A stretch of DNA of 64,000 nt from assembly GCF_028736035.1 (NCBI RefSeq), contig NZ_CP117866.1, positions 7,750,001 to 7,814,000 of the forward strand. Reading direction: 5' to 3'. The DNA comes from Streptomyces sp. T12. GTDB taxonomy: Bacteria; Actinomycetota; Actinomycetes; Streptomycetales; Streptomycetaceae. Position numbers and translations under genes: made by a program. The notes under the pieces were generated by a model that was given only the letters and a program-made list of their open reading frames with translations, ran no database searches and was not told the origin of the DNA. This document shows positions 1 to 64,000 of the stretch, piece after piece; the stretch's first letter is position 1; the number at the start of each line of letters is the position of its first letter.

Positions 1-287
1 CCTCCAAGCACGGCGTGATCGGCCTGACCACCAGCGCCGCCCTCGAATACGCCCCGCGCGGCATCCGCGTCAACGCCGTCTGCCCCGGCGCCATCGACAC
101 CCCCATGGTCCACGACATGATCACCAAGGGCGAACTCGACCGCGCCGAGGCCGAGGCCAACCAGCCCATCAATCGCCTTGGTACGGCTGAGGAGATCGCC
201 CAGGCGGTCCTGTGGCTGTGCAGCCCGGGGGCCAGCTTCGTCGTAGGCGTCGCCCTCCCCGTCGACGGCGGCTACGTCGCCCGATAA
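1..287 (+). CDS. SDR family oxidoreductase, C-terminal part
   Basis: The reading frame is open from the left edge, so the 5' part of the gene lies outside the window. The visible part begins just at the SDR active site: SKHGVIGLT is what follows the catalytic Tyr (YxxxK, where the K is residue 2-3 here). Further on come RVNAVCPGAIDTPM, the conserved loop after the sixth strand, and the C-terminal signature with PVDGGY. These are the classical short-chain dehydrogenase/reductase features (NAD(P)-dependent, cytoplasmic, usually tetrameric). The substrate cannot be judged from this fragment because the N-terminal cofactor motif and the substrate loop are missing. It converges on the carboxylesterase gene on the other strand. 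Confidence 0.9.
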   Translation, partial: SKHGVIGLTTSAALEYAPRGIRVNAVCPGAIDTPMVHDMITKGELDRAEAEANQPINRLGTAEEIAQAVLWLCSPGASFVVGVALPVDGGYVAR

Positions 288-349
288 CGGCATGGGAGCC
301 GCGGTCACGCAACGAACGGCGGCCCCCACGGCAGCGGCATCAGGCAACA

Positions 350-377
350 GGCATCGGGCATCGGGCATCGGGCATCA
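350..377. repeat. four tandem copies of heptamer GGCATCG
   Basis: Four head-to-tail 7-bp units (GGCATCG three times, then GGCATCA) lie in the 87-bp gap between two convergent genes. The last unit supplies the stop codon of the esterase gene on the minus strand. A 7-bp period is out of phase with codons, so a change in copy number could alter the esterase end. It is a short tandem repeat, not a CRISPR. Confidence 0.8.
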
Positions 378-1949
378 GCAGACGGTGAAGGGATCGACTC
401 CGTCCCACGCCTCGCGCCGCGCGTCGGCGAGCCGGTCGCGCACCAGACGCGGCTCCACGTCGAACGACAGGCACGCCCGGTCGCGAGGGGTGAAGGCCGG
501 CCAGTCCGGCAGCGCCCGGGTCGAAGGAGTCCCGTGGTGGGCGAACGAGGTGAAGGAGTCGATCATCTTCGCGGACAGGGCCCGTGCCGTCGGGAGGTCG
601 GCCGGCGCGGCACCGGTGAAGTCGCCCTGGCCCCAGTTGCCGAAGGTGTACTGGACGTCGCTGCCGTGCGTGGGCCCGAACGGGCCGGCTTCGGCATAGT
701 CGAAGGTGTACTGCCACACCCGGGCGCCGGCCCGGTGGGCGTACTCGGCCAGCCAGACCGAGGGCATCACGACGAACCAGCCGCTGAGCACGTCGTTGAG
801 GGTCGTGTGCCCGGGCAGGGCGGTGTCGTCGTAGACCTTCAGGAGCCGGTCCCAGGCGCGCTCGCCCGTCGCCTGGCGGGCCAGGGTCTCGAAACGGCCG
901 GAGAAGACGGGCGAGCCCATGAACGGCTCGGCCTCCATGTTGCAGGTGCCGATCAGCAGATCGACGTCTCCGTCCACGGCTCCCAGCGGGTGCTGCGGCA
1001 GCACCTGCCCGTCGATGACGTGGCCGTACGGCTCCAGCAGCTGGGGGTCGTTCGCGGCCTGCACCGAGGCGTCGAGCAGTTCCCCGGTCGACACCGTCGT
1101 CAGGCGCGAGGTGTCCGTGGTCTTGAGGGAGCGCAGGACCGCCTCCCGAGTGGCGGAGGCGAACTCGGTGGTGTGGCAGGGGCGCGGGCCGCCGCTCTGG
1201 ATGATGGCGCGGTGGAACAGTCCGCGCGCCCGGGAGGTGCCGAGCAGCGCGCCGATGGACATGGCGCCCGCCGACTCGCCCATGACCGTGACGGCGCACG
1301 GGTCACCGCCGAAGGCGGCGATGTTGTCGCGGACCCAGCGCAGTGCGGCCATCTGGTCCAGCAGCCGCAGGTTCCCGGAACCGTAACGGTCCGGCTGGTA
1401 GAGGCTGCCGAAGGCGCCCAGCCGGTAGTTGAACGTGACGACGACACAGTCGCGCTGGGCATAGTTCCCGCCGTCGAAGGTCGGGTCGTTGCCCGTCCCG
1501 GCGAGGAACCCGCCGCCGTGGACCCACACGATCACCGGCCGCTTCCCCTTGGTGGAGGGGGACCAGACGTTGAGGTACAGACAGTCCTCGCTCTGGTTCG
1601 GGGTCTCCGGCAGGCCGGGCAGCAGTGGCACCTGCGGTGCGGCATGGCCGTACGCGGACGCATCCCGCACGCCCGTCCACGACGTCACCGGCTGCGGCGG
1701 GGCGTAGCGCCGGGAGCCGGTCGGCGGGGCGGCGTAGGGCAGCCCCTTCCAGACCAGCACGCCGTCGCCGCGCTCGACGCCGCGCACCTTGCCCGATCGG
1801 GTGCCGACGACGACCGACCGGGCGCCCGCGTCGCGGCGGGGACTCGCCAGGGCGTCGGTGGGGGCCAAGGCCCCGGCCCCGAGCGCCCCGCCGACAACGC
1901 CCGCGCCCGCGACTCCCAGAAACCCTCTACGTCCGAGACCCTGACTCAA
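375..1949 (-). CDS. Tat-exported type-B carboxylesterase
   Basis: This 524-residue protein is an alpha/beta-hydrolase of the carboxylesterase/para-nitrobenzyl esterase family, which hydrolyses carboxylic esters. The N-terminus (GRRGFLGVAGAG) carries a twin-arginine signal followed by a long Gly/Ala-rich hydrophobic stretch and an Ala-rich cleavage region, so export by Tat is expected. The oxyanion loop VHGGGF lies near residues 144-149, the nucleophile elbow GESAGA is centred on Ser226, and FAHHGTP near the C-terminus holds the likely catalytic His. EDCLYLNVW is a further family signature. Length is normal for the family. The start is a TTG with GAAGGGG about nine bases upstream; I see no better start that keeps the Tat signal. 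The lipid kinase gene lies upstream on the same strand with about 200 bp between them. Confidence 0.92.
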   Translation of the reverse strand: MSQGLGRRGFLGVAGAGVVGGALGAGALAPTDALASPRRDAGARSVVVGTRSGKVRGVERGDGVLVWKGLPYAAPPTGSRRYAPPQPVTSWTGVRDASAYGHAAPQVPLLPGLPETPNQSEDCLYLNVWSPSTKGKRPVIVWVHGGGFLAGTGNDPTFDGGNYAQRDCVVVTFNYRLGAFGSLYQPDRYGSGNLRLLDQMAALRWVRDNIAAFGGDPCAVTVMGESAGAMSIGALLGTSRARGLFHRAIIQSGGPRPCHTTEFASATREAVLRSLKTTDTSRLTTVSTGELLDASVQAANDPQLLEPYGHVIDGQVLPQHPLGAVDGDVDLLIGTCNMEAEPFMGSPVFSGRFETLARQATGERAWDRLLKVYDDTALPGHTTLNDVLSGWFVVMPSVWLAEYAHRAGARVWQYTFDYAEAGPFGPTHGSDVQYTFGNWGQGDFTGAAPADLPTARALSAKMIDSFTSFAHHGTPSTRALPDWPAFTPRDRACLSFDVEPRLVRDRLADARREAWDGVDPFTVC

Positions 1950-2057
1950 CGGGATACCCCTTCCCTGCGTGAAACCGCGAGACGAAAGCCGAGGCCGACA
2001 GCACCACGAAGCGCGTCGACGACCGCATGATCGACGAGGCTCGCATGTCTCTCGCGG

Positions 2058-2087
2058 GAAAGGGAGGGAAGGATTCCTCCCCCTTTC
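2058..2087 (-). terminator. imperfect GA/CT-rich hairpin after the lipid kinase gene
   Basis: An imperfect inverted repeat (arms about 2058-2068 and 2077-2087, one mismatch and one wobble) lies 60 bp downstream of the minus-strand lipid kinase gene and 110 bp upstream of the esterase start. It is a plausible hairpin terminator separating the two genes. It lacks a T-run, so the call is weak. Confidence 0.35.
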
Positions 2088-2147
2088 GCCCGGATCCCGG
2101 GGTAGTCGGCGAGGCCGAGGCGGCCGACGGGGGAGCCTTACGCCCGA

Positions 2148-3509
2148 CTAGCGATCCTGGTCACGCCGGCTCCGGTGGTGCACCGCCGTACGCCCCACCG
2201 TCGCCGCCAGTTTGCGCAGCCTGCGCCAGTCGAGGCGGGGAGCGGGCTGTGGGACGCCGGGGCGTTTGCGGGGGACGCGGACGCGTAGGGCGCCGGGTGT
2301 GATGCGGCAGTGGACGGGGGCGGGCAGGACGAGCGCCTCGCCGTCGATGCCGGCCTCGATCTCCGCGCGGTCGGCCTCGATGATCACGTCGGGCGCGGTG
2401 AGGATGGTGAGGCCGCCCGGCGCGGGGTCGAGGAGCAGTCCGGCGGCCTCGGCCGCGCTGTCCACCCTGAGGCCGAGGACGCCGAGGACGGCCGCGTCGA
2501 GACGGTCGCGGCGGCCGAGCCCGAACGGATCGTCCGTGCGGTAGGGGTTGTTGCTGACCAGCACGGCATGCGGAGCGTCGAGCGTGGTGCCCGCCGCACG
2601 GGCGGTCAGCCGCGGGCCCTGCTGGCGGGTGAGCAGGTCGGGCAGCAGCTCCAGGCTGGTGCCGATCTTGTCGTCGCGGTAGCCGGGGCTCTGCACGATG
2701 GCCGCGTACGCCCCGAAGGAGGCGTTGTTGACGAAGGGCCGGCCGCCCGCGAAGCCGAGGTCGACGCGGAGTTCCACGCCGTCGGTGAGGGCGTCCAGGC
2801 AGGTGGAGGGGTCCTCGCGGTCGAGGCCCAGGTCCATGGCGAAGTGGTTGCGGGTGCCGGCGCTGATCACCAGGAACGGGATGTCGTACGCGGCGGCGAC
2901 GGCCGCGACCAGCGCCTGGGTGCCGTCACCGCCCGCGACGCCCAGCAGGTCGGCGCCGTCCGCCACGGCCTTGCGGGCCAGGGCGGTGACGTCCTGGTGC
3001 TGGTCCGGGTCGAGCAGGATGACGCGGGCGCCGAGGCGCTCCGCCTTCTCCTGGAGCGCGAAGCGGACCACCTTCCCGCCGCCCGAGCGCGGGTTCATGA
3101 TCAGATACGGCCGCTGCGGCGGCGGTGCCTTCCGCTCCCGCATCACCCGCACCCGAGGGCTGCCCGTGCCCCGCAGCGCGTACCGGCCGCTCCACACGGC
3201 CACCGCCCACAGCGCCACGGATGCCAGCAGCGCCCAGAAGAGGGTGGCCGCGAACAGGGCCACTACGGCGGCCGGTACCGCCAGGGCCAGGACGGCGGCG
3301 GCCCAGCGCACCGGTCCGCGCAGGGTCAGCGTCCACCACACCGCGACCGCGCTGAGGCCCAGACCCGCGGCCCCGGCCACGAGCAGCAGGACGCCGCCGA
3401 GACCGCCGTAGGCGAGCGGCACGAGCACCGCGAGCCCCGCCGCGGCCAGTGCCGCCCTGGCCGCCCACCGCTGGCCTCGGTAATCCCACCTGCTCAAGTC
3501 CACGGTCAT
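2148..3509 (-). CDS. membrane-anchored diacylglycerol kinase family lipid kinase
   Basis: A 453-residue protein with an N-terminal block of about four hydrophobic segments (residues ~15-110) followed by a DAG-kinase/LCB5 catalytic domain. The nucleotide-binding signatures of the family are present: NPRSGGGK near residue 138 and GGDGT near residue 193, then a beta-rich C-terminal domain (EAGIDGEALVLP). Members phosphorylate diacylglycerol or related lipids with ATP; the lipid substrate is not determined here. The fused multi-spanning N-terminus would fix the kinase at the membrane, unlike the soluble DgkB/YegS forms. The ATG is preceded by GAAGGAG at a good distance. The small membrane protein upstream on the same strand is 80 bp away and may be co-transcribed. 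Confidence 0.9.
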   Translation of the reverse strand: MTVDLSRWDYRGQRWAARAALAAAGLAVLVPLAYGGLGGVLLLVAGAAGLGLSAVAVWWTLTLRGPVRWAAAVLALAVPAAVVALFAATLFWALLASVALWAVAVWSGRYALRGTGSPRVRVMRERKAPPPQRPYLIMNPRSGGGKVVRFALQEKAERLGARVILLDPDQHQDVTALARKAVADGADLLGVAGGDGTQALVAAVAAAYDIPFLVISAGTRNHFAMDLGLDREDPSTCLDALTDGVELRVDLGFAGGRPFVNNASFGAYAAIVQSPGYRDDKIGTSLELLPDLLTRQQGPRLTARAAGTTLDAPHAVLVSNNPYRTDDPFGLGRRDRLDAAVLGVLGLRVDSAAEAAGLLLDPAPGGLTILTAPDVIIEADRAEIEAGIDGEALVLPAPVHCRITPGALRVRVPRKRPGVPQPAPRLDWRRLRKLAATVGRTAVHHRSRRDQDR

Positions 3510-3590
3510 GGCTCCTTCACTCGCCGGCGGACATGGTAGGGCCGGTCGGTTGCGGGGCGGGAGCGGGGCCCGGTGGCCGGGCCCCGTGCC

Positions 3591-3761
3591 TCAGCGGTAG
3601 GCCGCCACCGCGGCGAAGTAGAGGCCGATCGCTCCGCCGCCGATGAGAACGGCGACCGTGGGGCGGCTGCCGCCGCGCCAAGCGATGAATGCGGCAGAAC
3701 ATCCCACGTGCACGGACACGGACAACGCCAGCAGCACGGAGAACAGGTGGAGCAGTGTCAT
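3591..3761 (-). CDS. small two-span membrane protein
   Basis: This 56-residue protein is almost entirely hydrophobic: LLHLFSVLLALSVSVHVGC, a short polar turn (WRGGSRPT), then VAVLIGGGAIGLYFAAVAAY. Two membrane helices with both ends on one side are likely. The frame is open further upstream, but the ATG chosen here has GGAAGGA eight bases before it, while the longer version would start inside a polar stretch unlike a signal. I do not recognise a family. It lies just upstream of the lipid kinase on the same strand, so a shared membrane role is possible. Confidence 0.6.
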   Translation of the reverse strand: MTLLHLFSVLLALSVSVHVGCSAAFIAWRGGSRPTVAVLIGGGAIGLYFAAVAAYR

Positions 3762-3821
3762 GGTCGGTCCTTCCCGGGTGTCGGCGGTAGTGGTGGCCAC
3801 CGGTTGGGATACAGACAACCC

Positions 3822-3840
3822 GTCGGACAAGGCGTCCGAC
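3822..3840. promoter_or_regulatory. 7-5-7 inverted repeat GTCGGAC / GTCCGAC
   Basis: A perfect 7-bp inverted repeat with a 5-bp spacer lies about 60 bp upstream of the small membrane protein gene and in the divergent region before the NTPase gene. The same TCGGAC hexamer recurs at 3857, 3924 and 3932. Its form and place suit an operator, but I do not recognise the regulator. Confidence 0.4.
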
Positions 3841-3968
3841 TGCGACTGGTTACGAATCGGACACTTGGTGAGCGGGCCGGCAGGTGGCCGCCGTAACGTC
3901 ACCGGTGTCCGTCGGCGTCAGTTTCGGACGATCGGACAGCAGGAGGCGCTGAAGGGGGGCGACGGCAG

Positions 3969-4922
3969 GTGCCGGTGCTCTTCGACGACCTGCGGCGCCT
4001 CGGCGCACTGAAGGGGAAGGGCGGGCTGCTCAACGGTGAGCCGTCGGACCGCGCGCTGGCACGCAAGGCCGGCCTGGCCCCGGAGACGCCCGGGAAGTGG
4101 CTGCGCGGCAGTCAGCTTCCGCAGGACGTCGACGCGTTGATCACCGTCATCGGGGAGATCCGGGCCGAAGCGGCCCGCCGAGGTCTTCTGGAATCGCCGG
4201 TCGACACCACATCGGACGAGACGATCGCTGGGTTCCTTTCACCGGAGCGTTGGCGGGAGGCCGTCGAGGCCGAGCGCCGGCGCCGGGCGCACAGGGCCCG
4301 GGTGGCAACGGAGCGGCAGCAGGCCCACAGGGCCCTCGCCGAGGAGGAGTTGCGGGCCGGACGGGCCGCCCTGCCCGACCCGCCGCGGGCCGTGCGGAGC
4401 TGGACCGCCCGCCGGCTGGGGGTCCACCCTGCCATCTCCGGCAGACCGGGCGGCGACGGGAAAGGCTTCGTCCTGCCTCGTTATGTGCCCCGGCCGCACG
4501 ATCTCGCCCTGTGGGATCACCTCCACGAGGTCATCGCTGCGAGGGACACGACACTCGTGGTGCTGGAGGGGGAGTCCTGCACGGGAAAGACCCGCACCGC
4601 CTTCGAAGCGGTCAGCCGGGTGGTGCCCGACGACTTCGACCTGTTCTTCCCCGCCGACGCGTCCAGCCTGCTGGCCGCCCTTGCCGCCGACGCGCTCGGC
4701 CCGCGCAGCGTGCTCTGGCTGAACGAGGCACAGCACTGTCTCACCGGGCCGAGCGGTGAAGCGGCGGCGGCCGCCCTGCTGCGCAGGCTCGACGACCCGG
4801 GCCCGCTTGTCGTGCTCGCCACCCTGTGGCCCGATGATGCGCAAGGGCTCACCGATCCGGGTCGGCACCGCGCCGAGGACCCCCACCGGCATGCCCGGGT
4901 CCTGCTGAGTCAGGCCCATTAG
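3969..4922 (+). CDS. NTPase/TPR regulatory protein, N-terminal half (ends at in-frame TAG)
   Basis: A 317-residue product beginning with an HTH-like region (residues ~24-60: SDRALARKAGLAPETPGKWLRG, typical of XRE-type domains in this actinobacterial family). A charged coiled region rich in Arg/Glu/Ala follows (~90-145), then a P-loop NTPase domain with Walker A GESCTGKT at 201-208 and a Walker B-like segment SVLWLNEAQ near 247. Such proteins resemble STAND ATPases that end in TPR or Sel1-like repeats. The frame stops at TAG 4920-4922 in the middle of the ATPase domain, and the same frame then continues without a break for another 2 kb. The GTG start follows an AAGGGGGG stretch at a somewhat long distance. 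As it stands the product is truncated; see the next entry and the findings. Confidence 0.75.
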   Translation: MPVLFDDLRRLGALKGKGGLLNGEPSDRALARKAGLAPETPGKWLRGSQLPQDVDALITVIGEIRAEAARRGLLESPVDTTSDETIAGFLSPERWREAVEAERRRRAHRARVATERQQAHRALAEEELRAGRAALPDPPRAVRSWTARRLGVHPAISGRPGGDGKGFVLPRYVPRPHDLALWDHLHEVIAARDTTLVVLEGESCTGKTRTAFEAVSRVVPDDFDLFFPADASSLLAALAADALGPRSVLWLNEAQHCLTGPSGEAAAAALLRRLDDPGPLVVLATLWPDDAQGLTDPGRHRAEDPHRHARVLLSQAH

Positions 4923-7016
4923 TTCCTGCTGCCCGCTTCCTTCGGCGACGACCTGGACGCCGTACGCACAGCGGCCGACGAGGACCCCTCATTGGCCGAG
5001 GCCCTGGAAACCGGTTCGAGCGACATCACGCAGATCCTGGCGGCCGGCCCCGACCTCGTGAAGCGTTACGAACGGCCCACGGGCGTCCATGGCATCTGCG
5101 CCGGCGCACTGATCAGTACCGCCATGGACGCCCACCGCCTGGGCGTGCTGGGCCCCCTGCCGACCGCCTTCCTCGAAGACGCCGCATGGGGGTATCTCCC
5201 GGACAGCGTCCGCGCAGCCGTGCCCGACGACCCCGACTGGTTCGCCCGAGCCGTGGCCCACGCCCGAGCGCCCGTCCGGAACGTCGTGGGGGCGCTGCAG
5301 GCTGTCCCGCGCACTGCCGGCATGGGCGCGGAGCCGAGCCTCCTGCGCCTGGCCGACTATCTGCAGCAGCACGGCAGCCGCACCCGGAGGCGCCTGTGCC
5401 CGCCCGCCACGTTCTGGGCCGCGGCCGCCACGCATCTGCCCCGTCACAGAGACCTGATCCGGCTTGCCCGGGCCGCCGAGGCGAGACTGCGTCACCGCCA
5501 TGCGGCCGAGCTGTACCGCGCCGCCGCCGACTCCGGCGGTATCACCGCGTTCAGGAGGCTCGCGGAGCTTCAGGAGCGCACAGGTGACATGCGCGCCGCC
5601 GAAGAGACCTGCCGCAGGGCCGTGGACGCCGGTGACACGGAATCGTTGGAGCTGTTGGCGGAGCTGCGGGAACGGGCCGGGGACCGAGCGGAAGCCGAAC
5701 GCCTCGTCCGGCAGATCGACGTTCCCTACAGACAGTCTCTGGCCGTGGACCGACTGCTGGCGATCCGTGAGCAGGCCGGAGGCCCGGCGGCAGCGGAGGC
5801 GCTGGCCCGCAGGTTCGCCGAGGAGGGGAACGGCCGCGCGCTGTACCTTCTGGCCGTGCGGCGAGAGGACGCCGGTGACCCGCAGGAGGCGGAGCGCCTC
5901 TACCGCGCCGCCGCCGACGCGGGAGACGCGCGCGGTCAGCTTTGTCTGGCCTGGCGCCTGGAGCGGGCGGGCGAGCATGGCGCCGCGGAGCCACTGCTTC
6001 TGGCCGCCGCGGAGAGTGGGGACACGGACGCCCTGGTGTCGCTGGCGATTCGCAGGGAGGAGCAGGGGGACCGGGCGGAGGCGGAGCGGCTGGCCCGCCA
6101 GGTCGCCGCGCACGGAATCGGAGGTGCCCTCGTCGGCCTGGCCATGCGGCGGGACGGACGCGGCGAGGCGGCGGAGGCGGAACGGCTCGCCCTGCTCGCC
6201 CACCAGGCCAGAGACCATGAGGCGCTGACGGACCTCGCGCAACGGCGCAGCGACGCCGGGGACGAGGAAGGGGCCGAGTACGTCTACCGCATGGCCGCCG
6301 ACGCCGGCATCAGCAGCGCTCTGGTCTGGCTGGCGCTGCGGCGGGACGAGGCGGGAGCTCCGGAGGAGGCGATGCGACTTGCCCGGCGGGCCGCCGACGC
6401 ATACAACACGTACGGCCAACTGCTCCTGCTCAAAAGGTGGGAAACACAGGGCAGGCACGCCGAGGTAAGCCGGCTGCTGGACGAGACCAGAGGATATGAA
6501 CACTCCTTGGCCCTCGTCCGGGAAGGCCGCGGCGACCGGCAGGGTGCGGAGGAGATCGCGTTGCAGGCGGCCAGAGCCGGTGAGTTCTTCGCGATGCACG
6601 CGCTTGCCATGCTCAGGGGAGCCGCTGGGGAGCGCGACGAGTCCGAACGACTCTTCCGTCTGGCCGCCACCGCCGGAGACACCATCGCCATGGAGCAACT
6701 GGCCCTGCTGCGAGCCGAGGCCGGAGACCACGAAGAGGCCCGAAGGCTCGTTCGGCTGGCCTCCGAGTCGTGTCTGCCACACCAGCTCATCGGCCTGGCC
6801 AAGAGGCTCGCACAGGCCGGAGACCGGAGAGGAGCCGAACGGCTGTACCGCACCGCCGCCGATGCGGGCGAACACGGCGCTCTGCGCGGACTGTGCGGAC
6901 TCCGCGGAGCGAAGGCCCGCGAGCAGCTCAGGCGCTACGGGCTGGAAGCCGACGGAGTGCCGTCCCAGGGGTTCTCCTGGGGAGGCGGTTCTGAACATGT
7001 TCAATTCGAGTCGTAG
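4923..7016 (+). pseudogene. NTPase/TPR regulatory protein, C-terminal half, separated by TAG
   Basis: The frame is identical to that of the preceding NTPase gene and continues straight after its TAG stop. The codons immediately after the stop encode FLLPASFGDDLDAVRTAA, which reads as the normal continuation of the ATPase domain. From about 5460 to 6990 the protein consists of some 12-14 degenerate helical repeats of about 36 residues of the type AEAERLYRAAADAGD, i.e. TPR/Sel1-like repeats that normally act as the sensor or protein-binding arm of such proteins. A separate product could start at TTG 4992, but no good ribosome site precedes it, so I treat this as the disconnected part of one gene spanning 3969-7016. 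Codon use and GC profile match the first half, so decay, if real, is recent. Confidence 0.65.
6992..7003. promoter_or_regulatory. 12-bp palindrome TGAACATGTTCA
   Basis: A perfect 12-bp palindrome lies 23 bp upstream of the start of the next membrane protein gene, inside the last codons of the TPR gene. It is AT-richer than its surroundings and could be an operator. The GAAC/GTTC half-sites are two bases apart, not four, so it is not a standard LexA box. Confidence 0.3.
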
Positions 7017-7025
7017 GCTGGTTCC

Positions 7026-7562
7026 ATGAGCGACAGAGCCGCCCTGCTCAAGGGCATCCGTGTCTGGTTGGCCTCCTTCGTCGTCTGCCTGGTGCTCAGC
7101 GGCGCCACGGCCTTCCCCCTCGTCCACGAACTGCACTGGACCGAGGACCTGTTGCGCGCCCTGTCCGTGCCGGAGCACCTGCCCGGCCTCATGGACTGGA
7201 TCGAGCGCGTCCGGCGCGGACTGGACGCCGCCGACGCCGACTACCCCTTCCTGCTCTACGGCACGGACTGGCTGGCCTTCGCCCACCTCGTCATCGCGGT
7301 CGCGTTCGTCGGCCCCTACCGCGACCCCGTCCGCAACATCTGGGTCGTCGAGTTCGGGATGATCGCCTGCGCGGGCATCGTCCCGCTCGCCCTGATCTGC
7401 GGGCCGATCCGCGGCATCCCCTTCTGGTGGTCGGTGATCGACATGTCGTTCGGTGTCTTCGGGGTGATCCCGCTGTACGTCGTACGGAAGAAGATCAAGC
7501 GGCTGGAGGCGCTGACCGAAGCGTCGGCACCGCCGCCCGCTGCCGTCGCCGTCAGCGGTTGA
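7026..7562 (+). CDS. conserved four-span membrane protein of unknown function
   Basis: A 178-residue protein with hydrophobic segments near residues 10-32, 83-97, 108-126 and 130-152, a charged C-terminus (VRKKIKRLEAL) and an Ala/Pro-rich tail. A polar loop of about 45 residues between the first two helices (WIERVRRGLDAADADYPFLLYG) is probably extracytoplasmic. I do not recognise a named family. The ATG lies 10 bp after the TPR gene, and its 3' end overlaps the convergent serine hydrolase gene by 11 bp. Confidence 0.75.
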   Translation: MSDRAALLKGIRVWLASFVVCLVLSGATAFPLVHELHWTEDLLRALSVPEHLPGLMDWIERVRRGLDAADADYPFLLYGTDWLAFAHLVIAVAFVGPYRDPVRNIWVVEFGMIACAGIVPLALICGPIRGIPFWWSVIDMSFGVFGVIPLYVVRKKIKRLEALTEASAPPPAAVAVSG

Positions 7563-8709
7563 ACGCCGGGAAGGCGAAGCGCTGGGCGATGGCCAGGCCG
7601 TCGCCCTTCGCGTCGGTCGAGTTGACGGAGTAGACCACCGTCCGGGACAGGTCACGGGTGGCCGCGACGACGGTGTGATAGCCGGGGCGGGCGCCCGTCT
7701 TGGCCCAGATCACCTTGCCGTTCAGCTCGAACCGCTCCAGTCCGGCACTCATGGTGGCCCTGTCGAGGTCCGGGACCGTGAACATCTCCTTCAGCTGGGG
7801 CTCGGGCACGACCCGACCGCGGAACAGGGCGAACAGCAGCCGTTCCAGGTCCGCCGTCGTCGAGATCATGTCGCCGGCCGCGAACCGGTCGGACATGTTC
7901 CACTCGGTCACGTCGACCAGCTTGCCGTCGATCCAGTCGTACCCGCGGTTGTGCGGGCCGTGGACGCGGGGGTCGGGGCCGTCGGGGAAGGAGGTGTGCC
8001 GCATGCCGAGCGGGCGGAAGATCCGTACGGCCGCCTGGTGGGCGTACGAGTCGCCGGTGACCTTCTCGATCAGCATGCCGAGCACGGTGTAGTGGATGTT
8101 GCCGTAGCGCTGGTGCTCGCCGGGCGCGTGGTCGGGGTCGGGGCCCTTGGCGACGGACGCGGCCACCACCTCCTCGGGAGTCAGCGTCTCGAAGCGGTGC
8201 TCGTAGCCGTCGTCGACGTCCTCGCCGAGGGATGCGCCCGGCTGCAGGCCGCTCGTGAAGTTGAGCAGCTGCCGTACGGTGATCGGCGCGAAGTCCTCGG
8301 TGAGCAGGCCCGGCAGATACTGCTGAACCGTGCCGTCGAGGGAGATCCGCCCCTCGGCGGCGAGTTGCAGCACGATCGCCGAGGTCACGATCTTCGTCGT
8401 CGAACCGGCGCGGAAGCGGGCGCTCTCCAGCGCGGGCGCTCCGGTTCTCAGGTCCCGCACCCCGGCCGCCCCGTGCCAGCTCCCCTTGCCGCCGACGCGG
8501 ATCAGCGCGGCCGTCGCGTCCTTGTCGGGCAGCCCGGCGAGCGCCGCGCACAGGGCCTCGACGTCGGGGCCGTCCGCCGGGGCGGCCTCGATCGCCTGCG
8601 CGCTGCACGACGACGCGGGGCGCGCGGAGGCCGTCCCGGCCAGCGGCAGCGCGGTGAGGGTCAGGGCGAGCGCGGAGGTGAGGAGGGCGGGAAGCGGGCG
8701 TACGGGCAT
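7552..8709 (-). CDS. secreted serine hydrolase, D-Ala-D-Ala carboxypeptidase / class C beta-lactamase family
   Basis: This 385-residue protein has a Sec-type signal peptide (two Arg/Pro-rich residues groups, then a long Leu/Ala core ending at ASA-RP near residue 30). The three penicillin-binding signatures are all visible: SxxK in AGSTTKI near residue 102, YxN in RYGNIHY near 200, and KTG in WAKTGARPGY near 343. This fold covers DD-carboxypeptidases, esterases and class C beta-lactamases acting outside the membrane; in Streptomyces such genes are usually called DD-carboxypeptidases, and the exact substrate is not determined. The ATG has AGGAG eight bases upstream. The gene converges on and slightly overlaps the membrane protein gene. 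Confidence 0.88.
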   Translation of the reverse strand: MPVRPLPALLTSALALTLTALPLAGTASARPASSCSAQAIEAAPADGPDVEALCAALAGLPDKDATAALIRVGGKGSWHGAAGVRDLRTGAPALESARFRAGSTTKIVTSAIVLQLAAEGRISLDGTVQQYLPGLLTEDFAPITVRQLLNFTSGLQPGASLGEDVDDGYEHRFETLTPEEVVAASVAKGPDPDHAPGEHQRYGNIHYTVLGMLIEKVTGDSYAHQAAVRIFRPLGMRHTSFPDGPDPRVHGPHNRGYDWIDGKLVDVTEWNMSDRFAAGDMISTTADLERLLFALFRGRVVPEPQLKEMFTVPDLDRATMSAGLERFELNGKVIWAKTGARPGYHTVVAATRDLSRTVVYSVNSTDAKGDGLAIAQRFAFPAFNR

Positions 8710-8972
8710 CTGCTGCTCCTGATGTCGACGGGGTGTCCGTGATCATCGTCGGGGCGAGGCGGCCCCTGCCGAATCGTCGGTGAGGAGGGGCTCTGACCCT
8801 GGCGAACCCCGGATCAAGTGCCGTGCAGCGCAAGGGTGTTGTGAGGGATCGCCCTTACGGGCCCGGTCGCCCGCGGCGGCGTCGGCCGGCTGCGCCGAAA
8901 AAGTGTTATCCCCGCCCCCTTCACCGCGTCTCCACTCGCGTCCCCCCGTCCCCACACCCGGGAGACCTCCCC

Positions 8973-9062
8973 ATGGCCCGCCCGCACCGCAAGCGGAATG
9001 TGATCTCCGACATAGCCAACAGTGCTGGTCAGGCTGAGAAGGTGCGTACGGGCAGCAAATGA
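8973..9062 (+). CDS. 29-codon leader ORF overlapping the sigma factor start
   Basis: In the 370-bp gap between the serine hydrolase and the sigma factor there is a short frame starting ATG GCC CGC with GGGAG ten bases upstream. It encodes 29 mostly polar, basic residues (MARPHRKRNVISDIA...) and its stop TGA overlaps the ATG at 9059, the outer start of the sigma gene, as ATGA. That arrangement suggests a translated leader coupled to the sigma gene. The rest of the gap (8710-8972) shows nothing I can name; a promoter must lie there. Evidence is limited to the ribosome site and the overlap. Confidence 0.4.
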   Translation: MARPHRKRNVISDIANSAGQAEKVRTGSK

Positions 9063-9079
9063 CCTGGGAGAGGACGCAC

Positions 9080-10765
9080 GTGGACGAGGGAGCCCGCAGG
9101 CAGTGGCGCTCCACCATCGCGGCGGCGCAGGCCGGTGACCGGCATGCGCTGGACGAGCTGGTCGAGGGCTGGCTGCCGCTGGTCTACAACGTCGTCGGGC
9201 GCGCCCTCAACGGGCATGCCGACGTCGACGACGTGGTCCAGGAGACCATGCTGCGCGCCGTCGACAACCTCGGCTCGCTGCGGGACCCGGACAGCTTCCG
9301 CTCCTGGCTCGTCGCCATCGCCATGCGGCAGATCCGGGACCGGGCGCGCCGCAGGCAGACCGCCCAGCTGGACGAGTCGGCCGCGCACGAGGCCACCGAC
9401 TTCGCCGAACTCACCGTACTCCGGCTGCAGTTGGAGGGGCAGCGGCGCGAGGTCGCGGAAGCCGTGCGCTGGCTGGACGACGAGGACCGGCAACTGCTGT
9501 CGCTGTGGTGGCTGGAGGTCGCGGGCGAACTGACCCGGCGCGAACTGGCAGCCGCGGCCGGGATCAACCGGCAGCACGCGGCGGTGCGCGTCCAGCGGGT
9601 GAAGGAGCGGCTGGAGACCGCGCGCGGCATCGTCCGTGCGCTGGACGGCGCCTGCCCCGACCTGCGCGAACTGACCGCCCGCTGGAACGGCCGTCCCGAC
9701 TCGGTCTGGCGCAAGCGGCTGGCCCGGCACATCAGGAGCTGCGGCTACTGCGGCGACACCCGCGAGGCCGTCGTACCGGCGGAACGGCTCCTCGTCGGCC
9801 TCGCCCTCGTCCCGATCCCCGTCGGCTTCACCCTCTCCCTGGCCCTCGGCGGCAAGACGGCGGTCGCGGCGACGGCCACGGCGACCTCCGTCGGCTGGTC
9901 CGCGAAGGTGATGGCCGCCCTCACCCAGCCCGCCGTGGCGGTGACGGCCGGCGCGACGATCGTCGCGGGCGGCGCGTACGTCGTCACCCAGACCCCGGAC
10001 GCCCCGCCGCGCGCGGCCGCCCCCACGGCGGCAAGCACGGCCCGCCCGCCGTCGTCCAAGCCGTCCGTGACACCGACGGCCACACCTTCCTCGTCACTGT
10101 CACCCTCGCCGTCGGCGACGAAGCAGGTCGACCTGTACGGCACGGTCGTCGACGCCGTCGACCAGGCCCCGGACCCGAACACCGAGCCCGCCGCCCTCCC
10201 CCGTCGCCCCGAGTCCGGCATCACCAGCACCGGGGGCGCGAAGGCCGTCATGCAGCACCGCGGCGAGAACGTCACGCTCAGCGGACAGGGCTATGTCCTG
10301 GTGCGCTGGCAGATCGCGCCGCACGACCGGCCCGGCGGGCTGACCATGCCGACCTGGACCGGTCTGAAGGGCAAGATCTTCCACGTCGCCTCCGGTGGCG
10401 GCCGCCGCATGGACGACGTCGTCGGGGACGGCTCCGACCGGGGCTACGTCACCGGCATGGGCGGCCCGGACATCGGCTACACGGTGCTGCCCGACGGCAC
10501 CCAGCAGATGTGGCAGAACGAGTACTTCTACATCGACGGCACCGTCACCCTCAACCAGAACGAGCGCGGCGCCTCCTACGGCCTGACCGTCATGCCGTCG
10601 AGCTGGGACAAGGTGAACGAGGACGTGCGGTACGGACCACCCCAGGGCGCCCTCCGCTACGGCCTGGTCCGCGACAACGGCAAGGACACCGCGCCGGTGC
10701 CGCAGTACGTCACCCGCGAGAGGCCGGCCGATCCGGCGACGGTGCCTCAGCGCTCCCGCGTGTAG
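9080..10765 (+). CDS. ECF-type sigma factor fused to zinc-finger, membrane and extracytoplasmic segments
   Basis: The N-terminal 165 residues form a sigma-70 family ECF core: region 2 (ADVDDVVQETMLRAVDNL ... RSWLVAIAMRQIRDR) and region 4 (LDDEDRQLLSLWWLE ... RRELAAAAGINRQHAAVRVQR). Next comes RHIRSCGYCGD, the HxxxCxxC motif of zinc-binding anti-sigma factors, then two hydrophobic segments (LLVGLALVPIPVGFTLSLAL and AVAVTAGATIVAGGAYVV), a Pro/Ser/Thr linker and a ~200-residue tail that would be outside the membrane. So sigma factor, anti-sigma-like region and sensor seem joined in one chain, as described for some actinobacterial ECF groups with C-terminal extensions. GTG 9080 is preferred because GGGAGAGGA lies just upstream; ATG 9059, coupled to the leader ORF, is the alternative. 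The tail's ligand is unknown. Confidence 0.85.
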   Translation: MDEGARRQWRSTIAAAQAGDRHALDELVEGWLPLVYNVVGRALNGHADVDDVVQETMLRAVDNLGSLRDPDSFRSWLVAIAMRQIRDRARRRQTAQLDESAAHEATDFAELTVLRLQLEGQRREVAEAVRWLDDEDRQLLSLWWLEVAGELTRRELAAAAGINRQHAAVRVQRVKERLETARGIVRALDGACPDLRELTARWNGRPDSVWRKRLARHIRSCGYCGDTREAVVPAERLLVGLALVPIPVGFTLSLALGGKTAVAATATATSVGWSAKVMAALTQPAVAVTAGATIVAGGAYVVTQTPDAPPRAAAPTAASTARPPSSKPSVTPTATPSSSLSPSPSATKQVDLYGTVVDAVDQAPDPNTEPAALPRRPESGITSTGGAKAVMQHRGENVTLSGQGYVLVRWQIAPHDRPGGLTMPTWTGLKGKIFHVASGGGRRMDDVVGDGSDRGYVTGMGGPDIGYTVLPDGTQQMWQNEYFYIDGTVTLNQNERGASYGLTVMPSSWDKVNEDVRYGPPQGALRYGLVRDNGKDTAPVPQYVTRERPADPATVPQRSRV

Positions 10766-10915
10766 GCCCAGCGCATCGCCGCCGCCGCGCCCGCCGCGCA
10801 CGTGGTCAAGGCCTTCAACCTGTGGCCCTGTCCGTCGTACGACGACTCGTACGCGACCTCGGCTGCGAGCCGCTGAACGCCGGGGGACTGGACCGGGCCG
10901 GGCCGGTGCCCGTGC
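10766..10915 (+). pseudogene. remnant of an NADP/F420 reductase-like gene
   Basis: Directly after the sigma factor stop, one frame encodes AQRIAAAAPAAHVVKAFNL, and a shifted frame from about 10826 encodes VRRLVRDLGCEPLNAGGLDRA. Both are characteristic, in this order, of NAD(P)-binding proteins of the F420-dependent NADP reductase family (the HVVKAFN strand and the GCEPLNAGGLD loop). In an intact gene some 50-60 residues lie between them, and the N-terminal Rossmann motif and C-terminus are also absent. I infer a gene reduced by internal deletion, frameshift and loss of both ends. There is no start codon or ribosome site. Confidence 0.6.
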
Positions 10916-11608
10916 CTAGGCGGTGCGCAACCCCAGGAGGACGTCGACGCGGTTGGTCGTGATCGAGTCGACGCCGAGGTCCAGCAGGCGGCGCATGGAG
11001 CGCCGGGTGTCCGGGGTCCAGACGGAGAGCAGGTAGCCGTCGCGGTGGACGCGCTCGGCGAGGGCCTGGTCGACCAGGCCGAAGCGGTAGTTGAGCCAGT
11101 GCGGGCGTACCGCGGCCAGCAGGGCGGGGCGCGGCGGCGCGAGGGTCGTCCAGGTCAGGGCGATCTCGGCGGCCGGGTCGGCGGCGCGGACGGCGAGCAT
11201 GGCGCGGGCGCCCGCGCAGTAGTACACGCGGTCCTGCGCCCCGCACCCGCGCACGACGTCCACGACCCGGCGCGCCGCCCGCACATCGGGCGTGCCCGGC
11301 AGGTCGAGCATCACCCGGCTCCCGTCGCACGCCGCGAGCGCCTCCTCCAACGTCGGCACCCCGCCCGCCGTCAGCCCCCGCACCTCGGCCGCCGACAGCG
11401 CGAGCAGCGGCCGGTCCTGCTCCCACAGCCGCTTCAGCGTCTCGTCGTGCAGCAGCACCGGCACGCCGTCCTTGGTGAGCCGTACGTCGATCTCCACGGC
11501 GTCCGCGCCCATGTGGAGCGCGGAGCGCAGGGAGTCGAGCGTGTTCTCGCGGACGCGGTAGGGGTCGCCGCGGTGGGCGACGGCGGTCACGTTCTGCATG
11601 GACGTCAT
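10916..11608 (-). CDS. glycerophosphodiester phosphodiesterase
   Basis: A 230-residue cytoplasmic GDPD-family protein. The metal and catalytic motifs are HRG at residues 12-14, VEIDV near 38-42 (the E-x-D metal ligands) and LHDETL near 53 with the second catalytic His. A C-terminal LDLGVDSITTNRVD gives the last strand of the TIM barrel. It hydrolyses glycerophosphodiesters from phospholipid turnover to sn-glycerol 3-phosphate and an alcohol. There is no signal peptide, so an internal UgpQ-like role is more likely than a secreted GlpQ role. ATG 11608 and ATG 11599 are both possible starts. It lies 53 bp downstream of adenosine deaminase on the same strand. Confidence 0.9.
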   Translation of the reverse strand: MTSMQNVTAVAHRGDPYRVRENTLDSLRSALHMGADAVEIDVRLTKDGVPVLLHDETLKRLWEQDRPLLALSAAEVRGLTAGGVPTLEEALAACDGSRVMLDLPGTPDVRAARRVVDVVRGCGAQDRVYYCAGARAMLAVRAADPAAEIALTWTTLAPPRPALLAAVRPHWLNYRFGLVDQALAERVHRDGYLLSVWTPDTRRSMRRLLDLGVDSITTNRVDVLLGLRTA

Positions 11609-11661
11609 TGTGGCGGGCGTCGGTGGAGTGGCGTCAGTCGCGGGGCGTCAGTCCGGGGGCG

Positions 11662-12723
11662 TCAGGAGGCGAGCCACGTGGTCGTGTACGTGTCGATCTC
11701 GTCCTTGATCCGGGCCTTGCCGGGCCCGTCGAGGAAGGATGCGTCCACGGCGTTCTTGGCAAGGTCGGCCAGGCCCCCCTCATCCAGGTCGAGAAGGCGC
11801 GCGGCGACGGCGTACTCGTTGTTGAGGTCGGTGCCGAACATGGGCGGGTCGTCGGAGTTGATGGTGACGACGACCCCGGCCTTCGCGAACTCCTTGATCG
11901 GGTGCTCGTCGATGTCGCGGACCGCGCGCGTGGCGATGTTGGAGGTCGGGCACACCTCCAGCGCGATCCGGTGCTCGGCGAGGTGCGCGAGCAGCTTCGG
12001 GTCCTGCGCCGCACTCGTGCCGTGCCCTATGCGCTCGGCGCGCAGGTGGGTCAGGGCGTCCCAGACCGTCTCCGGCCCGGTGGTCTCGCCGGCGTGCGGC
12101 ACGGAGTGCAGTCCGGCCGCGATCGCACGGTCGAAGTACGGCTTGAACTGCGGCCTCGGTACGCCGATCTCGGGCCCGCCGAGCCCGAAGGAGACCAGGC
12201 CCTGCGGGCGCACCCGGTCGTCGGTGGCGAGCCGCGCGGTCTCCTCGGCGGCCTCCAGACCGGCCTCGCCGGGAATGTCGAAGCACCAGCGCAGCACGGT
12301 CCCGAACTCGGCCTCGGCCGCCTTGCGGGCGTCCTCGATCGCCGCCATGAACGCGCTCTCGTCGATGCCGCGGCGGGTGGAGGAGAACGGGGTGATGGTC
12401 AGCTCGGCGTAGCGCACCTGCTGCCGGGCCAGGTCGCGGGCCACCTCGTACGTCAGCAGCCGCACGTCCTCCGGGGTGCGGATGAGGTCGACCACGGACA
12501 GGTACACCTCGATGAAGTGGGCGAAGTCCGTGAAGGTGAAGTAGTCGACCAGGGCCTCGGGGTCGGTGGGGACCTTGGAGTCGGGGTGGCGGGCGGCGAG
12601 TTCCGCGACGATGCGGGGGGAGGCGGAGCCGACGTGGTGGACGTGCAGTTCGGCCTTGGGCAGTCCGGCGATGAAGGCGTGCAGGTCGCGCGGGACGCGG
12701 GCGTCGACGAGACGGTCGGTCAA
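11662..12723 (-). CDS. add: adenosine deaminase
   Basis: A 353-residue member of the adenosine/AMP deaminase family, which converts (deoxy)adenosine to (deoxy)inosine plus ammonia in purine salvage. Zinc ligands are seen in ELHVHHVG (His27 and His29), HAGETTGPE (catalytic Glu region), RIGHGTS and NSDDPPMFGTDL (Asp ligands). The motif HVHHVGSASP, instead of the usual HxHLxGS, is the form I know from actinobacterial members. The start is TTG with GGGGAGG four bases upstream, which is strong enough to decide it. The product is cytoplasmic and of normal length. Confidence 0.92.
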   Translation of the reverse strand: MTDRLVDARVPRDLHAFIAGLPKAELHVHHVGSASPRIVAELAARHPDSKVPTDPEALVDYFTFTDFAHFIEVYLSVVDLIRTPEDVRLLTYEVARDLARQQVRYAELTITPFSSTRRGIDESAFMAAIEDARKAAEAEFGTVLRWCFDIPGEAGLEAAEETARLATDDRVRPQGLVSFGLGGPEIGVPRPQFKPYFDRAIAAGLHSVPHAGETTGPETVWDALTHLRAERIGHGTSAAQDPKLLAHLAEHRIALEVCPTSNIATRAVRDIDEHPIKEFAKAGVVVTINSDDPPMFGTDLNNEYAVAARLLDLDEGGLADLAKNAVDASFLDGPGKARIKDEIDTYTTTWLAS

Positions 12724-12879
12724 GGTTCCTCCCCGGGAACGGCGTCCGCGGCCGGGTGTGCGGCTCGGCGGGACGCGGGTGATCGGCTGATCGGTTACTC
12801 GGGATCATCGTAGGCCGGGGCCGCGGCGGTGATGCCCGGGCCTTAGCATGACGGCACGTACGACAGAGGGGGCCCGCGC

Positions 12880-13818
12880 ATGTCCGACGACGCGCAGACG
12901 CCGGAGGCGCCGGAGGGATCGGGGAGATCAGGGGGAGCGGGGGGATCGGTGGCGCCGGGGGGAACCGGGGTACCGGGAGACGCGGCCGTAGCGGGGTCGG
13001 GGACTTCGTTGGAGAAGAAGCAGAAGACGTCGTTGGACAAGCCGGGGGCGGCGGGACCGAGTAGTGCGCCGGAGGCTCGATCCGAACCGGATCCGTGGGC
13101 GCCTCCGGTCGCGGGCGCGCAGCCGGCTCCCCCCGCGCCGGGCGGTCCCGGGTACACCCTCGCCTCGAACGAGCCGCCACTCTGGCCCGCTCCGGCCGTG
13201 CACGATCAGCAGACGGTCACGTCCATGCCGCCCACGGGCGGGCCGGCCGAGCCACGGGACGCCGTACCGCCGGCGTCGCCGTGGATGAACCCGTCGGCCG
13301 GGCCGGGCCCGGTGACGCCGCCGCACGGCCCGACAGGGAACCCCTTCGCGCCGCCGGGGCCCACGTCGTCCACGCCGGGCGGCGCACCTGCCAATCCCTT
13401 CGCGCCGCCGACCGCGCCCGGTCCCTACGCCGCTCACGGTGAGCCCGTCCCGCCGCCGCCCATCGGTCCCGACGGGCCGGGGCGGGTTCCGTACGGCTAT
13501 CCCGGCGGTTACGCGTATCCGCCGCCGGGGCCCGGTGCCGGGGGCTACTACGGCTGGCCCGGGATGCAGGCCATGCCGAGCAACGGGATGGGTACGGCCG
13601 GGCTGGTGCTCGGGATCATCTCCGCGGCGGTCTTCTGCCTGTGGCCGGTGGCGATCATCCTGGGTGTGCTGGCTCTGATCTTCGGTTCGATCGGGCGGGG
13701 CAAGGCCCGGCGGGGCGAGGCGACGAATCCGGGGCAGGCCCTGGCCGGGGTCATCTGCGGGGCGGCGGGCGTGGTGCTCGGGCTGGTCATGGTGGCGCTT
13801 GTGATCGCCACGTCGTAG
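12880..13818 (+). CDS. DUF4190-type membrane protein with long Pro/Gly-rich N-terminus
   Basis: A 312-residue protein. Residues 1-225 are low-complexity Gly/Pro/Ser/Ala with several PFAPP repeats and a Tyr/Gly/Pro-rich stretch (YGYPGGYAYPPPGPG). Residues ~232-310 hold two membrane helices of the DUF4190 type: GTAGLVLGIISAAVFCLWPVA and a second after a polar loop with RGKARRGEA. The disordered N-terminus is expected in the cytoplasm. Function is unknown; such proteins are common in actinobacteria. The ATG follows AGAGGGGG at normal distance. Confidence 0.8.
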   Translation: MSDDAQTPEAPEGSGRSGGAGGSVAPGGTGVPGDAAVAGSGTSLEKKQKTSLDKPGAAGPSSAPEARSEPDPWAPPVAGAQPAPPAPGGPGYTLASNEPPLWPAPAVHDQQTVTSMPPTGGPAEPRDAVPPASPWMNPSAGPGPVTPPHGPTGNPFAPPGPTSSTPGGAPANPFAPPTAPGPYAAHGEPVPPPPIGPDGPGRVPYGYPGGYAYPPPGPGAGGYYGWPGMQAMPSNGMGTAGLVLGIISAAVFCLWPVAIILGVLALIFGSIGRGKARRGEATNPGQALAGVICGAAGVVLGLVMVALVIATS

Positions 13819-13873
13819 GCACCGCCGGGTTCTCCTCGCCCCCGCCAGGGGGCTCTGCCCCCTGGACCCCCGC

Positions 13874-13923
13874 TCCTCAAACGCCGGAGGGGCTGGTTTT
13901 TCAGCCCGTCCGGCGTTTGAGGA
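13874..13923. terminator. large bidirectional hairpin terminator
   Basis: Arms 13874-13895 and 13902-13923 form a 22-bp stem with a single mismatch and a GTTTTT loop. It lies between the convergent DUF4190 and NADAR genes and can serve both. The right arm is the start of the dispersed repeat described separately, so the terminator was probably formed by two inverted copies of that repeat. Confidence 0.8.
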
Positions 13924-13973
13924 CGAGGCCCGTTCAGGGCCGAAGCGGGGGTCTGGGGGCGGCAGCCCCCAGG
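13902..13973 (+). repeat. dispersed intergenic repeat, family A, copy 1
   Basis: About 72 bp starting CAGCCCGTCCGGCG and containing GAGGACGAGGCCCGTT, GGGCCGAAGCGGGGGTCT and ending in a GGGGGC...GCCCCC hairpin. A closely matching copy with the same order of blocks is found at 59032-59104. It does not encode protein and lies in an intergenic space both times. Copies of this kind are common between Streptomyces genes as far as I know. Confidence 0.8.
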
Positions 13974-14010
13974 GATGGGACGGGTAGGGGCGGCGAGGGC
14001 GAAAACCTCC

Positions 14011-14565
14011 CTACCCCCGCAACCGCTCCCGCGCCTCCATCAACGCGAACCCCAACAAATTCGGCCCCCGCCACCGCTCCGGATCCCCCGCCCCCTCATC
14101 ACTCGCCGCGAGCCCGATCCCCCACACCCGGTCCACCGGACTGGCCTCCACCAGCACCCGATCCCCGGTACCCAGCAAGAACTCCCGCAGATCCGCATGC
14201 GCGCCGAACTTGTGGACCGACCCCTCGACGACGATCCGGAACCGCTCCCGCTCCCATATCGCGTCGTCGAACCCCCGCACCAGCCGCCCGGCCTTCTTCG
14301 CCACCGACGGATGCCCGGCCCCCAGCACCCCGCGCTCCGCCTCCACGTCCCCGAACAGCCGTGCCTTCCCGGCCATCATCCAGTGCTCGGCGGTCGCGTA
14401 CTCCACCCCGTCCACCGTGAACGGCGACGGCCACCACTGGCTCAGGCAGCTCGCGCCCACCTGGCCGTCCGGCCTCGGCCGGTGCCCCCAGAAGTGCAGA
14501 TACTTGACCCTCGCCCCCGCGCGGACCTCCCTGATCAGGACATCCCAAGAATCGATCTTCGCCAT
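14011..14565 (-). CDS. NADAR family protein
   Basis: A 184-residue protein of the NADAR (YbiA-like) superfamily. Family signatures seen are LHFWGH near the N-terminus, SQWWPSPFTVDGVEYATAEHWMM (the central F/Y-x-AEHWM segment), and the C-terminal WGIGLAASD...WRGPNLLGFALM. The E. coli relative YbiA acts as an N-glycosidase on riboflavin-pathway intermediates, and other members act on NAD/ADP-ribose derivatives; which applies here is unknown. ATG 14565 is preferred over an in-frame TTG ten codons upstream. It is divergent from the polyamine operon. Confidence 0.85.
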   Translation of the reverse strand: MAKIDSWDVLIREVRAGARVKYLHFWGHRPRPDGQVGASCLSQWWPSPFTVDGVEYATAEHWMMAGKARLFGDVEAERGVLGAGHPSVAKKAGRLVRGFDDAIWERERFRIVVEGSVHKFGAHADLREFLLGTGDRVLVEASPVDRVWGIGLAASDEGAGDPERWRGPNLLGFALMEARERLRG

Positions 14566-14659
14566 GCCGCCGAGTCTGGCACGCACCACCGACAATGCGT
14601 CCCGCGTTTTTCCGGCCGACTCGACACCTGGTCGACAGATTCCGTCGCGTAACCAAAAG

Positions 14660-14680
14660 GCAACAACGGAATCACTTGTT
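14660..14680. promoter_or_regulatory. 6-bp inverted repeat CAACAA / TTGTTG before the polyamine operon
   Basis: In the 200-bp divergent region between the NADAR gene and the polyamine operon, CAACAA and TTGTTG are separated by nine bases in an otherwise GC-rich sequence. It could be an operator for the operon 85 bp downstream. No regulator gene lies next to it, so this is a weak call. Confidence 0.25.
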
Positions 14681-14765
14681 GGAGTCCACCTGCTCTGTCA
14701 GGATCGGCACTCAAATCGAGCCTGAGCCACGCCGGCCCCACCACGGGGACACGGAGGAGAGCGAC

Positions 14766-16331
14766 ATGCAGAACCCGGGCACCGCCACCCCGGACACCGC
14801 AACCCCGGACACCGCCACCCCGGAACGTTTCCCGGCCCAGGACCGCTTCGCGGAGGGCGCGCAGTACATCGCGGGCCGACCGGCGAAGGGGACCTCGGGC
14901 CGTACGCACGCCGTCGTCGACCCGGCCACCGGCGAGGAGGTGTACACGTACGACCTGGCCGGTACCGATGACGTCGACGCCGCCGTCGCCGCCGCGCGCG
15001 AGGCGTTTCCCGGCTGGGCCGCGGCCACCCCGGGCGAGCGCTCCGACGCGCTGCACCGCTTCGCCGCCGTCCTCGCCGACCGCGCCGAGGAATTCGCCCG
15101 CGCCGAGTCCCTGCAGTGCGGGAAGCCGCTGAAGCTGACCCGTGAGTTCGATGTGCCGGGGACCATCGACAACACCTCCTTCTTCGCCGGCGCCGCCCGT
15201 CACCTCGCCGGCCAGTCCGCCGGGGAGTACTCCGGCGATCACACCTCGTACGTCCGTCGCGAACCCATCGGCGTCGTCGGGTCCATCGCCCCCTGGAACT
15301 ACCCCCTCCAGATGGCCGCCTGGAAGATCCTCCCGGCGATCGCCGCGGGCAACACCATCGTGCTCAAGCCCGCCGAGCTCACCCCGCTCACCTCGCTCCT
15401 CTTCGCGCAGGCCGCCACCGACGCCGGGATCCCCGACGGTGTGATCAACATCGTCACCGGGACCGGCAGGGAAGCCGGCGAGCATCTCGTCGGCCATCCC
15501 GACGTCGCCATGACCTCCTTCACCGGCTCCACCGCAATCGGCAAGCGCGTCGCCGAGATCGCCACCGGCACCGTGAAGCGGATCCACCTGGAACTGGGCG
15601 GCAAGGCGCCCTTCGTCGTCTTCGACGACGCCGACCTCGAAGCCGCCGTCCACGGCGCGGTCGCGGGCGCGCTCATCAACACCGGGCAGGACTGCACGGC
15701 GGCCACGCGCGCGTACGTGCAGCGACCGCTCTATGAGGAGTTCGTCGAGCGGACCGCCGCCCTCATGGAGAGCGTCCGGCTCGGTGATCCGTTCGCGCCG
15801 GGCACCGATCTCGGGCCGCTGATCTCCCACGTCCAGCGCGACCGGGTCGCCGGGTTCGTCGACCGTGCGCGTGCCTACGCGCGCGTGGTCACCGGCGGTG
15901 AGGCCCCACAGGGCGACCTCGAGAACGGTGCGTACTATCGGCCCACCCTGGTCGCCGACGCCGCCCAGGACAGTGAGATCGTCCAGTCCGAGATCTTCGG
16001 GCCGGTCCTGGTCGTCGTGCCGTTCGACAGCGACGACGACGGGATCCGGCTCGCCAACGACACCCCGTACGGGCTCGCCGCCTCCGCCTGGAGCCGTGAC
16101 GTCTACCGGGCGAACCGGGCCACCCGCGAGATCAAGGCGGGGTGCGTCTGGGTCAACGACCACATTCCGATCATCAGCGAGATGCCGCACGGCGGCTACA
16201 AGGCGTCCGGCTTCGGCAAGGACATGTCCACGTACTCGTTCGAGGAGTACACGCAGATCAAGCACGTCATGTTCGACAACACCGCGGTGCCCAGGAAGGA
16301 CTGGCACCGCACCGTCTTCGGGGACCGATAA
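14766..16331 (+). CDS. gamma-aminobutyraldehyde dehydrogenase
   Basis: A 521-residue NAD(P)-dependent aldehyde dehydrogenase. After a low-complexity leader with TATPDTATPDTATP repeats come the family motifs: APWNYPLQMAAWK (cofactor site), ELGGKAPFVVFDDAD with the catalytic Glu, and NTGQDCTAATR with the catalytic Cys. It is first in a run with a polyamine-type ABC transporter and an FAD oxidase, so oxidation of 4-aminobutanal (or its gamma-glutamyl form) to GABA is the likely role in putrescine breakdown. The ATG chosen has GGAGGAG six bases upstream; the frame is open further upstream but without conserved content. The next gene starts 85 bp on. Confidence 0.88.
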   Translation: MQNPGTATPDTATPDTATPERFPAQDRFAEGAQYIAGRPAKGTSGRTHAVVDPATGEEVYTYDLAGTDDVDAAVAAAREAFPGWAAATPGERSDALHRFAAVLADRAEEFARAESLQCGKPLKLTREFDVPGTIDNTSFFAGAARHLAGQSAGEYSGDHTSYVRREPIGVVGSIAPWNYPLQMAAWKILPAIAAGNTIVLKPAELTPLTSLLFAQAATDAGIPDGVINIVTGTGREAGEHLVGHPDVAMTSFTGSTAIGKRVAEIATGTVKRIHLELGGKAPFVVFDDADLEAAVHGAVAGALINTGQDCTAATRAYVQRPLYEEFVERTAALMESVRLGDPFAPGTDLGPLISHVQRDRVAGFVDRARAYARVVTGGEAPQGDLENGAYYRPTLVADAAQDSEIVQSEIFGPVLVVVPFDSDDDGIRLANDTPYGLAASAWSRDVYRANRATREIKAGCVWVNDHIPIISEMPHGGYKASGFGKDMSTYSFEEYTQIKHVMFDNTAVPRKDWHRTVFGDR

Positions 16332-16416
16332 CCAGATCAGGCGGGAGCAGCCGGCCGCCCGACCCACGACCGGCCTCCCCAACCTTTCCGATCTCTCCCG
16401 AAAGGGCACCACGCGC

Positions 16417-17664
16417 ATGGAGCAGTACGAGCCCGACCGCCTGTCCCCGGCCCAAGTGGCCGCCATGCGGCGCAGTCTGCGCAATGGCCGGGCCGCCATG
16501 ACCCGGCGTTCCCTGCTGCGCGCCTCCACCGGCGGCGCGCTCGCGCTGGGCGGGCTGGGCACGCTCAGTGCCTGCGGGATCCCCGCGGCCGGCAAGACCC
16601 AGGGCGGCACGTCCGCCGAGGACCACTCGGCCGAGGAGAAGGTCGTCAACTTCTCCAACTGGACCGAGTACATGGACGTCGACGACAGCGGCAAGCACCA
16701 TCCGACGCTGGAGCAGTTCACCGAGCGGACCGGCATCAAGGTCAAGTACACCGAGGACATCAACGACAACAACGAGTTCTTCGGCAAGATCAAGCCGCAG
16801 CTCGCGGCCGGCCAGGACACCGGACGCGACATCATCGTCCTCACGGACTGGCTCGCCGGCCGTCTCATCCGCCTCGGCTGGGTCCAGAAACTCGACCCGT
16901 CCAACCTGCCGCACGCCTTCGCCAACCTGTCGCAGCAGTTCCGCAGCCCCGACTGGGACCCGGGACGGGCGTACTCCTACCCCTGGCAGGGCATCTCGAC
17001 GGTCATCGCCTACAACAAGAAGGCGCTCGACGGCGTCGAGGTGAAGACGGTCTCCGACCTGCTCGACAACCCCAAGCTCAAGGGCCGCGTCGGCTTCCTC
17101 ACCGAGATGCGCGACACCGTCGGGATGACCCTGCTCGACATGGGCAAGGACCCGGCCAAGTTCACCGACGACGACTACGACGCGGCGATCGCACGCCTGC
17201 AGAAGGCCGTCGACAACAAGCAGATCCGCCGGTTCACCGGCAACGATTACACCTCCGACCTCACCAGCGGCGACTTCGCCGCCTGCCTCGCCTGGGCCGG
17301 TGACGTCGTACAGCTCAAGGCCGACAGCCCGGACATCGACTTCCTCATCCCGGACAGCGGCTACATGACCTCCAGCGACAACCTGCTGATCCCCAACAAG
17401 GCCCGTCACAAGACGAACGCCGAGCGGCTCATCGACTACTACTTCGAGCCGAAGCCCGCCGCCGAGCTCGCCGCCTACATCAACTACGTCTGTCCCGTCG
17501 ACGGCGTGAAGGAAGAGCTTGCGAAGATCGACGAGGACGCGGCGCACAACCCGCTGATCCTCCCCGACAAGGCCATGCAGGCCCAGTCCCGCGCCTTCCG
17601 CTCCCTGAGCGCGAAGGAAGAGACGGCCTACGAAGAGAAGTTCGCGAAGCTCACAGGGGCGTGA
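16417..17664 (+). CDS. polyamine ABC transporter substrate-binding lipoprotein (PotD/PotF-like)
   Basis: A 415-residue extracytoplasmic binding protein. The N-terminal region has TRRSLLRAS, a twin-arginine motif, then a hydrophobic stretch and the lipobox GTLSAC, so it should be exported, lipidated at Cys and held at the outer face of the membrane. The mature part starts with VVNFSNWTEYMD, the typical first strand of spermidine/putrescine binding proteins, and later has the aromatic box segments of the family (TDWLAG, SYPWQGISTVIAYNKKA). It is followed by the ATPase, two permeases and an oxidase, giving a complete importer. A GAAAGGG stretch precedes the ATG. Confidence 0.9.
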   Translation: MEQYEPDRLSPAQVAAMRRSLRNGRAAMTRRSLLRASTGGALALGGLGTLSACGIPAAGKTQGGTSAEDHSAEEKVVNFSNWTEYMDVDDSGKHHPTLEQFTERTGIKVKYTEDINDNNEFFGKIKPQLAAGQDTGRDIIVLTDWLAGRLIRLGWVQKLDPSNLPHAFANLSQQFRSPDWDPGRAYSYPWQGISTVIAYNKKALDGVEVKTVSDLLDNPKLKGRVGFLTEMRDTVGMTLLDMGKDPAKFTDDDYDAAIARLQKAVDNKQIRRFTGNDYTSDLTSGDFAACLAWAGDVVQLKADSPDIDFLIPDSGYMTSSDNLLIPNKARHKTNAERLIDYYFEPKPAAELAAYINYVCPVDGVKEELAKIDEDAAHNPLILPDKAMQAQSRAFRSLSAKEETAYEEKFAKLTGA

Positions 17665-17669
17665 CACCA

Positions 17670-18815
17670 ATGACGAACGAAACCAGCGGCGACGTCCGCC
17701 TCTCCGGCATCAGCAAGACCTACGGCTCCTTCACCGCCGTACACCCGCTCGACCTGACCGTGCCCCAGGGTTCCTTCTTCGCCCTGCTCGGCGCCTCCGG
17801 CTGCGGCAAGACCACCACCCTGCGCATGATCGCCGGTCTGGAGGAACCTTCCTCCGGCACCGTCCACCTCGGTGACCAGGACGTGACCGCCCTCCCGCCG
17901 TACAAGCGGCCGGTGAACACGGTCTTCCAGTCGTACGCCCTCTTCCCGCACCTCGACATATTCGAGAACGTCGCCTTCGGCCTGCGCCGGCGCGGCATCA
18001 AGTCGGTGAAGAAGCAGGTCGAGGACATGCTCGACCTCGTGCAGCTCGGCGAGCAGGCCCGCAAGAAGCCGCACCAGCTGTCGGGTGGCCAGCAGCAGCG
18101 GGTGGCCGTGGCCCGGGCACTGATCAACCACCCCAAGGTGCTCCTCCTCGACGAGCCCCTCGGCGCCCTCGACCTCAAGCTGCGCCGCCAGATGCAGCTG
18201 GAGCTCAAGCGCATCCAGACCGAGGTCGGCATCACCTTCGTCCACGTCACGCACGACCAGGAGGAGGCCATGACGATGGCCGACACGGTCGCCGTGATGA
18301 ACGCGGGCCGCGTCGAGCAGCTCGGCTCGCCGACCGACCTGTACGAGAACCCGCGCACGACCTTCGTCGCCAACTTCCTCGGCACCTCGAACTTCATCGA
18401 GGCCGAGGTCGGCTCCATCAGCGGCGACGACATCGTGCTGAAGGCGGGCGGCGGCAAGCTCGTCCTGCCCGAGGCGCGGTGCAGCGCGCCCACGACGACC
18501 GGCGGCAAGGTGCTGGTCGGCGTCCGCCCGGAGAAGATCTCCCTCACCCCCGCCGACGACGCGGGCGAGATCCCCGAGGGCCGCAACCGCATCACCGGCA
18601 AGATCGCCGACTCCAGTTTCATCGGCGTCTCCACGCAGTACGTCGTCGACAGCCCCGTCTGCCCCGAGTTCGAGGTCTACGCCCAGAACATCGACCGCGA
18701 CGACCGGCTCGTACCCGGCGCCGAGGTCGTCCTGCACTGGAACCCGGCGCACACCTTCGGCCTCGACGCCGCGCAGGACATCGACGCCGGCGTCGAGGAA
18801 GGTGCGGCCTCCTGA
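17670..18815 (+). CDS. potA: polyamine ABC transporter ATP-binding protein (PotA-like)
   Basis: A 381-residue ABC ATPase: Walker [10 protein letters not shown] near residue 42, Q-loop [12 protein letters not shown], signature LSGGQQQR near 138, Walker [13 protein letters not shown] near 158 and H-loop [10 protein letters not shown]-terminal TOBE-type regulatory domain ([10 protein letters not shown] ...) follows, as in PotA and other importer ATPases. It energises uptake with the binding protein before it and the two permeases after it. ATG 17670 is preferred (AGGGG nine bases upstream); a GTG at 17661 overlaps the previous stop as GTGA and would add three residues. Its stop overlaps the next start as TGATG. 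Confidence 0.93.
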
Positions 18816-19744
18816 TGTCGACGCTCACCGAGGCGCCCCCGCCTCTCACCCCGACCGCCCCCGAGAAGAAGCCGCCCCGCAAACGCGGGCGCCTGGTGCC
18901 GTACTGGCTCCTGCTCCCCGGCATCCTGTGGCTGCTGGTCTTCTTCGCGCTGCCGATGATCTACCAGGCCTCCACGTCCGTGCAGACGGGCTCGCTGGAG
19001 GAGGGCTACAAGGTCACCTGGCACTTCGCCACCTACTGGGACGCCCTGTCCGAGTACTACCCGCAGTTCCTGCGCTCGGTGCTCTACGCGGGCTCGGCGA
19101 CCATCCTGTGCCTGATCCTCGGCTACCCGCTCGCCTACCTCATCGCCTTCCGCGCGGGCCGCTGGAAGAACCTGATCATGATCCTGGTGATCGCGCCGTT
19201 CTTCACCAGCTTCCTGATCCGCACCCTCGCCTGGAAGACGATCCTCGCGGACGGCGGCCCGGTCGTCGGCGCCCTCAACACGCTGCACGTCCTGGACGTC
19301 ACCAGCTGGCTCGGCATGACCTCCGGCGACCGCGTGCTGGCCACGCCGCTCGCGGTGGTGTGCGGTCTGACGTACAACTTCCTGCCGTTCATGGTCCTGC
19401 CGCTCTACACCTCGCTGGAGCGCATCGACGGCCGGCTGCACGAGGCGGCGGGCGACCTGTACGCCAAGCCGATCACCACCTTCCGCAAGGTCACCTTCCC
19501 GCTGTCGATGCCGGGTGTCGTCTCCGGCACGCTGCTGACCTTCATCCCGGCGGCCGGCGACTACGTCAACGCCGATCTGCTCGGCTCCACCGACACCCGC
19601 ATGGTCGGCAACGTCATCCAGACGCAGTTCCTGCGGATTCTGGACTATCCGACGGCCGCGGCCCTCTCCTTCATCCTCATGGCCGCCATTCTCGTCATGG
19701 TGACCGTCTACATCCGTAGGTCCGGCACGGAGGATCTGGTTTAA
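18815..19744 (+). CDS. potB: polyamine ABC transporter permease (PotB-like)
   Basis: A 309-residue inner membrane permease with six predicted helices after a Pro/Lys-rich cytoplasmic N-terminus. The coupling motif EAAGDLYAKPITTFRKVTFP is the EAA loop that docks on the ATPase. The segment PALxxLPMIYQAS after the first helix and the large loop before the core are typical of PotB. The start overlaps the ATPase stop (TGATG), so translation is probably coupled. The next permease begins right after its stop. Confidence 0.9.
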   Translation: MSTLTEAPPPLTPTAPEKKPPRKRGRLVPYWLLLPGILWLLVFFALPMIYQASTSVQTGSLEEGYKVTWHFATYWDALSEYYPQFLRSVLYAGSATILCLILGYPLAYLIAFRAGRWKNLIMILVIAPFFTSFLIRTLAWKTILADGGPVVGALNTLHVLDVTSWLGMTSGDRVLATPLAVVCGLTYNFLPFMVLPLYTSLERIDGRLHEAAGDLYAKPITTFRKVTFPLSMPGVVSGTLLTFIPAAGDYVNADLLGSTDTRMVGNVIQTQFLRILDYPTAAALSFILMAAILVMVTVYIRRSGTEDLV

Positions 19745-20545
19745 ATGACCTTCGTCAACTGGCTCAAGCGCCATCTCGTCGTCATTGCGGGACTGCTGAC
19801 GCTCGCTTATCTCCTCCTGCCGAACGTCGTCGTGACGGTCTTCTCCTTCAACAAACCGAAGGGGCGCTTCAACTACGAATGGCAGGAGTTCTCCACGGCC
19901 GCCTGGCAGGACCCGTGCGGCGTGTCCGACCTGTGCGGCTCGCTGTCGGTCAGCCTCCAGATCGCGTTCTGGGCGACGCTGGGCGCCACGCTCCTCGGCA
20001 CGATGATCGCCTTCGCGCTGGTCCGCTACCGCTTCCGCGCGCGCGGCGCCGTGAACTCGCTGATCTTCCTGCCGATGGCGATGCCCGAGGTCGTCATGGC
20101 GGCCTCGCTGCTCACCCTGTTCCTCAACATGGGCGCCCAGCTGGGCTTCTGGACGATCCTCATCGCCCACATCATGTTCTGCCTGAGCTTCGTCGTGACG
20201 GCGGTGAAGGCCCGCGTGATGTCGATGGACCCGCGGCTGGAGCAGGCCGCGCAGGACCTGTACGCCGGACCGTTGCAGACGTTCGTCCGGGTCACCCTGC
20301 CGATCGCCGCCCCCGGAATCGCGGCGGGCGCGCTGCTCGCCTTCGCGCTCTCCTTCGACGATTTCATCATCACCAATTTCAACGCGGGCTCCACCGTCAC
20401 CTTCCCGATGTTCGTCTGGGGCTCGGCCCAGCGGGGAACGCCCGTTCAGATCAATGTCATCGGTACGGCCATGTTTGTCGTCGCCGTACTGTTCGTCCTG
20501 ACCTCCATGGTCATCGGAAACCGCAGAAACAAGCAAAAGGCGTAA
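19745..20545 (+). CDS. potC: polyamine ABC transporter permease (PotC-like)
   Basis: A 266-residue permease with six membrane segments. It has the EAA-type loop EQAAQDLYAGPLQTFVRVTLP and the PotC-like segment FALSFDDFIITNFNAG near residue 200. The N-terminus (LLPNVVVTVFSFNKPKGRF) is typical of the second permease of polyamine importers. Its ATG directly abuts the TAA stop of the first permease, a tight operon arrangement. The oxidase gene follows after 36 bp. Confidence 0.9.
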   Translation: MTFVNWLKRHLVVIAGLLTLAYLLLPNVVVTVFSFNKPKGRFNYEWQEFSTAAWQDPCGVSDLCGSLSVSLQIAFWATLGATLLGTMIAFALVRYRFRARGAVNSLIFLPMAMPEVVMAASLLTLFLNMGAQLGFWTILIAHIMFCLSFVVTAVKARVMSMDPRLEQAAQDLYAGPLQTFVRVTLPIAAPGIAAGALLAFALSFDDFIITNFNAGSTVTFPMFVWGSAQRGTPVQINVIGTAMFVVAVLFVLTSMVIGNRRNKQKA

Positions 20546-20581
20546 AGCCAAAAAAGAAACACCCTGTAGGGAGTTGAAATC

Positions 20582-22009
20582 ATGGCCCCAAGCGCCATGA
20601 GTCGTGGCAACAACTGGACGAAATCCCTTTCCGAAGCCCAGCCGGTCCCGTACTGGCTGGAAGACCCCGGCAAGCCCCACCCCGAGCCCGCCCTCACCAC
20701 CGCCGAGACCTGCGACCTGCTGGTCGTCGGCGGGGGCTACAGCGGACTGTGGACCGCGCTCATCGCGAAAGAGCGCGATCCGCAGCGGGACGTGGTGCTG
20801 CTCGAAGGCCGCGAGGTGGGCTGGGCCGCCTCGGGCCGCAACGGCGGCTTCTGCGCCGCCTCCCTCACCCACGGGCTGCCCAACGGGCTCGCCCGCTGGC
20901 CGGACGAGATCCACAAGCTCCAGGAGCTGGGCGCCCGCAACCTCGACGAGATCGAGAAGGCGGTCGCCCGCTACTCCCTGGACTGCGACTTCGAGCGCAC
21001 CGGCGAGATCGACGTCGCCACCGAGACGTACCAGGCGTGGGAACTGCGCGACTGGTACGAGGAGTTGCGGGACAAGGGCCTCGCCGAGGGCATCGAGTTC
21101 CTGGACACCGAGGAGGTACGGGCCCAAGTCGACTCACCCACATTCCAGGCGGGCCTCTACGACCGCCGGGGCGTCGCCATGGTCAACCCGGCCAAGCTGG
21201 CGTGGGGACTGAAGCGGGCGTGCCTGGACCTCGGCGTCCGTATCCACGAGCACACCCCCGTCCTCACCCTGAAGCCGTACGGCGCCGGCATGGCCGTACG
21301 CACCCCCTACGGCCAGGTCCGTGCCCGCAAGGTCGCGCTCGGCACGAACATCTTCCCGAACCTGGTCAAGCGGGTCCGCGCCTACACGGTCCCGGTCTAC
21401 GACTACGCCCTGATGACCGAGCCCCTCACCGAGGACCAGCTCGCGTCGATCGGCTGGAAGAACCGCCAGGGCCTCGGCGACTCGGCGAACCAGTTCCACT
21501 ACTTCCGCCTCTCCGCCGACAACCGCATCCTCTGGGGCGGCTACGACGCCATCTACCCCTACGGCGGCCGGGTGCGCGCCGAGTACGACGACCGCCCGGA
21601 GACGTACGCCAAGCTCGCCGGGCACTTCTTCACCTGCTTCCCGCAGCTGGAGGGCATCCGCTTCACGCACGCCTGGGGCGGCGCGATCGACACCTGCTCG
21701 CGCTTCTCCGCGTTCTACGGCACGGCCCACCAGGGCAAGGTGGCGTACGCGGCGGGCTTCACGGGTCTCGGCGTCGGTGCGACCAGGTTCGGCGCGGACG
21801 TGATGCTGGACCTGCTGGCGGGGGAGCCCACGGAGCGGACGCGGCTCGAAATGGTCCGCAAGAAGCCCCTGCCGTTCCCGCCGGAGCCCTTCGCCTGGAC
21901 CGGTATCGCGCTCACCAAGTGGTCGCTGGCCCGCGCCGACGCGCACGGCGGACGGCGCAACCTGTGGCTGAAGGCGATGGACCGACTCGGCCTCGGCTTC
22001 GACAGCTGA
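20582..22009 (+). CDS. FAD-dependent amine oxidoreductase (gamma-glutamylputrescine oxidase / DAO family)
   Basis: A 475-residue flavoprotein of the glycine/D-amino-acid oxidase family. The dinucleotide site is VVGGGYSGLWTA near residue 49, followed by LLEGREVGWAASGRNGGF, the second FAD-contact motif. The C-terminal AAGFTGLGVGATRFGADVML closes the FAD site. In this family PuuB oxidises gamma-glutamylputrescine; being last in the polyamine uptake operon with an aldehyde dehydrogenase at the front makes an amine-oxidising role the best inference, producing the aldehyde that the dehydrogenase removes. GGGAG lies eight bases before the ATG. No glutamylputrescine synthetase is in the window. Confidence 0.85.
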   Translation: MAPSAMSRGNNWTKSLSEAQPVPYWLEDPGKPHPEPALTTAETCDLLVVGGGYSGLWTALIAKERDPQRDVVLLEGREVGWAASGRNGGFCAASLTHGLPNGLARWPDEIHKLQELGARNLDEIEKAVARYSLDCDFERTGEIDVATETYQAWELRDWYEELRDKGLAEGIEFLDTEEVRAQVDSPTFQAGLYDRRGVAMVNPAKLAWGLKRACLDLGVRIHEHTPVLTLKPYGAGMAVRTPYGQVRARKVALGTNIFPNLVKRVRAYTVPVYDYALMTEPLTEDQLASIGWKNRQGLGDSANQFHYFRLSADNRILWGGYDAIYPYGGRVRAEYDDRPETYAKLAGHFFTCFPQLEGIRFTHAWGGAIDTCSRFSAFYGTAHQGKVAYAAGFTGLGVGATRFGADVMLDLLAGEPTERTRLEMVRKKPLPFPPEPFAWTGIALTKWSLARADAHGGRRNLWLKAMDRLGLGFDS

Positions 22010-22081
22010 ACCTGACTCGGGGCAGAAAATGTGACCCAGGTCACTGTGAATTGGTGGCGAGAACCCGCGTAATGCCTGGCA

Positions 22082-22141
22082 GGTGACCTCCCTCTCCCTC
22101 GTGACGAGATCAGCGTCCACGCAGAGAACAGGGAGGTCACC
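22082..22141 (+). promoter_or_regulatory. 12-bp inverted repeat that covers the ribosome site of the next gene
   Basis: GGTGACCTCCCT at 22082-22093 and AGGGAGGTCACC at 22130-22141 are perfect inverted copies 36 bases apart. The right arm contains the GGGAGG ribosome site of the gene starting at 22145. In RNA the arms could pair and hide the site; as DNA they could bind a dimeric regulator. The sequence cannot tell which. Confidence 0.55.
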
Positions 22142-22144
22142 GTC

Positions 22145-22597
22145 ATGACAGGGGCGAAGACGGCGGTCGAGTGGCTGGCATCCGTTGCGCCGAATCCCGA
22201 GGCCTGCCGCTGGGAGTGGGAGCGCAGCCCTCTCGGGGTCGCGCTGCTGCCGGCCGGCAAGGCCTGGGACGTACTCATCCTGCCGGGCGAGCTCGGCTAT
22301 CCGACCCTCGATGTCCTCACCCGCATCATCGACCAACTCGGCCCGGTCCTGGTCGACTTCGGCGACTCGCGGATGGGCTTCTTCGTGCCGCCGGGCACGG
22401 CCGCCCGCTGGCTCGGCACGGGCATCCGTACCGCAGGGGCCGGCACTTGGATCGTCGTCCCGTACCCGGGGCGCTCGACCGGCGGCGTCCGCTGGCTGGT
22501 CCCGCCGGATGGCAGCGGGACCCTCACCGACCCGGCCCTCCTCGAACTGGCCATGCACGAGGCGGCGGCGGGGCTTGCCACGGAAGGGGAGGGCTAG
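22145..22597 (+). CDS. conserved actinobacterial protein of unknown function
   Basis: A 150-residue soluble protein without signal or membrane segment. The middle and C-terminal parts (GPVLVDFGDSRMGFFVPPG, GTWIVVPYPGR, GVRWLVPPDGSGTLTDPALLELAMHEA) remind me of the N-terminal domain of actinobacterial bifunctional primase/polymerase-like proteins, but none of the catalytic part is present, so no enzymatic role is claimed. The ATG has GGGAGG nine bases upstream inside a 12-bp inverted repeat. It lies between the polyamine operon and the chitinase and reads toward the chitinase. Confidence 0.65.
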   Translation: MTGAKTAVEWLASVAPNPEACRWEWERSPLGVALLPAGKAWDVLILPGELGYPTLDVLTRIIDQLGPVLVDFGDSRMGFFVPPGTAARWLGTGIRTAGAGTWIVVPYPGRSTGGVRWLVPPDGSGTLTDPALLELAMHEAAAGLATEGEG

Positions 22598-22610
22598 CCT
22601 GCGGGAACTC

Positions 22611-22640
22611 TTGACAAGGCAGATTGGTCTGGACCAAATT
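22611..22640 (+). promoter_or_regulatory. chitinase promoter with overlapping DasR-type site
   Basis: A consensus -35 hexamer TTGACA at 22611-22616 is followed after 18 bases by CAAATT (22635-22640) as a weak -10. The 12-bp palindrome TGGTCTGGACCA at 22625-22636 lies across the spacer and -10 and differs by one base from the known chitinase operator/DasR element TGGTCTAGACCA. The GH18 gene starts 45 bp downstream. By established Streptomyces knowledge DasR represses such promoters until N-acetylglucosamine-derived sugar phosphates appear. Confidence 0.85.
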
Positions 22641-22684
22641 GTGGGCCGCTCCACCCTCCAATTCCCCCATGCCTGGAGGCACTT

Positions 22685-24478
22685 GTGGATCGCTCCAGAC
22701 CTCTCGCCCTGCTCGCCGCCGCGGTCCTGACCCTGCCCGGCCTCACCGCACTCTCGTCGGCCGCCCGTGCGGCCGACACCGACCTCGCCCGCAACGGCGG
22801 CTTCGAGTCGGGCCTGGACGGTTGGACCTGTACGGCGGGTACGACCGTCAACTCACCCGTGCGCAGCGGCAGTTACGCACTTCAGGCGACCCCGGCCGGA
22901 GCCGACAACGCCCGCTGCGCGCAGACGGTGACCGTGAAACCGGACTCCCAGTACACACTCTCCGGTTACGTCCGCGGCTCCTACGTCTACCTCGGCGCGA
23001 GCGGCACCGGCACCACCGACGTCTCCACCTGGACCCAGTCGGCCCCCGCCTGGCAGCAGCTCACGACGACCATCCGAACCGGCCCCTCCACCACCCGCGT
23101 CACGCTCTACACCCACGGCTGGTACGGCACCGGCGCCTATCACGCCGACGACATCTCCCTCGTCGGACCCGGCGTGGACGCCGGCCGGCCACCCGCAGCG
23201 CCGACCGGCCTGAAGACCGGAACCGTCACGTCGTCCAGCGTCGCCCTGTCCTGGTCGGCGGTCACGGGCGCGACGAGCTACGCCGTCCATCGCGACGGCA
23301 CCAAGGTCCAGACGGTGAGCGGCACTTCGGCCACGGTCGGCGGGCTCTCGCCCTCCACCGCGTACGGCTTCCAGGTCAGCGCCGTGAACGAGGCGGGCGA
23401 GTCCGCGAAGTCGGACGCCGTGACGGCCACGACCACCGCCGGCCCCGGCGGCGGGGGCACGGACCTCCCGGCCCACGCCCTGGTCGGCTACCTCCACGCG
23501 AGCTTCGCCAACGGCTCCGGCTACACGCGCCTGGCCGACGTCCCCGACAGCTGGGACGTCATCGACCTGGCCTTCGGCGAACCGACGTCGGTCACCTCGG
23601 GCGACATCCGCTTCGAGCGCTGCCCGGCCACCGAGTGCCCGAACGTCGAGAGCGACGCCGACTTCAAGGCGGCGATCAGGGCCAAGCAGGCGGCCGGCAA
23701 GAAGGTGCTGATCTCCATCGGAGGCCAGAACGGGCAGGTGCAGCTGACGACGACGGCGGCGCGGGACACCTTCGTGACGTCGGTGTCGAAGATCATCGAC
23801 GAGTACGGCCTCGACGGCCTGGACATCGACTTCGAGGGCCACTCGCTCTCCCTGAACGCCGACGACACGGACTTCAAGAACCCGAAGACGCCGGTGATCG
23901 GCAACCTCATCTCGGCCCTGAAGACCCTGAAAGCCAGGTACGGCGACGACTTCGTCCTGACGATGGCCCCGGAGACCTTCTTCGTCCAGCTCGGCCACCA
24001 GTACTACGGCACCGGCCAGTGGGGCGGCCAGGACCCGAGGGCAGGGGCGTATCTCCCGGTCATCCACGCGTTGCGCGACGACCTGACGCTCCTCCATGTC
24101 CAGGACTACAACTCGGGCCCGATCATGGGCCTGGACAACCAGTACCACTCCATGGGCGGCGCCGACTTCCACATCGCCATGACCGACATGCTGCTCACCG
24201 GCTTCCCCGTCGCGGGCAACGCGAGCAACGTCTTCCCGCCCCTGCGCCCCGACCAGGTGGCGATCGGCATGCCCGCCTCGGCCAACGCGGGCAACGGCCA
24301 CATCCCGCCGGCCGAGGTCACCAAGACCCTCGACTGCCTGACGAGGAAGACGAACTGCGGCTCGTACGCCACCCACGGCACCTGGCCGGCGCTGCGCGGC
24401 CTGATGACGTGGTCGATCAACTGGGACCGGTACGGCGGCTGGGAGTTCCAGCGGGCGTTCGACGGCTACTTCGGCTGA
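22685..24478 (+). CDS. secreted GH18 chitinase with CBM and fibronectin III domains
   Basis: A 597-residue exported enzyme. A signal peptide covers residues 1-30 (two Arg, Leu/Ala core, cleavage near ARAA). Next is a carbohydrate-binding module-like beta domain (~33-160: NGGFESGLDGWTC ... YHADDISLVGPG), a fibronectin type III domain (~170-250), a Gly linker, and the GH18 catalytic domain (~262-597). The catalytic signature DxxDxDxE is D377-G-L-D-I-D-F-E384, with Glu384 as the acid. It hydrolyses chitin to chitooligosaccharides outside the cell. The GTG start has GGAGG six bases upstream. It sits downstream of a DasR-type promoter. Its 3' end overlaps the convergent PAP2 gene by 62 bp. Confidence 0.93.
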   Translation: MDRSRPLALLAAAVLTLPGLTALSSAARAADTDLARNGGFESGLDGWTCTAGTTVNSPVRSGSYALQATPAGADNARCAQTVTVKPDSQYTLSGYVRGSYVYLGASGTGTTDVSTWTQSAPAWQQLTTTIRTGPSTTRVTLYTHGWYGTGAYHADDISLVGPGVDAGRPPAAPTGLKTGTVTSSSVALSWSAVTGATSYAVHRDGTKVQTVSGTSATVGGLSPSTAYGFQVSAVNEAGESAKSDAVTATTTAGPGGGGTDLPAHALVGYLHASFANGSGYTRLADVPDSWDVIDLAFGEPTSVTSGDIRFERCPATECPNVESDADFKAAIRAKQAAGKKVLISIGGQNGQVQLTTTAARDTFVTSVSKIIDEYGLDGLDIDFEGHSLSLNADDTDFKNPKTPVIGNLISALKTLKARYGDDFVLTMAPETFFVQLGHQYYGTGQWGGQDPRAGAYLPVIHALRDDLTLLHVQDYNSGPIMGLDNQYHSMGGADFHIAMTDMLLTGFPVAGNASNVFPPLRPDQVAIGMPASANAGNGHIPPAEVTKTLDCLTRKTNCGSYATHGTWPALRGLMTWSINWDRYGGWEFQRAFDGYFG

Positions 24479-25280
24479 GGAACAGCCAGAGCAAGGACAG
24501 GAGCACCGTGCACAGGCACCAACTGGCCACGACGTCCAGTGGCCAGTGGTAGCCGCGGCGGACCAGGCCGAAGCCGACAGCCGCGTTGACCACCGCGCAG
24601 GCGATGAGGAGCTCGCGGCGGGCGTAGGCGGTGCGGAGCCAGGGGAGGAGGAGCAGCGCCGCGGAGCCGTAGGCGACGGCGGCCGTGGCGGTGTGGCCGG
24701 AGGGGTAGTAACCCGTCGCCGGGGGGACGGCCGGGGTGCCCGGGCGGTCGGTGAGTTCCTTGAGCGGCACGATCAGGGCCGGGACCAGTGCCATCAGGAC
24801 GGCCGCCGCGGTGGCCGGCAGCCACCACCGGTCTGTACCAGTGCGGCGGGACCGCCAAGCGGTGTGGACGAGGACCACGGCGAGGACCGGCACCGCGACC
24901 TGGACATTGCCCAGGTCGGCCAGGAGTTCGGAGAAGCGGTCCGGACGGACCAGGGCCCGGCTGACCCGCTCGTCCACACGCACAAGCGGCCCGTCCGCGA
25001 CGACCTGCCAGGTGGACAGGGCGAAGAGGAGGGCCGGAAGGGCGAGAAGGAGGAAGAGGGAGGTCGGGCGCCCCGGAACAGGGGGGGTGGTTCCGAGGCG
25101 CCCGTCCGGATCGGATGGTCGGCCGCCCCGGGGGGTTTGGGGCGGGCGACTGTCCGATCGGTGAGGAGATCCGGAGCCGGAGGCTCCGGTTGTGTGCGCG
25201 AGGGCACGACCAGGTCGAAGCTGGGGAGGCCCCGGCCTGATGTCACCCAGAGTCCCCTCTGGGCGGGGTGTATCTCTCAT
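24417..25280 (-). CDS. PAP2 family membrane phosphatase
   Basis: A 287-residue integral membrane phosphatase. The three PAP2 signatures are present: KELTDRPGTP (KxxxxxxRP type), YPSGHTA, and RRGYHWPLDV (SRxxxxxHxxxD type, with Arg for Ser at the first position). Several membrane segments surround them, preceded by a polar Pro/Gly-rich N-terminus of about 70 residues. Family members remove phosphate from phosphatidate, undecaprenyl diphosphate or similar lipids on the outer face of the membrane. ATG 25280 has no ribosome site, but a TAGGTT -10-like box lies eight bases upstream, so a leaderless message is possible; the frame is open further upstream. Start uncertain. It overlaps the chitinase 3' end. 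Confidence 0.82.
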   Translation of the reverse strand: MRDTPRPEGTLGDIRPGPPQLRPGRALAHTTGASGSGSPHRSDSRPPQTPRGGRPSDPDGRLGTTPPVPGRPTSLFLLLALPALLFALSTWQVVADGPLVRVDERVSRALVRPDRFSELLADLGNVQVAVPVLAVVLVHTAWRSRRTGTDRWWLPATAAAVLMALVPALIVPLKELTDRPGTPAVPPATGYYPSGHTATAAVAYGSAALLLLPWLRTAYARRELLIACAVVNAAVGFGLVRRGYHWPLDVVASWCLCTVLLSLLWLFLSRSSRRTPAGTPSRRTGPS

Positions 25281-25470
25281 CTGGGTAGAACCTACGACAG
25301 CCGGAGGGCGTAAGACAGACGGAATCGCGTCCTGCCATCCACCTCGCACACCTTCTTCACACGCTCTGACTACAGCCGCCCCAGCCCCGGAACCGCGGAC
25401 GGTGCCAAGGCTGGGGCGGATGAGGTTCCCCGGACGGAGAACCCGGCTCACCAGTGGTTTTGCCGTGACC

Positions 25471-26805
25471 TCAGATGCGGGTGAAGGCCTGCTCGATGAT
25501 GTCGAGGCCCTCGTTCAGCAGATCCTCGCCGATGACCAGCGGGGGCAGGAACCGCAGCACGTTGCCGTAGGTGCCACAGGTCAGGACCAGCAGGCCCTCC
25601 TGGTGGCAGGCCTTGGCGAGCGCGGCGGTGGCCTCCGGGTTCGGCTCCTTCGTGGCGCGGTCCTTGACCAGCTCGATGGCGATCATGGCGCCACGGCCCC
25701 GCACATCACCGACGATGTCGAACTTCTCGGCCATGGCGGCCAGGCGCGCCTTCATGATCGCCTCGATGTTCTTGGCCTTGGCGTTGAGGTCGAGCTCCTT
25801 CATCGTCTCGATGGAGCCCAGCGCACCGGCACACGCCACCGGGTTGCCGCCGTAGGTGCCGCCCAGGCCGCCCGCGTGCGCGGCGTCCATGATCTCGGCG
25901 CGGCCGGTCACGGCGGCGAGCGGGAGGCCGCCGGCGATGCCCTTCGCGGTCGTGATCAGGTCGGGGACGATGCCCTCGTCCTCGCACGCGAACCACTGAC
26001 CCGTACGGCAGAAGCCGGACTGGATCTCGTCCGCGACGAAGACGATGCCGTTGTCGGAGGCGAACCGGCTGATCGCCGGGAGGAAGCCCTTGGCCGGCTC
26101 GATGAAGCCGCCCTCGCCGAGGACCGGCTCGATGATGATCGCGGCGACGTTCTCCGGGCCGACCTGCTTGGTGATCTGGTCGATGGCCTGCGCGGCGGCC
26201 TCCGGCCCCGCGTTCTCGGCGCCGGTCGGCCAGCGGTAGCCGTACGCCACCGGCACCCGGTAGACCTCGGGCGCGAAGGGGCCGAAGCCGTGCTTGTACG
26301 GCATGTTCTTCGCGGTCAGCGCCATGGTGAGGTTCGTACGGCCGTGGTAGCCGTGGTCGAAGACGACGACGGCCTGGCGCTTGGTGTAGGACCGCGCGAT
26401 CTTGACGGCGTTCTCGACGGCCTCGGCGCCGGAGTTGAACAGCGCCGACTTCTTGGCGTGGTCGCCCGGCGTCAGCTCGGCCAGCGCCTCGGCGACGGCG
26501 ACGTAGCCCTCGTACGGCGTGACCATGAAACAGGTGTGGGTGAAGTCGGCGAGCTGCGCGGTCGCCTTGCGTACGACGGCTTCGGCGGAGGCGCCGACGG
26601 ACGTCACCGCGATGCCCGAACCGAAGTCGATGAGCCGGTTGCCGTCGACGTCCTCGATGATTCCGCCGCCCGCACGCGCCGTGAACACGGGCAGCACGGA
26701 GCCCACGCCCTGCGCGACCGCGGCGGTACGGCGGGCCTGCAGCTCCTGCGACTTCGGGCCGGGGATGGCGGTGACGACGCGGCGCTCCTGCGGAAGTGCG
26801 CTCAT
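25471..26805 (-). CDS. gabT: 4-aminobutyrate aminotransferase
   Basis: A 444-residue class III PLP aminotransferase. FNSGAEAVENAVKIAR near residue 124 binds the cofactor phosphate, DHGYHGRTNLTMALT follows, VADEIQSGFCRTG holds the conserved Asp-Glu, and LITTAKGIAGGLPLAAV contains the PLP lysine. It moves the amino group of GABA to 2-oxoglutarate, giving succinate semialdehyde. With the polyamine operon and the aldehyde dehydrogenases nearby it completes a putrescine-to-succinate route. AGGAG lies eight bases before the ATG. It is divergent from the P-loop protein gene, with 249 bp between them. Confidence 0.94.
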   Translation of the reverse strand: MSALPQERRVVTAIPGPKSQELQARRTAAVAQGVGSVLPVFTARAGGGIIEDVDGNRLIDFGSGIAVTSVGASAEAVVRKATAQLADFTHTCFMVTPYEGYVAVAEALAELTPGDHAKKSALFNSGAEAVENAVKIARSYTKRQAVVVFDHGYHGRTNLTMALTAKNMPYKHGFGPFAPEVYRVPVAYGYRWPTGAENAGPEAAAQAIDQITKQVGPENVAAIIIEPVLGEGGFIEPAKGFLPAISRFASDNGIVFVADEIQSGFCRTGQWFACEDEGIVPDLITTAKGIAGGLPLAAVTGRAEIMDAAHAGGLGGTYGGNPVACAGALGSIETMKELDLNAKAKNIEAIMKARLAAMAEKFDIVGDVRGRGAMIAIELVKDRATKEPNPEATAALAKACHQEGLLVLTCGTYGNVLRFLPPLVIGEDLLNEGLDIIEQAFTRI

Positions 26806-27054
26806 GAGGGGCTCCTGGGGTTTTGCGGACGCTTGTCTTCTCTTTTTCGCAGGCTAGGGCGGGGAGCGGGGGGTCGGCATGCTCCATGTGGGCGTTGTCG
26901 GCGAGTCCGGTTGTCCGTGGTGGACATAGCGACGCCGTCGGGCCCGGGACCCGTCTTCCGCTCCGTCGGCCGCGTAAGCGGTGAACTCCTCAGGAGAGGG
27001 CGTTAGATTGGCTCGCTGATGGTGGACGGAGCGGCTGGTCAGGGGGCAAGGGCG

Positions 27055-29463
27055 ATGGACAGCGACGGGACGCAGGACGCGCGGGGTGCGCACGCGACGC
27101 CTGTGCCGCGTCCGGCGGTGCCCCCTCAGGCGCCTGCGGTGCCGCCGCGGCCGACGCAGGCACCCGGGCAGGGCGGGCCGGAACGGTTCGCGCAGACACG
27201 GCCCGGGTCCGTGGCCGACTGGCTCAATGAGCCCCGGCCGGACGCCCGGCCCGGGATCTGGCGGTTCGGATACCGGCTGCCGAAGGCCGCGCAGGGAGGT
27301 GCCGAACGGCTGGCGCCGGTCACTGTCGTCGGGCTGCTCGTTCCGCTGGTCGTGGCGCTGCTCGTGTGGTCGCTGTGGCGGCGTGGCAGCATCCCCTACC
27401 AGTACTCCTTGCTGCGGCTGTTCACACCGGACGACTGGTGGTGGGGCGGCACGCTCGCGTCCGCCAAGGACTGGCAGGGTCTGGAGGCCCTCGTCGTCTA
27501 CAACGGTCTCTTCTTCGCCGTGCTCGTCTACGCGATGGGCCGACTGGGCAGTTGGCCCGATGTCGTCCGCCACTTCGTGGGCAACCGGCCACAGCCCGCG
27601 CGGGCGCTGCTCGCCGCCCTGGGCGCCCTGGTCACGCTGAGCTTTGTGTTCCCGAGCGCCTTTCCCGGCGTCTCCTGGGACGCCCTTCCCGTCGTCGCCC
27701 CCCTGTTCTCCCTCGTCGCCCTGATCTCGGGCGGCTTCGGCCTGTTCACCTCGGTGCTGTTCACCGACAGTCTGTACACGGTCGTCACCCTGCTGGTCCT
27801 GTGGCCGTTCGCCCGGGTCGGCGACTGGTGGGGGTACGTGAAGGCGCGCCTCGCCGCGCGCGGTGCCGCAGCGCGGGAAGACACGGCGCCGGCCATGGAC
27901 CGGCCGCGCGCCGAGTGGCCGGACCTCCGGCGGGCGGGACAGCACGAGGCGGCCGACCTGCTGACCGGCGAGGTGGCCGGCCACCGTATGAACGACGTGG
28001 ACTGTGCCCGGTTGGAGCACGCCTGGACCGTGGCGAGGCAGGACGGTTCTCTCGGGACCTTCCGCGACACCGTGCTGCGACAGGGGGGTGCGTCCTGGAC
28101 CCACCCCTCCGGGGCCAGGGACCTGCCACGCCGCGCGGCCGGCCACGACCTCCTCGAAGGACAGGTGCGCATCGGGCGCTGGGTGGCCGCCGAACGGGCT
28201 CCGCGCGCCTACCACGACGTGGGCGCCGCGCTCGGCCCGGACGTGCTGGGTACCTCGCTCCTCGCGATCGGACCGTCCGGGGCGGGCAAGACACGGAACC
28301 TGATCGAGCCCGTGACGGAGTCGCTCGCGTTGCAGGCGCTCACCGGTCGGTGCGCCGTCGTCGCGGTCTCCGCCGCGGGCACCCGGCTCGCCGCGGACGC
28401 GGCGTTCGACGTGGTCGTACGGATCGGGGATCCCACTTCCGCCCACGACCTGGATCCGTACGCGGAGTCGGAGGACCCGGACGAGGCGGCCGCCATCCTC
28501 GCCGAGGGCCTGGTGGGCGACCTGGACACCGTGGGCAGCCAGAGCGCCGCCACCGCGCTCGCGCAGCTGCTCGGCCCCTACCGGGCGGTGCACGGCCGTT
28601 TCCCGACCCTGCCGGTACTGCGTGAGCTCCTGGAGGGCGAACCGTCGGCGCTGTCCGCCCTCGAGGACGCGCTGTCGTCCGACGGCCACACCGTGATGCG
28701 CCGTGAACTCCAGGCCCGCGTCCGGCAGATGGGGAGCCCGGCCGATGTGGGCCGCGCCCTCGCCGACCGGCTCGCCCTCCTCAACCGGCCGGCCTTCACC
28801 GAGTTCTTCGGCGGGGGCGCCGACACCCGGCCGTTCTCCCTGCGTGCCGTGGCCCATCATCCGCTGCGGGTCCGCATCGACCTCCCGGAACAGGGCCACG
28901 AGGAGGCCGCCCGCCTGCTGACGAGGCTCGTCCTCGCCCAGTTCAGCGCGGTCGTACGCGGCGGGAAGCGCCGCCACTTCGCCTGCCTGGTCCTCGACGA
29001 CGCCACCGGGGCGGTCACCGCCGAGTCGGTGCGCCGGATCCAGCGGTTGCGCTCCCAGAACGCGGGCGTCGTCCTCGCCCTGCGCACGATCGGCGACGTC
29101 CCCGAGGCCCTGCACGGTCCGCTGTACGGGGCGATCGGCTGCCGTATGGCGTTCTCCGGCGTGACGACTTGGGACGGCAGCCGGTTCGCGCAGACCTGGG
29201 GCACCGAATGGGTGGAGACGCGCGAGGTGGCCAAGCACACGGTCTTCGCCGACCAGCCGATGACCCGCCTGATCCATGCCCTGCGCAAGCTCGTCACCGG
29301 CAAGGCCGTGACGACGGACGCGGTGACGGTGAAGCAGGTCGAGCGGGAGCGGTGGTCGGCGTCCGAGCTGGCGCACGGGGTGCCGCCGGGGCATGCGGTG
29401 CTGTCGCTCACCAGCGTCCAGGGCGAGCACGCGCCGCCGTTGCTGGTGGATCTGCGGGGCTGA
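27055..29463 (+). CDS. membrane-bound ATP/GTP-binding (P-loop) protein
   Basis: About 802 residues. A Pro/Ala-rich N-terminus of ~50 residues is followed by a membrane domain with four to five segments (VTVVGLLVPLVVALLVW, ALVVYNGLFFAVLVYAM, ALVTLSFVFPSAF, VVAPLFSLVALISGGFG, LYTVVTLLVLWPF). The cytoplasmic C-terminal part has Walker A IGPSGAGKTRN near residue 410 and Walker B CLVLDDATG near 645. This layout resembles coupling-protein/TraD-type ATPases, but the conserved helicase motifs cannot be checked by eye, so only a general P-loop call is made. ATG 27055 has AGGGGG eight bases upstream; ATG 27019 would add 12 residues but its nearest ribosome site is too far away. No conjugation genes are near. 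Confidence 0.75.
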   Translation: MDSDGTQDARGAHATPVPRPAVPPQAPAVPPRPTQAPGQGGPERFAQTRPGSVADWLNEPRPDARPGIWRFGYRLPKAAQGGAERLAPVTVVGLLVPLVVALLVWSLWRRGSIPYQYSLLRLFTPDDWWWGGTLASAKDWQGLEALVVYNGLFFAVLVYAMGRLGSWPDVVRHFVGNRPQPARALLAALGALVTLSFVFPSAFPGVSWDALPVVAPLFSLVALISGGFGLFTSVLFTDSLYTVVTLLVLWPFARVGDWWGYVKARLAARGAAAREDTAPAMDRPRAEWPDLRRAGQHEAADLLTGEVAGHRMNDVDCARLEHAWTVARQDGSLGTFRDTVLRQGGASWTHPSGARDLPRRAAGHDLLEGQVRIGRWVAAERAPRAYHDVGAALGPDVLGTSLLAIGPSGAGKTRNLIEPVTESLALQALTGRCAVVAVSAAGTRLAADAAFDVVVRIGDPTSAHDLDPYAESEDPDEAAAILAEGLVGDLDTVGSQSAATALAQLLGPYRAVHGRFPTLPVLRELLEGEPSALSALEDALSSDGHTVMRRELQARVRQMGSPADVGRALADRLALLNRPAFTEFFGGGADTRPFSLRAVAHHPLRVRIDLPEQGHEEAARLLTRLVLAQFSAVVRGGKRRHFACLVLDDATGAVTAESVRRIQRLRSQNAGVVLALRTIGDVPEALHGPLYGAIGCRMAFSGVTTWDGSRFAQTWGTEWVETREVAKHTVFADQPMTRLIHALRKLVTGKAVTTDAVTVKQVERERWSASELAHGVPPGHAVLSLTSVQGEHAPPLLVDLRG

Positions 29464-29565
29464 CCTCGGTATCCGGGCGCCAGGTCACGCGGTGACCGTA
29501 CGGTGAGGCAGAATCGGCACAGGTCGTTCATACACAGCGGCCAAAAGATCACAGGGGTCACGCCG

Positions 29566-29667
29566 ATGATCACCGCCATCACGCCGATCACACCGATCAC
29601 CTCGATATTGAAGGCCTCATGCCCCCCACGCTCGCCTCGCTCGTCCACCACTCCGCGCTCAAGCTGA
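29566..29667 (+). other. possible 33-codon upstream ORF overlapping the PucR gene start
   Basis: An ATG at 29566 with AGGGG eight bases upstream opens a frame encoding MITAITPITPITSILKAS and then 15 residues in a frame different from the PucR gene, which starts inside it at 29619. The Ile-Thr-Pro repeats come from a short GATCAC/CCGATC DNA repeat. It may be a translated leader that affects the regulator gene or may be chance. Confidence 0.25.
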
Positions 29668-31298
29668 CCGTGCGGGCGGGCGAGGACCGCCTGGACGTGC
29701 CGGTGCGCTGGGCGCACGTCAGTGAGCTCGCCGACCCGGTCCCCTACATGGAGGGCGGGGAGCTGCTGCTGATCACCGCGCTCAAGCTGGACGCGGAGAA
29801 CCCCGAGGCGATGCGGCGCTATGTGCGGCGGCTGGTCGGTGCGGGTGTGGTCGGGCTCGGGTTCGCGGTCGGCGTCAACTACGAAGAAATCCCCACGGCG
29901 CTGGTCGAAGCGGCGAAGGAGGAGGGCCTGCCGCTGCTGGAGGTGCCGCGCCGCACTCCCTTCCTCGCCATCAGCAAGGCCGTGTCGGCGGCGATCGCGG
30001 CGGACCAGTACCGGGCGGTGACGGCGGGGTTCGCGGCGCAGCGGGAGCTGACGAAGCAGGCGTTGACCGACGGGCCGGAAGGGCTGCTGGCCGCGCTGGC
30101 GTCCCAGGTGGACGGCTGGGCGGCGCTGTACGACGCGTCCGGTGCCGTGGTCGCGACGGCGCCCGAGTGGGCGGGGCGGCGGGCGGCGCGGCTCACGGCG
30201 GACGTGGAGCGGCTGCGGGAGCGGCCCGCGCCGGCGTCGTCCGTGGTCGGCGGGCCGGAACACGAGGACCGGGTCGAGCTGCACACCCTGGGCACGGGGC
30301 GGCGGCCGCGGGCGGCGCTGGCCGTGGGGACGGCGGCGGCGCTGGGCACGGCCGAGCGGTACGCCGTGTACTCGGCGATCGCGCTGCTGACGCTGACCAC
30401 CGAGCGGTCGCGGTCGCTGCACGCGGCCGAGCAGCGGGTGGGCGCGGCGGTGCTGCGCATGCTGCTCGCCGGGGAGCCGGACCATGCGCGGGCCGTGGCG
30501 GGAGATCTGTACGGCGAGCTGCTGGACGCGCCCTTCCGGGTGATCGTCGCCGAGGCGGCGCCGGTGTCGGCGGCGCGGGTGGTGGACTCCGGGGCGCGGG
30601 TGGCGCTCACCAAGGCGTCCGCCGCGGTGCTGGCCGCCGCGTCCGACACGAACGGCGATCCGCTGGGCGCCCTCACCGAGATCGTGGAGTCCGCGGCGGC
30701 TCGGGCCGGGGAGGCGGTGCTCGTCGTGCCGGAGGGGGAGGGCGAAGCGGCGCGGCTCGTGGTGCTCGCCGCGGACGGGGGTGCGGCGGTGGCGGCGTGC
30801 GCGAAGTACGCGGCGGCGCTGGAGGCGGCGCGCGCGGGTGACGTACCCGAGCAGCCGGGGGGAGCCGGCGAGGACGAGCTGGTCGTGGGGCTCTCGGCAC
30901 CGGCCGGGCCCATCGCCGCGGCGGCGGCGTACAAGCAGGCCGAGCAGGCCCTGTCGGTGGCTCGGCGGCGCGGGCGGGTGTGCGTGGAGCACGAGCAGCT
31001 GGCGGCGGGGTCGGTGTTGCCGTTGCTCGCGGACGATGCGGTGAAGGCGTTCGCGGACGGGTTGCTGCGGGCGCTGCACGAGCACGACGCGACGGGGCGG
31101 GGGGATCTGGTGGCCTCGCTGCGGGCGTGGCTGTCGCGGCACGGGCAGTGGGACGCGGCGGCCGCTGATCTGGGGGTGCACCGGCACACGTTGCGGTATC
31201 GGATGCGGCGGGTGGAGGAGATTCTGGGGCGGTCGCTGGATGACGCGGATGTGCGGATGGAGCTTTGGCTCGCCTTGAAGGCGACGTCGGCGGAGTAG
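29619..31298 (+). CDS. PucR family transcriptional regulator
   Basis: A 559-residue regulator with the PucR arrangement: an N-terminal purine-catabolism-type domain (LTVRAGEDRLDVPVRWAHVSELADPVPYMEGGELLL, residues ~14-50, continued to ~125), a middle GGDEF-like domain region (~290-430), and a C-terminal PucR HTH (ADLGVHRHTLRYRMRRVEEILGRSLDD, last ~40 residues). Members sense amines, purines or amino acids and activate nearby catabolic genes. The aldehyde dehydrogenase 161 bp downstream on the same strand is the likely target, and polyamine/GABA genes are other candidates; this is inference from position. GAAGG lies four bases before the ATG. Confidence 0.9.
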   Translation: MPPTLASLVHHSALKLTVRAGEDRLDVPVRWAHVSELADPVPYMEGGELLLITALKLDAENPEAMRRYVRRLVGAGVVGLGFAVGVNYEEIPTALVEAAKEEGLPLLEVPRRTPFLAISKAVSAAIAADQYRAVTAGFAAQRELTKQALTDGPEGLLAALASQVDGWAALYDASGAVVATAPEWAGRRAARLTADVERLRERPAPASSVVGGPEHEDRVELHTLGTGRRPRAALAVGTAAALGTAERYAVYSAIALLTLTTERSRSLHAAEQRVGAAVLRMLLAGEPDHARAVAGDLYGELLDAPFRVIVAEAAPVSAARVVDSGARVALTKASAAVLAAASDTNGDPLGALTEIVESAAARAGEAVLVVPEGEGEAARLVVLAADGGAAVAACAKYAAALEAARAGDVPEQPGGAGEDELVVGLSAPAGPIAAAAAYKQAEQALSVARRRGRVCVEHEQLAAGSVLPLLADDAVKAFADGLLRALHEHDATGRGDLVASLRAWLSRHGQWDAAAADLGVHRHTLRYRMRRVEEILGRSLDDADVRMELWLALKATSAE

Positions 31299-31459
31299 GC
31301 GGAGTAGGCGGGGTGGGTTGAAGAGACGCCGCTGTGCCAATCCGTCGAAGCCCGACTCCCCACCACTACATCGCGGACAAACGCCCCTCCGTCCCCGCCC
31401 CCCTACCGTGGACCCCGACACACCAGGACACCCCCAACGCGGAAGGGCCGGGAATCCAC

Positions 31460-32905
31460 ATGACTTCCACCCACGCTTTCTGGCTCGCCGGTCGCCAGGT
31501 CAGTGGCGAGGACAGCTTCGATGTCACCTCCCCGTGGGACGGGCGGGTCGTCGGCAAGGTGAGTGTGCCGACGGACGCGCAGATCGAGGAGGCCGTGGCC
31601 GCCGCGTACGCCGTCCGCGAGGACTTCGCCGCGACGCCGGCCCACGTGCGTGCCGCCGCCCTCGACCACGTCAGCAGGCGGCTCGTCGAGCGGACCGAGG
31701 AGATCGCCCGGCTGATCTCCGCCGAGAACGGCAAGCCCATGAAGTGGGCCCGGGGCGAGGTCGGCCGTGCCGTGTCCGTGTTCCGGTTCGCCGCCGAAGA
31801 GGCCCGGCGGTTCAACGGTGGCGAAGCCCAGCGGCTCGACACCGACCTCGGCGGTCAGGGGCGCCTCGCCCTCACCCGACGCTTCCCCAAGGGCGTCGTC
31901 CTCGGGATCGCGCCGTTCAACTTCCCGCTGAACCTGTGCGCCCACAAGATCGCCCCGGCCATCGCCGCCGGCGCGCCGATCATCCTGAAGCCCGCACCGG
32001 CCACCCCGCTCTCCGGGCTCGTCATCGGTGAGCTCCTCGCCGAGACCGAGCTTCCGGCCGGTTCCTGGAGCATCCTCCCGGTTCCGAACGACCGTATGCC
32101 CGCGCTGGTCCAGGACCCGCGCCTGCCCGTGATCTCCTTCACCGGCTCCGAGAAGGTCGGCTACGCGATCATGGACTCGGTGCCGCGCAAGCACTGCACC
32201 CTGGAGCTGGGCGGCAACGGCGCGGCCGTCGTGCTCGGCGACTACGCCTCCGACGCGGACCTCGACTGGGCCGCGACCCGCATCGCCACCTTCTCCAACT
32301 ACCAGGGCGGCCAGTCCTGCATCTCCGTGCAGCGGGTGATCGCGGACGCGTCCGTGTACGACCGGCTCGTGCCGCGCGTCGTCGCCGCCGTCGAGGCCCA
32401 GGTCACCGGTGACCCGAGCGACGACGCGACCGACGTCGGACCGCTCGTCAGCGAGGACGCCGCCAAGCGCGTCGAGACCTGGGTGGACGAAGCCGTCGCC
32501 GCGGGGGCGACCCTGCTCGCCGGCGGCAAGCGCGACGGCGCCTCCTACGCGCCGACCGTCCTCACCGACGTACCGGCCGACGTCACCCTCGCGTGCGAGG
32601 AGGTCTTCGGGCCCGTCCTCACCGTGCAGAAGGTCGAGGGGGAGGCCGCCGCCTTCGCCGCCGCCAACGACTCCAAGTACGGCCTCCAGGCGGGTGTGTT
32701 CACGCATGACCTGCAGGCCGCGTTCCGGGCCCACCGGGCCCTTGAGGTCGGCGGCGTCGTCATCGGTGACGTGCCCTCCTACCGCGCCGACCAGATGCCG
32801 TACGGCGGCGCCAAGCAGTCCGGTGTGGGCCGTGAGGGAGTGAAGTTCGCGATGGACGACTACACCTACGAGCGGGTGATGGTCCTCACCGGCCTCGCTC
32901 TGTGA
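31460..32905 (+). CDS. NAD(P)-dependent aldehyde dehydrogenase
   Basis: A 481-residue aldehyde dehydrogenase. Motifs: IAPFNFPLNLCAHK (cofactor contact), FTGSEKVGYAIM, TLELGGNGAAVVLGDYASD with the catalytic Glu, and QGGQSCISVQR with the catalytic Cys. The C-terminus PYGGAKQSGVGREG matches the wider family. It lies next to a PucR regulator and near gabT, so oxidation of succinate semialdehyde or another small aldehyde from amine breakdown is possible, but its motifs do not match GabD closely enough to name it. GGGAA precedes the ATG, which was chosen because the upstream open stretch is not protein-like. A strong terminator follows. Confidence 0.88.
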   Translation: MTSTHAFWLAGRQVSGEDSFDVTSPWDGRVVGKVSVPTDAQIEEAVAAAYAVREDFAATPAHVRAAALDHVSRRLVERTEEIARLISAENGKPMKWARGEVGRAVSVFRFAAEEARRFNGGEAQRLDTDLGGQGRLALTRRFPKGVVLGIAPFNFPLNLCAHKIAPAIAAGAPIILKPAPATPLSGLVIGELLAETELPAGSWSILPVPNDRMPALVQDPRLPVISFTGSEKVGYAIMDSVPRKHCTLELGGNGAAVVLGDYASDADLDWAATRIATFSNYQGGQSCISVQRVIADASVYDRLVPRVVAAVEAQVTGDPSDDATDVGPLVSEDAAKRVETWVDEAVAAGATLLAGGKRDGASYAPTVLTDVPADVTLACEEVFGPVLTVQKVEGEAAAFAAANDSKYGLQAGVFTHDLQAAFRAHRALEVGGVVIGDVPSYRADQMPYGGAKQSGVGREGVKFAMDDYTYERVMVLTGLAL

Positions 32906-32940
32906 GCTCTCTGATCCGGTTCGGAATCCCCCCTAGCTTG

Positions 32941-32955
32941 TGACAATCGTTTTCA
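32941..32955 (+). promoter_or_regulatory. Zur-like box (7-1-7 palindrome) with adjacent -10 element
   Basis: TGACAATCGTTTTCA differs at only two positions from the actinobacterial Zur box TGAAAATCATTTTCA that I know. A TAGAGT -10-like hexamer follows at 32958-32963. No gene lies downstream on this strand; a strong terminator begins 22 bp after the -10. It is 36 bp after the aldehyde dehydrogenase stop. Confidence 0.5.
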
Positions 32956-32985
32956 GGTAGAGTGGTCCGCATCCCGGGATGAAAA

Positions 32986-33027
32986 GGGGCCCGGCACCGA
33001 TGCCTTCCGGTGCCGGGCCCCTTCTTT
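32986..33027. terminator. strong bidirectional intrinsic terminator
   Basis: Perfect 14-bp arms GGGGCCCGGCACCG (32986-32999) and CGGTGCCGGGCCCC (33008-33021) with an 8-base loop. TTCTTT follows on the + strand and the minus-strand copy runs into TTTTC, so it can end transcription from both the aldehyde dehydrogenase and the convergent GH3 gene. This is one of few hairpins in the window with a true T-run. Confidence 0.9.
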
Positions 33028-33048
33028 ACGTCAGCCTCTTCCGGACCC

Positions 33049-35886
33049 TCAACCGGAGAAGCCGACGTGCGCGAGCCGCACCGGGCCGCGCAGCCTGAGG
33101 TGGACGTCCCGGACGCCCTCGGCGATGATCTCGGCGCGCTGCGTCGAGTAGTCGTACGGACTCGCATCCGGCGCCTGCGACGTCAGTACGGCGAGCACCG
33201 CGCCCCCGTCCAGCGACACCTCGACCACGCCGTCGCCGGACACGGTCGCCGTCACCGCCGTGACGCCGCCTTCGAAGTCGCAGTCCCGGTAGACCAGTTC
33301 GGCCGACCTGCCCTGCGCCGGCGTCACCGCGTCGCCCGACGCCTTCGTGCGGTCGACGATCGCCACGCCGCTGTGCTCGTCGAAGTCGGCCGCGTCCAGG
33401 CCGCGTCGCAGGACAGGGCGCGGTGCGGCCGCCTCGCCGTCCAGGAGCAGGGTCGTCCGCAGACGGATGTCCTCGCTGGAGGCGCCGGCCAGGATCTCGT
33501 ACGGGCCCGGCTCGCGGCGCCAGGCGCCCCGCGCCACATCCCAGAAGCCGAAGGACGGCAAGGGGACCTCGAAGGTCAGGGTCGACTGCTCGCCGGGTTC
33601 CAGCCGCACCCGGCTGTGCGCCACCAGTTCCCGCCGCGGGCGCGGCACCGTCGGCTCCACCGCGCGCGTGTAGAGCTGGGCGACCTCGTCGGCCGGCACG
33701 TCACCGGTGTTGGTGACCGTGAAGGAGAAGTGCAGCGCGTCGTCCGTCACGCGGGTCTCCAGGTCGGCGTAGGAGAAGGCCGCGTAGGACAGGCCGTGGC
33801 CGAACGGGAACAGCGGGGTTCCCTCGAAGTACAGGTACGTCTGGCGGCCGCCGATCACGTCGTAGTCGAGGAGGTCGGGCAGGTCGGCGTCGTCGGCGTA
33901 CCAGGTCTGCGGGAGGCGGCCGGCGGGGGAGACGTCGCCGGCCAGGACGCGGGCGAGGGCGGTGCCGGCCGCCTGGCCGCCGTGGGAGGTCCAGAGGATC
34001 GCCGGGAGGGCGGCCGGGTCGACGGCGTAGGGGTACGCCGACACCAGGGCCAGCACCGTTTTCGGGTTGGCCGCGCGGGCGGCGCGCAGCAGGCGCTCCT
34101 GATGGGCGGGGAGGGCGAGCGTCGTGCGGTCCTCGGTCTCGCGGCCGTTGATGTGCGGGTCGTTGCCCGCGACCACCAGGACCACGTCCGCCTGTGAGGT
34201 GACCCTGGTCACTGCGTCTTCGGCGCTTTCGACGACGATGAGCTCGAAGATTTCCGGATTCGCTTCGGCAACCCTGACGCCGTCGGCGGCGACTGAGACG
34301 TGGCGACCCGTACCGAGGTGCCGGAGGAGGTGCCCGTTCGCATGGGGTTCCAGGCGGAATGTCTCCTGGACGACCCAGCCTCCGGGCTGGTCGGCGGAGG
34401 CGCGGACACAGCCGTCCTCGGCGACGGAGAGGTAGCGGCCGTCGGGGGCGCGCAGAGTCAGCACGCCCTCGCCCCAGTCGACCAGCGCGAACTCGGTGCC
34501 GGCCGGGTCGGTGGTCAGTGGGGGCAGGTCCGTCCGGCCGGCGAGCAGCGCCGGGTCGAGGGCGCCCTCGGCGCCGCGCACCTCGTCGTCGGCGTCCGCC
34601 TCGGGGACGTGCAGGAAGGTTCCGGCCGAGGTCTTCAGGCGGATGCGGTCGACGCCCTCCGCGAACTCCACCCGCTCCGCGCCGAACCGCTCGTACAGGC
34701 CCTCCAGCGGGGTCGAGCGGTGGATGAGCGTGCCGCTGTACCAGTCGAGCTTGCACTCGTCGGCGAGCAGACCGACCACCGCGAGCCGGGTGCCGGGCGC
34801 GAGCGGCAGCAGGCCACCGCTGTTCTTGAGCAGGACGACCGACTGCTCGGCGGCCTCCTGGGCGAGGGCGCGGTGGGCCGGGGTGTCGAAGTCCGTGGTG
34901 AGCGCGTGCGGGTCGTACTGCGGGTCGAACTCGCCGAGGCGGAAGCGGACCGAGAGCTGGCGGCGGACCGCCGTGTCGATGTCCGACTCGGTCAGCAGGC
35001 CCTGTTCCAGGGCGCCGCGGACCCGTGCGGTGATCTTCGAGCTGTCGGTGCCGTGGTCGGTGAAGCTGTCGACGCCGGCGAGGATCGCGGCCGCCGTGGC
35101 CGCCTCGTGGGTGTCGAAGTAGTGCTCGGAATCGACCAGGTTGGACGGCGCACCCGCGTCCGAGCAGACCAGCAGGTCCTCGTCGGTCCAGGCGCGCAGG
35201 TGCTCGCGCAGATACGGCGAGACGTGGTTGGGGCGGCCGTTGACCAGGTTGTACGCCGGCATCACGCCGGCCGTCGCGCCCGCCTCGACCGTCTCGCGGA
35301 AGGCGCGCAGGTCGTACTCGTGCAGGACGCGCGGGCGGACCGAGGAGGACGTGACGCTGCGGTCCGTCTCGTTGTTGTGAGCCAGCCAGTGCTTGAGGAC
35401 GGGCGCGGTGCGCCAGTACGTCGGGTGCTCGCCGCGCAGGCCACGGGTGTAGGCGGTGGCGATGGCCGAGGTGAGCTTGGGGTCCTCCGAGTAGCCCTCC
35501 TCGTTGCGGCCCCACAGCGGGTGGCGCAGGAGGTTGACGGTGGGGGACCAGACGTTCAGGCCCACGCGGTCGTCGCGGGCGCGCATCGCCCGGACCTCCT
35601 TGGACACCGCCTCGCCGACGCGTCGTACGAGGTCGGTGTTCCAGGTCGCGGCCAGGCCCACCGCCTGCGGGAAGACGGTGGCCGGGCCCATCCAGGCCAC
35701 ACCGTGCAGGGCCTCCTGACCGGTGCGGAACCCGTCGACGCCCAGCCGCTCCACGGCGGGCGCGAACTGGTGCAGGAAGCCGATCTTCTCGTCGAGCGTG
35801 AGCCGCGACAGAAGGTCGTCGATGCGCTTCGCGAACGGCAGTCGCTGATCGCGGAAAGGCGGCGTAGGCGGCGTTTGTGCGGTCAC
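33049..35886 (-). CDS. GH3 beta-glucosidase-type enzyme with beta-trefoil-like insert and CBM6-like C-terminus
   Basis: About 945 residues with no signal peptide, so cytoplasmic. Domain order: GH3 N-terminal barrel (~25-330; nucleophile in LVCSDAGAPSN, Asp223), first half of the GH3 C-terminal domain (EQSVVLLKN), an insert at ~392-533 rich in fascin/beta-trefoil-like turns (DGRYLSVAEDGCV, GTGRHVSVAADGVRV), the rest of the GH3 C-domain (VVLVVAGNDPHINGRETEDR, with the acid/base Glu region), a FnIII-like domain, and a final ~130 residues like CBM6. In the setting of the locus it should remove the backbone glucose from xyloglucan oligomers. GTG 35886 with AAGGGGA seven bases upstream is preferred over ATG 35943, since the extra codons contain the operator palindrome. 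Confidence 0.88.
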   Translation of the reverse strand: MTAQTPPTPPFRDQRLPFAKRIDDLLSRLTLDEKIGFLHQFAPAVERLGVDGFRTGQEALHGVAWMGPATVFPQAVGLAATWNTDLVRRVGEAVSKEVRAMRARDDRVGLNVWSPTVNLLRHPLWGRNEEGYSEDPKLTSAIATAYTRGLRGEHPTYWRTAPVLKHWLAHNNETDRSVTSSSVRPRVLHEYDLRAFRETVEAGATAGVMPAYNLVNGRPNHVSPYLREHLRAWTDEDLLVCSDAGAPSNLVDSEHYFDTHEAATAAAILAGVDSFTDHGTDSSKITARVRGALEQGLLTESDIDTAVRRQLSVRFRLGEFDPQYDPHALTTDFDTPAHRALAQEAAEQSVVLLKNSGGLLPLAPGTRLAVVGLLADECKLDWYSGTLIHRSTPLEGLYERFGAERVEFAEGVDRIRLKTSAGTFLHVPEADADDEVRGAEGALDPALLAGRTDLPPLTTDPAGTEFALVDWGEGVLTLRAPDGRYLSVAEDGCVRASADQPGGWVVQETFRLEPHANGHLLRHLGTGRHVSVAADGVRVAEANPEIFELIVVESAEDAVTRVTSQADVVLVVAGNDPHINGRETEDRTTLALPAHQERLLRAARAANPKTVLALVSAYPYAVDPAALPAILWTSHGGQAAGTALARVLAGDVSPAGRLPQTWYADDADLPDLLDYDVIGGRQTYLYFEGTPLFPFGHGLSYAAFSYADLETRVTDDALHFSFTVTNTGDVPADEVAQLYTRAVEPTVPRPRRELVAHSRVRLEPGEQSTLTFEVPLPSFGFWDVARGAWRREPGPYEILAGASSEDIRLRTTLLLDGEAAAPRPVLRRGLDAADFDEHSGVAIVDRTKASGDAVTPAQGRSAELVYRDCDFEGGVTAVTATVSGDGVVEVSLDGGAVLAVLTSQAPDASPYDYSTQRAEIIAEGVRDVHLRLRGPVRLAHVGFSG

Positions 35887-35922
35887 GTGGGGATCCCCTT
35901 GCGGTGGAGCGGCGAGGCGCTT

Positions 35923-35936
35923 TCGAAGCGCTTCGA
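35923..35936. promoter_or_regulatory. LacI-family operator, GH3 side
   Basis: Perfect 14-bp palindrome TCGAAGCGCTTCGA, 37 bp upstream of the GH3 start. The same core occurs at three other places in the locus, two of them in front of the local lacI-type gene. It overlaps the codons of a longer GH3 start, which argues for the shorter one. Confidence 0.8.
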
Positions 35937-36104
35937 TGCTCATTCGATCCGGGGGTGGGTGTCAAGACACCCCGGCGCAACAACTCCGACTCCTGACCGT
36001 TATTTCAAGCGACACAAGAGAGCGGTCGGATCCTCCACACCCCGGAGGAATCTTGGAAGCGACTCTTGTGCGCCCCCATGCCTTCACTTAACCTCGCAGC
36101 AACA

Positions 36105-36118
36105 TCGAAGCGCTTCGA
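36105..36118. promoter_or_regulatory. LacI-family operator, importer side
   Basis: Perfect 14-bp palindrome TCGAAGCGCTTCGA, identical to the site at 35923, about 140 bp upstream of the sugar-binding protein gene. Likely controls the importer operon. Confidence 0.8.
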
Positions 36119-36258
36119 CTACGAGGCTCGCCCACTTCAGGGGTGCCCGGCCCTCGGCCAGTGGTCGAAGGGCGCTTCAGCTCAGCCAGATCCACTTAAG
36201 ACACCGCAGCCGACGGCCCACCGCCGGGTGTCCAGGTGCGCCATGAAGGGTTGACGCA

Positions 36259-37953
36259 ATGACGCCGAATGCCGCCTCCGCCTCCTCCGGACCCAGCCGG
36301 AGAAGCTTCCTCGCCTCCACGGCGGTCGCCACCGCAGCGGTGGCCGGTGGGATGCCGCTGCTCTCCGCCTGCGGCGGTTCGGACGGGGGTTCGCGCGACG
36401 GGACCACGTCGGGCAAGGACGCGAAGAAGATCCTTCCGGCGTACGCGGCCAGCAACGTGGTGACGCCGGACATCCCGTCCAAGAACGGCTCGTCGATGGG
36501 CTTCACGGCCAAGCTCGACGTCGCCACCCTCAAGACCTCGGTCCCGAAGAAGCTCGGCAAGGGCGGCGAGGTCACCATCATGTCGCCGTTCTGGGGCTCG
36601 CCGCCGAAGCAGAACAACCCCTACTACACGTCGATGAACGACCTGATCGGCGTCGACGTCCAGTGGCGCAACCAGGACGGCAACACCTACGACCAGAAGC
36701 TCGGCGCGGTCCTCGCCTCCAGCGACGTCCCGGACGTGGTCGTCGTCCCCAGCTGGAACATGATGGGCAAGATACCCAGCGCCATCATCAGCAAGTTCGC
36801 CGACCTCGGCCCGTACCTGTCCGGGGACAAGGTCAAGGAGTACCCCAACCTCGCGGCGATCCCCAGCGACGCCTGGCAGCGCTCCATCTTCGGCGGCAAG
36901 CTGATGGGCCTGCCGCAGCCCGCCCCGTCCGTCGCGACCATCGTGCCCCTCTACCGGCAGGACATCTTCGACAAGGAGGGCTACGAAGTCCCGCGGTCCG
37001 CCGACGAGTTCATGGCCCTGTGCAAGGACATCACCAACGCCCGAGCCAAGCGGTGGGCCTGCGGTGACATGAAGTGGACCGCGTTCAACACCTTTGGTGT
37101 GCTCGGGGGCGGGGAGAAGCCGCTCTGGTGGAACCTCGTCGACGGCAAGCTGATCAACCGCATCGAGACCCCGGAGTACCTGGAAGCCATCGAGTGGACG
37201 CGCAAGCTGTTCGCCGCCGGTGTCGTCCACCCCGACTTCAAGCTGGGCAAGAGCCAGGCGACCGACCCCGCCCCCAAGTTCGCCGCCGGCGAGTTCCTGA
37301 TCTGGAACAACAACATCGTCAACTGGTACGGCCAGCAGGCCTCCCAGGCCACCCAGAACCCCGACTTCAAGGTCTGGGGCATGGACATCTGGAACCACGA
37401 CGGCGGTGACCCGACGCTGTACGCCCAGAACCCGGCCGGCATCTTCGCCTTCATCAGCAAGAAGGCCTCCGAGTCCGTCATCCACGACGCGCTGGCGGTC
37501 GCCAACGTCACCGCGGCGCCGTATGGCACCAAGGAGTGGATGATGACCAACTACGGCGTCGAAGGCACGCACTACACGATCAAGGACGGCGTCCCCGTCA
37601 AGAACGACAAGGGCAACAACGAGGTTCTCAACGCCTTTGTCATGGTGGCGAGCCCCGCCGCCACCACCGCCCACCCCGACCTGCCGGACTACACCAAGGC
37701 CATGGTCGAGTGGGAGCAGCGGATGGGCGCCTTCACCAAGAAGTCGTCCTTCTGGGGCCTGCAGATCACCGAGCCCTCCCGCTACACGAACCTCGCCAAC
37801 GACTTCGAGCAGCTCGAGGACGACATCATCCGCGGGCACAAGAAGATCAGCGACATGCAGCAGGCCGTCTCCGACTGGAAGAGCAAGGGCGGCGACAAGC
37901 TGCGCGACTGGTACAAGAAGCTTCTGGACGAGAACGGCTCGGCGGCGAGCTGA
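36259..37953 (+). CDS. extracellular sugar-binding lipoprotein of a CUT1-type ABC importer
   Basis: A 564-residue solute-binding protein of the large LplA-like type. The signal region has SRRSFLAST (twin-arginine) and the lipobox PLLSAC, so it is exported by Tat and lipid-anchored. Downstream, GGEVTIMSPFWGSPPK and later segments give the usual two-lobed binding fold. It is followed by two permeases of the same class. Because the locus encodes extracellular xyloglucanases and cytoplasmic exo-glycosidases, xyloglucan oligosaccharides are the inferred ligand. AAGGG precedes the ATG by nine bases. A LacI-type operator lies upstream. Confidence 0.9.
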   Translation: MTPNAASASSGPSRRSFLASTAVATAAVAGGMPLLSACGGSDGGSRDGTTSGKDAKKILPAYAASNVVTPDIPSKNGSSMGFTAKLDVATLKTSVPKKLGKGGEVTIMSPFWGSPPKQNNPYYTSMNDLIGVDVQWRNQDGNTYDQKLGAVLASSDVPDVVVVPSWNMMGKIPSAIISKFADLGPYLSGDKVKEYPNLAAIPSDAWQRSIFGGKLMGLPQPAPSVATIVPLYRQDIFDKEGYEVPRSADEFMALCKDITNARAKRWACGDMKWTAFNTFGVLGGGEKPLWWNLVDGKLINRIETPEYLEAIEWTRKLFAAGVVHPDFKLGKSQATDPAPKFAAGEFLIWNNNIVNWYGQQASQATQNPDFKVWGMDIWNHDGGDPTLYAQNPAGIFAFISKKASESVIHDALAVANVTAAPYGTKEWMMTNYGVEGTHYTIKDGVPVKNDKGNNEVLNAFVMVASPAATTAHPDLPDYTKAMVEWEQRMGAFTKKSSFWGLQITEPSRYTNLANDFEQLEDDIIRGHKKISDMQQAVSDWKSKGGDKLRDWYKKLLDENGSAAS

Positions 37954-37980
37954 CCAGGCTCTGAGGCAAGGAGAACGGCT

Positions 37981-39015
37981 GTGTCCCACAGCACGGTGCC
38001 TCGGAGCAGTGCCGAGGCCAGCACGCCGGTGAAGAACCCGGGGGCGTCTGCCGACGTCACCGGGGCCCGCGAGGAACGAGGCTCGGGCAAACTGAGCCTC
38101 GGGCTCAGGTTCAGACGCGACCGCGTCCTGATATTCATGACGCTGCCAGCCATCGTGCTGATCCTGGTCTTCAACTACCTGCCGATCCTCGGCAACGTCG
38201 TCGCCTTCCAGGACTACGACCCCTACATCAGCGACAACGGCATCATCTCCATGCTGAACAGCCCCTTCGTGGGCATGGAGAACTTCCAGCGGATCTTCGA
38301 GGACTCGGCCTTCTGGAACGCCGTCGAGAACACGCTGGTGCTGTTCTTCGTCCAGCTCCTGCTGTTCTTCCCGATCCCGGTCCTGCTCGCACTGCTCATC
38401 AACAGCGTGGTCCGGCCCCGCGTGCGGGCCTTCGCACAGGCCGTGCTCTATCTCCCGCACTTCTTCTCCTGGGTGCTGGTCATCGCCGTCTTCCAGCAGA
38501 TGTTCGGCGGCGCGGGGATGCTCTCCCAGCTGCTCCGGCAGAACGGGTACGACGGCCTCGACATCATGACCAACCCGGACACCTTCCCCTTCCTGATCAC
38601 CGCGCAGAGCGTGTGGAAGGACGCCGGGTGGGGGATCATCGTCTTCCTCGCCGCCCTGGCCTCGGTCAGTCCGGACCTGTACGAGGCCGCCGCGATGGAC
38701 GGCGCCGGACGCTGGCGCCGCATGTGGCACGTCACGCTTCCCGCCCTGCGCCCGGTGATCGCCCTCCTGCTCGTACTGCGTGTCGGCGACGCCCTGACCG
38801 TCGGGTTCGAACAGATCCTGCTGCAACGCGACGGCGTCGGACCGGGCGCGGGGGAGGTCCTCGACACCTTCGTGTGGTGGAACGGCGTGCGCAACCAGGA
38901 CTTCGGCTACGCGGCCGCCGCCGGTCTCGTCAAGGGCGTGGTCAGCATCGGCCTGGTCCTCGCCGCGAACAAGGTGGCCCATCTCATGGGCGAGCAGGGG
39001 GTGTACAAGAAATGA
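37981..39015 (+). CDS. oligosaccharide ABC transporter permease 1 (LplB/UgpA-like)
   Basis: A 344-residue permease with a polar ~45-residue N-terminus and six membrane segments. The EAA loop is YEAAAMDGAGRWRRMWHVTLPAL near residue 240. LVFNYLPILGNVVAFQDYDPY at the first helix is typical of the LplB subgroup that works with large 500-600-residue binding proteins. GTG start with AAGGAGA eight bases upstream. Its stop overlaps the next ATG (ATGA). No ATPase gene is in the locus; in Streptomyces, such CUT1 importers usually share the MsiK ATPase. Confidence 0.9.
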   Translation: MSHSTVPRSSAEASTPVKNPGASADVTGAREERGSGKLSLGLRFRRDRVLIFMTLPAIVLILVFNYLPILGNVVAFQDYDPYISDNGIISMLNSPFVGMENFQRIFEDSAFWNAVENTLVLFFVQLLLFFPIPVLLALLINSVVRPRVRAFAQAVLYLPHFFSWVLVIAVFQQMFGGAGMLSQLLRQNGYDGLDIMTNPDTFPFLITAQSVWKDAGWGIIVFLAALASVSPDLYEAAAMDGAGRWRRMWHVTLPALRPVIALLLVLRVGDALTVGFEQILLQRDGVGPGAGEVLDTFVWWNGVRNQDFGYAAAAGLVKGVVSIGLVLAANKVAHLMGEQGVYKK

Positions 39016-39971
39016 CGTCCGTGATGTGGGAGCCGCGCCAGGACACCGAGCCGGTACAGCAGAAGGCGCCCCGCTGGTGGGCCGCGCCTCCGCGCCCGTC
39101 GTGGGAGGAAAGTCCCTCCAGGGCCGGCCTCGCGGGCAAGGGCATCGCCCTGTCGTTCGCCTGTCTCGCGATCCTCTTCCCGCTGTGGATCGTGATCGTC
39201 ACCAGCCTCTCCTCGCGGAAGACCATCGACGAGGCGGGCGGCCTGGTGATGGTGCCCAAGGGCATCACCTTCATCGCCTACGAGGAGCTGCTCAGCGGCG
39301 GCCAGGTCACCCGCGCCGCGATCATCAGCATCCTCGTCACCCTGGTCGGCACGCTGTTCTCGATGTCGGTGTCCGTCCTGTGCGCCTACGGTCTGTCCCG
39401 CAGCGGGTCCCTCGGCCACCGCTGGATCCTGATGCTGCTGCTGGCGACCATGTTCTTCAGCGCCGGCCTCATCCCCACCTACCTGCTGGTGCAGTCCCTC
39501 GGACTGACGGACACCTATCTCGCGCTGATCCTGCCGAGCGCGATCAGCGTCTTCAATATCCTGGTGCTGCGCGGCTTCTTCATGGGGATCTCGCAGGAAC
39601 TCATCGACAGCGCGCGCATCGACGGCGCCGGGGATCTCCGGATCCTCTGGCGGATCGTCATGCCGCTGTCGCGGGCGGTTCTCGCGGTGATCACGCTGTT
39701 CTACGCCGTCGGGTACTGGAGCGCCTGGTTCAACGCGTCGCTGTATCTGAACCAGCAGGACATGATGCCGTTGCAGAACGTCATGATCCAGCTGGTGCAG
39801 AGGCAGCAGGCGCCGGTCGGTCTGGGCCAGGCCATCAAGACCGGTCAGCTGTCGGGGCTGGCCGTTCAGATGGCGGTCATGGTGATGGCCTTGCTGCCGG
39901 TGGCTGTGCTGTCCCCCTTCGTCCAGAAGCACTTCAAGAAGGGCATGCTCACCGGCGCCGTCAAGGGCTGA
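39012..39971 (+). CDS. oligosaccharide ABC transporter permease 2 (LplC/YtcP-like)
   Basis: A 319-residue permease of six helices. It has the EAA loop IDSARIDGAGDLRILWRIVMPLS near residue 200 and NQQDMMPLQNVMIQLV, a segment typical of YtcP/LplC permeases. The start overlaps the stop of permease 1 (ATGA) and indicates coupled translation. After its stop there is a 154-bp gap with a dispersed repeat and hairpin before the GH74 gene. Confidence 0.9.
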   Translation: MTSVMWEPRQDTEPVQQKAPRWWAAPPRPSWEESPSRAGLAGKGIALSFACLAILFPLWIVIVTSLSSRKTIDEAGGLVMVPKGITFIAYEELLSGGQVTRAAIISILVTLVGTLFSMSVSVLCAYGLSRSGSLGHRWILMLLLATMFFSAGLIPTYLLVQSLGLTDTYLALILPSAISVFNILVLRGFFMGISQELIDSARIDGAGDLRILWRIVMPLSRAVLAVITLFYAVGYWSAWFNASLYLNQQDMMPLQNVMIQLVQRQQAPVGLGQAIKTGQLSGLAVQMAVMVMALLPVAVLSPFVQKHFKKGMLTGAVKG

Positions 39972-40005
39972 TCGGCGCCCACTCGATGGGTGCTTCGGTT
40001 GTTCG

Positions 40006-40087
40006 GCGGCTGCGGGTTGTTTGTGGTTGGTCGCGCCCACGCGGCGGAGCCGCATATCGATAGAGCCCCGCGCCCCTTCGGGGCGCT
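40006..40087 (+). repeat. dispersed intergenic repeat, family B, copy 1, with hairpin
   Basis: About 82 bp starting GCGGCTGCGGGTTGT and containing GCGCCCACGCGGCGGAGCCG, CATATCGAT and the hairpin GCGCCCC-TTC-GGGGCGC (40070-40086). The same blocks occur in reverse orientation at 60071-60180. Placed between importer and GH74 genes, the hairpin could reduce read-through between the two halves of the operon. Confidence 0.75.
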
Positions 40088-40125
40088 TCACTCCCCCTTT
40101 CCTTCAGAACGACGAGGTATGTGTC

Positions 40126-42351
40126 ATGCATGCGTCCCGCCCTAGCAGACGCACCGTTCTCGCCGGGACCGCGGCCACCGCCGCGCTCACCACGCTTCCG
40201 TCCCTCACAGGGCGCGCGGTCGCCGCCGAGCCCACAGCCGCCGCCGGCCAGGCGTACCGCTGGCGCACCGCCGTCATGGGCGGTACCGGATTCGTCACCG
40301 GCGTCCTCTTCCACCCCTCCGTGCGCGGGCTCGCCTACGCCCGTACCGACATCGGTGGCGCCTACCGCTGGGACGACCGCACCGCGAACTGGGTCCCGCT
40401 GACCGACCACCTCGGCTGGGACGACTGGAACCTCCTCGGCGTCGAGGCCATGGCCGTCGACCCCGCCCACCCGGGCCGCATCTACCTCGCCCTCGGCACC
40501 TACGCCCAGTCCTGGGCCACCAACGGTGCCGTCCTGCGCTCCGACGACCGCGGCGCCACCTGGGCCCGCACCGACCTCACCGTGAAGCTCGGCGGCAATG
40601 AGGACGGCCGGGGTGCGGGCGAGCGGCTGCTCGTCGATCCGAGGGACAGCAACACGCTGTGGCTGGGCACCCGGCACGACGGGCTGCTGAAGTCGACCGA
40701 CCGAGGGGCCACTTGGGCCGCCGCCTCCGGTTTCCCGGGCGCCCCGAGCGCGAGCGGCCAGGGCGTCACCCTCCTCGTCGCCGCCGGGCGCACCCTCTAC
40801 GCCGGGTGGGGCGACGGCGACGGCACGTCGGGGACGAAGAACCTGTACCGGACCAGCGACGGCACCACCTGGGAAGCCGTCCCCGGCCAGCCCACCGGCA
40901 CCGCCGCCAAGGTCCCGATCCGCGCCGCGTACGACCGGGGCACCAGCCACCTGTACGTGACGTACGCCAACGCGCCCGGCCCCAACGGCCAGTCCGACGG
41001 CAGCGTGCACAAGCTGTGCACCCTCAACGGCAAGTGGACCGAGGTCACGCCCGTGAAGCCCGGCGGCACCACGGCCGACGGGTCGGCCGACACCTTCGGG
41101 TACGGCGGCGTCGCCGTCGACGCCCGTCGGCCCGGCACGCTCGTCGTCTCCACCAACAACCGCTGGGCGGAGGTCGACACGGTCTTCCGCAGCACCGACG
41201 GCGGCCGCACCTGGACGTCCCTGAAGGACACGGCCGTCCTCGACGTCTCCGAGACCCCCTTCCTCAAGTGGGGCCAGGACAAGCCGAAGTTCGGCTGGTG
41301 GATCCAGGCCCTCGCCCTCGACCCGTACGACTCCCGGCACATCGTCTACGGCACCGGCGCGACCCTCTACGGCACGCGGGACCTGAAGAACTGGGCCCCG
41401 CAGATCCGCGGCCTGGAGGAGACGTCGGTTCGCCAGCTGATCTCGCCCCCGGTCGGGGAGGCGCACCTGATCAGCGGCAACGGGGACATCGGCGTGATGT
41501 ACCACGAGTCGCTCACGGCATCCCCCTCGCGCGGCATGGCATCGAACCCCGTGTTCGGGTCGGCGACGGGACTCGCCCAGGCCGCGGCCAAGCCGGCCTA
41601 CGTCGTCCGGGCCGGCTGGGGCGACCACGGCAACGGCGCCTACTCGAACGACGGCGGGCAGACCTGGGCGCCCTTCGCGGCCCAGCCCTCCATCGCCAAG
41701 GACGCACCGGGGCCGATCGCCACCAACGCCGACGGCAGCGTGCTGCTCTGGGTCTTCGTGCACTGGGACGGCACGAAGTACCCCGCCTACCGCTCCGCGG
41801 ACAACGGTGCCACCTGGTCCGAGGTCTCCTCCTTCCCGAAGGGCGCCACGCCGGTCGCCGACCCGGCCGACCCGACGCTCTTCTACGCGTACGACACCGA
41901 CACAGGAACGCTACTCGCCAGCACTGACAGTGGCCGTACCTTCACCGCCCGTGCGAGCGGACTGCCCTCCGGCGACAGCCAGTTCGAGCTGGTCGCGGCG
42001 CCCGGGCGCTCCGGCGACCTGTGGCTGAGCGTGAAGGGGAACGGTCTCCACAGGTCCACCGACGGCGGGGCGACCTTCACCAAGGTCGCCGGCTGCCGGG
42101 CCTCGCACACCCTCGGCTTCGGCAAGGCCGCCGCCGGCGCCGACTACCCGGCGATCTACATGGTCGGCTCCACCGAGACGATCACCGCCGTCTACCGCTC
42201 GGACGACGAGGCGAAGACCTGGGTGCGGATCAACGACGACCGGCACCAGTGGGGCTGGACCGGCGAGGCGATCACCGGCGACCCGCGGATCCACGGCCGC
42301 GTCTACGTCGCCACCAACGGGCGCGGCGTCCAGTACGGGGACCCGGTGTGA
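40126..42351 (+). CDS. Tat-secreted GH74 xyloglucanase
   Basis: A 741-residue glycoside hydrolase of family 74 (two seven-bladed beta-propellers). The signal region RPSRRTVLAGTAATAA is a twin-arginine signal with cleavage near VAAEP. The N-terminal propeller starts with the family signature GGTGFVTGVLFHP ... YARTDIGGAYRW, whose Asp is a catalytic residue. Repeated Asp-box turns (STDRGATW, STDGGRTW, STDGGATF) mark the blades. GH74 enzymes cut the xyloglucan backbone, endo or exo. No C-terminal cellulose-binding module is present, unlike many secreted relatives. GAGG precedes the ATG by eight bases. Its stop overlaps the next ATG (TGATG). Confidence 0.92.
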   Translation: MHASRPSRRTVLAGTAATAALTTLPSLTGRAVAAEPTAAAGQAYRWRTAVMGGTGFVTGVLFHPSVRGLAYARTDIGGAYRWDDRTANWVPLTDHLGWDDWNLLGVEAMAVDPAHPGRIYLALGTYAQSWATNGAVLRSDDRGATWARTDLTVKLGGNEDGRGAGERLLVDPRDSNTLWLGTRHDGLLKSTDRGATWAAASGFPGAPSASGQGVTLLVAAGRTLYAGWGDGDGTSGTKNLYRTSDGTTWEAVPGQPTGTAAKVPIRAAYDRGTSHLYVTYANAPGPNGQSDGSVHKLCTLNGKWTEVTPVKPGGTTADGSADTFGYGGVAVDARRPGTLVVSTNNRWAEVDTVFRSTDGGRTWTSLKDTAVLDVSETPFLKWGQDKPKFGWWIQALALDPYDSRHIVYGTGATLYGTRDLKNWAPQIRGLEETSVRQLISPPVGEAHLISGNGDIGVMYHESLTASPSRGMASNPVFGSATGLAQAAAKPAYVVRAGWGDHGNGAYSNDGGQTWAPFAAQPSIAKDAPGPIATNADGSVLLWVFVHWDGTKYPAYRSADNGATWSEVSSFPKGATPVADPADPTLFYAYDTDTGTLLASTDSGRTFTARASGLPSGDSQFELVAAPGRSGDLWLSVKGNGLHRSTDGGATFTKVAGCRASHTLGFGKAAAGADYPAIYMVGSTETITAVYRSDDEAKTWVRINDDRHQWGWTGEAITGDPRIHGRVYVATNGRGVQYGDPV

Positions 42352-44345
42352 TGTCGGAACCACAACGGCCGACCCTCGCCGACGCCACCCGTGGCCGCAT
42401 CCTCTTCGGCGGCGACTACAACCCCGAGCAGTGGCCCGAGGAGACCTGGCACGAGGACGTCCGGCTGATGAAGGACGCCGGGGTCAACTCGGTCACCCTC
42501 GGCGTCTTCTCCTGGGCGAAGCTCGAACCCCGGCCGGGGGCACGGGAGTTCGGCTGGCTCGACCGGCTGATGGACCTCATGCACGACAACGGCATCGGGG
42601 TCGTCCTCGCCACCCCGACCTCCTCGCCCCCGCCCTGGATGGGACGGCTGCACCCCGAGACGCTCCCGCGCGACGAGGACGGCCGGACCGAGTGGTGGGG
42701 CGGCCGGCAGCACTTCTCGCACTCCAGCGCCACCTACCGGCGTTACGCCGCGGCCATCACCGAGGACCTCGCCGCCCGCTACGGCAGCCACCCGGCCCTG
42801 CGGATGTGGCACATCAACAACGAGTACTGCACCTACGACTGGGGCGACGAGGCCGAGGCCGCCTTCCGCCGCTGGCTCCAGGACAAGTACGCCAGCCTCG
42901 ACGCCCTCAACGAGGCCTGGGGGACCGCCTTCTGGAGCCAGGGATACGGCGACTGGTACGAGGTCCTGCCGCCGCGCCACGCCCACTACATGAAGAATCC
43001 GACCCAGGTTCTGGACTTCAAGCGGTTCACGTCCGACGCGCTGCTGGAGTGCTACCTCGCCGAGCGCGACATCGTCGCCCGGCACACCCCGCACATCCCG
43101 GTGACGACCAACTTCATGCCGTTCTGGCAGGGGCAGGACGCGTGGGTCTGGGTCGAGCAGGAGGACGTCGTCTCCGTCGACATCTACCCGGATCCGCGTG
43201 ATCCGTTCGGCGGGCAGTACGGGGCGCTGGTGCACGACATGACGCGTTCGCAGGCCCGCGGCGGTCCCTGGATGGTCATGGAGCAGGCCGCCGGGCCGGT
43301 CAACTGGCGTGGGGTCAACCACCCCAAGCCGGCCGGCCTCAACCGCCTCTGGTCCCTCCAGGCCGTGGCCCGTGGCGCCGACGCCGTCTGCTACTTCCAG
43401 TGGCGGCAGTCCCGGCAGGGCTCGGAGAAGTTCCACTCCGGCATGGTCAGCCACGCCGGGGAGCACGGCCGCACCTTCCAGGAGGTCAAGCGGATCGGCG
43501 CCGAGCTCGCCCTGCTGAGCGAGAAGGTGGCCGACACCCGGGTCGAGGCCGCCGAGGTCGCCGTACTCCTCGACTGGAACGCCTGGTGGGCGAGCCAGCA
43601 GGACGGGCGGCTGTCCTCCGAGGCCGAGTACCCGCAGGTGGTCCGCGCCTGGCATCGCGCGCTGTGGGAGGCGCACACCGTCGCGGACTTCGCTCACCCC
43701 GAGCACGACCTGTCCGCGTACAAGCTGGTCGTCGTCCCGCAGCTGTACCTGATGACGGACGCGGCCATCGACCACCTCGTCGCCTACGTCGAGGGCGGCG
43801 GCACCCTCGTCGCCGGCTTCCAGACCGGCGTCGCCGACGAGGACGACCGGGTGCGGGCGGGCGGCATGGACGCCCGTCTTCGCGACCTCTTCGGGATCCG
43901 CGTCCTGCACGAGTGGTGGCCGCTCGACGCGGGGGAGAAGGCCGATGTCGAGGGCTTCCACGGCACCCTGTGGTCCGAGGAGATCGAGGCGGCGGACGGC
44001 GTGGACGCCGTGATGCCCTACAAGGGCGGCGAGTTGGACGGGCTCCCCGCGGTTCTGCGCAAGGGCCGCGCCTGGTACGTCTCCACCCTTCCCGAGCCGC
44101 ACACCCTGCGCACGCTGCTCGCCGACATCGCCGCCGGCGCGGGCGTACGGCCGGCCCTCACCGGGCTCCCGGCCGGGGTGGAGGCGGTCCGCCGGGGCGG
44201 GCTGCTGTTCCTGCTCAACCACGGGCGCGACGGCGTCACCGTGCCGGTGCCCGGCCGCTACCGCGACCTGCTGACCGGCGCGGATGCCACCGACCGGGTG
44301 GAGCTGGGCCGGTACGGCGTGGCCGTGCTGGAGGCCGCCCCATGA
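42351..44345 (+). CDS. GH42 beta-galactosidase
   Basis: A 664-residue cytoplasmic enzyme of GH42. FGGDYNPEQWPEETW opens the barrel as usual, MWHINNEYC carries the acid/base Glu near residue 157, and GPWMVMEQAAGPVNW the nucleophile Glu near 310. A trimerisation domain and a beta C-domain follow. It lacks a signal peptide. In the locus it would remove the beta-1,2-galactosyl units of xyloglucan side chains. The start overlaps the GH74 stop and its own stop overlaps the GH95 start, so the three are translationally coupled. Confidence 0.92.
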   Translation: MSEPQRPTLADATRGRILFGGDYNPEQWPEETWHEDVRLMKDAGVNSVTLGVFSWAKLEPRPGAREFGWLDRLMDLMHDNGIGVVLATPTSSPPPWMGRLHPETLPRDEDGRTEWWGGRQHFSHSSATYRRYAAAITEDLAARYGSHPALRMWHINNEYCTYDWGDEAEAAFRRWLQDKYASLDALNEAWGTAFWSQGYGDWYEVLPPRHAHYMKNPTQVLDFKRFTSDALLECYLAERDIVARHTPHIPVTTNFMPFWQGQDAWVWVEQEDVVSVDIYPDPRDPFGGQYGALVHDMTRSQARGGPWMVMEQAAGPVNWRGVNHPKPAGLNRLWSLQAVARGADAVCYFQWRQSRQGSEKFHSGMVSHAGEHGRTFQEVKRIGAELALLSEKVADTRVEAAEVAVLLDWNAWWASQQDGRLSSEAEYPQVVRAWHRALWEAHTVADFAHPEHDLSAYKLVVVPQLYLMTDAAIDHLVAYVEGGGTLVAGFQTGVADEDDRVRAGGMDARLRDLFGIRVLHEWWPLDAGEKADVEGFHGTLWSEEIEAADGVDAVMPYKGGELDGLPAVLRKGRAWYVSTLPEPHTLRTLLADIAAGAGVRPALTGLPAGVEAVRRGGLLFLLNHGRDGVTVPVPGRYRDLLTGADATDRVELGRYGVAVLEAAP

Positions 44346-46552
44346 GCGGACCCGTACACGGCACCTGGGAGCCCGCCCCCGCAACCCGCTGGGAGGACGC
44401 CTTCCTGAGCGGGAACGGCCGACACGGCGTCATGGTGTTCGGAGATCCGAACGCCGACCGGGTCATCGTCAATCACCACACGCTGGTCCGCCCCAACGGC
44501 AGCGAACACGCCCGTCCACCCGCCCTCGCCGCCGAACTCCCGCAGCTTCAGGACCGGTTGCTCGCCGGAGACGTCACGGCGGCCGAGGGCTTCACCGACG
44601 GACGGGAGCTGCAGTGGGTGCAGCCCTTCCATCCCGCTTTCCAGGTACGACTGCGCCGGTCGGCAGCCGAAGGGGAACTCGACGGCTACCGCCGCGAGGT
44701 CGACTTCACCACCGGCGCCTGCACAGCCACTCGCGGCGGCTGGCGGAGCCAGGTCTTCGTCTCCCGCGCGGACGACGTCATCGTCCAGTACGTCACCGAA
44801 CCCGGCCTCACCGCCGACGTGACCCTGGACCACCAACTGCCCGGCGCCCCCTACAACCTGGCGGTCGGACACAGTGCCGTCCTCACCCCCGACGGCGCAC
44901 TCCTCACCCTCCGCGTCCGCTACCTCGGCAGCGACCGCGCGTACACGGGCGTCACGCTCGCCCTGGTCACCGGCGGCAGCACCCGCACCTCCCTGCCGGG
45001 CATGCGTGTCGAGGGCGCCCGCTCGCTGCTCCTCCTCACCCGGGTCCAGCGGCACACCGGCGAGCTGGACGCCCTCGCCGAGGCGCGAGCGCTGCGTGCC
45101 CTGCTCCCCGACGGCGACGAGGACCCGTACGACCGCCTCCTCGCCCGCCACACCGACCTGCACCGCCCGGCCTACCACCGCGTCGGCCTCGACCTCGGCG
45201 CCGACGACAGCGAAAGGGCCCTGCCCGGCTCGGAGTTGGTGAGCCGCCCGAAGAGCCCCGCCCTGCTGGAACGTCTCTTCGCGGCCGGCCGCTACCATCT
45301 CCTCTCCGCCTCCGGCATGCTCCCGCCCCGCCTCACCGGCCTGTGGACCGGCGACTGGGACACGGCGTGGTCTGGCGCGTTCACCACCGACGCCAACGTC
45401 AACCTTCAGACCGCGTCGGCCGCCGCCGCAGCGCTCCCGGAGGTCACCGAGGCCCACGCCGCCCTGATCCACGGCCAGGTCGACCACTGGCGCGACAACG
45501 CCCGCGCGATCTTCGGCATCCGCGGCGTGGTGGCCCCCGCCCACACCGACGGCGAGTCCGGTCACCTCTACCACTTCAGCCGCGAGTACCCCCTCCACCT
45601 GTGGACCGCCGGCGCCGACTGGCTCCTCAAACCCCTCGTCGACCACGACGAGACACGCGGCGACCGCGACCCGCGCACCACCGCCGTCCTCGCCGAAGTG
45701 GCCCGGTTCTACGAGGACTTCCTCACCCGGACCGACAGCGACGGCAACCTGGTCGTCGTCCCCTCCTACTCACCCGAGAACCGCCCGGCGAACGCGAGCT
45801 GGGGCACTCTCAACGCCGCCATGGACCTCTCGGCGGCCCGGCATGCGCTGCTCACGGCGGCCGACTACCACCCGGACACCCCGGAGGCCGACCGCTGGCG
45901 CGCCCTCGCCGACCGCCTCCCGCCGCACCGGATCAACGCCGACGGAGCCCTCGCCGAATGGGCCTGGCCAGGCCTTGAGGACACCTACGACCACCGCCAC
46001 CTCAGCCACCTCTACGGCGTCTGGCCGCTCGACGAGATCACCCCGTACGACACCCCCGACCTCGCCGCGGCCGCCCACCGCGCCCTCGAACTGCGCGGCG
46101 CCGAGAACGACTCCGCGCACGGCCACCTCCACCACGCCCTGATCGCCGCCCGCCTCAGGGACGGCGACCGGGTCGCCCACGCCCTCGACCAGGTGCTGGG
46201 CGGCGACTTCTTCCACGCCTCCCTGATGAGCGCCCACTACCCGAACCGCGACGTCTACAACGCGGACGCCGCGCACACCCTGCCCGCCGTACTGATCGAG
46301 ATGCTCGTGCAGTCGACCCCGGACCGACTGGTCCTGCTGCCCGCGCTGCCGACGGCGTACCCCAGCGGCGAACTGCGCGGAGTGCGCACCCGGTTCGGCT
46401 CCGAGATCGACCTCACCTGGACGCGGGACGGTGCCACTGCCGTCGTCCGGCCGAGCCGTACCCACCGCGTCGAACTCTGGACTTCTTCCGGCACAGAATC
46501 CCTCCACCTGGTTGCCGGAGAAGACCACGTCCTCACCCTGAGGGCGTGGTAG
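44342..46552 (+). CDS. GH95 alpha-L-fucosidase
   Basis: A 736-residue protein of GH95. Near the N-terminus WEDAFLSGNGRHGVMVFGDP is the family opening; TTDANVNLQTAS near residue 350 supplies the two conserved Asn, and VPSYSPENRP near 475 the catalytic Glu. GH95 enzymes invert and release alpha-1,2-L-fucose (some act on alpha-L-galactose). There is no signal peptide, so it acts on imported oligosaccharides; fucosylated xyloglucan side chains fit. The ATG overlaps the GH42 stop (ATGA). The GH12 gene follows after 32 bp. Confidence 0.9.
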   Translation: MSGPVHGTWEPAPATRWEDAFLSGNGRHGVMVFGDPNADRVIVNHHTLVRPNGSEHARPPALAAELPQLQDRLLAGDVTAAEGFTDGRELQWVQPFHPAFQVRLRRSAAEGELDGYRREVDFTTGACTATRGGWRSQVFVSRADDVIVQYVTEPGLTADVTLDHQLPGAPYNLAVGHSAVLTPDGALLTLRVRYLGSDRAYTGVTLALVTGGSTRTSLPGMRVEGARSLLLLTRVQRHTGELDALAEARALRALLPDGDEDPYDRLLARHTDLHRPAYHRVGLDLGADDSERALPGSELVSRPKSPALLERLFAAGRYHLLSASGMLPPRLTGLWTGDWDTAWSGAFTTDANVNLQTASAAAAALPEVTEAHAALIHGQVDHWRDNARAIFGIRGVVAPAHTDGESGHLYHFSREYPLHLWTAGADWLLKPLVDHDETRGDRDPRTTAVLAEVARFYEDFLTRTDSDGNLVVVPSYSPENRPANASWGTLNAAMDLSAARHALLTAADYHPDTPEADRWRALADRLPPHRINADGALAEWAWPGLEDTYDHRHLSHLYGVWPLDEITPYDTPDLAAAAHRALELRGAENDSAHGHLHHALIAARLRDGDRVAHALDQVLGGDFFHASLMSAHYPNRDVYNADAAHTLPAVLIEMLVQSTPDRLVLLPALPTAYPSGELRGVRTRFGSEIDLTWTRDGATAVVRPSRTHRVELWTSSGTESLHLVAGEDHVLTLRAW

Positions 46553-46584
46553 CTCCCCATCCCCCCACCCATGGAAGGGACACC

Positions 46585-47301
46585 ATGGCATCACGTACCT
46601 TGAGCCGGGTCACCAAGGTCCTGCTCGCCCCCGCCCTGGCGCTCGGCGCCACCGTCGGCCTCGCCTCCGCCCCCGCCTCCGCCGCGGTCTGGAACTCCTG
46701 CGACCAGTGGGGCAACACCAGCCTGAACGGCTACACGCTCTACAACAACATCTGGGGCTCCGGCGCCGGCAGCCAGTGCATATGGGCCAACTCCGGCACC
46801 AACTGGGGAGTCTGGGCCAACCACCCCAACACCGGCGGCATCAAGTCCTACCCCAACTCCACGAAGGCGATCAACAAGACGATCGCCTCCCTCGGCTCGC
46901 TCACCAGCAGCTACAACGTCACCGTCCCGTCGGCCGGCGCGTACAACACGTCGTACGACATCTGGGACACCGACCACGACTACGAGATCATGCTCTGGGT
47001 CAACTACAACGGCGCCGTCGGTCCGATCGGCACCTCGCAGGGCAGCGTCAGCCTCGGTGGCCACACCTGGAACGTCTACAAGGGCAACAACGGCGCGAAC
47101 GAGGTCTTCTCGTTCCTGCGGACGTCCGACTCCAGCTCCGGCACCGTGAACATCAAGCCGATCCTCAGCTGGATCGCGGGCACCAAGGGTTGGATGTCCA
47201 GCAACGAGACCATCGGTGACGTCCAGTTCGGCTACGAGATCACCTCGTCGTCCGGCGGGCTCGACTTCAACACCAACAACCTGACCGTCAGCAGCAGCTG
47301 A
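46585..47301 (+). CDS. secreted GH12 endoglucanase/xyloglucanase (first copy)
   Basis: A 238-residue exported enzyme: Sec signal peptide with cleavage at ASA-AVW near residue 33, then a single GH12 jelly-roll domain. The catalytic pair is Glu134 in HDYEIMLWVN (nucleophile) and Glu218 in VQFGYEIT (acid/base). Family 12 covers endo-beta-1,4-glucanases and xyloglucan-specific forms; the surrounding genes favour xyloglucan. No binding module is attached. GGAAGGGA lies five bases before the ATG. It is last in the + strand run of the locus and meets the sulfotransferase gene convergently. Confidence 0.9.
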   Translation: MASRTLSRVTKVLLAPALALGATVGLASAPASAAVWNSCDQWGNTSLNGYTLYNNIWGSGAGSQCIWANSGTNWGVWANHPNTGGIKSYPNSTKAINKTIASLGSLTSSYNVTVPSAGAYNTSYDIWDTDHDYEIMLWVNYNGAVGPIGTSQGSVSLGGHTWNVYKGNNGANEVFSFLRTSDSSSGTVNIKPILSWIAGTKGWMSSNETIGDVQFGYEITSSSGGLDFNTNNLTVSSS

Positions 47302-47337
47302 CATGCCTTCAGGGCCGGGGTCGGTCCGCGTCCCTTC

Positions 47338-48525
47338 TCAGGTGCGGTCGACCTCGGCCCGCAGTGCGTTGTAGTCGGCGAAGGCGGACTCCACGTCGGC
47401 GCGGGTCAGGCCGTAGCGGGCCAGGTCGTAGCGGTGCGGGCGGGTGCCCTTCGGGCGGGCGACGGCCCCGGGGAGCCGGGCGGCCTCGGCGTCGGTCCAG
47501 CGGGCGCCGACCGCGTCGTAGAGCTTGGGCGCGCCCGTGGCCGGCTCGGCGGCGAGCCAGGCGTACGGGGCGTCCACCAGGGCGTGGGGCGGGATGGCGG
47601 CGCGGGCCGCGAGGCCGCGGGTCATGGCGTGGCTCAGCAGGTCGAGCCAGAGGGTGCCGATGCGGTGCAGGTCGAGGGGACGGGTGCTGACGGCCATGCC
47701 GTGCTCGATCAGGCTGCAGAAGGAGGCCACCACGGTCACCGGGTCGCGGTGGCACCACACGATCGTGGCGTCCGGGAAGACCGTGCGCAGCGCGTCGAGG
47801 TTGCCCAGGTGCATGGGGGACTTGAGGATCCAGCGGCGGCGCGGGCGGCCGTGCTGGAGGACCTGGAACACCTGCTTGAGGTACCGGTAGTCGTCGACGA
47901 AGTCCCGCTCCCGGTACCACGCCGCGTACTCGGGGATCAGCGCCTGCGACAGCGGCATCAGGGCGTGCGGCAGGGCGAAGGTGCACTCCTCCGGGCCCTC
48001 GGCGGCCATCGCGTGGATGTCGCGGAAGCGCGGCGCGAACAGGTTGGTGCCCTGCACCAGCCGACGTCCTGCCGTGACCGCCTTCCGGCGCTGACGGGGC
48101 GGCAACTCCAGGTCGGGCGTGAGCAGTTCCCACAGCAGCGGGCTTCGGTGTGCGGCGGAGAGCGACAGCACGGCGTGTGTGACGGTGGTCGCGGTGCGCG
48201 GCAGGCCCACGACGAACACCGGCTTCTCGATCGGTTCCCGCTCGATCTCGGGATGCCCGGCGATCAACCGACGCACGCGGGCCCGGTTGGCGAGATGCCG
48301 GCGCACGAAGACCTGCGCGGACTGCCAGCCGACCGGGGTCAGGTTCTCGGCCTTCGCCCACCAGCCCAGCAGCACCCGGAAATCGTCGACGAACTGCCGG
48401 TCTCCCGGTGTCTCCCCGGCCTCCACCGCGATCCGGTCGAAGACCCGGTCGTGCTCGCGACGGGAGCCGAAGGTCGGCCGCAGTAGCAGATCGGCCAGGG
48501 TGAGGGCTATCGGAGGCGAGGACAC
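47338..48525 (-). CDS. sulfotransferase family protein
   Basis: A 395-residue protein. FVVGLPRTATTVTH near residue 104 is the 5'-phosphosulfate (PAPS) loop, and RRRWILKSPMHLGNLDAL with IVWCHRDPVTVVASF near 255 forms the 3'-phosphate-binding part. These are the marks of the PAPS-dependent sulfotransferase 3-like family. No signal peptide or membrane segment is clear. The acceptor is unknown. It lies 107 bp downstream of the alpha-xylosidase on the same strand, so it may be transcribed with it, but I know of no sulfation step in xyloglucan use. The start is GTG with no clear ribosome site. Confidence 0.85.
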   Translation of the reverse strand: MSSPPIALTLADLLLRPTFGSRREHDRVFDRIAVEAGETPGDRQFVDDFRVLLGWWAKAENLTPVGWQSAQVFVRRHLANRARVRRLIAGHPEIEREPIEKPVFVVGLPRTATTVTHAVLSLSAAHRSPLLWELLTPDLELPPRQRRKAVTAGRRLVQGTNLFAPRFRDIHAMAAEGPEECTFALPHALMPLSQALIPEYAAWYRERDFVDDYRYLKQVFQVLQHGRPRRRWILKSPMHLGNLDALRTVFPDATIVWCHRDPVTVVASFCSLIEHGMAVSTRPLDLHRIGTLWLDLLSHAMTRGLAARAAIPPHALVDAPYAWLAAEPATGAPKLYDAVGARWTDAEAARLPGAVARPKGTRPHRYDLARYGLTRADVESAFADYNALRAEVDRT

Positions 48526-48632
48526 ACGGCGACTCTATCCCGCCGAACTTGCTTGTGGGGATGGCGAGTTGGGTGAACTGCCGAGGGGGTGACCGGCAGA
48601 CCTCCACCCACCGGCCACCCCCTGCGACACGG

Positions 48633-50777
48633 CTACTCCGCTACAGGCAGCCGTGCCCCGTCCCGCAGGAACAGCGGGATGCGGTCCAGCGGGGCGTCGA
48701 CCGTCACGGTCGTACCGCCCTCGTACGTCTCCCCGGTCCACGCGTCCGTCCAGCGCGCCCCCGCCGGGAGGTACGCCGTCCGGGCCGTCGCGCCCGCCGT
48801 CAGCACCGGGGCGACGAGCAGGTCGTGGCCGAAGAGGTAGGCGTCGTCGACCGACCAGGCCGCCTGGTCCTCGGGGAACTCCAGGAACAGCGGGCGCATC
48901 ACCGGCAGGCCCTCCTCATGGGCCTCGCGCATGACATCGAGGACGTACGGCTTCAGGCGCTCGCGCAGTCGCAGGTACCGCTCCAGGATCGCGCCGGCCT
49001 CCTCGCCGTACGACCACACCTCGTTCGGTCCGCCGGTCATCTGCGGGCCGAGCGGCATGCCCGGGTCGCGGAAGCCGTGCAGGCGCATCAGCGGGGACAG
49101 CGCGCCGAACTGGAACCAGCGGACCATGACTTCGCGGTACGCCGGGTCGTCCGGGTCGCCGCCGTGGAAGCCGCCGATGTCGGTGTTCCACCAGGGGATG
49201 CCGGACAGCGCGGTGTTGAGGCCGGCCGCGATCTGGCGGCGCAGGGTCGGGAAGTCGGTGCCGATGTCGCCGGACCACAGGGCGGCGCCGTAGCGCTGGC
49301 TGCCCGCCCAGGCCGAGCGGTTGAGGGTGACGATCTCCTCCTCGCCGCTCGCGCGCAGGCCCTCGTAGAAGGTGCGGGCGTTCTCGGCCGGGTAGATGTT
49401 GCCGACCTCCAGGCCCGGACCCGTCCAGTAGCGCAGGTTCTCCTGGAAGCCCGGCTTCAGCTCCGGCTCGCAGGCGTCCAGCCAGAAGGCCGTGATGCCG
49501 TACTGGTCGAGGTAGTTCTGCTTGACCTTGGACCACACGAACGCGCGCGCGTCGGGGTTGGTGGCGTCGTAGAAGGCCACCTGGACCGTCGACGCCACCT
49601 CCTTGTCGGGCCAGTCGGCGTGTGCCATCGGGCCGTACTGGGTGCCGATGAAGTAGCCGCGCTGCTCCATGACCGGGTGGTTCTCGGAGAGGGGGGAGAC
49701 CGAGGGCCAGACGCTGACCACCAGCTTGATGCCGAGCTCGTCCAGCTCGCGCACCATCGCCGCCGGGTCCGGCCACTCCTTGGGGTCGAACTTCCACTCA
49801 CCCAGGTGGGTCCAGTGGAAGAAGTCGCAGACGATGACGTCGATGGGCAGGCCGCGCCGCTTGTACTCCCGCGCGACGGAGAGGAGTTCGTCCTGCGTGC
49901 GATAGCGCAGCTTGCACTGCCAGAAGCCCGCCGCCCACTCGGGCAGCATCGGCGTACGGCCCGTCACCGCGCTGTAGCGGCGCTGACCGTCGGCCGGGTG
50001 GCCCGCGGTGATCCAGTAGTCGATCTGGCGGGCGGAGTCGGCGACCCACCGGGTGCCGTTGTGCGCGAGCTCCACGCGCCCGATCGCCGGGTTGTTCCAC
50101 AGCAGGGTGTAGCCGCGGCTGGAGGACAGGACCGGGATGCCGACCTCGGCGTTGCGCTGGACCAGGTCCAGGACCAGGCCCTTCTGGTCGAACCGGCCGT
50201 GCTGGTGCTGGCCGAGGCCGTACAGCTTCTCGTCGTCGTACGCGGCGAAGCGCTGCTCCAGGCGGTGGTAGCCGTTGCCCACGGCGGTGTAGAGGCGCGG
50301 TCCCGGCCACCAGAAGTGGGCGCGCTCCTCGGCGAGCACCTCCGTGCCGTCCTCGGTGCGCAGGAAGCGGATCAGGCCCTCGGCGTCGACCTCGACGGTC
50401 AGCGCGCCGACGGTCAGCACCCCCAGCCCGTCCTCGATCTTGACCGTCGACTCGGTCGCCGGGGCGGACTCCAGGAGCGCGCCCGGCAGTCCGTCGAGGA
50501 CCGGGCCGCCGAGCCGGGCACGCACCCGGACCGCGTCCGGCCCCCACGGCTCGACGCGCAGGGTCTCCTGGCGGCCGCTCCACTCCAGCGCACCGTCCCG
50601 CTCACGGAACGTGCCGACGGTCGGGGACGACTGCGCGAGGCTGACCGTGCCCGGCTGGGGCTGGTTTTCGGCAGACTGCTGTGTCTTCCCGGGGGACGAC
50701 CCCCGGACCCCCGGCACGGACGCAGGTCCGCCGGGATGACCGGCGCGAACATTGCGAGGCAAACCTGAGTGATTCAC
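48633..50777 (-). CDS. GH31 alpha-xylosidase-type enzyme
   Basis: A 714-residue GH31 enzyme without signal peptide. The nucleophile Asp is in ITAFWLDACEPE and the acid/base Asp in AALWSGDIGTDF; WNNPAIGRVE and VCDFFHWTHLGEW are further GH31 segments. In this locus alpha-xylosidase activity on the non-reducing xylosyl units of xyloglucan oligomers is expected. The first ~48 residues (rich in Gly, Pro and Ser) are unlike GH31 and are encoded by repeat-like DNA; no internal start is available, and AGGAG precedes the GTG by seven bases, so the extension is probably translated. The gene follows lacI on the same strand. Confidence 0.88.
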   Translation of the reverse strand: MNHSGLPRNVRAGHPGGPASVPGVRGSSPGKTQQSAENQPQPGTVSLAQSSPTVGTFRERDGALEWSGRQETLRVEPWGPDAVRVRARLGGPVLDGLPGALLESAPATESTVKIEDGLGVLTVGALTVEVDAEGLIRFLRTEDGTEVLAEERAHFWWPGPRLYTAVGNGYHRLEQRFAAYDDEKLYGLGQHQHGRFDQKGLVLDLVQRNAEVGIPVLSSSRGYTLLWNNPAIGRVELAHNGTRWVADSARQIDYWITAGHPADGQRRYSAVTGRTPMLPEWAAGFWQCKLRYRTQDELLSVAREYKRRGLPIDVIVCDFFHWTHLGEWKFDPKEWPDPAAMVRELDELGIKLVVSVWPSVSPLSENHPVMEQRGYFIGTQYGPMAHADWPDKEVASTVQVAFYDATNPDARAFVWSKVKQNYLDQYGITAFWLDACEPELKPGFQENLRYWTGPGLEVGNIYPAENARTFYEGLRASGEEEIVTLNRSAWAGSQRYGAALWSGDIGTDFPTLRRQIAAGLNTALSGIPWWNTDIGGFHGGDPDDPAYREVMVRWFQFGALSPLMRLHGFRDPGMPLGPQMTGGPNEVWSYGEEAGAILERYLRLRERLKPYVLDVMREAHEEGLPVMRPLFLEFPEDQAAWSVDDAYLFGHDLLVAPVLTAGATARTAYLPAGARWTDAWTGETYEGGTTVTVDAPLDRIPLFLRDGARLPVAE

Positions 50778-50816
50778 GGGGGCGCTCCTGAAGAGGGCAG
50801 CGGGGACGACATGGGG

Positions 50817-50833
50817 GTGCCCCCAAGGGGCAC
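50817..50833 (-). terminator. small hairpin between lacI and GH31
   Basis: GTGCCCC and GGGGCAC with a three-base loop lie in the 80-bp gap after the repressor gene. It may act as an attenuator that lowers read-through into GH31. There is no T-run. Confidence 0.35.
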
Positions 50834-50857
50834 GGTGCGTGGGCTTGGCAGAGGGTG

Positions 50858-51874
50858 TCAGTGGGCGGCGGACGGCGCCGGGCCCGTGCTCGCCCGGTCC
50901 GTCAACTCGGGTGCGATCAGCACGACTTCGTCGCTCCCGCGCCCCTCGAGCTTGGCGACCAGCTGCTGCACGGCATGCCGGCCCATCTCCTGCGCGGGGA
51001 TGGAGACGGACGTCAGCCGCACCGAGGCCTGGGTGGCGACCTGGTCGGGGCAGATGCCGACCACCGACACGTCCTCGGGCACGGCGCGGCCCTGCTGGCG
51101 CAGCAGGGCGAGCAGTGGCTCGACAGCCGATTCGTTCTGCACGACGAACCCGGTGGTGCTCGGGCGCTCGTCGAGGATGCGGGCGAGGGTGACGGCCATC
51201 GCGTCGTACCCGCCCTCACAGGGCCGGTGCAGCAGCCGCATCCCCAGCTCCTGGGAACGCAGCCGGAGTCCGTCCAGCGTGCGCTCGGCGAAACCGGTGT
51301 GCCGCTCGTAGACGGCCGGGGCCTCGCCTATGACAGCGATGTCCCGGTGCCCCAGCATCGCCAGATGCTCCACACACAGCGCGCCGGTCGCCTTGAAGTC
51401 GAGGTCCACGCAGGTCAGCCCGGAGGTGTCGGCCGGCAGACCGATCAGCACGGACGGCTGGTCGGTGCCGCGCAGCAGCGGCAGCCGCTCGTCGTCCAGC
51501 TGGACGTCCATCAGGATCATCGCGTCGGCCAGCCCGCTGCCGGTGACCCGGCGCACGGCGTCGGGGCCCTCCTCGCCGGTCAGCAGCAGCACGTCGTATC
51601 CGTACGTCCGGGCCGTGGTGGCCACCGCGATGGCGATCTCCATCATCACCGGCACGTACATGTCGGTGCGCAGCGGGATCATCAGCGCGATGATGTTCGA
51701 CTTGCTGCTGGCCAGGGCGCGGGCGCCCGCGTTCGGGTGGTAGCCGAGTTCGCGGATGCTCTGCTCGACCCGATGCCGGGTGGTCGTGGAGATGGACCGC
51801 TTGCCACTGAGGACATAGCTCACCGTGCTCGCCGAGACTCCGGCGTGCTGGGCGACCTCGGCGAGGGTGACCAT
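50858..51874 (-). CDS. LacI family transcriptional repressor
   Basis: A 338-residue regulator: N-terminal LacI helix-turn-helix and hinge helix (VTLAEVAQHAGVSASTVSYVLSGKRSIS ... NAGARALASSKSN), then a periplasmic-binding-protein-like ligand domain. It sits between the GH31 gene, which follows on the same strand, and the divergent second GH12 gene. Palindromes of the form expected for LacI proteins (GAAGCGCTTC core) lie 17 and 107 bp upstream of its start and in the other promoter region of the locus, so autoregulation and control of the whole locus are inferred. ATG 51874 is preferred (GGAG six bases upstream); a TTG at 51886 would add four residues. Confidence 0.92.
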   Translation of the reverse strand: MVTLAEVAQHAGVSASTVSYVLSGKRSISTTTRHRVEQSIRELGYHPNAGARALASSKSNIIALMIPLRTDMYVPVMMEIAIAVATTARTYGYDVLLLTGEEGPDAVRRVTGSGLADAMILMDVQLDDERLPLLRGTDQPSVLIGLPADTSGLTCVDLDFKATGALCVEHLAMLGHRDIAVIGEAPAVYERHTGFAERTLDGLRLRSQELGMRLLHRPCEGGYDAMAVTLARILDERPSTTGFVVQNESAVEPLLALLRQQGRAVPEDVSVVGICPDQVATQASVRLTSVSIPAQEMGRHAVQQLVAKLEGRGSDEVVLIAPELTDRASTGPAPSAAH

Positions 51875-51890
51875 CCAGCTCTCCAAGCTT

Positions 51891-51907
51891 TGTGAAGCGC
51901 TTCGACA
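51891..51907. promoter_or_regulatory. LacI-family operator next to the repressor start
   Basis: TGTGAAGCGCTTCGACA, a near-perfect 17-bp palindrome (core GAAGCGCTTC), begins 17 bp upstream of the repressor ATG. A bound repressor here would block its own transcription. Confidence 0.8.
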
Positions 51908-51980
51908 GTGCGCGGTACGTACAGGGGCGGGTGTGAGGGTGGTTCGACACTAGCTCTGGCGCGCGTGGGTGTCCATAGGT

Positions 51981-51998
51981 TGTCGAAGCGCTTCGACA
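51981..51998. promoter_or_regulatory. LacI-family operator, best copy
   Basis: TGTCGAAGCGCTTCGACA is a perfect 18-bp palindrome, the longest of the four in the locus. It lies in the 224-bp divergent region, 101 bp before the second GH12 gene and 91 bp (centre to centre) from the operator next to the repressor. Confidence 0.85.
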
Positions 51999-52098
51999 GC
52001 TTTTCTCATACGAGGGTGTCGGCGCCGTGGGGGCAACCTCCCGGCGGTCGGCGGCCACTGAGAAGGCGTACCCGCACCGTCCCCCGGAAGGACCCCCG

Positions 52099-52908
52099 AT
52101 GCAACACCGCCGCCCCCGCCTGTCCAAGAAGGCGAAGACCCTCGTCTCAGCCGCGATCGCCCTCGCGGCCGCCGCCGGTGTCACCGTCGCCCAGGCGGAC
52201 GAGTCCGGCAAGAAGTGCACGGCCTTCGACACGATCACGCTCGGCAAGTACTACGTGAACAACAACCTCTGGAACGAGGGCAAGTACACCGGCACCCAAT
52301 GCGTCTGGGACAACTCCCAGTCGGGCTCGACGATCTCCTGGGGCACCGACTACAGCCTGGCCAACAGCAGCACCGGCAAGGACTACGACGTGAAGTCGTA
52401 CGCGTCCGCCGTCCTCGGCTGGCACTGGGGCTGGAAGGTCGACAAGGCGACCACCGGCCTGCCTGTCCGCGTCGGCGACCGCAAGCCGGTGCGGACGAGC
52501 TGGGAGTTCTCGGTCAGCTCCAACCCCGGCACCATGAACGTCGCCTACGACCTGTGGCTGCACACCAAGAACACCGCGGACTGGCAGGACCAGCCCACCG
52601 ACGAGATCATGGTCTGGCTCAACCGCCAGGGCGGCGCAGGCCCGCTGGGCACCAAGTACGGCAGCGTCAGCCTGGGCGGCGCGATGTGGGACATCTACGA
52701 GGGCGACATCGGCTGGAAGGTCCACTCGTTCGTCCGCCGCACCAACACCACCAAGGCCACGCTCAACCTGGACGACTTCACCCAGGCACTCGTCCGGCGC
52801 AATCTGCTCGGCAACGACAAGTACGTCTCCGGCATCGAGGCCGGCACCGAGGTCTTCAAGGGCACGGGCCGCCTGGACACGAAGGCGTATTCCGTCAACA
52901 TCGGCTGA
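52099..52908 (+). CDS. secreted GH12 endoglucanase/xyloglucanase (second copy)
   Basis: A 269-residue protein with a signal peptide (KKAKTLVSAAIALAAAAG, cleavage near AQA-DE at residue 33). The GH12 domain has the nucleophile Glu169 in TDEIMVWLN and the acid/base in GIEAGTEVFKG (Glu251 most likely). It shares the YGSVSLGGAMWDIY strand with the first GH12 but otherwise differs much, so it is an older paralogue or separately acquired. It transcribes divergently from lacI with operators between. GGAAGGA lies seven bases before the ATG. No binding module. Confidence 0.87.
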   Translation: MQHRRPRLSKKAKTLVSAAIALAAAAGVTVAQADESGKKCTAFDTITLGKYYVNNNLWNEGKYTGTQCVWDNSQSGSTISWGTDYSLANSSTGKDYDVKSYASAVLGWHWGWKVDKATTGLPVRVGDRKPVRTSWEFSVSSNPGTMNVAYDLWLHTKNTADWQDQPTDEIMVWLNRQGGAGPLGTKYGSVSLGGAMWDIYEGDIGWKVHSFVRRTNTTKATLNLDDFTQALVRRNLLGNDKYVSGIEAGTEVFKGTGRLDTKAYSVNIG

Positions 52909-53018
52909 ACGGCTGCACGCAGGGTGGTGGGGTCGCCCGGAATCGGGTACATACGATCGAGTAGCACCCGTCGGTAACCAAACGGCCCAAGATCCCGATT
53001 CGCGGCGAGGTGAGCCTC

Positions 53019-54953
53019 ATGTCCGCAGTACCCGCCAAACCCACTGTCAGTGAGCGTGAGGCCCGCCAGGTGGCGGAGGCTGCCCGGCAGCAGGAATGGC
53101 GCAAGCCCAGCTTCGCCAAGGAACTGTTCCTCGGCCGCTTCCGCCTCGACCTCATCCACCCCCACCCGATGCCCACCGACGAGGCCGCCCAGCGCGGCGA
53201 GGAGTTCCTCGCCAAACTGCGCGACTTCGTCGAGACGAAGGTCGACGGCGCCCTCATCGAGCGCGAGTCCCGCATCCCCGACGACGTGATCGACGGGCTC
53301 AAGGAACTCGGCGCCTTCGGCATGAAGATCGACACCAAGTACGGCGGGCTCGGCCTCGGCCAGGTCTACTACAACAAGGCCCTCACCCTGGCCGGCTCCG
53401 CGTCCGCGGCGATCGGCGTCCTGCTCTCCGCCCATCAGTCGATCGGCGTACCGCAGCCGCTGAAGTTGTTCGGCACCCCGGAGCAGAAGGAGCGGTTCCT
53501 GCCGCGCTGCGCCCGCACCGACATCAGCGCCTTCCTGCTGACCGAGCCCGACGTGGGTTCCGACCCGGCCCGCCTCGCCGCCTCCGCCGTACCGGACGGC
53601 GACGACTACGTCCTCGACGGGGTCAAGCTGTGGACGACCAACGGCGTGGTCGCCGACCTCCTCGTCGTCATGGCACGGGTGCCGAAGTCCGAGGGCCACA
53701 AGGGAGGCATCACGGCCTTCGTCGTGGAGACCAACTCACCCGGCATCACCGTCGAGAACCGCAACGCCTTCATGGGCCTGCGCGGCATCGAGAACGGCGT
53801 CACCCGCTTCCACCAGGTCCGCGTCCCCGCCGCCAACCGCATCGGCCCCGAGGGCGCCGGCCTGAAGATCGCGCTCACCACGCTGAACACCGGACGGCTG
53901 TCCCTGCCCGCGTCCTGCGTCGCCGCCGGCAAGTGGTGCCTGAAGATCGCCCGCGAGTGGTCCGCGGCCCGCGAGCAGTGGGGCAAGCCGCTCGCCCACC
54001 ACGAGGCCGTCGGCTCGAAGATCTCCTTCATCGCCGCCACCACCTTCGCCCTGGAGGCCGTCACCGACCTCGCCTCGCAGATGGCCGACGAGGACCGCAA
54101 CGACATCCGCATCGAAGGCGCCCTCGCCAAGCTCTACGCCTCCGAGATGGGCTGGCTCATCGCCGACGAGCTCGTCCAGATCCGCGGTGGCCGAGGCTTC
54201 GAGACGGCCGAGTCGCTGCGGGCCCGCGGCGAGCGCGCGGTCCCCGCCGAGCAGGTCCTGCGCGACCTGCGCATCAACCGCATCTTCGAGGGCTCGACGG
54301 AGATCATGCACCTCCTCATCGCCCGCGAGGCCGTCGACGCCCACCTGTCGGTCGCCGGTGACCTCATCGACCCCGACAAGTCCCTCCAGGACAAGGCGAA
54401 GGCGGGCGCGAACGCCGGTGTCTTCTACGCCAAGTGGCTGCCGAAGCTGGTCGCCGGCCAGGGGCAACTGCCGTACTCGTACGGCGAGTTCAAACACAGC
54501 GTCGACCTCTCCACACATCTGCGCTACGTCGAACGCACGTCCCGCAAGCTCGCCCGCTCCACCTTTTACGGCATGTCCCGCTGGCAGGGCCGCATGGAGA
54601 CCAAGCAGGGCTTCCTGGGCCGCGTCGTCGACATCGGCGCCGAGCTGTTCGCCATGAGCGCGGCCTGTGTCCGCGCCGAGCACCTGCGCGGCCAGGGCGA
54701 GCACGGCCGTGAGGCCTACCAGCTCGCCGACGCCTTCTGCCACCAGGCCCGCCTGCGCGTGGAGGAGCTCTTCGGCCGTCTGTGGTCCAACACCGACGAC
54801 CTCGACCGCAAGGTCGTCAAGGGCGTGATGTCGGGCACGTACGAGTGGCTGGAGAGCGGCATCGTCGACCCGTCGGACGACGGCGCCCCGTGGATCGCCG
54901 ACGCGACACCGGGCCCGAGCGAGCGGGAGAACGTGCACCGCCCGATCAGGTGA
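53019..54953 (+). CDS. acyl-CoA dehydrogenase
   Basis: A 644-residue flavoprotein. The acyl-CoA dehydrogenase core is clear: LTEPDVGSDPARL, WTTNG, and the C-terminal ELVQIRGGRGFETAESL and RINRIFEGSTEIMHLLIAR. It is longer than the usual ~380-residue enzymes because of a ~60-residue N-terminus and a ~170-residue C-terminal helical extension, the layout of the large (VLCAD-like) type. It would catalyse the first step of fatty-acid beta-oxidation; chain length is not determined. GAGG lies eight bases before ATG 53019; GTG 53010 is an alternative. A hairpin follows the gene. Confidence 0.9.
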   Translation: MSAVPAKPTVSEREARQVAEAARQQEWRKPSFAKELFLGRFRLDLIHPHPMPTDEAAQRGEEFLAKLRDFVETKVDGALIERESRIPDDVIDGLKELGAFGMKIDTKYGGLGLGQVYYNKALTLAGSASAAIGVLLSAHQSIGVPQPLKLFGTPEQKERFLPRCARTDISAFLLTEPDVGSDPARLAASAVPDGDDYVLDGVKLWTTNGVVADLLVVMARVPKSEGHKGGITAFVVETNSPGITVENRNAFMGLRGIENGVTRFHQVRVPAANRIGPEGAGLKIALTTLNTGRLSLPASCVAAGKWCLKIAREWSAAREQWGKPLAHHEAVGSKISFIAATTFALEAVTDLASQMADEDRNDIRIEGALAKLYASEMGWLIADELVQIRGGRGFETAESLRARGERAVPAEQVLRDLRINRIFEGSTEIMHLLIAREAVDAHLSVAGDLIDPDKSLQDKAKAGANAGVFYAKWLPKLVAGQGQLPYSYGEFKHSVDLSTHLRYVERTSRKLARSTFYGMSRWQGRMETKQGFLGRVVDIGAELFAMSAACVRAEHLRGQGEHGREAYQLADAFCHQARLRVEELFGRLWSNTDDLDRKVVKGVMSGTYEWLESGIVDPSDDGAPWIADATPGPSERENVHRPIR

Positions 54954-54963
54954 CGGACACCCC

Positions 54964-54991
54964 GAGGGGTCACTGCCCGCAGTGACCCCTC
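54964..54991 (+). terminator. 13-bp hairpin after the acyl-CoA dehydrogenase gene
   Basis: GAGGGGTCACTGC and GCAGTGACCCCTC are perfect inverted copies with two bases between them, starting 11 bp after the stop. There is no T-run, which is common for Streptomyces terminators. Confidence 0.75.
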
Positions 54992-55059
54992 ACCATCCTG
55001 TTACCCGCCGAGGGGGACGCCCTGTCCTTCCCGACAGCCGTTGCGGCCACAATGGGGGG

Positions 55060-56316
55060 ATGAGCGACAGTCCAGCCCCCCTCGCCGACCCTCACCTCGT
55101 CTACGACCCGGTGGCGGGCGACGGCCCCAAGGACGTGGTGATCCTCGGCTCCACCGGCTCGATCGGCACCCAGGCCATCGACCTCGTGCTGCGCAACCCC
55201 GACCGGTTCCGGGTCACCGCCCTGTCCGCCAACGGCGGCCGGGTCGCCCTCCTCGCCGAGCAGGCGTACCGGCTGAGGGCGCGGACCGTCGCGGTCGCCC
55301 GCGAGGACGTCGTACCGGCCCTGCGGGAAGCTCTGGCGGCCCAGTACGGCACGGGGGAGCCGCTCCCCGAGATCCTGGCCGGCCCGGACGCGGCCACGCA
55401 GGTCGCCGCCTCCGACTGCCACACCGTCCTCAACGGCATCACCGGCTCCATCGGCCTCGCGCCCACCCTCGCCGCCCTGGAGGCGGGCCGCACCCTCGCG
55501 CTCGCCAACAAGGAGTCCCTCATCGTCGGCGGGCCGCTGGTCAAGGCGCTCGCCAAGCCCGGCCAGATCATCCCGGTCGACTCCGAGCACGCCGCCCTGT
55601 TCCAGGCGCTGGCGTCCGGCACGCGCGCGGACGTACGCAAGCTCGTCGTCACGGCGTCCGGCGGCCCCTTCCGCGGCCGCACGAAGGCCGAGCTGGCGAA
55701 CGTGACGGTCGAGGACGCCCTCGCCCACCCCACCTGGGCCATGGGCCCGGTCATCACGATCAACTCCGCGACCCTGGTCAACAAGGGCCTGGAGGTCATC
55801 GAGGCGCACCTGCTCTACGACATTTCCTTCGACCGCATTGAGGTGGTCGTGCATCCCCAGTCGTATGTTCACTCGATGGTTGAGTTCACCGACGGATCCA
55901 CGATCGCCCAGGCGACGCCCCCCGACATGCGCGGGCCGATCGCCATCGGCCTCGGCTGGCCGGAGCGCGTCCCCGACGCCGCGCCCACGTTCGACTGGAG
56001 CAAGGCGTCGACCTGGGAGTTCTTCCCGCTCGACAACGACGCGTTCCCGTCGGTCAACCTGGCGCGCCACGTGGGCGAGCTCGCGGGCACGGCACCCGCG
56101 GTGTTCAATGCGGCCAACGAGGAGTGCGTGGAGGCCTTCCGGGCCGGCGCGCTGCCGTTCAACGGGATCATGGAGACCGTGACGCGGGTGGTGGCGGAAC
56201 ACGGCACCCCGCCCGCGGGAACTTCACTCACCGTCGCGGACGTCCTCGAAGCGGAGAGCTGGGCCCGCAGGCGGGCACAGGAACTGGCGGCACACACGGC
56301 GGAGGCCTGTGCATGA
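55060..56316 (+). CDS. dxr: 1-deoxy-D-xylulose 5-phosphate reductoisomerase
   Basis: A 418-residue enzyme of the non-mevalonate isoprenoid pathway that turns DXP into 2-C-methylerythritol 4-phosphate with [20 protein letters not shown] is the NADPH site, [11 protein letters not shown] and [12 protein letters not shown] (metal-binding Asp and Glu) form the active site, GGPFRG and [12 protein letters not shown] complete it. Length is normal. GGGGG precedes the ATG. Its stop overlaps the rseP start (ATGA), and ispG of the same pathway follows rseP. Confidence 0.97.
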
Positions 56317-57617
56317 CGACCCTGATGTTCATCCTCGGCATAGTGCTGTTCGCGGTCGGGCTGCTCTTCTCGATCGCCTGGCACGAGCTGGGCCACCTGT
56401 CCACGGCCAAGCTGTTCGGCATCCGCGTGCCGCAGTACATGGTCGGCTTCGGCCCGACCCTCTGGTCGCGGAGGAAGGGCGACACCGAGTACGGCGTCAA
56501 GGCGATCCCGTTCGGCGGCTACATCCGCATGATCGGTATGTTCCCGCCGGGCCCCGACGGCCGCCTCGAAGCCCGCTCGACCTCACCCTGGCGCGGCATG
56601 ATCGAGGACGCCCGCTCGGCCGCGTTCGAGGAGCTCAAGCCGGGTGACGAGACCCGCCTCTTCTACACGCGCAAGCCGTGGAAGCGGGTCATCGTGATGT
56701 TCGCGGGCCCCTTCATGAACCTCGTCCTCGCGGTGGCCCTGTTCCTCACCGTGCTGATGGCCTTCGGCATCCAGCAGCAGACCACCACCGTCAGCTCGGT
56801 CTCCCCGTGCGTCATCGACCAGAAGGAGAAGCGCGAGGAGTGCAAGGCGTCCGACGACAAGTCCCCGGCCGCGGCCGCGGGCATGAAGGCCGGCGACAAG
56901 ATCGTCTCCTTCGGCGGGGTACGGACCGAGGACTGGAACACCCTCTCCGACCTCATCCGGGACAGTGCCGGCGAGGACGTCCCGATCGTCGTCGACCGCA
57001 AGGGTGAGCAACTGACCCTGCACGCGAAGATCGCCACCAACTGGGTCGTGAGGAAGGACGCCAGCGGGGCGTACGTCGAGGGCAAGTACGTCCAGGCGGG
57101 CTTCCTCGGCTTCAGCGCCGCCACGGGCGTGGTCAAACAGGACTTCGGCGACTCCGTGACCTGGATGGGCGACCGGGTCGGCGACGCCGTCGACTCCCTC
57201 GTCGCCCTGCCCTCCAAGATCCCCGCACTGTGGGACGCGGCCTTCGGCGACGGCCCGCGCGAGCCGGACTCCCCGATGGGCATCGTCGGCGCGGCAAGGG
57301 TCAGCGGCGAGATCGCCACCCTCGACATCCCGGCCTCACAGCAGCTGGCCACCTTCGTCTTCCTGCTGGCCGGCTTCAACCTCTCCCTGTTCCTGTTCAA
57401 CATGCTCCCGCTGCTGCCGCTCGACGGCGGCCATATCGCGGGCGCCCTGTGGGAGTCGCTGCGCCGCAACACGGCGAAGGTGCTGCGCCGGCCGGACCCG
57501 GGTCCGTTCGATGTGGCGAAGCTGATGCCGGTGGCGTACGTGGTCGCCTCGATCTTCATCTGCTTCACGCTGCTGGTGCTGGTCGCGGACGTGGTTAACC
57601 CGGTCAGAATCTCCTAG
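56313..57617 (+). CDS. rseP: site-2 zinc metalloprotease RseP/Rip1-like
   Basis: A 434-residue membrane protease that cleaves substrates inside the membrane, such as anti-sigma factors. HELGH in the first helix ([14 protein letters not shown]) gives the zinc site, [15 protein letters not shown] near residue 370 the third zinc ligand (LDG motif), and a PDZ domain lies around residues 160-260 ([17 protein letters not shown]). Four membrane segments. The ATG overlaps the dxr stop, so expression is coupled. The order dxr - rseP - ispG is usual in actinobacteria. Confidence 0.95.
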
Positions 57618-57632
57618 TCATACGGAGTTCGC

Positions 57633-57663
57633 GGCGGCCCGGGATCGTATGTCCCGGGCCGCC
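57633..57663 (+). terminator. 12-bp hairpin between rseP and ispG
   Basis: GGCGGCCCGGGA (57633-57644) and TCCCGGGCCGCC (57652-57663) form a perfect stem with a 7-base loop, followed by TTCCATT. It starts 15 bp after the rseP stop. It probably ends or reduces transcription before ispG, which then needs its own promoter in the 125 bp that remain. Confidence 0.75.
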
Positions 57664-57787
57664 TTCCATTGGGTGGGTTTACGGGCCGTGATGTGCTGGG
57701 GTGAGGCCCCGTGCCGTAATCTCGAAGCCTGGAGCCCGCTGCGTACGGGAACCGGACCTTGATCCACGACTTGGGGTTGCACAGCAG

Positions 57788-58945
57788 ATGACTGCGATTT
57801 CTCTCGGCATGCCGTCCGTTCCGACCAAGCTCGCCGAGCGCCGGAAGAGCAGGCAGATCCAGGTCGGGACGGTAGCGGTGGGCGGCGACGCCCCTGTCTC
57901 GGTCCAGTCCATGACGACGACCCGTACGTCCGACATCGGCGCCACCCTCCAGCAGATCGCCGAGCTCACGGCCTCCGGCTGCCAGATCGTGCGCGTGGCC
58001 TGCCCGACGCAGGACGACGCCGACGCCCTCTCGACCATCGCCCGCAAGTCCCAGATCCCGGTGATCGCGGACATCCACTTCCAGCCGAAGTACGTCTTCG
58101 CGGCGATCGAGGCGGGCTGCGCCGCGGTCCGCGTGAACCCCGGCAACATCAAGCAGTTCGACGACAAGGTCAAGGAGATCGCGCGGGCCGCCAAGGACCA
58201 CGGCACCCCGATCCGCATCGGCGTCAACGCCGGCTCGCTCGACCGGCGCCTGCTGCAGAAGTACGGCAAGGCGACGCCCGAGGCCCTGGTCGAATCGGCG
58301 CTCTGGGAGGCGTCCCTCTTCGAGGAGCACGACTTCCGGGACATCAAGATCTCGGTCAAGCACAACGACCCGGTCGTGATGATCGAGGCGTACCGCCAGC
58401 TCGCGGCCCAGTCCGACTACCCCCTCCACCTCGGTGTGACGGAGGCGGGCCCGGCCTTCCAGGGCACGATCAAGAGCGCGGTGGCGTTCGGAGCCCTCCT
58501 CTCCCAGGGCATCGGCGACACGATCCGCGTCTCCCTGAGCGCACCCCCCGCCGAGGAAGTGAAGGTCGGCCTCCAGATCCTGGAGTCCCTCAACCTCAAG
58601 CAGCGCGGCCTGGAGATCGTCTCCTGCCCGTCCTGCGGCCGCGCCCAGGTCGACGTCTACAAGCTGGCCGAGGAGGTCACGGCGGGCCTGACCGGCATGG
58701 AGGTCCCGCTGCGGGTGGCCGTCATGGGCTGCGTCGTGAACGGCCCCGGCGAGGCTCGCGAGGCCGACCTCGGCGTCGCCTCCGGCAACGGCAAGGGCCA
58801 GATCTTCGTCAAGGGCGAGGTCATCAAGACCGTCCCCGAGTCCAAGATCGTCGAGACCCTCATCGAGGAGGCCATGAAGCTGGCCGAACAGATGGAGGCG
58901 GACGGCGTGGCAAGCGGCGAGCCGTCGATTTCGGTGGCGGGCTGA
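57788..58945 (+). CDS. ispG: 4-hydroxy-3-methylbut-2-en-1-yl diphosphate synthase
   Basis: A 385-residue iron-sulfur enzyme (GcpE) that converts MEcPP to HMBPP in the isoprenoid pathway. The 4Fe-4S ligands are in [11 protein letters not shown] (two Cys) and [13 protein letters not shown] (third Cys). [18 protein letters not shown] and [11 protein letters not shown] belong to the TIM barrel. An upstream GTG in frame exists at 57701, but ATG 57788 gives the normal N-terminus (ISLGMPSVP). It is one of two pathway enzymes in this window together with dxr. Confidence 0.96.
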
Positions 58946-59031
58946 CCGGACGCTTCCTGGACGCCGCCAGGAGCACCAGTCCCGCCCGGCGTCCGTCCCC
59001 TCGGTCCCTCTTGGCGCCGGCCCGCATCATC

Positions 59032-59104
59032 CAGCCCGTCCGGCGGTCGAGGACGAGGCCCGTTCTGGGCCGAAGCGGGGGTCTGGGGGGGCGCAGGCCC
59101 CCAG
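59032..59104 (+). repeat. dispersed intergenic repeat, family A, copy 2
   Basis: Blocks CAGCCCGTCCGGCG, TCGAGGACGAGGCCCGTT, GGGCCGAAGCGGGGGTCT and a G-run/C-run hairpin match the copy at 13902-13973 closely and in the same order. Here only one arm is present, so no long stem forms. It occupies the 277-bp gap between ispG and the first GNAT gene, where I see nothing else besides the presumed promoter of the GNAT gene. Confidence 0.8.
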
Positions 59105-59222
59105 GGGCGGTGCGTCGGCCTACGGTCAGTGCAAACGTGCGGCGACTTCCACAGGGCGGCACGGCAAAGCTTCCGCAGGTACAGTGCGGGGATCAGCAGA
59201 ACCCCAGCGTGAGGCCCCGTAC

Positions 59223-60071
59223 GTGTTGACCCAGACCACCTCACGGGTGCTCGAACCGAGCGACCTGGACGCCGCGCTCGCCGTCCTCGACCGCGAGCCG
59301 GTCGCGAACGCCTTCGTGACGTCCCGCGTCCAGATCGCCGGCCTCGACCCGTGGCGCCTCGGCGGCGAGATGTGGGGCTGGTACGAGGGCGGCATGCTGA
59401 CGTCCCTGTGCTACGCGGGCGCCAACCTCGTCCCGATCTGCGCCACCCCGCGAGCCGTCCGGGCCTTCGCCGACCGCGCCCGCCGCGCGGGCCGCCGCTG
59501 CTCCTCCATCGTCGGCCCCGCCGAATCGACCGCCCAGCTGTGGCGCCTGCTGGAGCCCAGCTGGGGCCCGGCCCGCGACGTCCGCGGCCACCAGCCCCTC
59601 ATGGTCACCGACCGCATGCCGACCGACATCACCCCGGATCCGTACGTCCGCCGCATCCGCAAGGACGAGATGGAGACGATCATGCCGGCGTGCGTGGCGA
59701 TGTTCACCGAGGAGGTCGGTGTCTCACCGCTGGCTGGCGACGGCGGCCTGCTCTACCAGGCCCGGGTCGCGGAACTCGTCGGCTCCGGCCGCTCCTTCGC
59801 CCGCCTCGACCACCACGGCAAGGTCGTCTTCAAGGCCGAGATCGGCGCCGCCACCGACCGCGCCTGCCAGATCCAGGGCGTCTGGGTGGCCCCCGAGTAC
59901 CGGGGCCAGGGCCTGGCAGCCCCCGGGATGGCGGCGGTCCTGCGCTACGCCCTGGCGGACGTGGCCCCGGTGGTGAGCCTGTACGTGAACGACTTCAACA
60001 CGGCGGCGAGAAGGACGTATCAGAGGGTCGGCTTCCAAGAGGTCGGCGCGTTCATGAGCGTCCTGTTCTAA
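59223..60071 (+). CDS. GNAT N-acetyltransferase with DUF4081-type N-terminal domain
   Basis: A 282-residue protein. The N-terminal ~135 residues (VLEPSDLDAALAVLDREPVANAFV ... LWRLLEPSWGPARDVRGHQPLM) form the DUF4081-like half seen in actinobacterial proteins next to ispG. The C-terminal half is a GNAT fold with the acetyl-CoA loop VAPEYRGQGLAAPGM and the last strand SLYVNDFNTAARRTYQRVGF. Substrate unknown. GTG 59223 with GAGG eight bases upstream is preferred; the frame is open to 59184. Confidence 0.85.
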   Translation: MLTQTTSRVLEPSDLDAALAVLDREPVANAFVTSRVQIAGLDPWRLGGEMWGWYEGGMLTSLCYAGANLVPICATPRAVRAFADRARRAGRRCSSIVGPAESTAQLWRLLEPSWGPARDVRGHQPLMVTDRMPTDITPDPYVRRIRKDEMETIMPACVAMFTEEVGVSPLAGDGGLLYQARVAELVGSGRSFARLDHHGKVVFKAEIGAATDRACQIQGVWVAPEYRGQGLAAPGMAAVLRYALADVAPVVSLYVNDFNTAARRTYQRVGFQEVGAFMSVLF

Positions 60072-60180
60072 AGGGCGCTTCCCTTTCGAGGGGCAGCCGG
60101 GCAACTCCGCAAGGCGCGGGGCCGTTTCGATATCCGGCCCCGCCGCGTGGGCGCTCGCAACCACAGACGAGCCGCACCCG
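60071..60180 (-). repeat. dispersed intergenic repeat, family B, copy 2 (reverse)
   Basis: The reverse complement carries the same blocks as the copy at 40006-40087: GCGGCT...TGTGGTTG, GCGCCCACGCGGCGG, a GATATCGAA-like AT block and a GCCCCGCGCC block. It begins directly after the first GNAT stop codon and fills most of the gap to the second GNAT gene. Confidence 0.7.
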
Positions 60181-60214
60181 GAACACGGCGCGAACCCACC
60201 TGTAGGCTCCCCAC

Positions 60215-60781
60215 ATGCGCCTTCCCGGTCACGGCCACCGCCGCCACGCCGACGACATCGTGATCGGCCCGCTGGATCTGTCGGCCCGTGTGGACGAGGC
60301 CCTGGCCGTCCAAGCCGTAGCCTTCGGCCTGGGCCCGGACGAAGTAGCCGTACGCCGCCAGATCGTGCTGCGTCACATGACCTACCCGGGAGCAAGAGCC
60401 CTCGGCGCGACCACGGCGGAGCGCCTCGTCGGATTCGTCTACGGCATGCCCAACGACCGCAACCACTGGTGGTCCACCATCGTGGAGCCGTACCTCCGGG
60501 CCCAGGGCTACGACGACTGGCTCGACAACTCCTTCGTCATCACGGAACTCCACGTCCACCCCCGCTACCAGAACCGCGGCGTGGGCCGCTCCCTGATCAC
60601 CACGATCACGGACGACGCCACCGAACCCCGCTCGATCCTGTCGGCGATCGACGTCGAAAGCCCGGCCCGCGGCCTCTACCGCTCCCTCGGCTACCAGGAC
60701 CTCGCCCGCCAGGTCCTCTTCCCCAGCGCCCCCAAGCCGTACGCCGTGATGGGCGCCCCTCTCCCGCTCCGCCGCCGTTAA
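60215..60781 (+). CDS. GNAT family N-acetyltransferase
   Basis: A 188-residue single-domain acetyltransferase. ITELHVHPRYQNRGVGRSLITTI is the acetyl-CoA-binding strand and loop, and SAIDVESPARGLYRSLGYQDLARQVLF the C-terminal strand pair. Substrate unknown. It lies upstream of proS in the same direction, 107 bp apart. I see no strong ribosome site before the ATG, which makes a leaderless or slightly different start possible. Confidence 0.85.
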   Translation: MRLPGHGHRRHADDIVIGPLDLSARVDEALAVQAVAFGLGPDEVAVRRQIVLRHMTYPGARALGATTAERLVGFVYGMPNDRNHWWSTIVEPYLRAQGYDDWLDNSFVITELHVHPRYQNRGVGRSLITTITDDATEPRSILSAIDVESPARGLYRSLGYQDLARQVLFPSAPKPYAVMGAPLPLRRR

Positions 60782-60888
60782 CCGATTTCCACCGTCCCGT
60801 ACCGCCCGGCTAACCTCCTGCCATAAACCTCCTCCACACTCGGCCGCGCTCGAGCGGGGGACCCCCATCCAGCAGGAGTACGAGAACG

Positions 60889-62592
60889 ATGGCGAACGCA
60901 CCGGTCCAGCGCATGTCCCAGTTGATGGCGAAGACGCTGCGCGACGACCCGGCGGACGCCGAGGTCCTCAGCCACAAGCTGCTCGTCCGGGCCGGCTACG
61001 TCCGCCGCACGGCGGCCGGCATCTGGTCCTGGCTGCCCCTCGGCAAGCGGGTCCTCGCCAACGTGGAGCGCATCGTCCGCGAGGAGATGGACGCGATCGG
61101 CGCCCAGGAAGTGCTGCTCCCCGCGCTGCTGCCGCGTGAGCCGTACGACGCGACCAGCCGCTGGGACGAGTACGGCCAGGAGCTCTTCCGGCTCAAGGAC
61201 CGCAAGGGCGGCGACTACCTGCTCGGCCCCACCCACGAGGAGATCTTCACCCTGCTGGTGAAGGACCAGGCGTCCTCCTACAAGGACCTGCCGGTCATCC
61301 TCTACCAGATCCAGCACAAGTACCGTGACGAGGCCCGCCCGCGGGCCGGCATCCTGCGCGGCCGCGAGTTCCTGATGAAGGACTCCTACTCCTTCGACAC
61401 CGAGGACGAGGGCCTCGCGAAGTCCTACGCCCTGCACCGCGAGGCGTACCAGAAGATCTTCGCGCGCCTCGGCCTCGACTACCGCATCTGCGCCGCCACC
61501 GCCGGCGCGATGGGCGGCTCCAAGTCGGAGGAGTTCCTCGCCCCGGCCGGCGCCGGCGAGGACACCTTCGCGGACTGCCCCAACTGTGACTTCGCGGCGA
61601 ACACCGAGGCGATCTCGTACGAGCTGAAGCCGGTGGACGCCGACGGCGTGGCCGCGCTCGAGGAGATCCCCACCCCGGACACCCCGACCATCGAGACCCT
61701 CGCCGCCCACCTCGGCGTCCCCGCCTCCGCCACCCTCAAGAACCTCCTGGTGAAGGTCGACGGCGAGATCGTGGCGGTCGGCGTCCCCGGCGACCGCGAG
61801 GTCGACATGGGCAAGGTCGAGGCCCACTTCGCCCCGGCCGTCGTCGAGATGGTCACCGAGGCGGACTTCGCGGGCCGCCCCGACCTGGTCCGCGGCTACG
61901 TCGGCCCGCAGGGCCTGGGCGAGAAGGTCAAGTACATCGCCGACCCGCGCGTGGCCCCCGGCACCTCCTGGATCACCGGCGCCAACAAGGACGCCACGCA
62001 CGCCAAGAACGTCGTCGCCGGCCGTGACTTCGAGGTCGGCGAGTACGTCGACGTCGTGGTCGTCCAGGAGGGCGACCCCTGCCCGAAGTGCGGCACCGGC
62101 CTCAAGCTGGACCGCGCCATCGAGATCGGCCACATCTTCCAGCTGGGCCGCAAGTACGCCGACGCCCTCAAGCTCGACGTCCTCGGCCAGAACGGCAAGC
62201 CGGTCCGCGTGACCATGGGCTCCTACGGCGTCGGCGTCTCCCGCGCGGTCGCGGCCCTCGCCGAGCAGACCGCCGACGACAAGGGCCTGTGCTGGCCGGC
62301 CGAGGTCGCCCCGGCCGACGTCCACGTGGTCGCCGCGGGCAAGGCCCTGCAGACCGAACTCGCCCTCGACGTCTCCGAGAAGCTGTCCGCGGCCGGCCTG
62401 CGCGTCCTGTGCGACGACCGGGCGGGTGTCTCGCCGGGCGTGAAGTTCACCGACTCGGAGCTGATCGGCGTACCGCAGATCCTGGTGGCCGGGCGGCGCG
62501 CGGCCGAGGGCGTCGTCGAGCTCAAGGACCGCAGGACCGGTGAGCGCGAGGAGCTGACGGTGGACGAGGCGATCGCCCGGCTGACCGCGTAA
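60889..62592 (+). CDS. proS: prolyl-tRNA synthetase
   Basis: A 567-residue class II aminoacyl-tRNA synthetase of the bacterial type. [30 protein letters not shown] near the N-terminus is motif 1, GPTHEEIFT and [10 protein letters not shown] belong to motif 2, and [11 protein letters not shown] is motif 3. Between motifs 2 and 3 lies the ~180-residue editing domain ([22 protein letters not shown]), as in E. coli ProS. The anticodon-binding domain ends the protein. It charges tRNA-Pro in the cytoplasm. A complex hairpin lies after the stop. Confidence 0.97.
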
Positions 62593-62647
62593 AGGAACCC
62601 TTCAGAAAGGTCTCCGCGGGGCCAAAGACGCCTCACAGGTTTCTCTC

Positions 62648-62703
62648 AGACCGTTCCCCGACCGTAGGACGTGACAGAGCGTCACTACGGAGGGGAACGG
62701 TCT
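62648..62703 (+). promoter_or_regulatory. 56-nt three-tier hairpin covering the next ribosome site and start codon
   Basis: Outer arms AGACCGTTCCCC (62648-62659) and GGGGAACGGTCT (62692-62703) pair perfectly; inside them CCGTAG pairs with CTACGG (62662-62667, 62685-62690) and TGAC with GTCA. The right outer arm contains the GGAGGGG ribosome site, and its last base is the first base of the TTG start at 62703. It could terminate proS transcription, control translation of the following gene, or do both. Confidence 0.65.
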
Positions 62704-63032
62704 TGCGTACCAGGGAACGGGGGGCCGCGGCAGCGGTCCGCAGAGGAGCACGACGCACGGCGGCGGCCACGGCGGCGATCACGCTCGCGGCGGCTGCCGG
62801 GGTGTTCGCCCTGATCGGCACGATGCAGGCGGACGCGGGCACGGCGGCGAGCGGCAGCACGGGGACGAGCAGCTCCACCTCCTCGGGCAACTCGGCCTCC
62901 GACAGCACCTCGTCGAGCGGTTCGGACGGTTCGAGCAGCGACTCCTCGCTGCAGTCATCGTCGGACAGCCTCACGTCCTCCGGCACCGGCACCGGCTCCG
63001 GCTCCGCCGACTCCACCTCGGGGGCGTCGTGA
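62703..63032 (+). CDS. Ser-rich exported or membrane-anchored small protein
   Basis: A 109-residue protein. An Arg-rich N-terminus is followed by a hydrophobic segment (TAAITLAAAAGVFALIGTM, ~25-43) and then by a tail of nearly only Ser, Thr, Gly and Asp. The hydrophobic segment is a signal anchor or signal peptide, and the tail would be outside the cell. TTG is the start because GGAGGGG lies seven bases upstream and no other start fits. The stop overlaps the next ATG (TGATG), so it is coupled to the apbE-like gene. I do not recognise a family. Confidence 0.65.
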   Translation: MRTRERGAAAAVRRGARRTAAATAAITLAAAAGVFALIGTMQADAGTAASGSTGTSSSTSSGNSASDSTSSSGSDGSSSDSSLQSSSDSLTSSGTGTGSGSADSTSGAS

Positions 63033-63719
63033 TGCGCACAGCCCCGCGCACCCCCCCCCCCCCCGCACGACCGCCGCCGCAGACTGGCGTGCCCTCGGCA
63101 CGAGCGTCCGGCTCGTCGTCACCGACCCGGCACTGCTGGACTCCTGCAACCTGCTCCTGGCCCGGCACCTGGCCGAGGTCGACGCCGCCTGCAGCCGCTT
63201 CCGCACGGACTCGGAACTCGCCGCCCTCGACGCCGCGGCGGGCCGCCCGGTCCGGGTCAGCCCCCCCTGCTTGCCGAGGCCCTGGCGGTCGCCCTGCGCG
63301 CGGCCGAGGCGACGGACGGCGCCGTCGACCCGACGGTCGGCTCGGCGATGGCAGCGCTCGGCTACGACCGCGACTTCACCCTGGTCCGCGAGGACGACCG
63401 GCCGGTACGGCTGACGGTGCGGCGGGCTCCCGGCCGGCGTCAGGTGCGGCTGGACCGGGAGACGGGCACGGTCGCCGTCCCGGCCGGCGTCCGCCTGGAC
63501 CTGGGCGCCACCGCCAAGGCCTGGGCGGCCGACAAGGCGGCCGCGATGCTCGCCGAAGCGGCCGGCTGCGGGGTGCTCGTGAGCCTGGGCGGCGACACGG
63601 CCGTCGCGGGCGAACCCCCGGCGGGCGGCTGGCAGATCCGCGTCCAGGACGTCACGGGTCCGGTCGACGAGACGCCCACCCAAGGGCCGTACGCCACCGT
63701 GGGCCTGCACAGCGGAGGC
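63029..63719 (+). pseudogene. apbE-like FAD:protein FMN transferase, frameshifted and truncated
   Basis: Three pieces in different frames together read as an ApbE protein. ATG 63032 begins MRTAPRTPP; a 14-C tract at 63051-63064 shifts the frame; the next piece encodes DWRALGTSVRLVV ... FRTDSELAALDAAAGRPVRVSP; a 7-C tract at 63261-63267 shifts it again; the third piece encodes LLAEALAVALRAAEATDGAVDPTVG, LDLGATAKAWAADKAA and LVSLGGDTAV, which are family motifs. At GLHSGG (63702-63719) the match stops and NuoF-like sequence begins. The normal C-terminal ~70 residues are missing. ApbE enzymes attach FMN to extracytoplasmic electron-transfer proteins. As written it cannot be functional; sequence or assembly error is possible. 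Confidence 0.7.
63051..63064. repeat. 14-base poly-C tract
   Basis: Fourteen consecutive C residues after GCGCA and before GCACGACC, close to the start of the apbE-like gene. A tract of 12 or 15 C would restore the frame from ATG 63032. Such a run can slip during replication or be miscounted in sequencing. Confidence 0.9.
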
Positions 63720-64000
63720 CGCGCGGCGACCCCGACGGCCTCCTTCGCGCAGTCGCCGAGTCCGGCCTCACCGGCCGCGGGGGAGCGGCGTTCCCGGTGT
63801 ACCGCAAGCTGCTGTCGGTGGCCGAGGCGGGCCGGCGCACGGGCCGCACGCCGGTCGTCGTGGCCAATGGCGCCGAGGGCGAACCCGCGAGCCGCAAGGA
63901 CAGGACCCTGCTGCGCCAGTCACCCCATCTCGTCCTGGACGGCCTGCAGCTGGCCGCCGTCGCGGTCGGCGCGGGGGAGGCCCACCTGGCCGTTGGGGAC
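63720..64000 (+). CDS. NuoF-like NADH dehydrogenase subunit, internal fragment running off the window
   Basis: From about 63722 one frame encodes RGDPDGLLRAVAESGLTGRGGAAFP, then VVVANGAEGEPASRKDRTLL and SPHLVLDGLQLAAVAVGAGEAHLAV. These are the NADH-site segments of NuoF/SLBB-type flavoproteins (GRGGAAFP and NGxEGEPAS...KDR), where FMN and NADH bind. The N-terminal part is absent, because the sequence switches directly from the apbE-like gene; the C-terminus lies outside the window. There is no start codon, so it is either a deletion fusion or a misassembly. Confidence 0.7.

What the first reader, a model, noticed from the sequence alone, without database searches (positions are those of the whole stretch)
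33049..52908. Complete candidate xyloglucan-utilisation locus with its own repressor
Within 20 kb lie all steps to take fucogalacto-xyloglucan to sugars: exported GH74 and two exported GH12 enzymes, a Tat-lipoprotein with two CUT1 permeases, and signal-less GH31, GH42, GH95 and GH3 enzymes, plus a LacI regulator. Exported versus cytoplasmic location, read from signal peptides, divides exactly as a cut-outside, import, trim-inside scheme requires. Absence of an ATPase gene fits use of the shared MsiK ATPase (established for Streptomyces CUT1 systems). Such complete loci are best known from Bacteroidetes and Cellvibrio; here importer, trimming enzymes and regulator form one Gram-positive unit.
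Basis: partly seen in the sequence, partly recalled or inferred. Interest (0 to 1): 0.85.

Follow-up and report, generated by a model that had tools for sequence, protein, structure and literature searches.

The report
Streptomyces xyloglucan locus with phased operators
A soil bacterium carries a gene cluster that looks built to cut, import and digest the plant-wall polymer xyloglucan, and the two DNA switches for its repressor have mostly kept whole-helical-turn spacing in related strains, which suggests that the repressor loops the DNA.

Summary
Xyloglucan is well supported: GH31 is nearest to alpha-xylosidases, GH74 to xyloglucanases, and the SBP model has the Cluster G fold, as has A. bescii's XXXG-binder. 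The scheme is published: Ruminiclostridium (2016) and Anaerocellum (2025) import xyloglucan oligosaccharides by ABC transporter for cytoplasmic digestion; their reported regulators are AraC-type two-component systems. New here is the control. An operator, TCGAAGCGCTTCGA, flanks the divergent GH3/SBP promoters, sits at lacI, and precedes a second xyloglucan-like island's genes and a GH5-CBM46 gene. All 98 SBP-positive of 199 genomes have this LacI and at least two sites; sites track the LacI (110 of 111 versus 11 of 88). In 142 distinct sequences operator spacing forms an ~11-bp comb (132 within 2 bp; 25 of 28 small independent contrasts; control distances do not). Fresh sequences gave 38 of 46, just under my stated 85 percent. 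I read this as helically phased repression looping, unproven; promoter-promoter geometry is the main rival.

The parts
33049..35886 (-). GH3 beta-glucosidase-like enzyme with Fn3 and CBM6, no signal peptide seen (ORF open to ATG 35943)
   Evidence: Pfam; PDB relatives include beta-glucosidases, beta-xylosidases and isoprimeverose-producing enzymes; start by RBS and gene call; 52 of 52 loci
35923..35936 (.). Operator 1, TCGAAGCGCTTCGA, at the GH3 promoter
   Evidence: paired with operator 2 in 166 loci (at most one mismatch per site)
35959..35966 (-). Putative -35 of the GH3 promoter (CTTGACAC on the minus strand)
   Evidence: gTGTCAAG, partly conserved in 142 sequences; promoter role inferred
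36065..36094 (+). Putative SBP promoter, CTTGTGC-17-TAACCT
   Evidence: partly conserved in 142 sequences; promoter role inferred
36105..36118 (.). Operator 2, TCGAAGCGCTTCGA, just downstream of the putative SBP promoter, 182 bp from operator 1
36259..37953 (+). Solute-binding protein, Tat lipoprotein, Cluster G-like fold
   Evidence: Pfam; AlphaFold2 mean pLDDT 73.5; best folds AlgQ2, AlgQ1, FusA
37981..39015 (+). CUT1 permease 1
   Evidence: Pfam; best NCBIfam match UgpA, below its cut-off
39012..39971 (+). CUT1 permease 2
   Evidence: Pfam; best NCBIfam match UgpE, below its cut-off
40126..42351 (+). GH74 endo-xyloglucanase-like enzyme, Tat signal
   Evidence: Pfam; PDB 4lgn 497 bits, 6p2o Xyloglucanase 493 bits
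42351..44345 (+). GH42 beta-galactosidase, no signal peptide seen
   Evidence: Pfam; PDB; 48 of 52 loci
44342..46552 (+). GH95 alpha-L-fucosidase-like enzyme, no signal peptide seen
   Evidence: Pfam; nearest PDB entry 7kmq; 37 of 52 loci
46585..47301 (+). GH12 endoglucanase or xyloglucanase, Sec-type signal
   Evidence: Pfam; 40 of 52 loci
47338..48525 (-). Sulfotransferase (Sulfotransfer_3); probable passenger
   Evidence: Pfam; 11 of 52 loci
48633..50777 (-). GH31 alpha-xylosidase, no signal peptide seen (possible start 50717)
   Evidence: Pfam; nearest PDB alpha-xylosidase MeXyl31 680 bits, next alpha-xylosidase 352 bits; 24 of 52 loci
50858..51874 (-). LacI-family repressor (called LacI1 here)
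   Evidence: Pfam; at 70 percent identity or more in 98 of 98 SBP-positive genomes
51892..51905 (.). Operator 3 (GTGAAGCGCTTCGA, two mismatches)
51983..51996 (.). Operator 4, TCGAAGCGCTTCGA, between lacI and the second GH12 gene
52099..52908 (+). GH12 (second), Sec-type signal; rarely in the locus elsewhere (2 of 52)
   Evidence: Pfam

Best explanation
This is a xyloglucan uptake-and-digestion unit held off by its own LacI-family repressor. Exported GH74 and GH12 enzymes cut the polymer outside; the lipoprotein SBP and the two CUT1 permeases import oligosaccharides, driven by an ATPase encoded elsewhere; cytoplasmic GH95, GH42, GH31 and GH3 remove fucose, galactose, xylose and glucose. LacI1 binds TCGAAGCGCTTCGA at the divergent GH3/SBP promoters, at its own promoter, before GH3 and SBP genes of a second xyloglucan-like island and before a GH5-CBM_X2-CBM46 gene; an imported or trimmed oligosaccharide probably releases it. 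Shown here: gene content, synteny, operator copies and their co-occurrence with LacI1, and operator spacing in ~11-bp steps. Inferred: substrate, enzyme order, inducer, repression, and (about 55 percent) that LacI1 dimers on operators 1 and 2 close a DNA loop holding both divergent promoters, which is why spacing changes mostly by whole helical turns.
Against: No expression, binding or growth data. Operators 1 and 2 each keep a fixed place at their putative promoter, so the comb could equally reflect promoter-promoter geometry. Off-comb spacings exist: 10 of 142 and 8 of 46, with 176, 186, 188 and 200 among them; the fresh set missed my stated 85 percent mark, at 83 percent, its kinship was not corrected, and alone it hardly fixes the period (vector strength 0.57 at 11.0, 0.46 at 13.0). 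Seven larger independent contrasts (45-82 bp) fit less well, and at 10.9 instead of 11.1 bp the contrast counts are 23 of 28 against 14 of 36 and 10 of 29. The lacI operator pair has another helical phase. LacI1 lacks the C-terminal tail of E. coli LacI, so a loop would be of a weaker dimer-dimer kind. GH74 is in 32, GH95 in 37 and GH31 in 24 of 52 loci, so the locus is often incomplete. A second LacI (54 percent identical) stands beside the same operator. Of the 11 genomic sites two have no xyloglucan-type target.
Confidence: 0.82

Rival explanations
1. The spacing comb is real but reflects something other than a repressor loop: helical register between the two divergent promoters (supercoiling coupling, or a factor bound between them).
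For: Operator-promoter distances look fixed on both sides, so spacing alone cannot tell the two apart; a further conserved block (about GAGGAATCTTGG) lies upstream of the putative SBP -35 and could be another protein's site.
Against: Operator pairs at helical-step distances are a reported sign of cooperative LacI-family binding, there at 22 and 32 bp (PMC4052901 section 9); the middle of the intersite region is otherwise little conserved.
Confidence: 0.33
2. The sites belong mainly to the paralogous regulator LacI2 next to the YicI-type GH31, or are shared by both.
For: LacI2 is 54 percent identical, starts with a very similar helix-turn-helix, and the same 14-mer stands before YicI-GH31, transporter or LacI2 genes in several genomes.
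Against: Sites follow LacI1: 110 of 111 genomes with it, 11 of 88 without; LacI1 has an operator pair upstream in 53 loci and goes with the locus to other genomic places.
Confidence: 0.12
3. The locus serves another glycan (mixed-linkage glucan, cellodextrins or a galactan) and only incidentally xyloglucan.
For: GH42, GH3 and GH12 occur in many systems (general knowledge); GH74 and GH31 are missing from many of the loci, though I did not check whether they lie elsewhere in those genomes.
Against: GH74 plus alpha-xylosidase-type GH31 plus a Cluster G-like SBP together point to xyloglucan; the same operator precedes GH3 and SBP paralogues beside GH74 genes and a GH5-CBM_X2-CBM46 gene.
Confidence: 0.08

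Closest known systems
Ruminiclostridium cellulolyticum xyloglucan cluster (Ccel_2451-2458), PMC4780118 (abstract and passages seen)
   Same: SBP plus two permeases import xyloglucan oligosaccharides; signal-less GH42, GH31 and GH3 trim them; a GH74 enzyme acts outside; related clusters elsewhere carry alpha-fucosidase genes (Figure 12 legend)
   Different: There a two-component system with an AraC-like regulator lies in the cluster (called XygS/XygR, a positive regulator, in a reference title seen), and extracellular enzymes are cellulosomal; here a LacI-family regulator and Tat/Sec-exported GH74 and GH12
Anaerocellum bescii Athe_2052-2054 importer, PMC12710961 (abstract, introduction, first of two parts of the results, discussion read)
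   Same: Large Cluster G SBP, two CUT1 permeases, GH31 in the same locus, no ATPase nearby
   Different: GH42 and the putative fucosidase lie outside that locus; another paper predicts an AraC-type regulator, AxuRS, for its alpha-xyloside transporter axuABC (PMC8579813, passages)
Bacteroidetes XyGUL (B. ovatus; as described in PMC12710961)
   Same: One locus for the steps of xyloglucan use
   Different: TonB-dependent uptake and periplasmic trimming there; ABC import and cytoplasmic trimming here
CelR and related cellobiose systems of actinobacteria, PMC3377646 (passages seen)
   Same: ABC importer, intracellular beta-glucosidase, LacI regulator, palindrome with a GCGC centre
   Different: Other operator letters (one related site is quoted as AGGGAGCGCTCTCT); no GH31/GH74/GH95 unit in the passages seen, though one xyloglucanase is said to be under CelR in one organism
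SCO5692 LacI regulon of Streptomycetaceae, PMC4052901 (one passage seen on it)
   Same: A Streptomyces LacI regulon said to have changed by loss of regulated genes, like the LacI1-only loci here
   Different: Orthology with LacI1 rests on my recall that dxr is SCO5694; not tested
LacI/GalR repression loops (E. coli lac; gal recalled)
   Same: Operator pair whose repression follows a period of about 11 bp in vivo
   Different: Here the evidence is evolutionary spacing, mostly 158-204 bp, around divergent promoters, not an assay

Membership tests
Gram-positive xyloglucan-oligosaccharide ABC utilisation locus (R. cellulolyticum type) | Large SBP of Cluster G fold with two CUT1 permeases | tested here: met
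   Cluster G is stated for Athe_2052, not for the R. cellulolyticum SBP, in what I read
Gram-positive xyloglucan-oligosaccharide ABC utilisation locus (R. cellulolyticum type) | Signal-less GH31, GH42 and GH3 encoded beside the importer | tested here: met
   in orthologous loci GH31 only 24 of 52
Gram-positive xyloglucan-oligosaccharide ABC utilisation locus (R. cellulolyticum type) | Two-component system with AraC-like regulator in the cluster | tested here: not met
   LacI regulator instead; filed as a variant, not as that exact type
Gram-positive xyloglucan-oligosaccharide ABC utilisation locus (R. cellulolyticum type) | SBP binds XXXG/XLLG with nanomolar affinity | not testable with these tools
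   needs protein
Bacteroidetes XyGUL | SusC/SusD-like proteins | tested here: not met
   no such family among the locus genes scanned
LacI/GalR repressors | LacI helix-turn-helix plus periplasmic-binding-like domain | tested here: met
   PF00356 and PF13377
LacI/GalR repressors | Even palindromic operator with central CG | tested here: met
   TCGAAGCGCTTCGA; rule from PMC4052901 section 9
E. coli LacI-type tetrameric looper | C-terminal tetramerisation stretch | tested here: not met
   LacI1 has 338 aa and aligns to residue 329 of a 360-residue LacI chain
GH31 alpha-xylosidases | Nearest solved sequences are alpha-xylosidases | tested here: met
   activity not testable
MsiK-powered CUT1 importers | Shared ATPase elsewhere in the genome | tested here: inconclusive
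   UgpC-type ATPase above cut-off at G000:C1:4851385; link to this importer not shown

The most novel reading that the evidence does not exclude
LacI1 represses the unit by a DNA loop closed over both divergent promoters, and selection has kept its two operators in helical register while their distance drifted by whole turns across the genus: a natural in vivo measure of the helical repeat (about 10.7-11.1 bp) in Streptomyces, made by a repressor without the tetramerisation tail.
Probability: 0.55. Interest if true: 0.68.

Novelty: new variant of a known kind. Interest (0 to 1): 0.56.

Why it matters
It gives about half of the sampled Streptomyces genomes (98 of 199) a testable xyloglucan system with a named operator, and predicts a wider regulon. 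The phased operator spacing, if it means looping, would be an evolutionary record of DNA-loop mechanics in a high-GC Gram-positive, testable by simple insertions.

Tried and rejected
Taking the 39026-40063 ORF as permease 2: wrong frame, replaced. Sulfotransferase as part of the unit: 11 of 52 loci, treated as passenger. All 11 genomic sites as regulatory: the one inside a dapA-like gene (2371581) recurs in the coding sequence of three other genomes, L267, L273, L274, and is probably conserved coding sequence; the site at 3987795 has no clear target. One helical rule for all operator pairs: the lacI pair has another phase. GH95 in the unit as a new feature: dropped, since the R. cellulolyticum paper's Figure 12 legend shows alpha-fucosidase genes in related clusters. 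Finding the A. bescii SBP in the PDB copy: it was not among the rows shown by a sequence search, a profile search or two fold comparisons (the fold lists show 50 rows), which does not exclude kinship. A paper on a Streptomyces xyloglucan importer under a LacI regulator: none seen in the listings, 88 of one open-access library (one search listed 30 of 459). Distances from the operators to the SBP start as alternative combs: best vector strength 0.34 and 0.26, against 0.78.
Full report
THE GENES. The window is G000:C1:7750001-7814000 of an 11.46 Mb genome in two contigs. Pfam places GH3 with Fn3 and CBM6, SBP, permease, GH74-type repeats, GH42 and GH95, GH12 twice, sulfotransferase, GH31 and LacI, and the second permease in frame 39012-39971. 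To the left lie a PucR-type regulator and an aldehyde dehydrogenase, to the right an acyl-CoA dehydrogenase (ACAD), dxr, an M50 peptidase, gcpE and a class II tRNA synthetase.

HOW COMMON. A close SBP is in 98 of 199 sampled Streptomyces genomes: 97 with E at or below 1e-150 (47 percent identity or more) and one (G143) with two contig-edge pieces of 68-70 percent. In 52 fetched 20-kb loci chosen for the SBP, at 40 percent identity or more, GH3 and both permeases are in 52, GH42 48, LacI 46, GH12a 40, GH95 37, GH74 32, ACAD 25, GH31 24, sulfotransferase 11, second GH12 2 (at 50 percent GH42 is 47 and GH74 30). Some loci run past the fetched stretch, so the right-hand genes are lower bounds. The unit with its LacI occurs in several genomic places. 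In a set of 293 genomes of the order, 11 genomes of another family and 3 of other genera in the family matched only through distant SBPs (33-38 percent identity where listed).

THE OPERATOR. TCGAAGCGCTTCGA occurs exactly three times in the window, with a two-mismatch copy beside lacI. With up to three mismatches the window has 9 matches where shuffles give 3.8 on average, so it is the exact copies that carry the signal. The whole genome has 11 exact sites and none of the reversed control. Outside the window they lie before a GH3 paralogue and (twice) before an SBP paralogue in a second island with GH31, GH127, GH27, acetyl esterase, GH12 and two GH74; near a CE2 esterase gene, with GH74 and GH12 genes in the same 20-kb stretch; before a GH5-CBM_X2-CBM46 gene; before a YicI-type GH31 followed by LacI2; inside a dapA-like gene; and at one place without a clear target (dapA, LacI2 and the GH12 at 1.03 Mb named from their first residues or later matches, not by Pfam). 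Over 199 genomes two or more sites are in 98 of 98 SBP-positive and 5 of 101 SBP-negative genomes; at least one site is in 110 of 111 genomes with LacI1 and 11 of 88 without. The reversed control occurs in 30 of 199, 5 of them SBP-positive. Kinship inflates the Fisher values, so I quote the counts. Of the 13 genomes with LacI1 but no close SBP I fetched 11 loci: in 9 LacI1 lies between the aldehyde dehydrogenase and ACAD genes, and in 7 of these 9 no gene of the unit other than LacI1 was found by tblastn; L281 keeps GH3 and GH31, L280 a GH12 (unassigned genes there were not identified). This fits loss of the unit with the regulator left behind, or LacI1 being older there; ACAD may then be a target. 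Twenty sites fetched from other genomes again lie at GH5-CBM_X2-CBM46, GDSL-esterase and YicI/transporter/LacI2 genes, but 3 of 20 in dapA and some at unassigned genes.

THE SPACING. Operators 1 and 2 flank both putative divergent promoters. In 113 loci (98 distinct intersite sequences) the distances fell into steps of about 11 bp. Over 97 of these the vector strength is 0.78 at 11.0-11.1 bp; for the distances from operator 2 and operator 1 to the SBP start it is 0.18 and 0.22 at 11.0, at best 0.34 and 0.26. With named genomes added, 166 loci had exactly two sites, 142 distinct; 132 of 142 lie within 2 bp of 160+11k, an anchor chosen on these data, the rest being 100, 109, 109, 112, 123, 168, 168, 179, 190, 223. 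On a FastTree of the SBPs 35 contrasts sharing no branch differ by 4 bp or more; 28 are of 4-40 bp and 25 of these lie within 2 bp of a multiple of 11.1 (23 at 10.9); for the two control distances it is 6 of 36 and 8 of 29 at 11.1 (14 of 36 and 10 of 29 at 10.9). Seven larger contrasts, 45-82 bp, fit less well. Best comb repeat 11.0; cluster regression 10.65-10.89. I wrote down a forecast of 85 percent before fetching new sequences; the result was 38 of 46 distinct sequences, 83 percent, chance 45 percent. The forecast was narrowly missed, 176, 186, 188 and 200 are off-comb, kinship was not corrected there, and that set alone hardly fixes the period (0.57 at 11.0, 0.46 at 13.0). Phasing is a preference, not a rule. 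Passages seen give about 11 bp per turn for E. coli loops in vivo (11.08 and 11.60 in one table; about 11 in another paper). The lacI operator pair is at 87-92 bp in 44 of 53 loci; nine departures tend to whole turns (p 0.009, not corrected for kinship), but the phase differs from that of the GH3/SBP pair.

MECHANISM. I hold repression by LacI1 at these sites as likely (about 0.9), xyloglucan as substrate (about 0.85), looping as somewhat more likely than not (0.55). LacI1 lacks the LacI tail, so a loop would need dimer-dimer contact, as recalled for GalR. The main rival for the comb is promoter-to-promoter geometry.

KNOWN OR NEW. The import-and-trim scheme is published, related clusters with alpha-fucosidase genes included. 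The regulators reported for the two published systems are AraC-type two-component systems: in the R. cellulolyticum cluster (XygS/XygR in a reference title) and, by prediction, AxuRS for A. bescii axuABC (passages). A LacI repressor with its own operator regulon for this in Streptomyces was not seen in my searches (listed under Tried and rejected). Ravcheev and co-workers report helical-step distances of 22 and 32 bp between LacI-family sites (section 9) and name an SCO5692 regulon that changed by gene loss; SCO5692 may be LacI1, by recall only.

Noticed in passing
L020/L021 (G000:C1:672000-709999): Second xyloglucan-like island in the same genome: SBP, two permeases, two GH74, GH3, GH31, GH12, GH127, GH27, acetyl esterase, with three exact copies of the operator.
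   Followed up: partly
window 47338-48525: Sulfotransferase gene between GH12 and GH31, found in 11 of 52 orthologous loci; role unknown.
   Followed up: partly
L280-L288: Genomes that kept LacI1 and operator copies beside the ACAD gene but lack most or all of the xyloglucan unit; what LacI1 regulates there is open.
   Followed up: partly
L023 near 7582; L267, L273, L274: The operator 14-mer recurs inside the coding sequence of a dapA-like gene before an IlvD-like gene; probably conserved coding, perhaps regulatory.
   Followed up: partly
window 35819-35832: Third, two-mismatch copy (TCGATGCGCTTCGC) inside GH3; a like copy lies about 93-105 bp from operator 1 in many relatives.
   Followed up: no
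upstream of window 36065: Conserved block around GAGGAATCTTGG before the putative SBP -35 in many relatives: possible activator site.
   Followed up: no
L025 11672-15020; L142; L264; L266: YicI-type GH31, with LacI2 and in some genomes its own transporter, at the same operator: likely a related alpha-xyloside system.
   Followed up: partly
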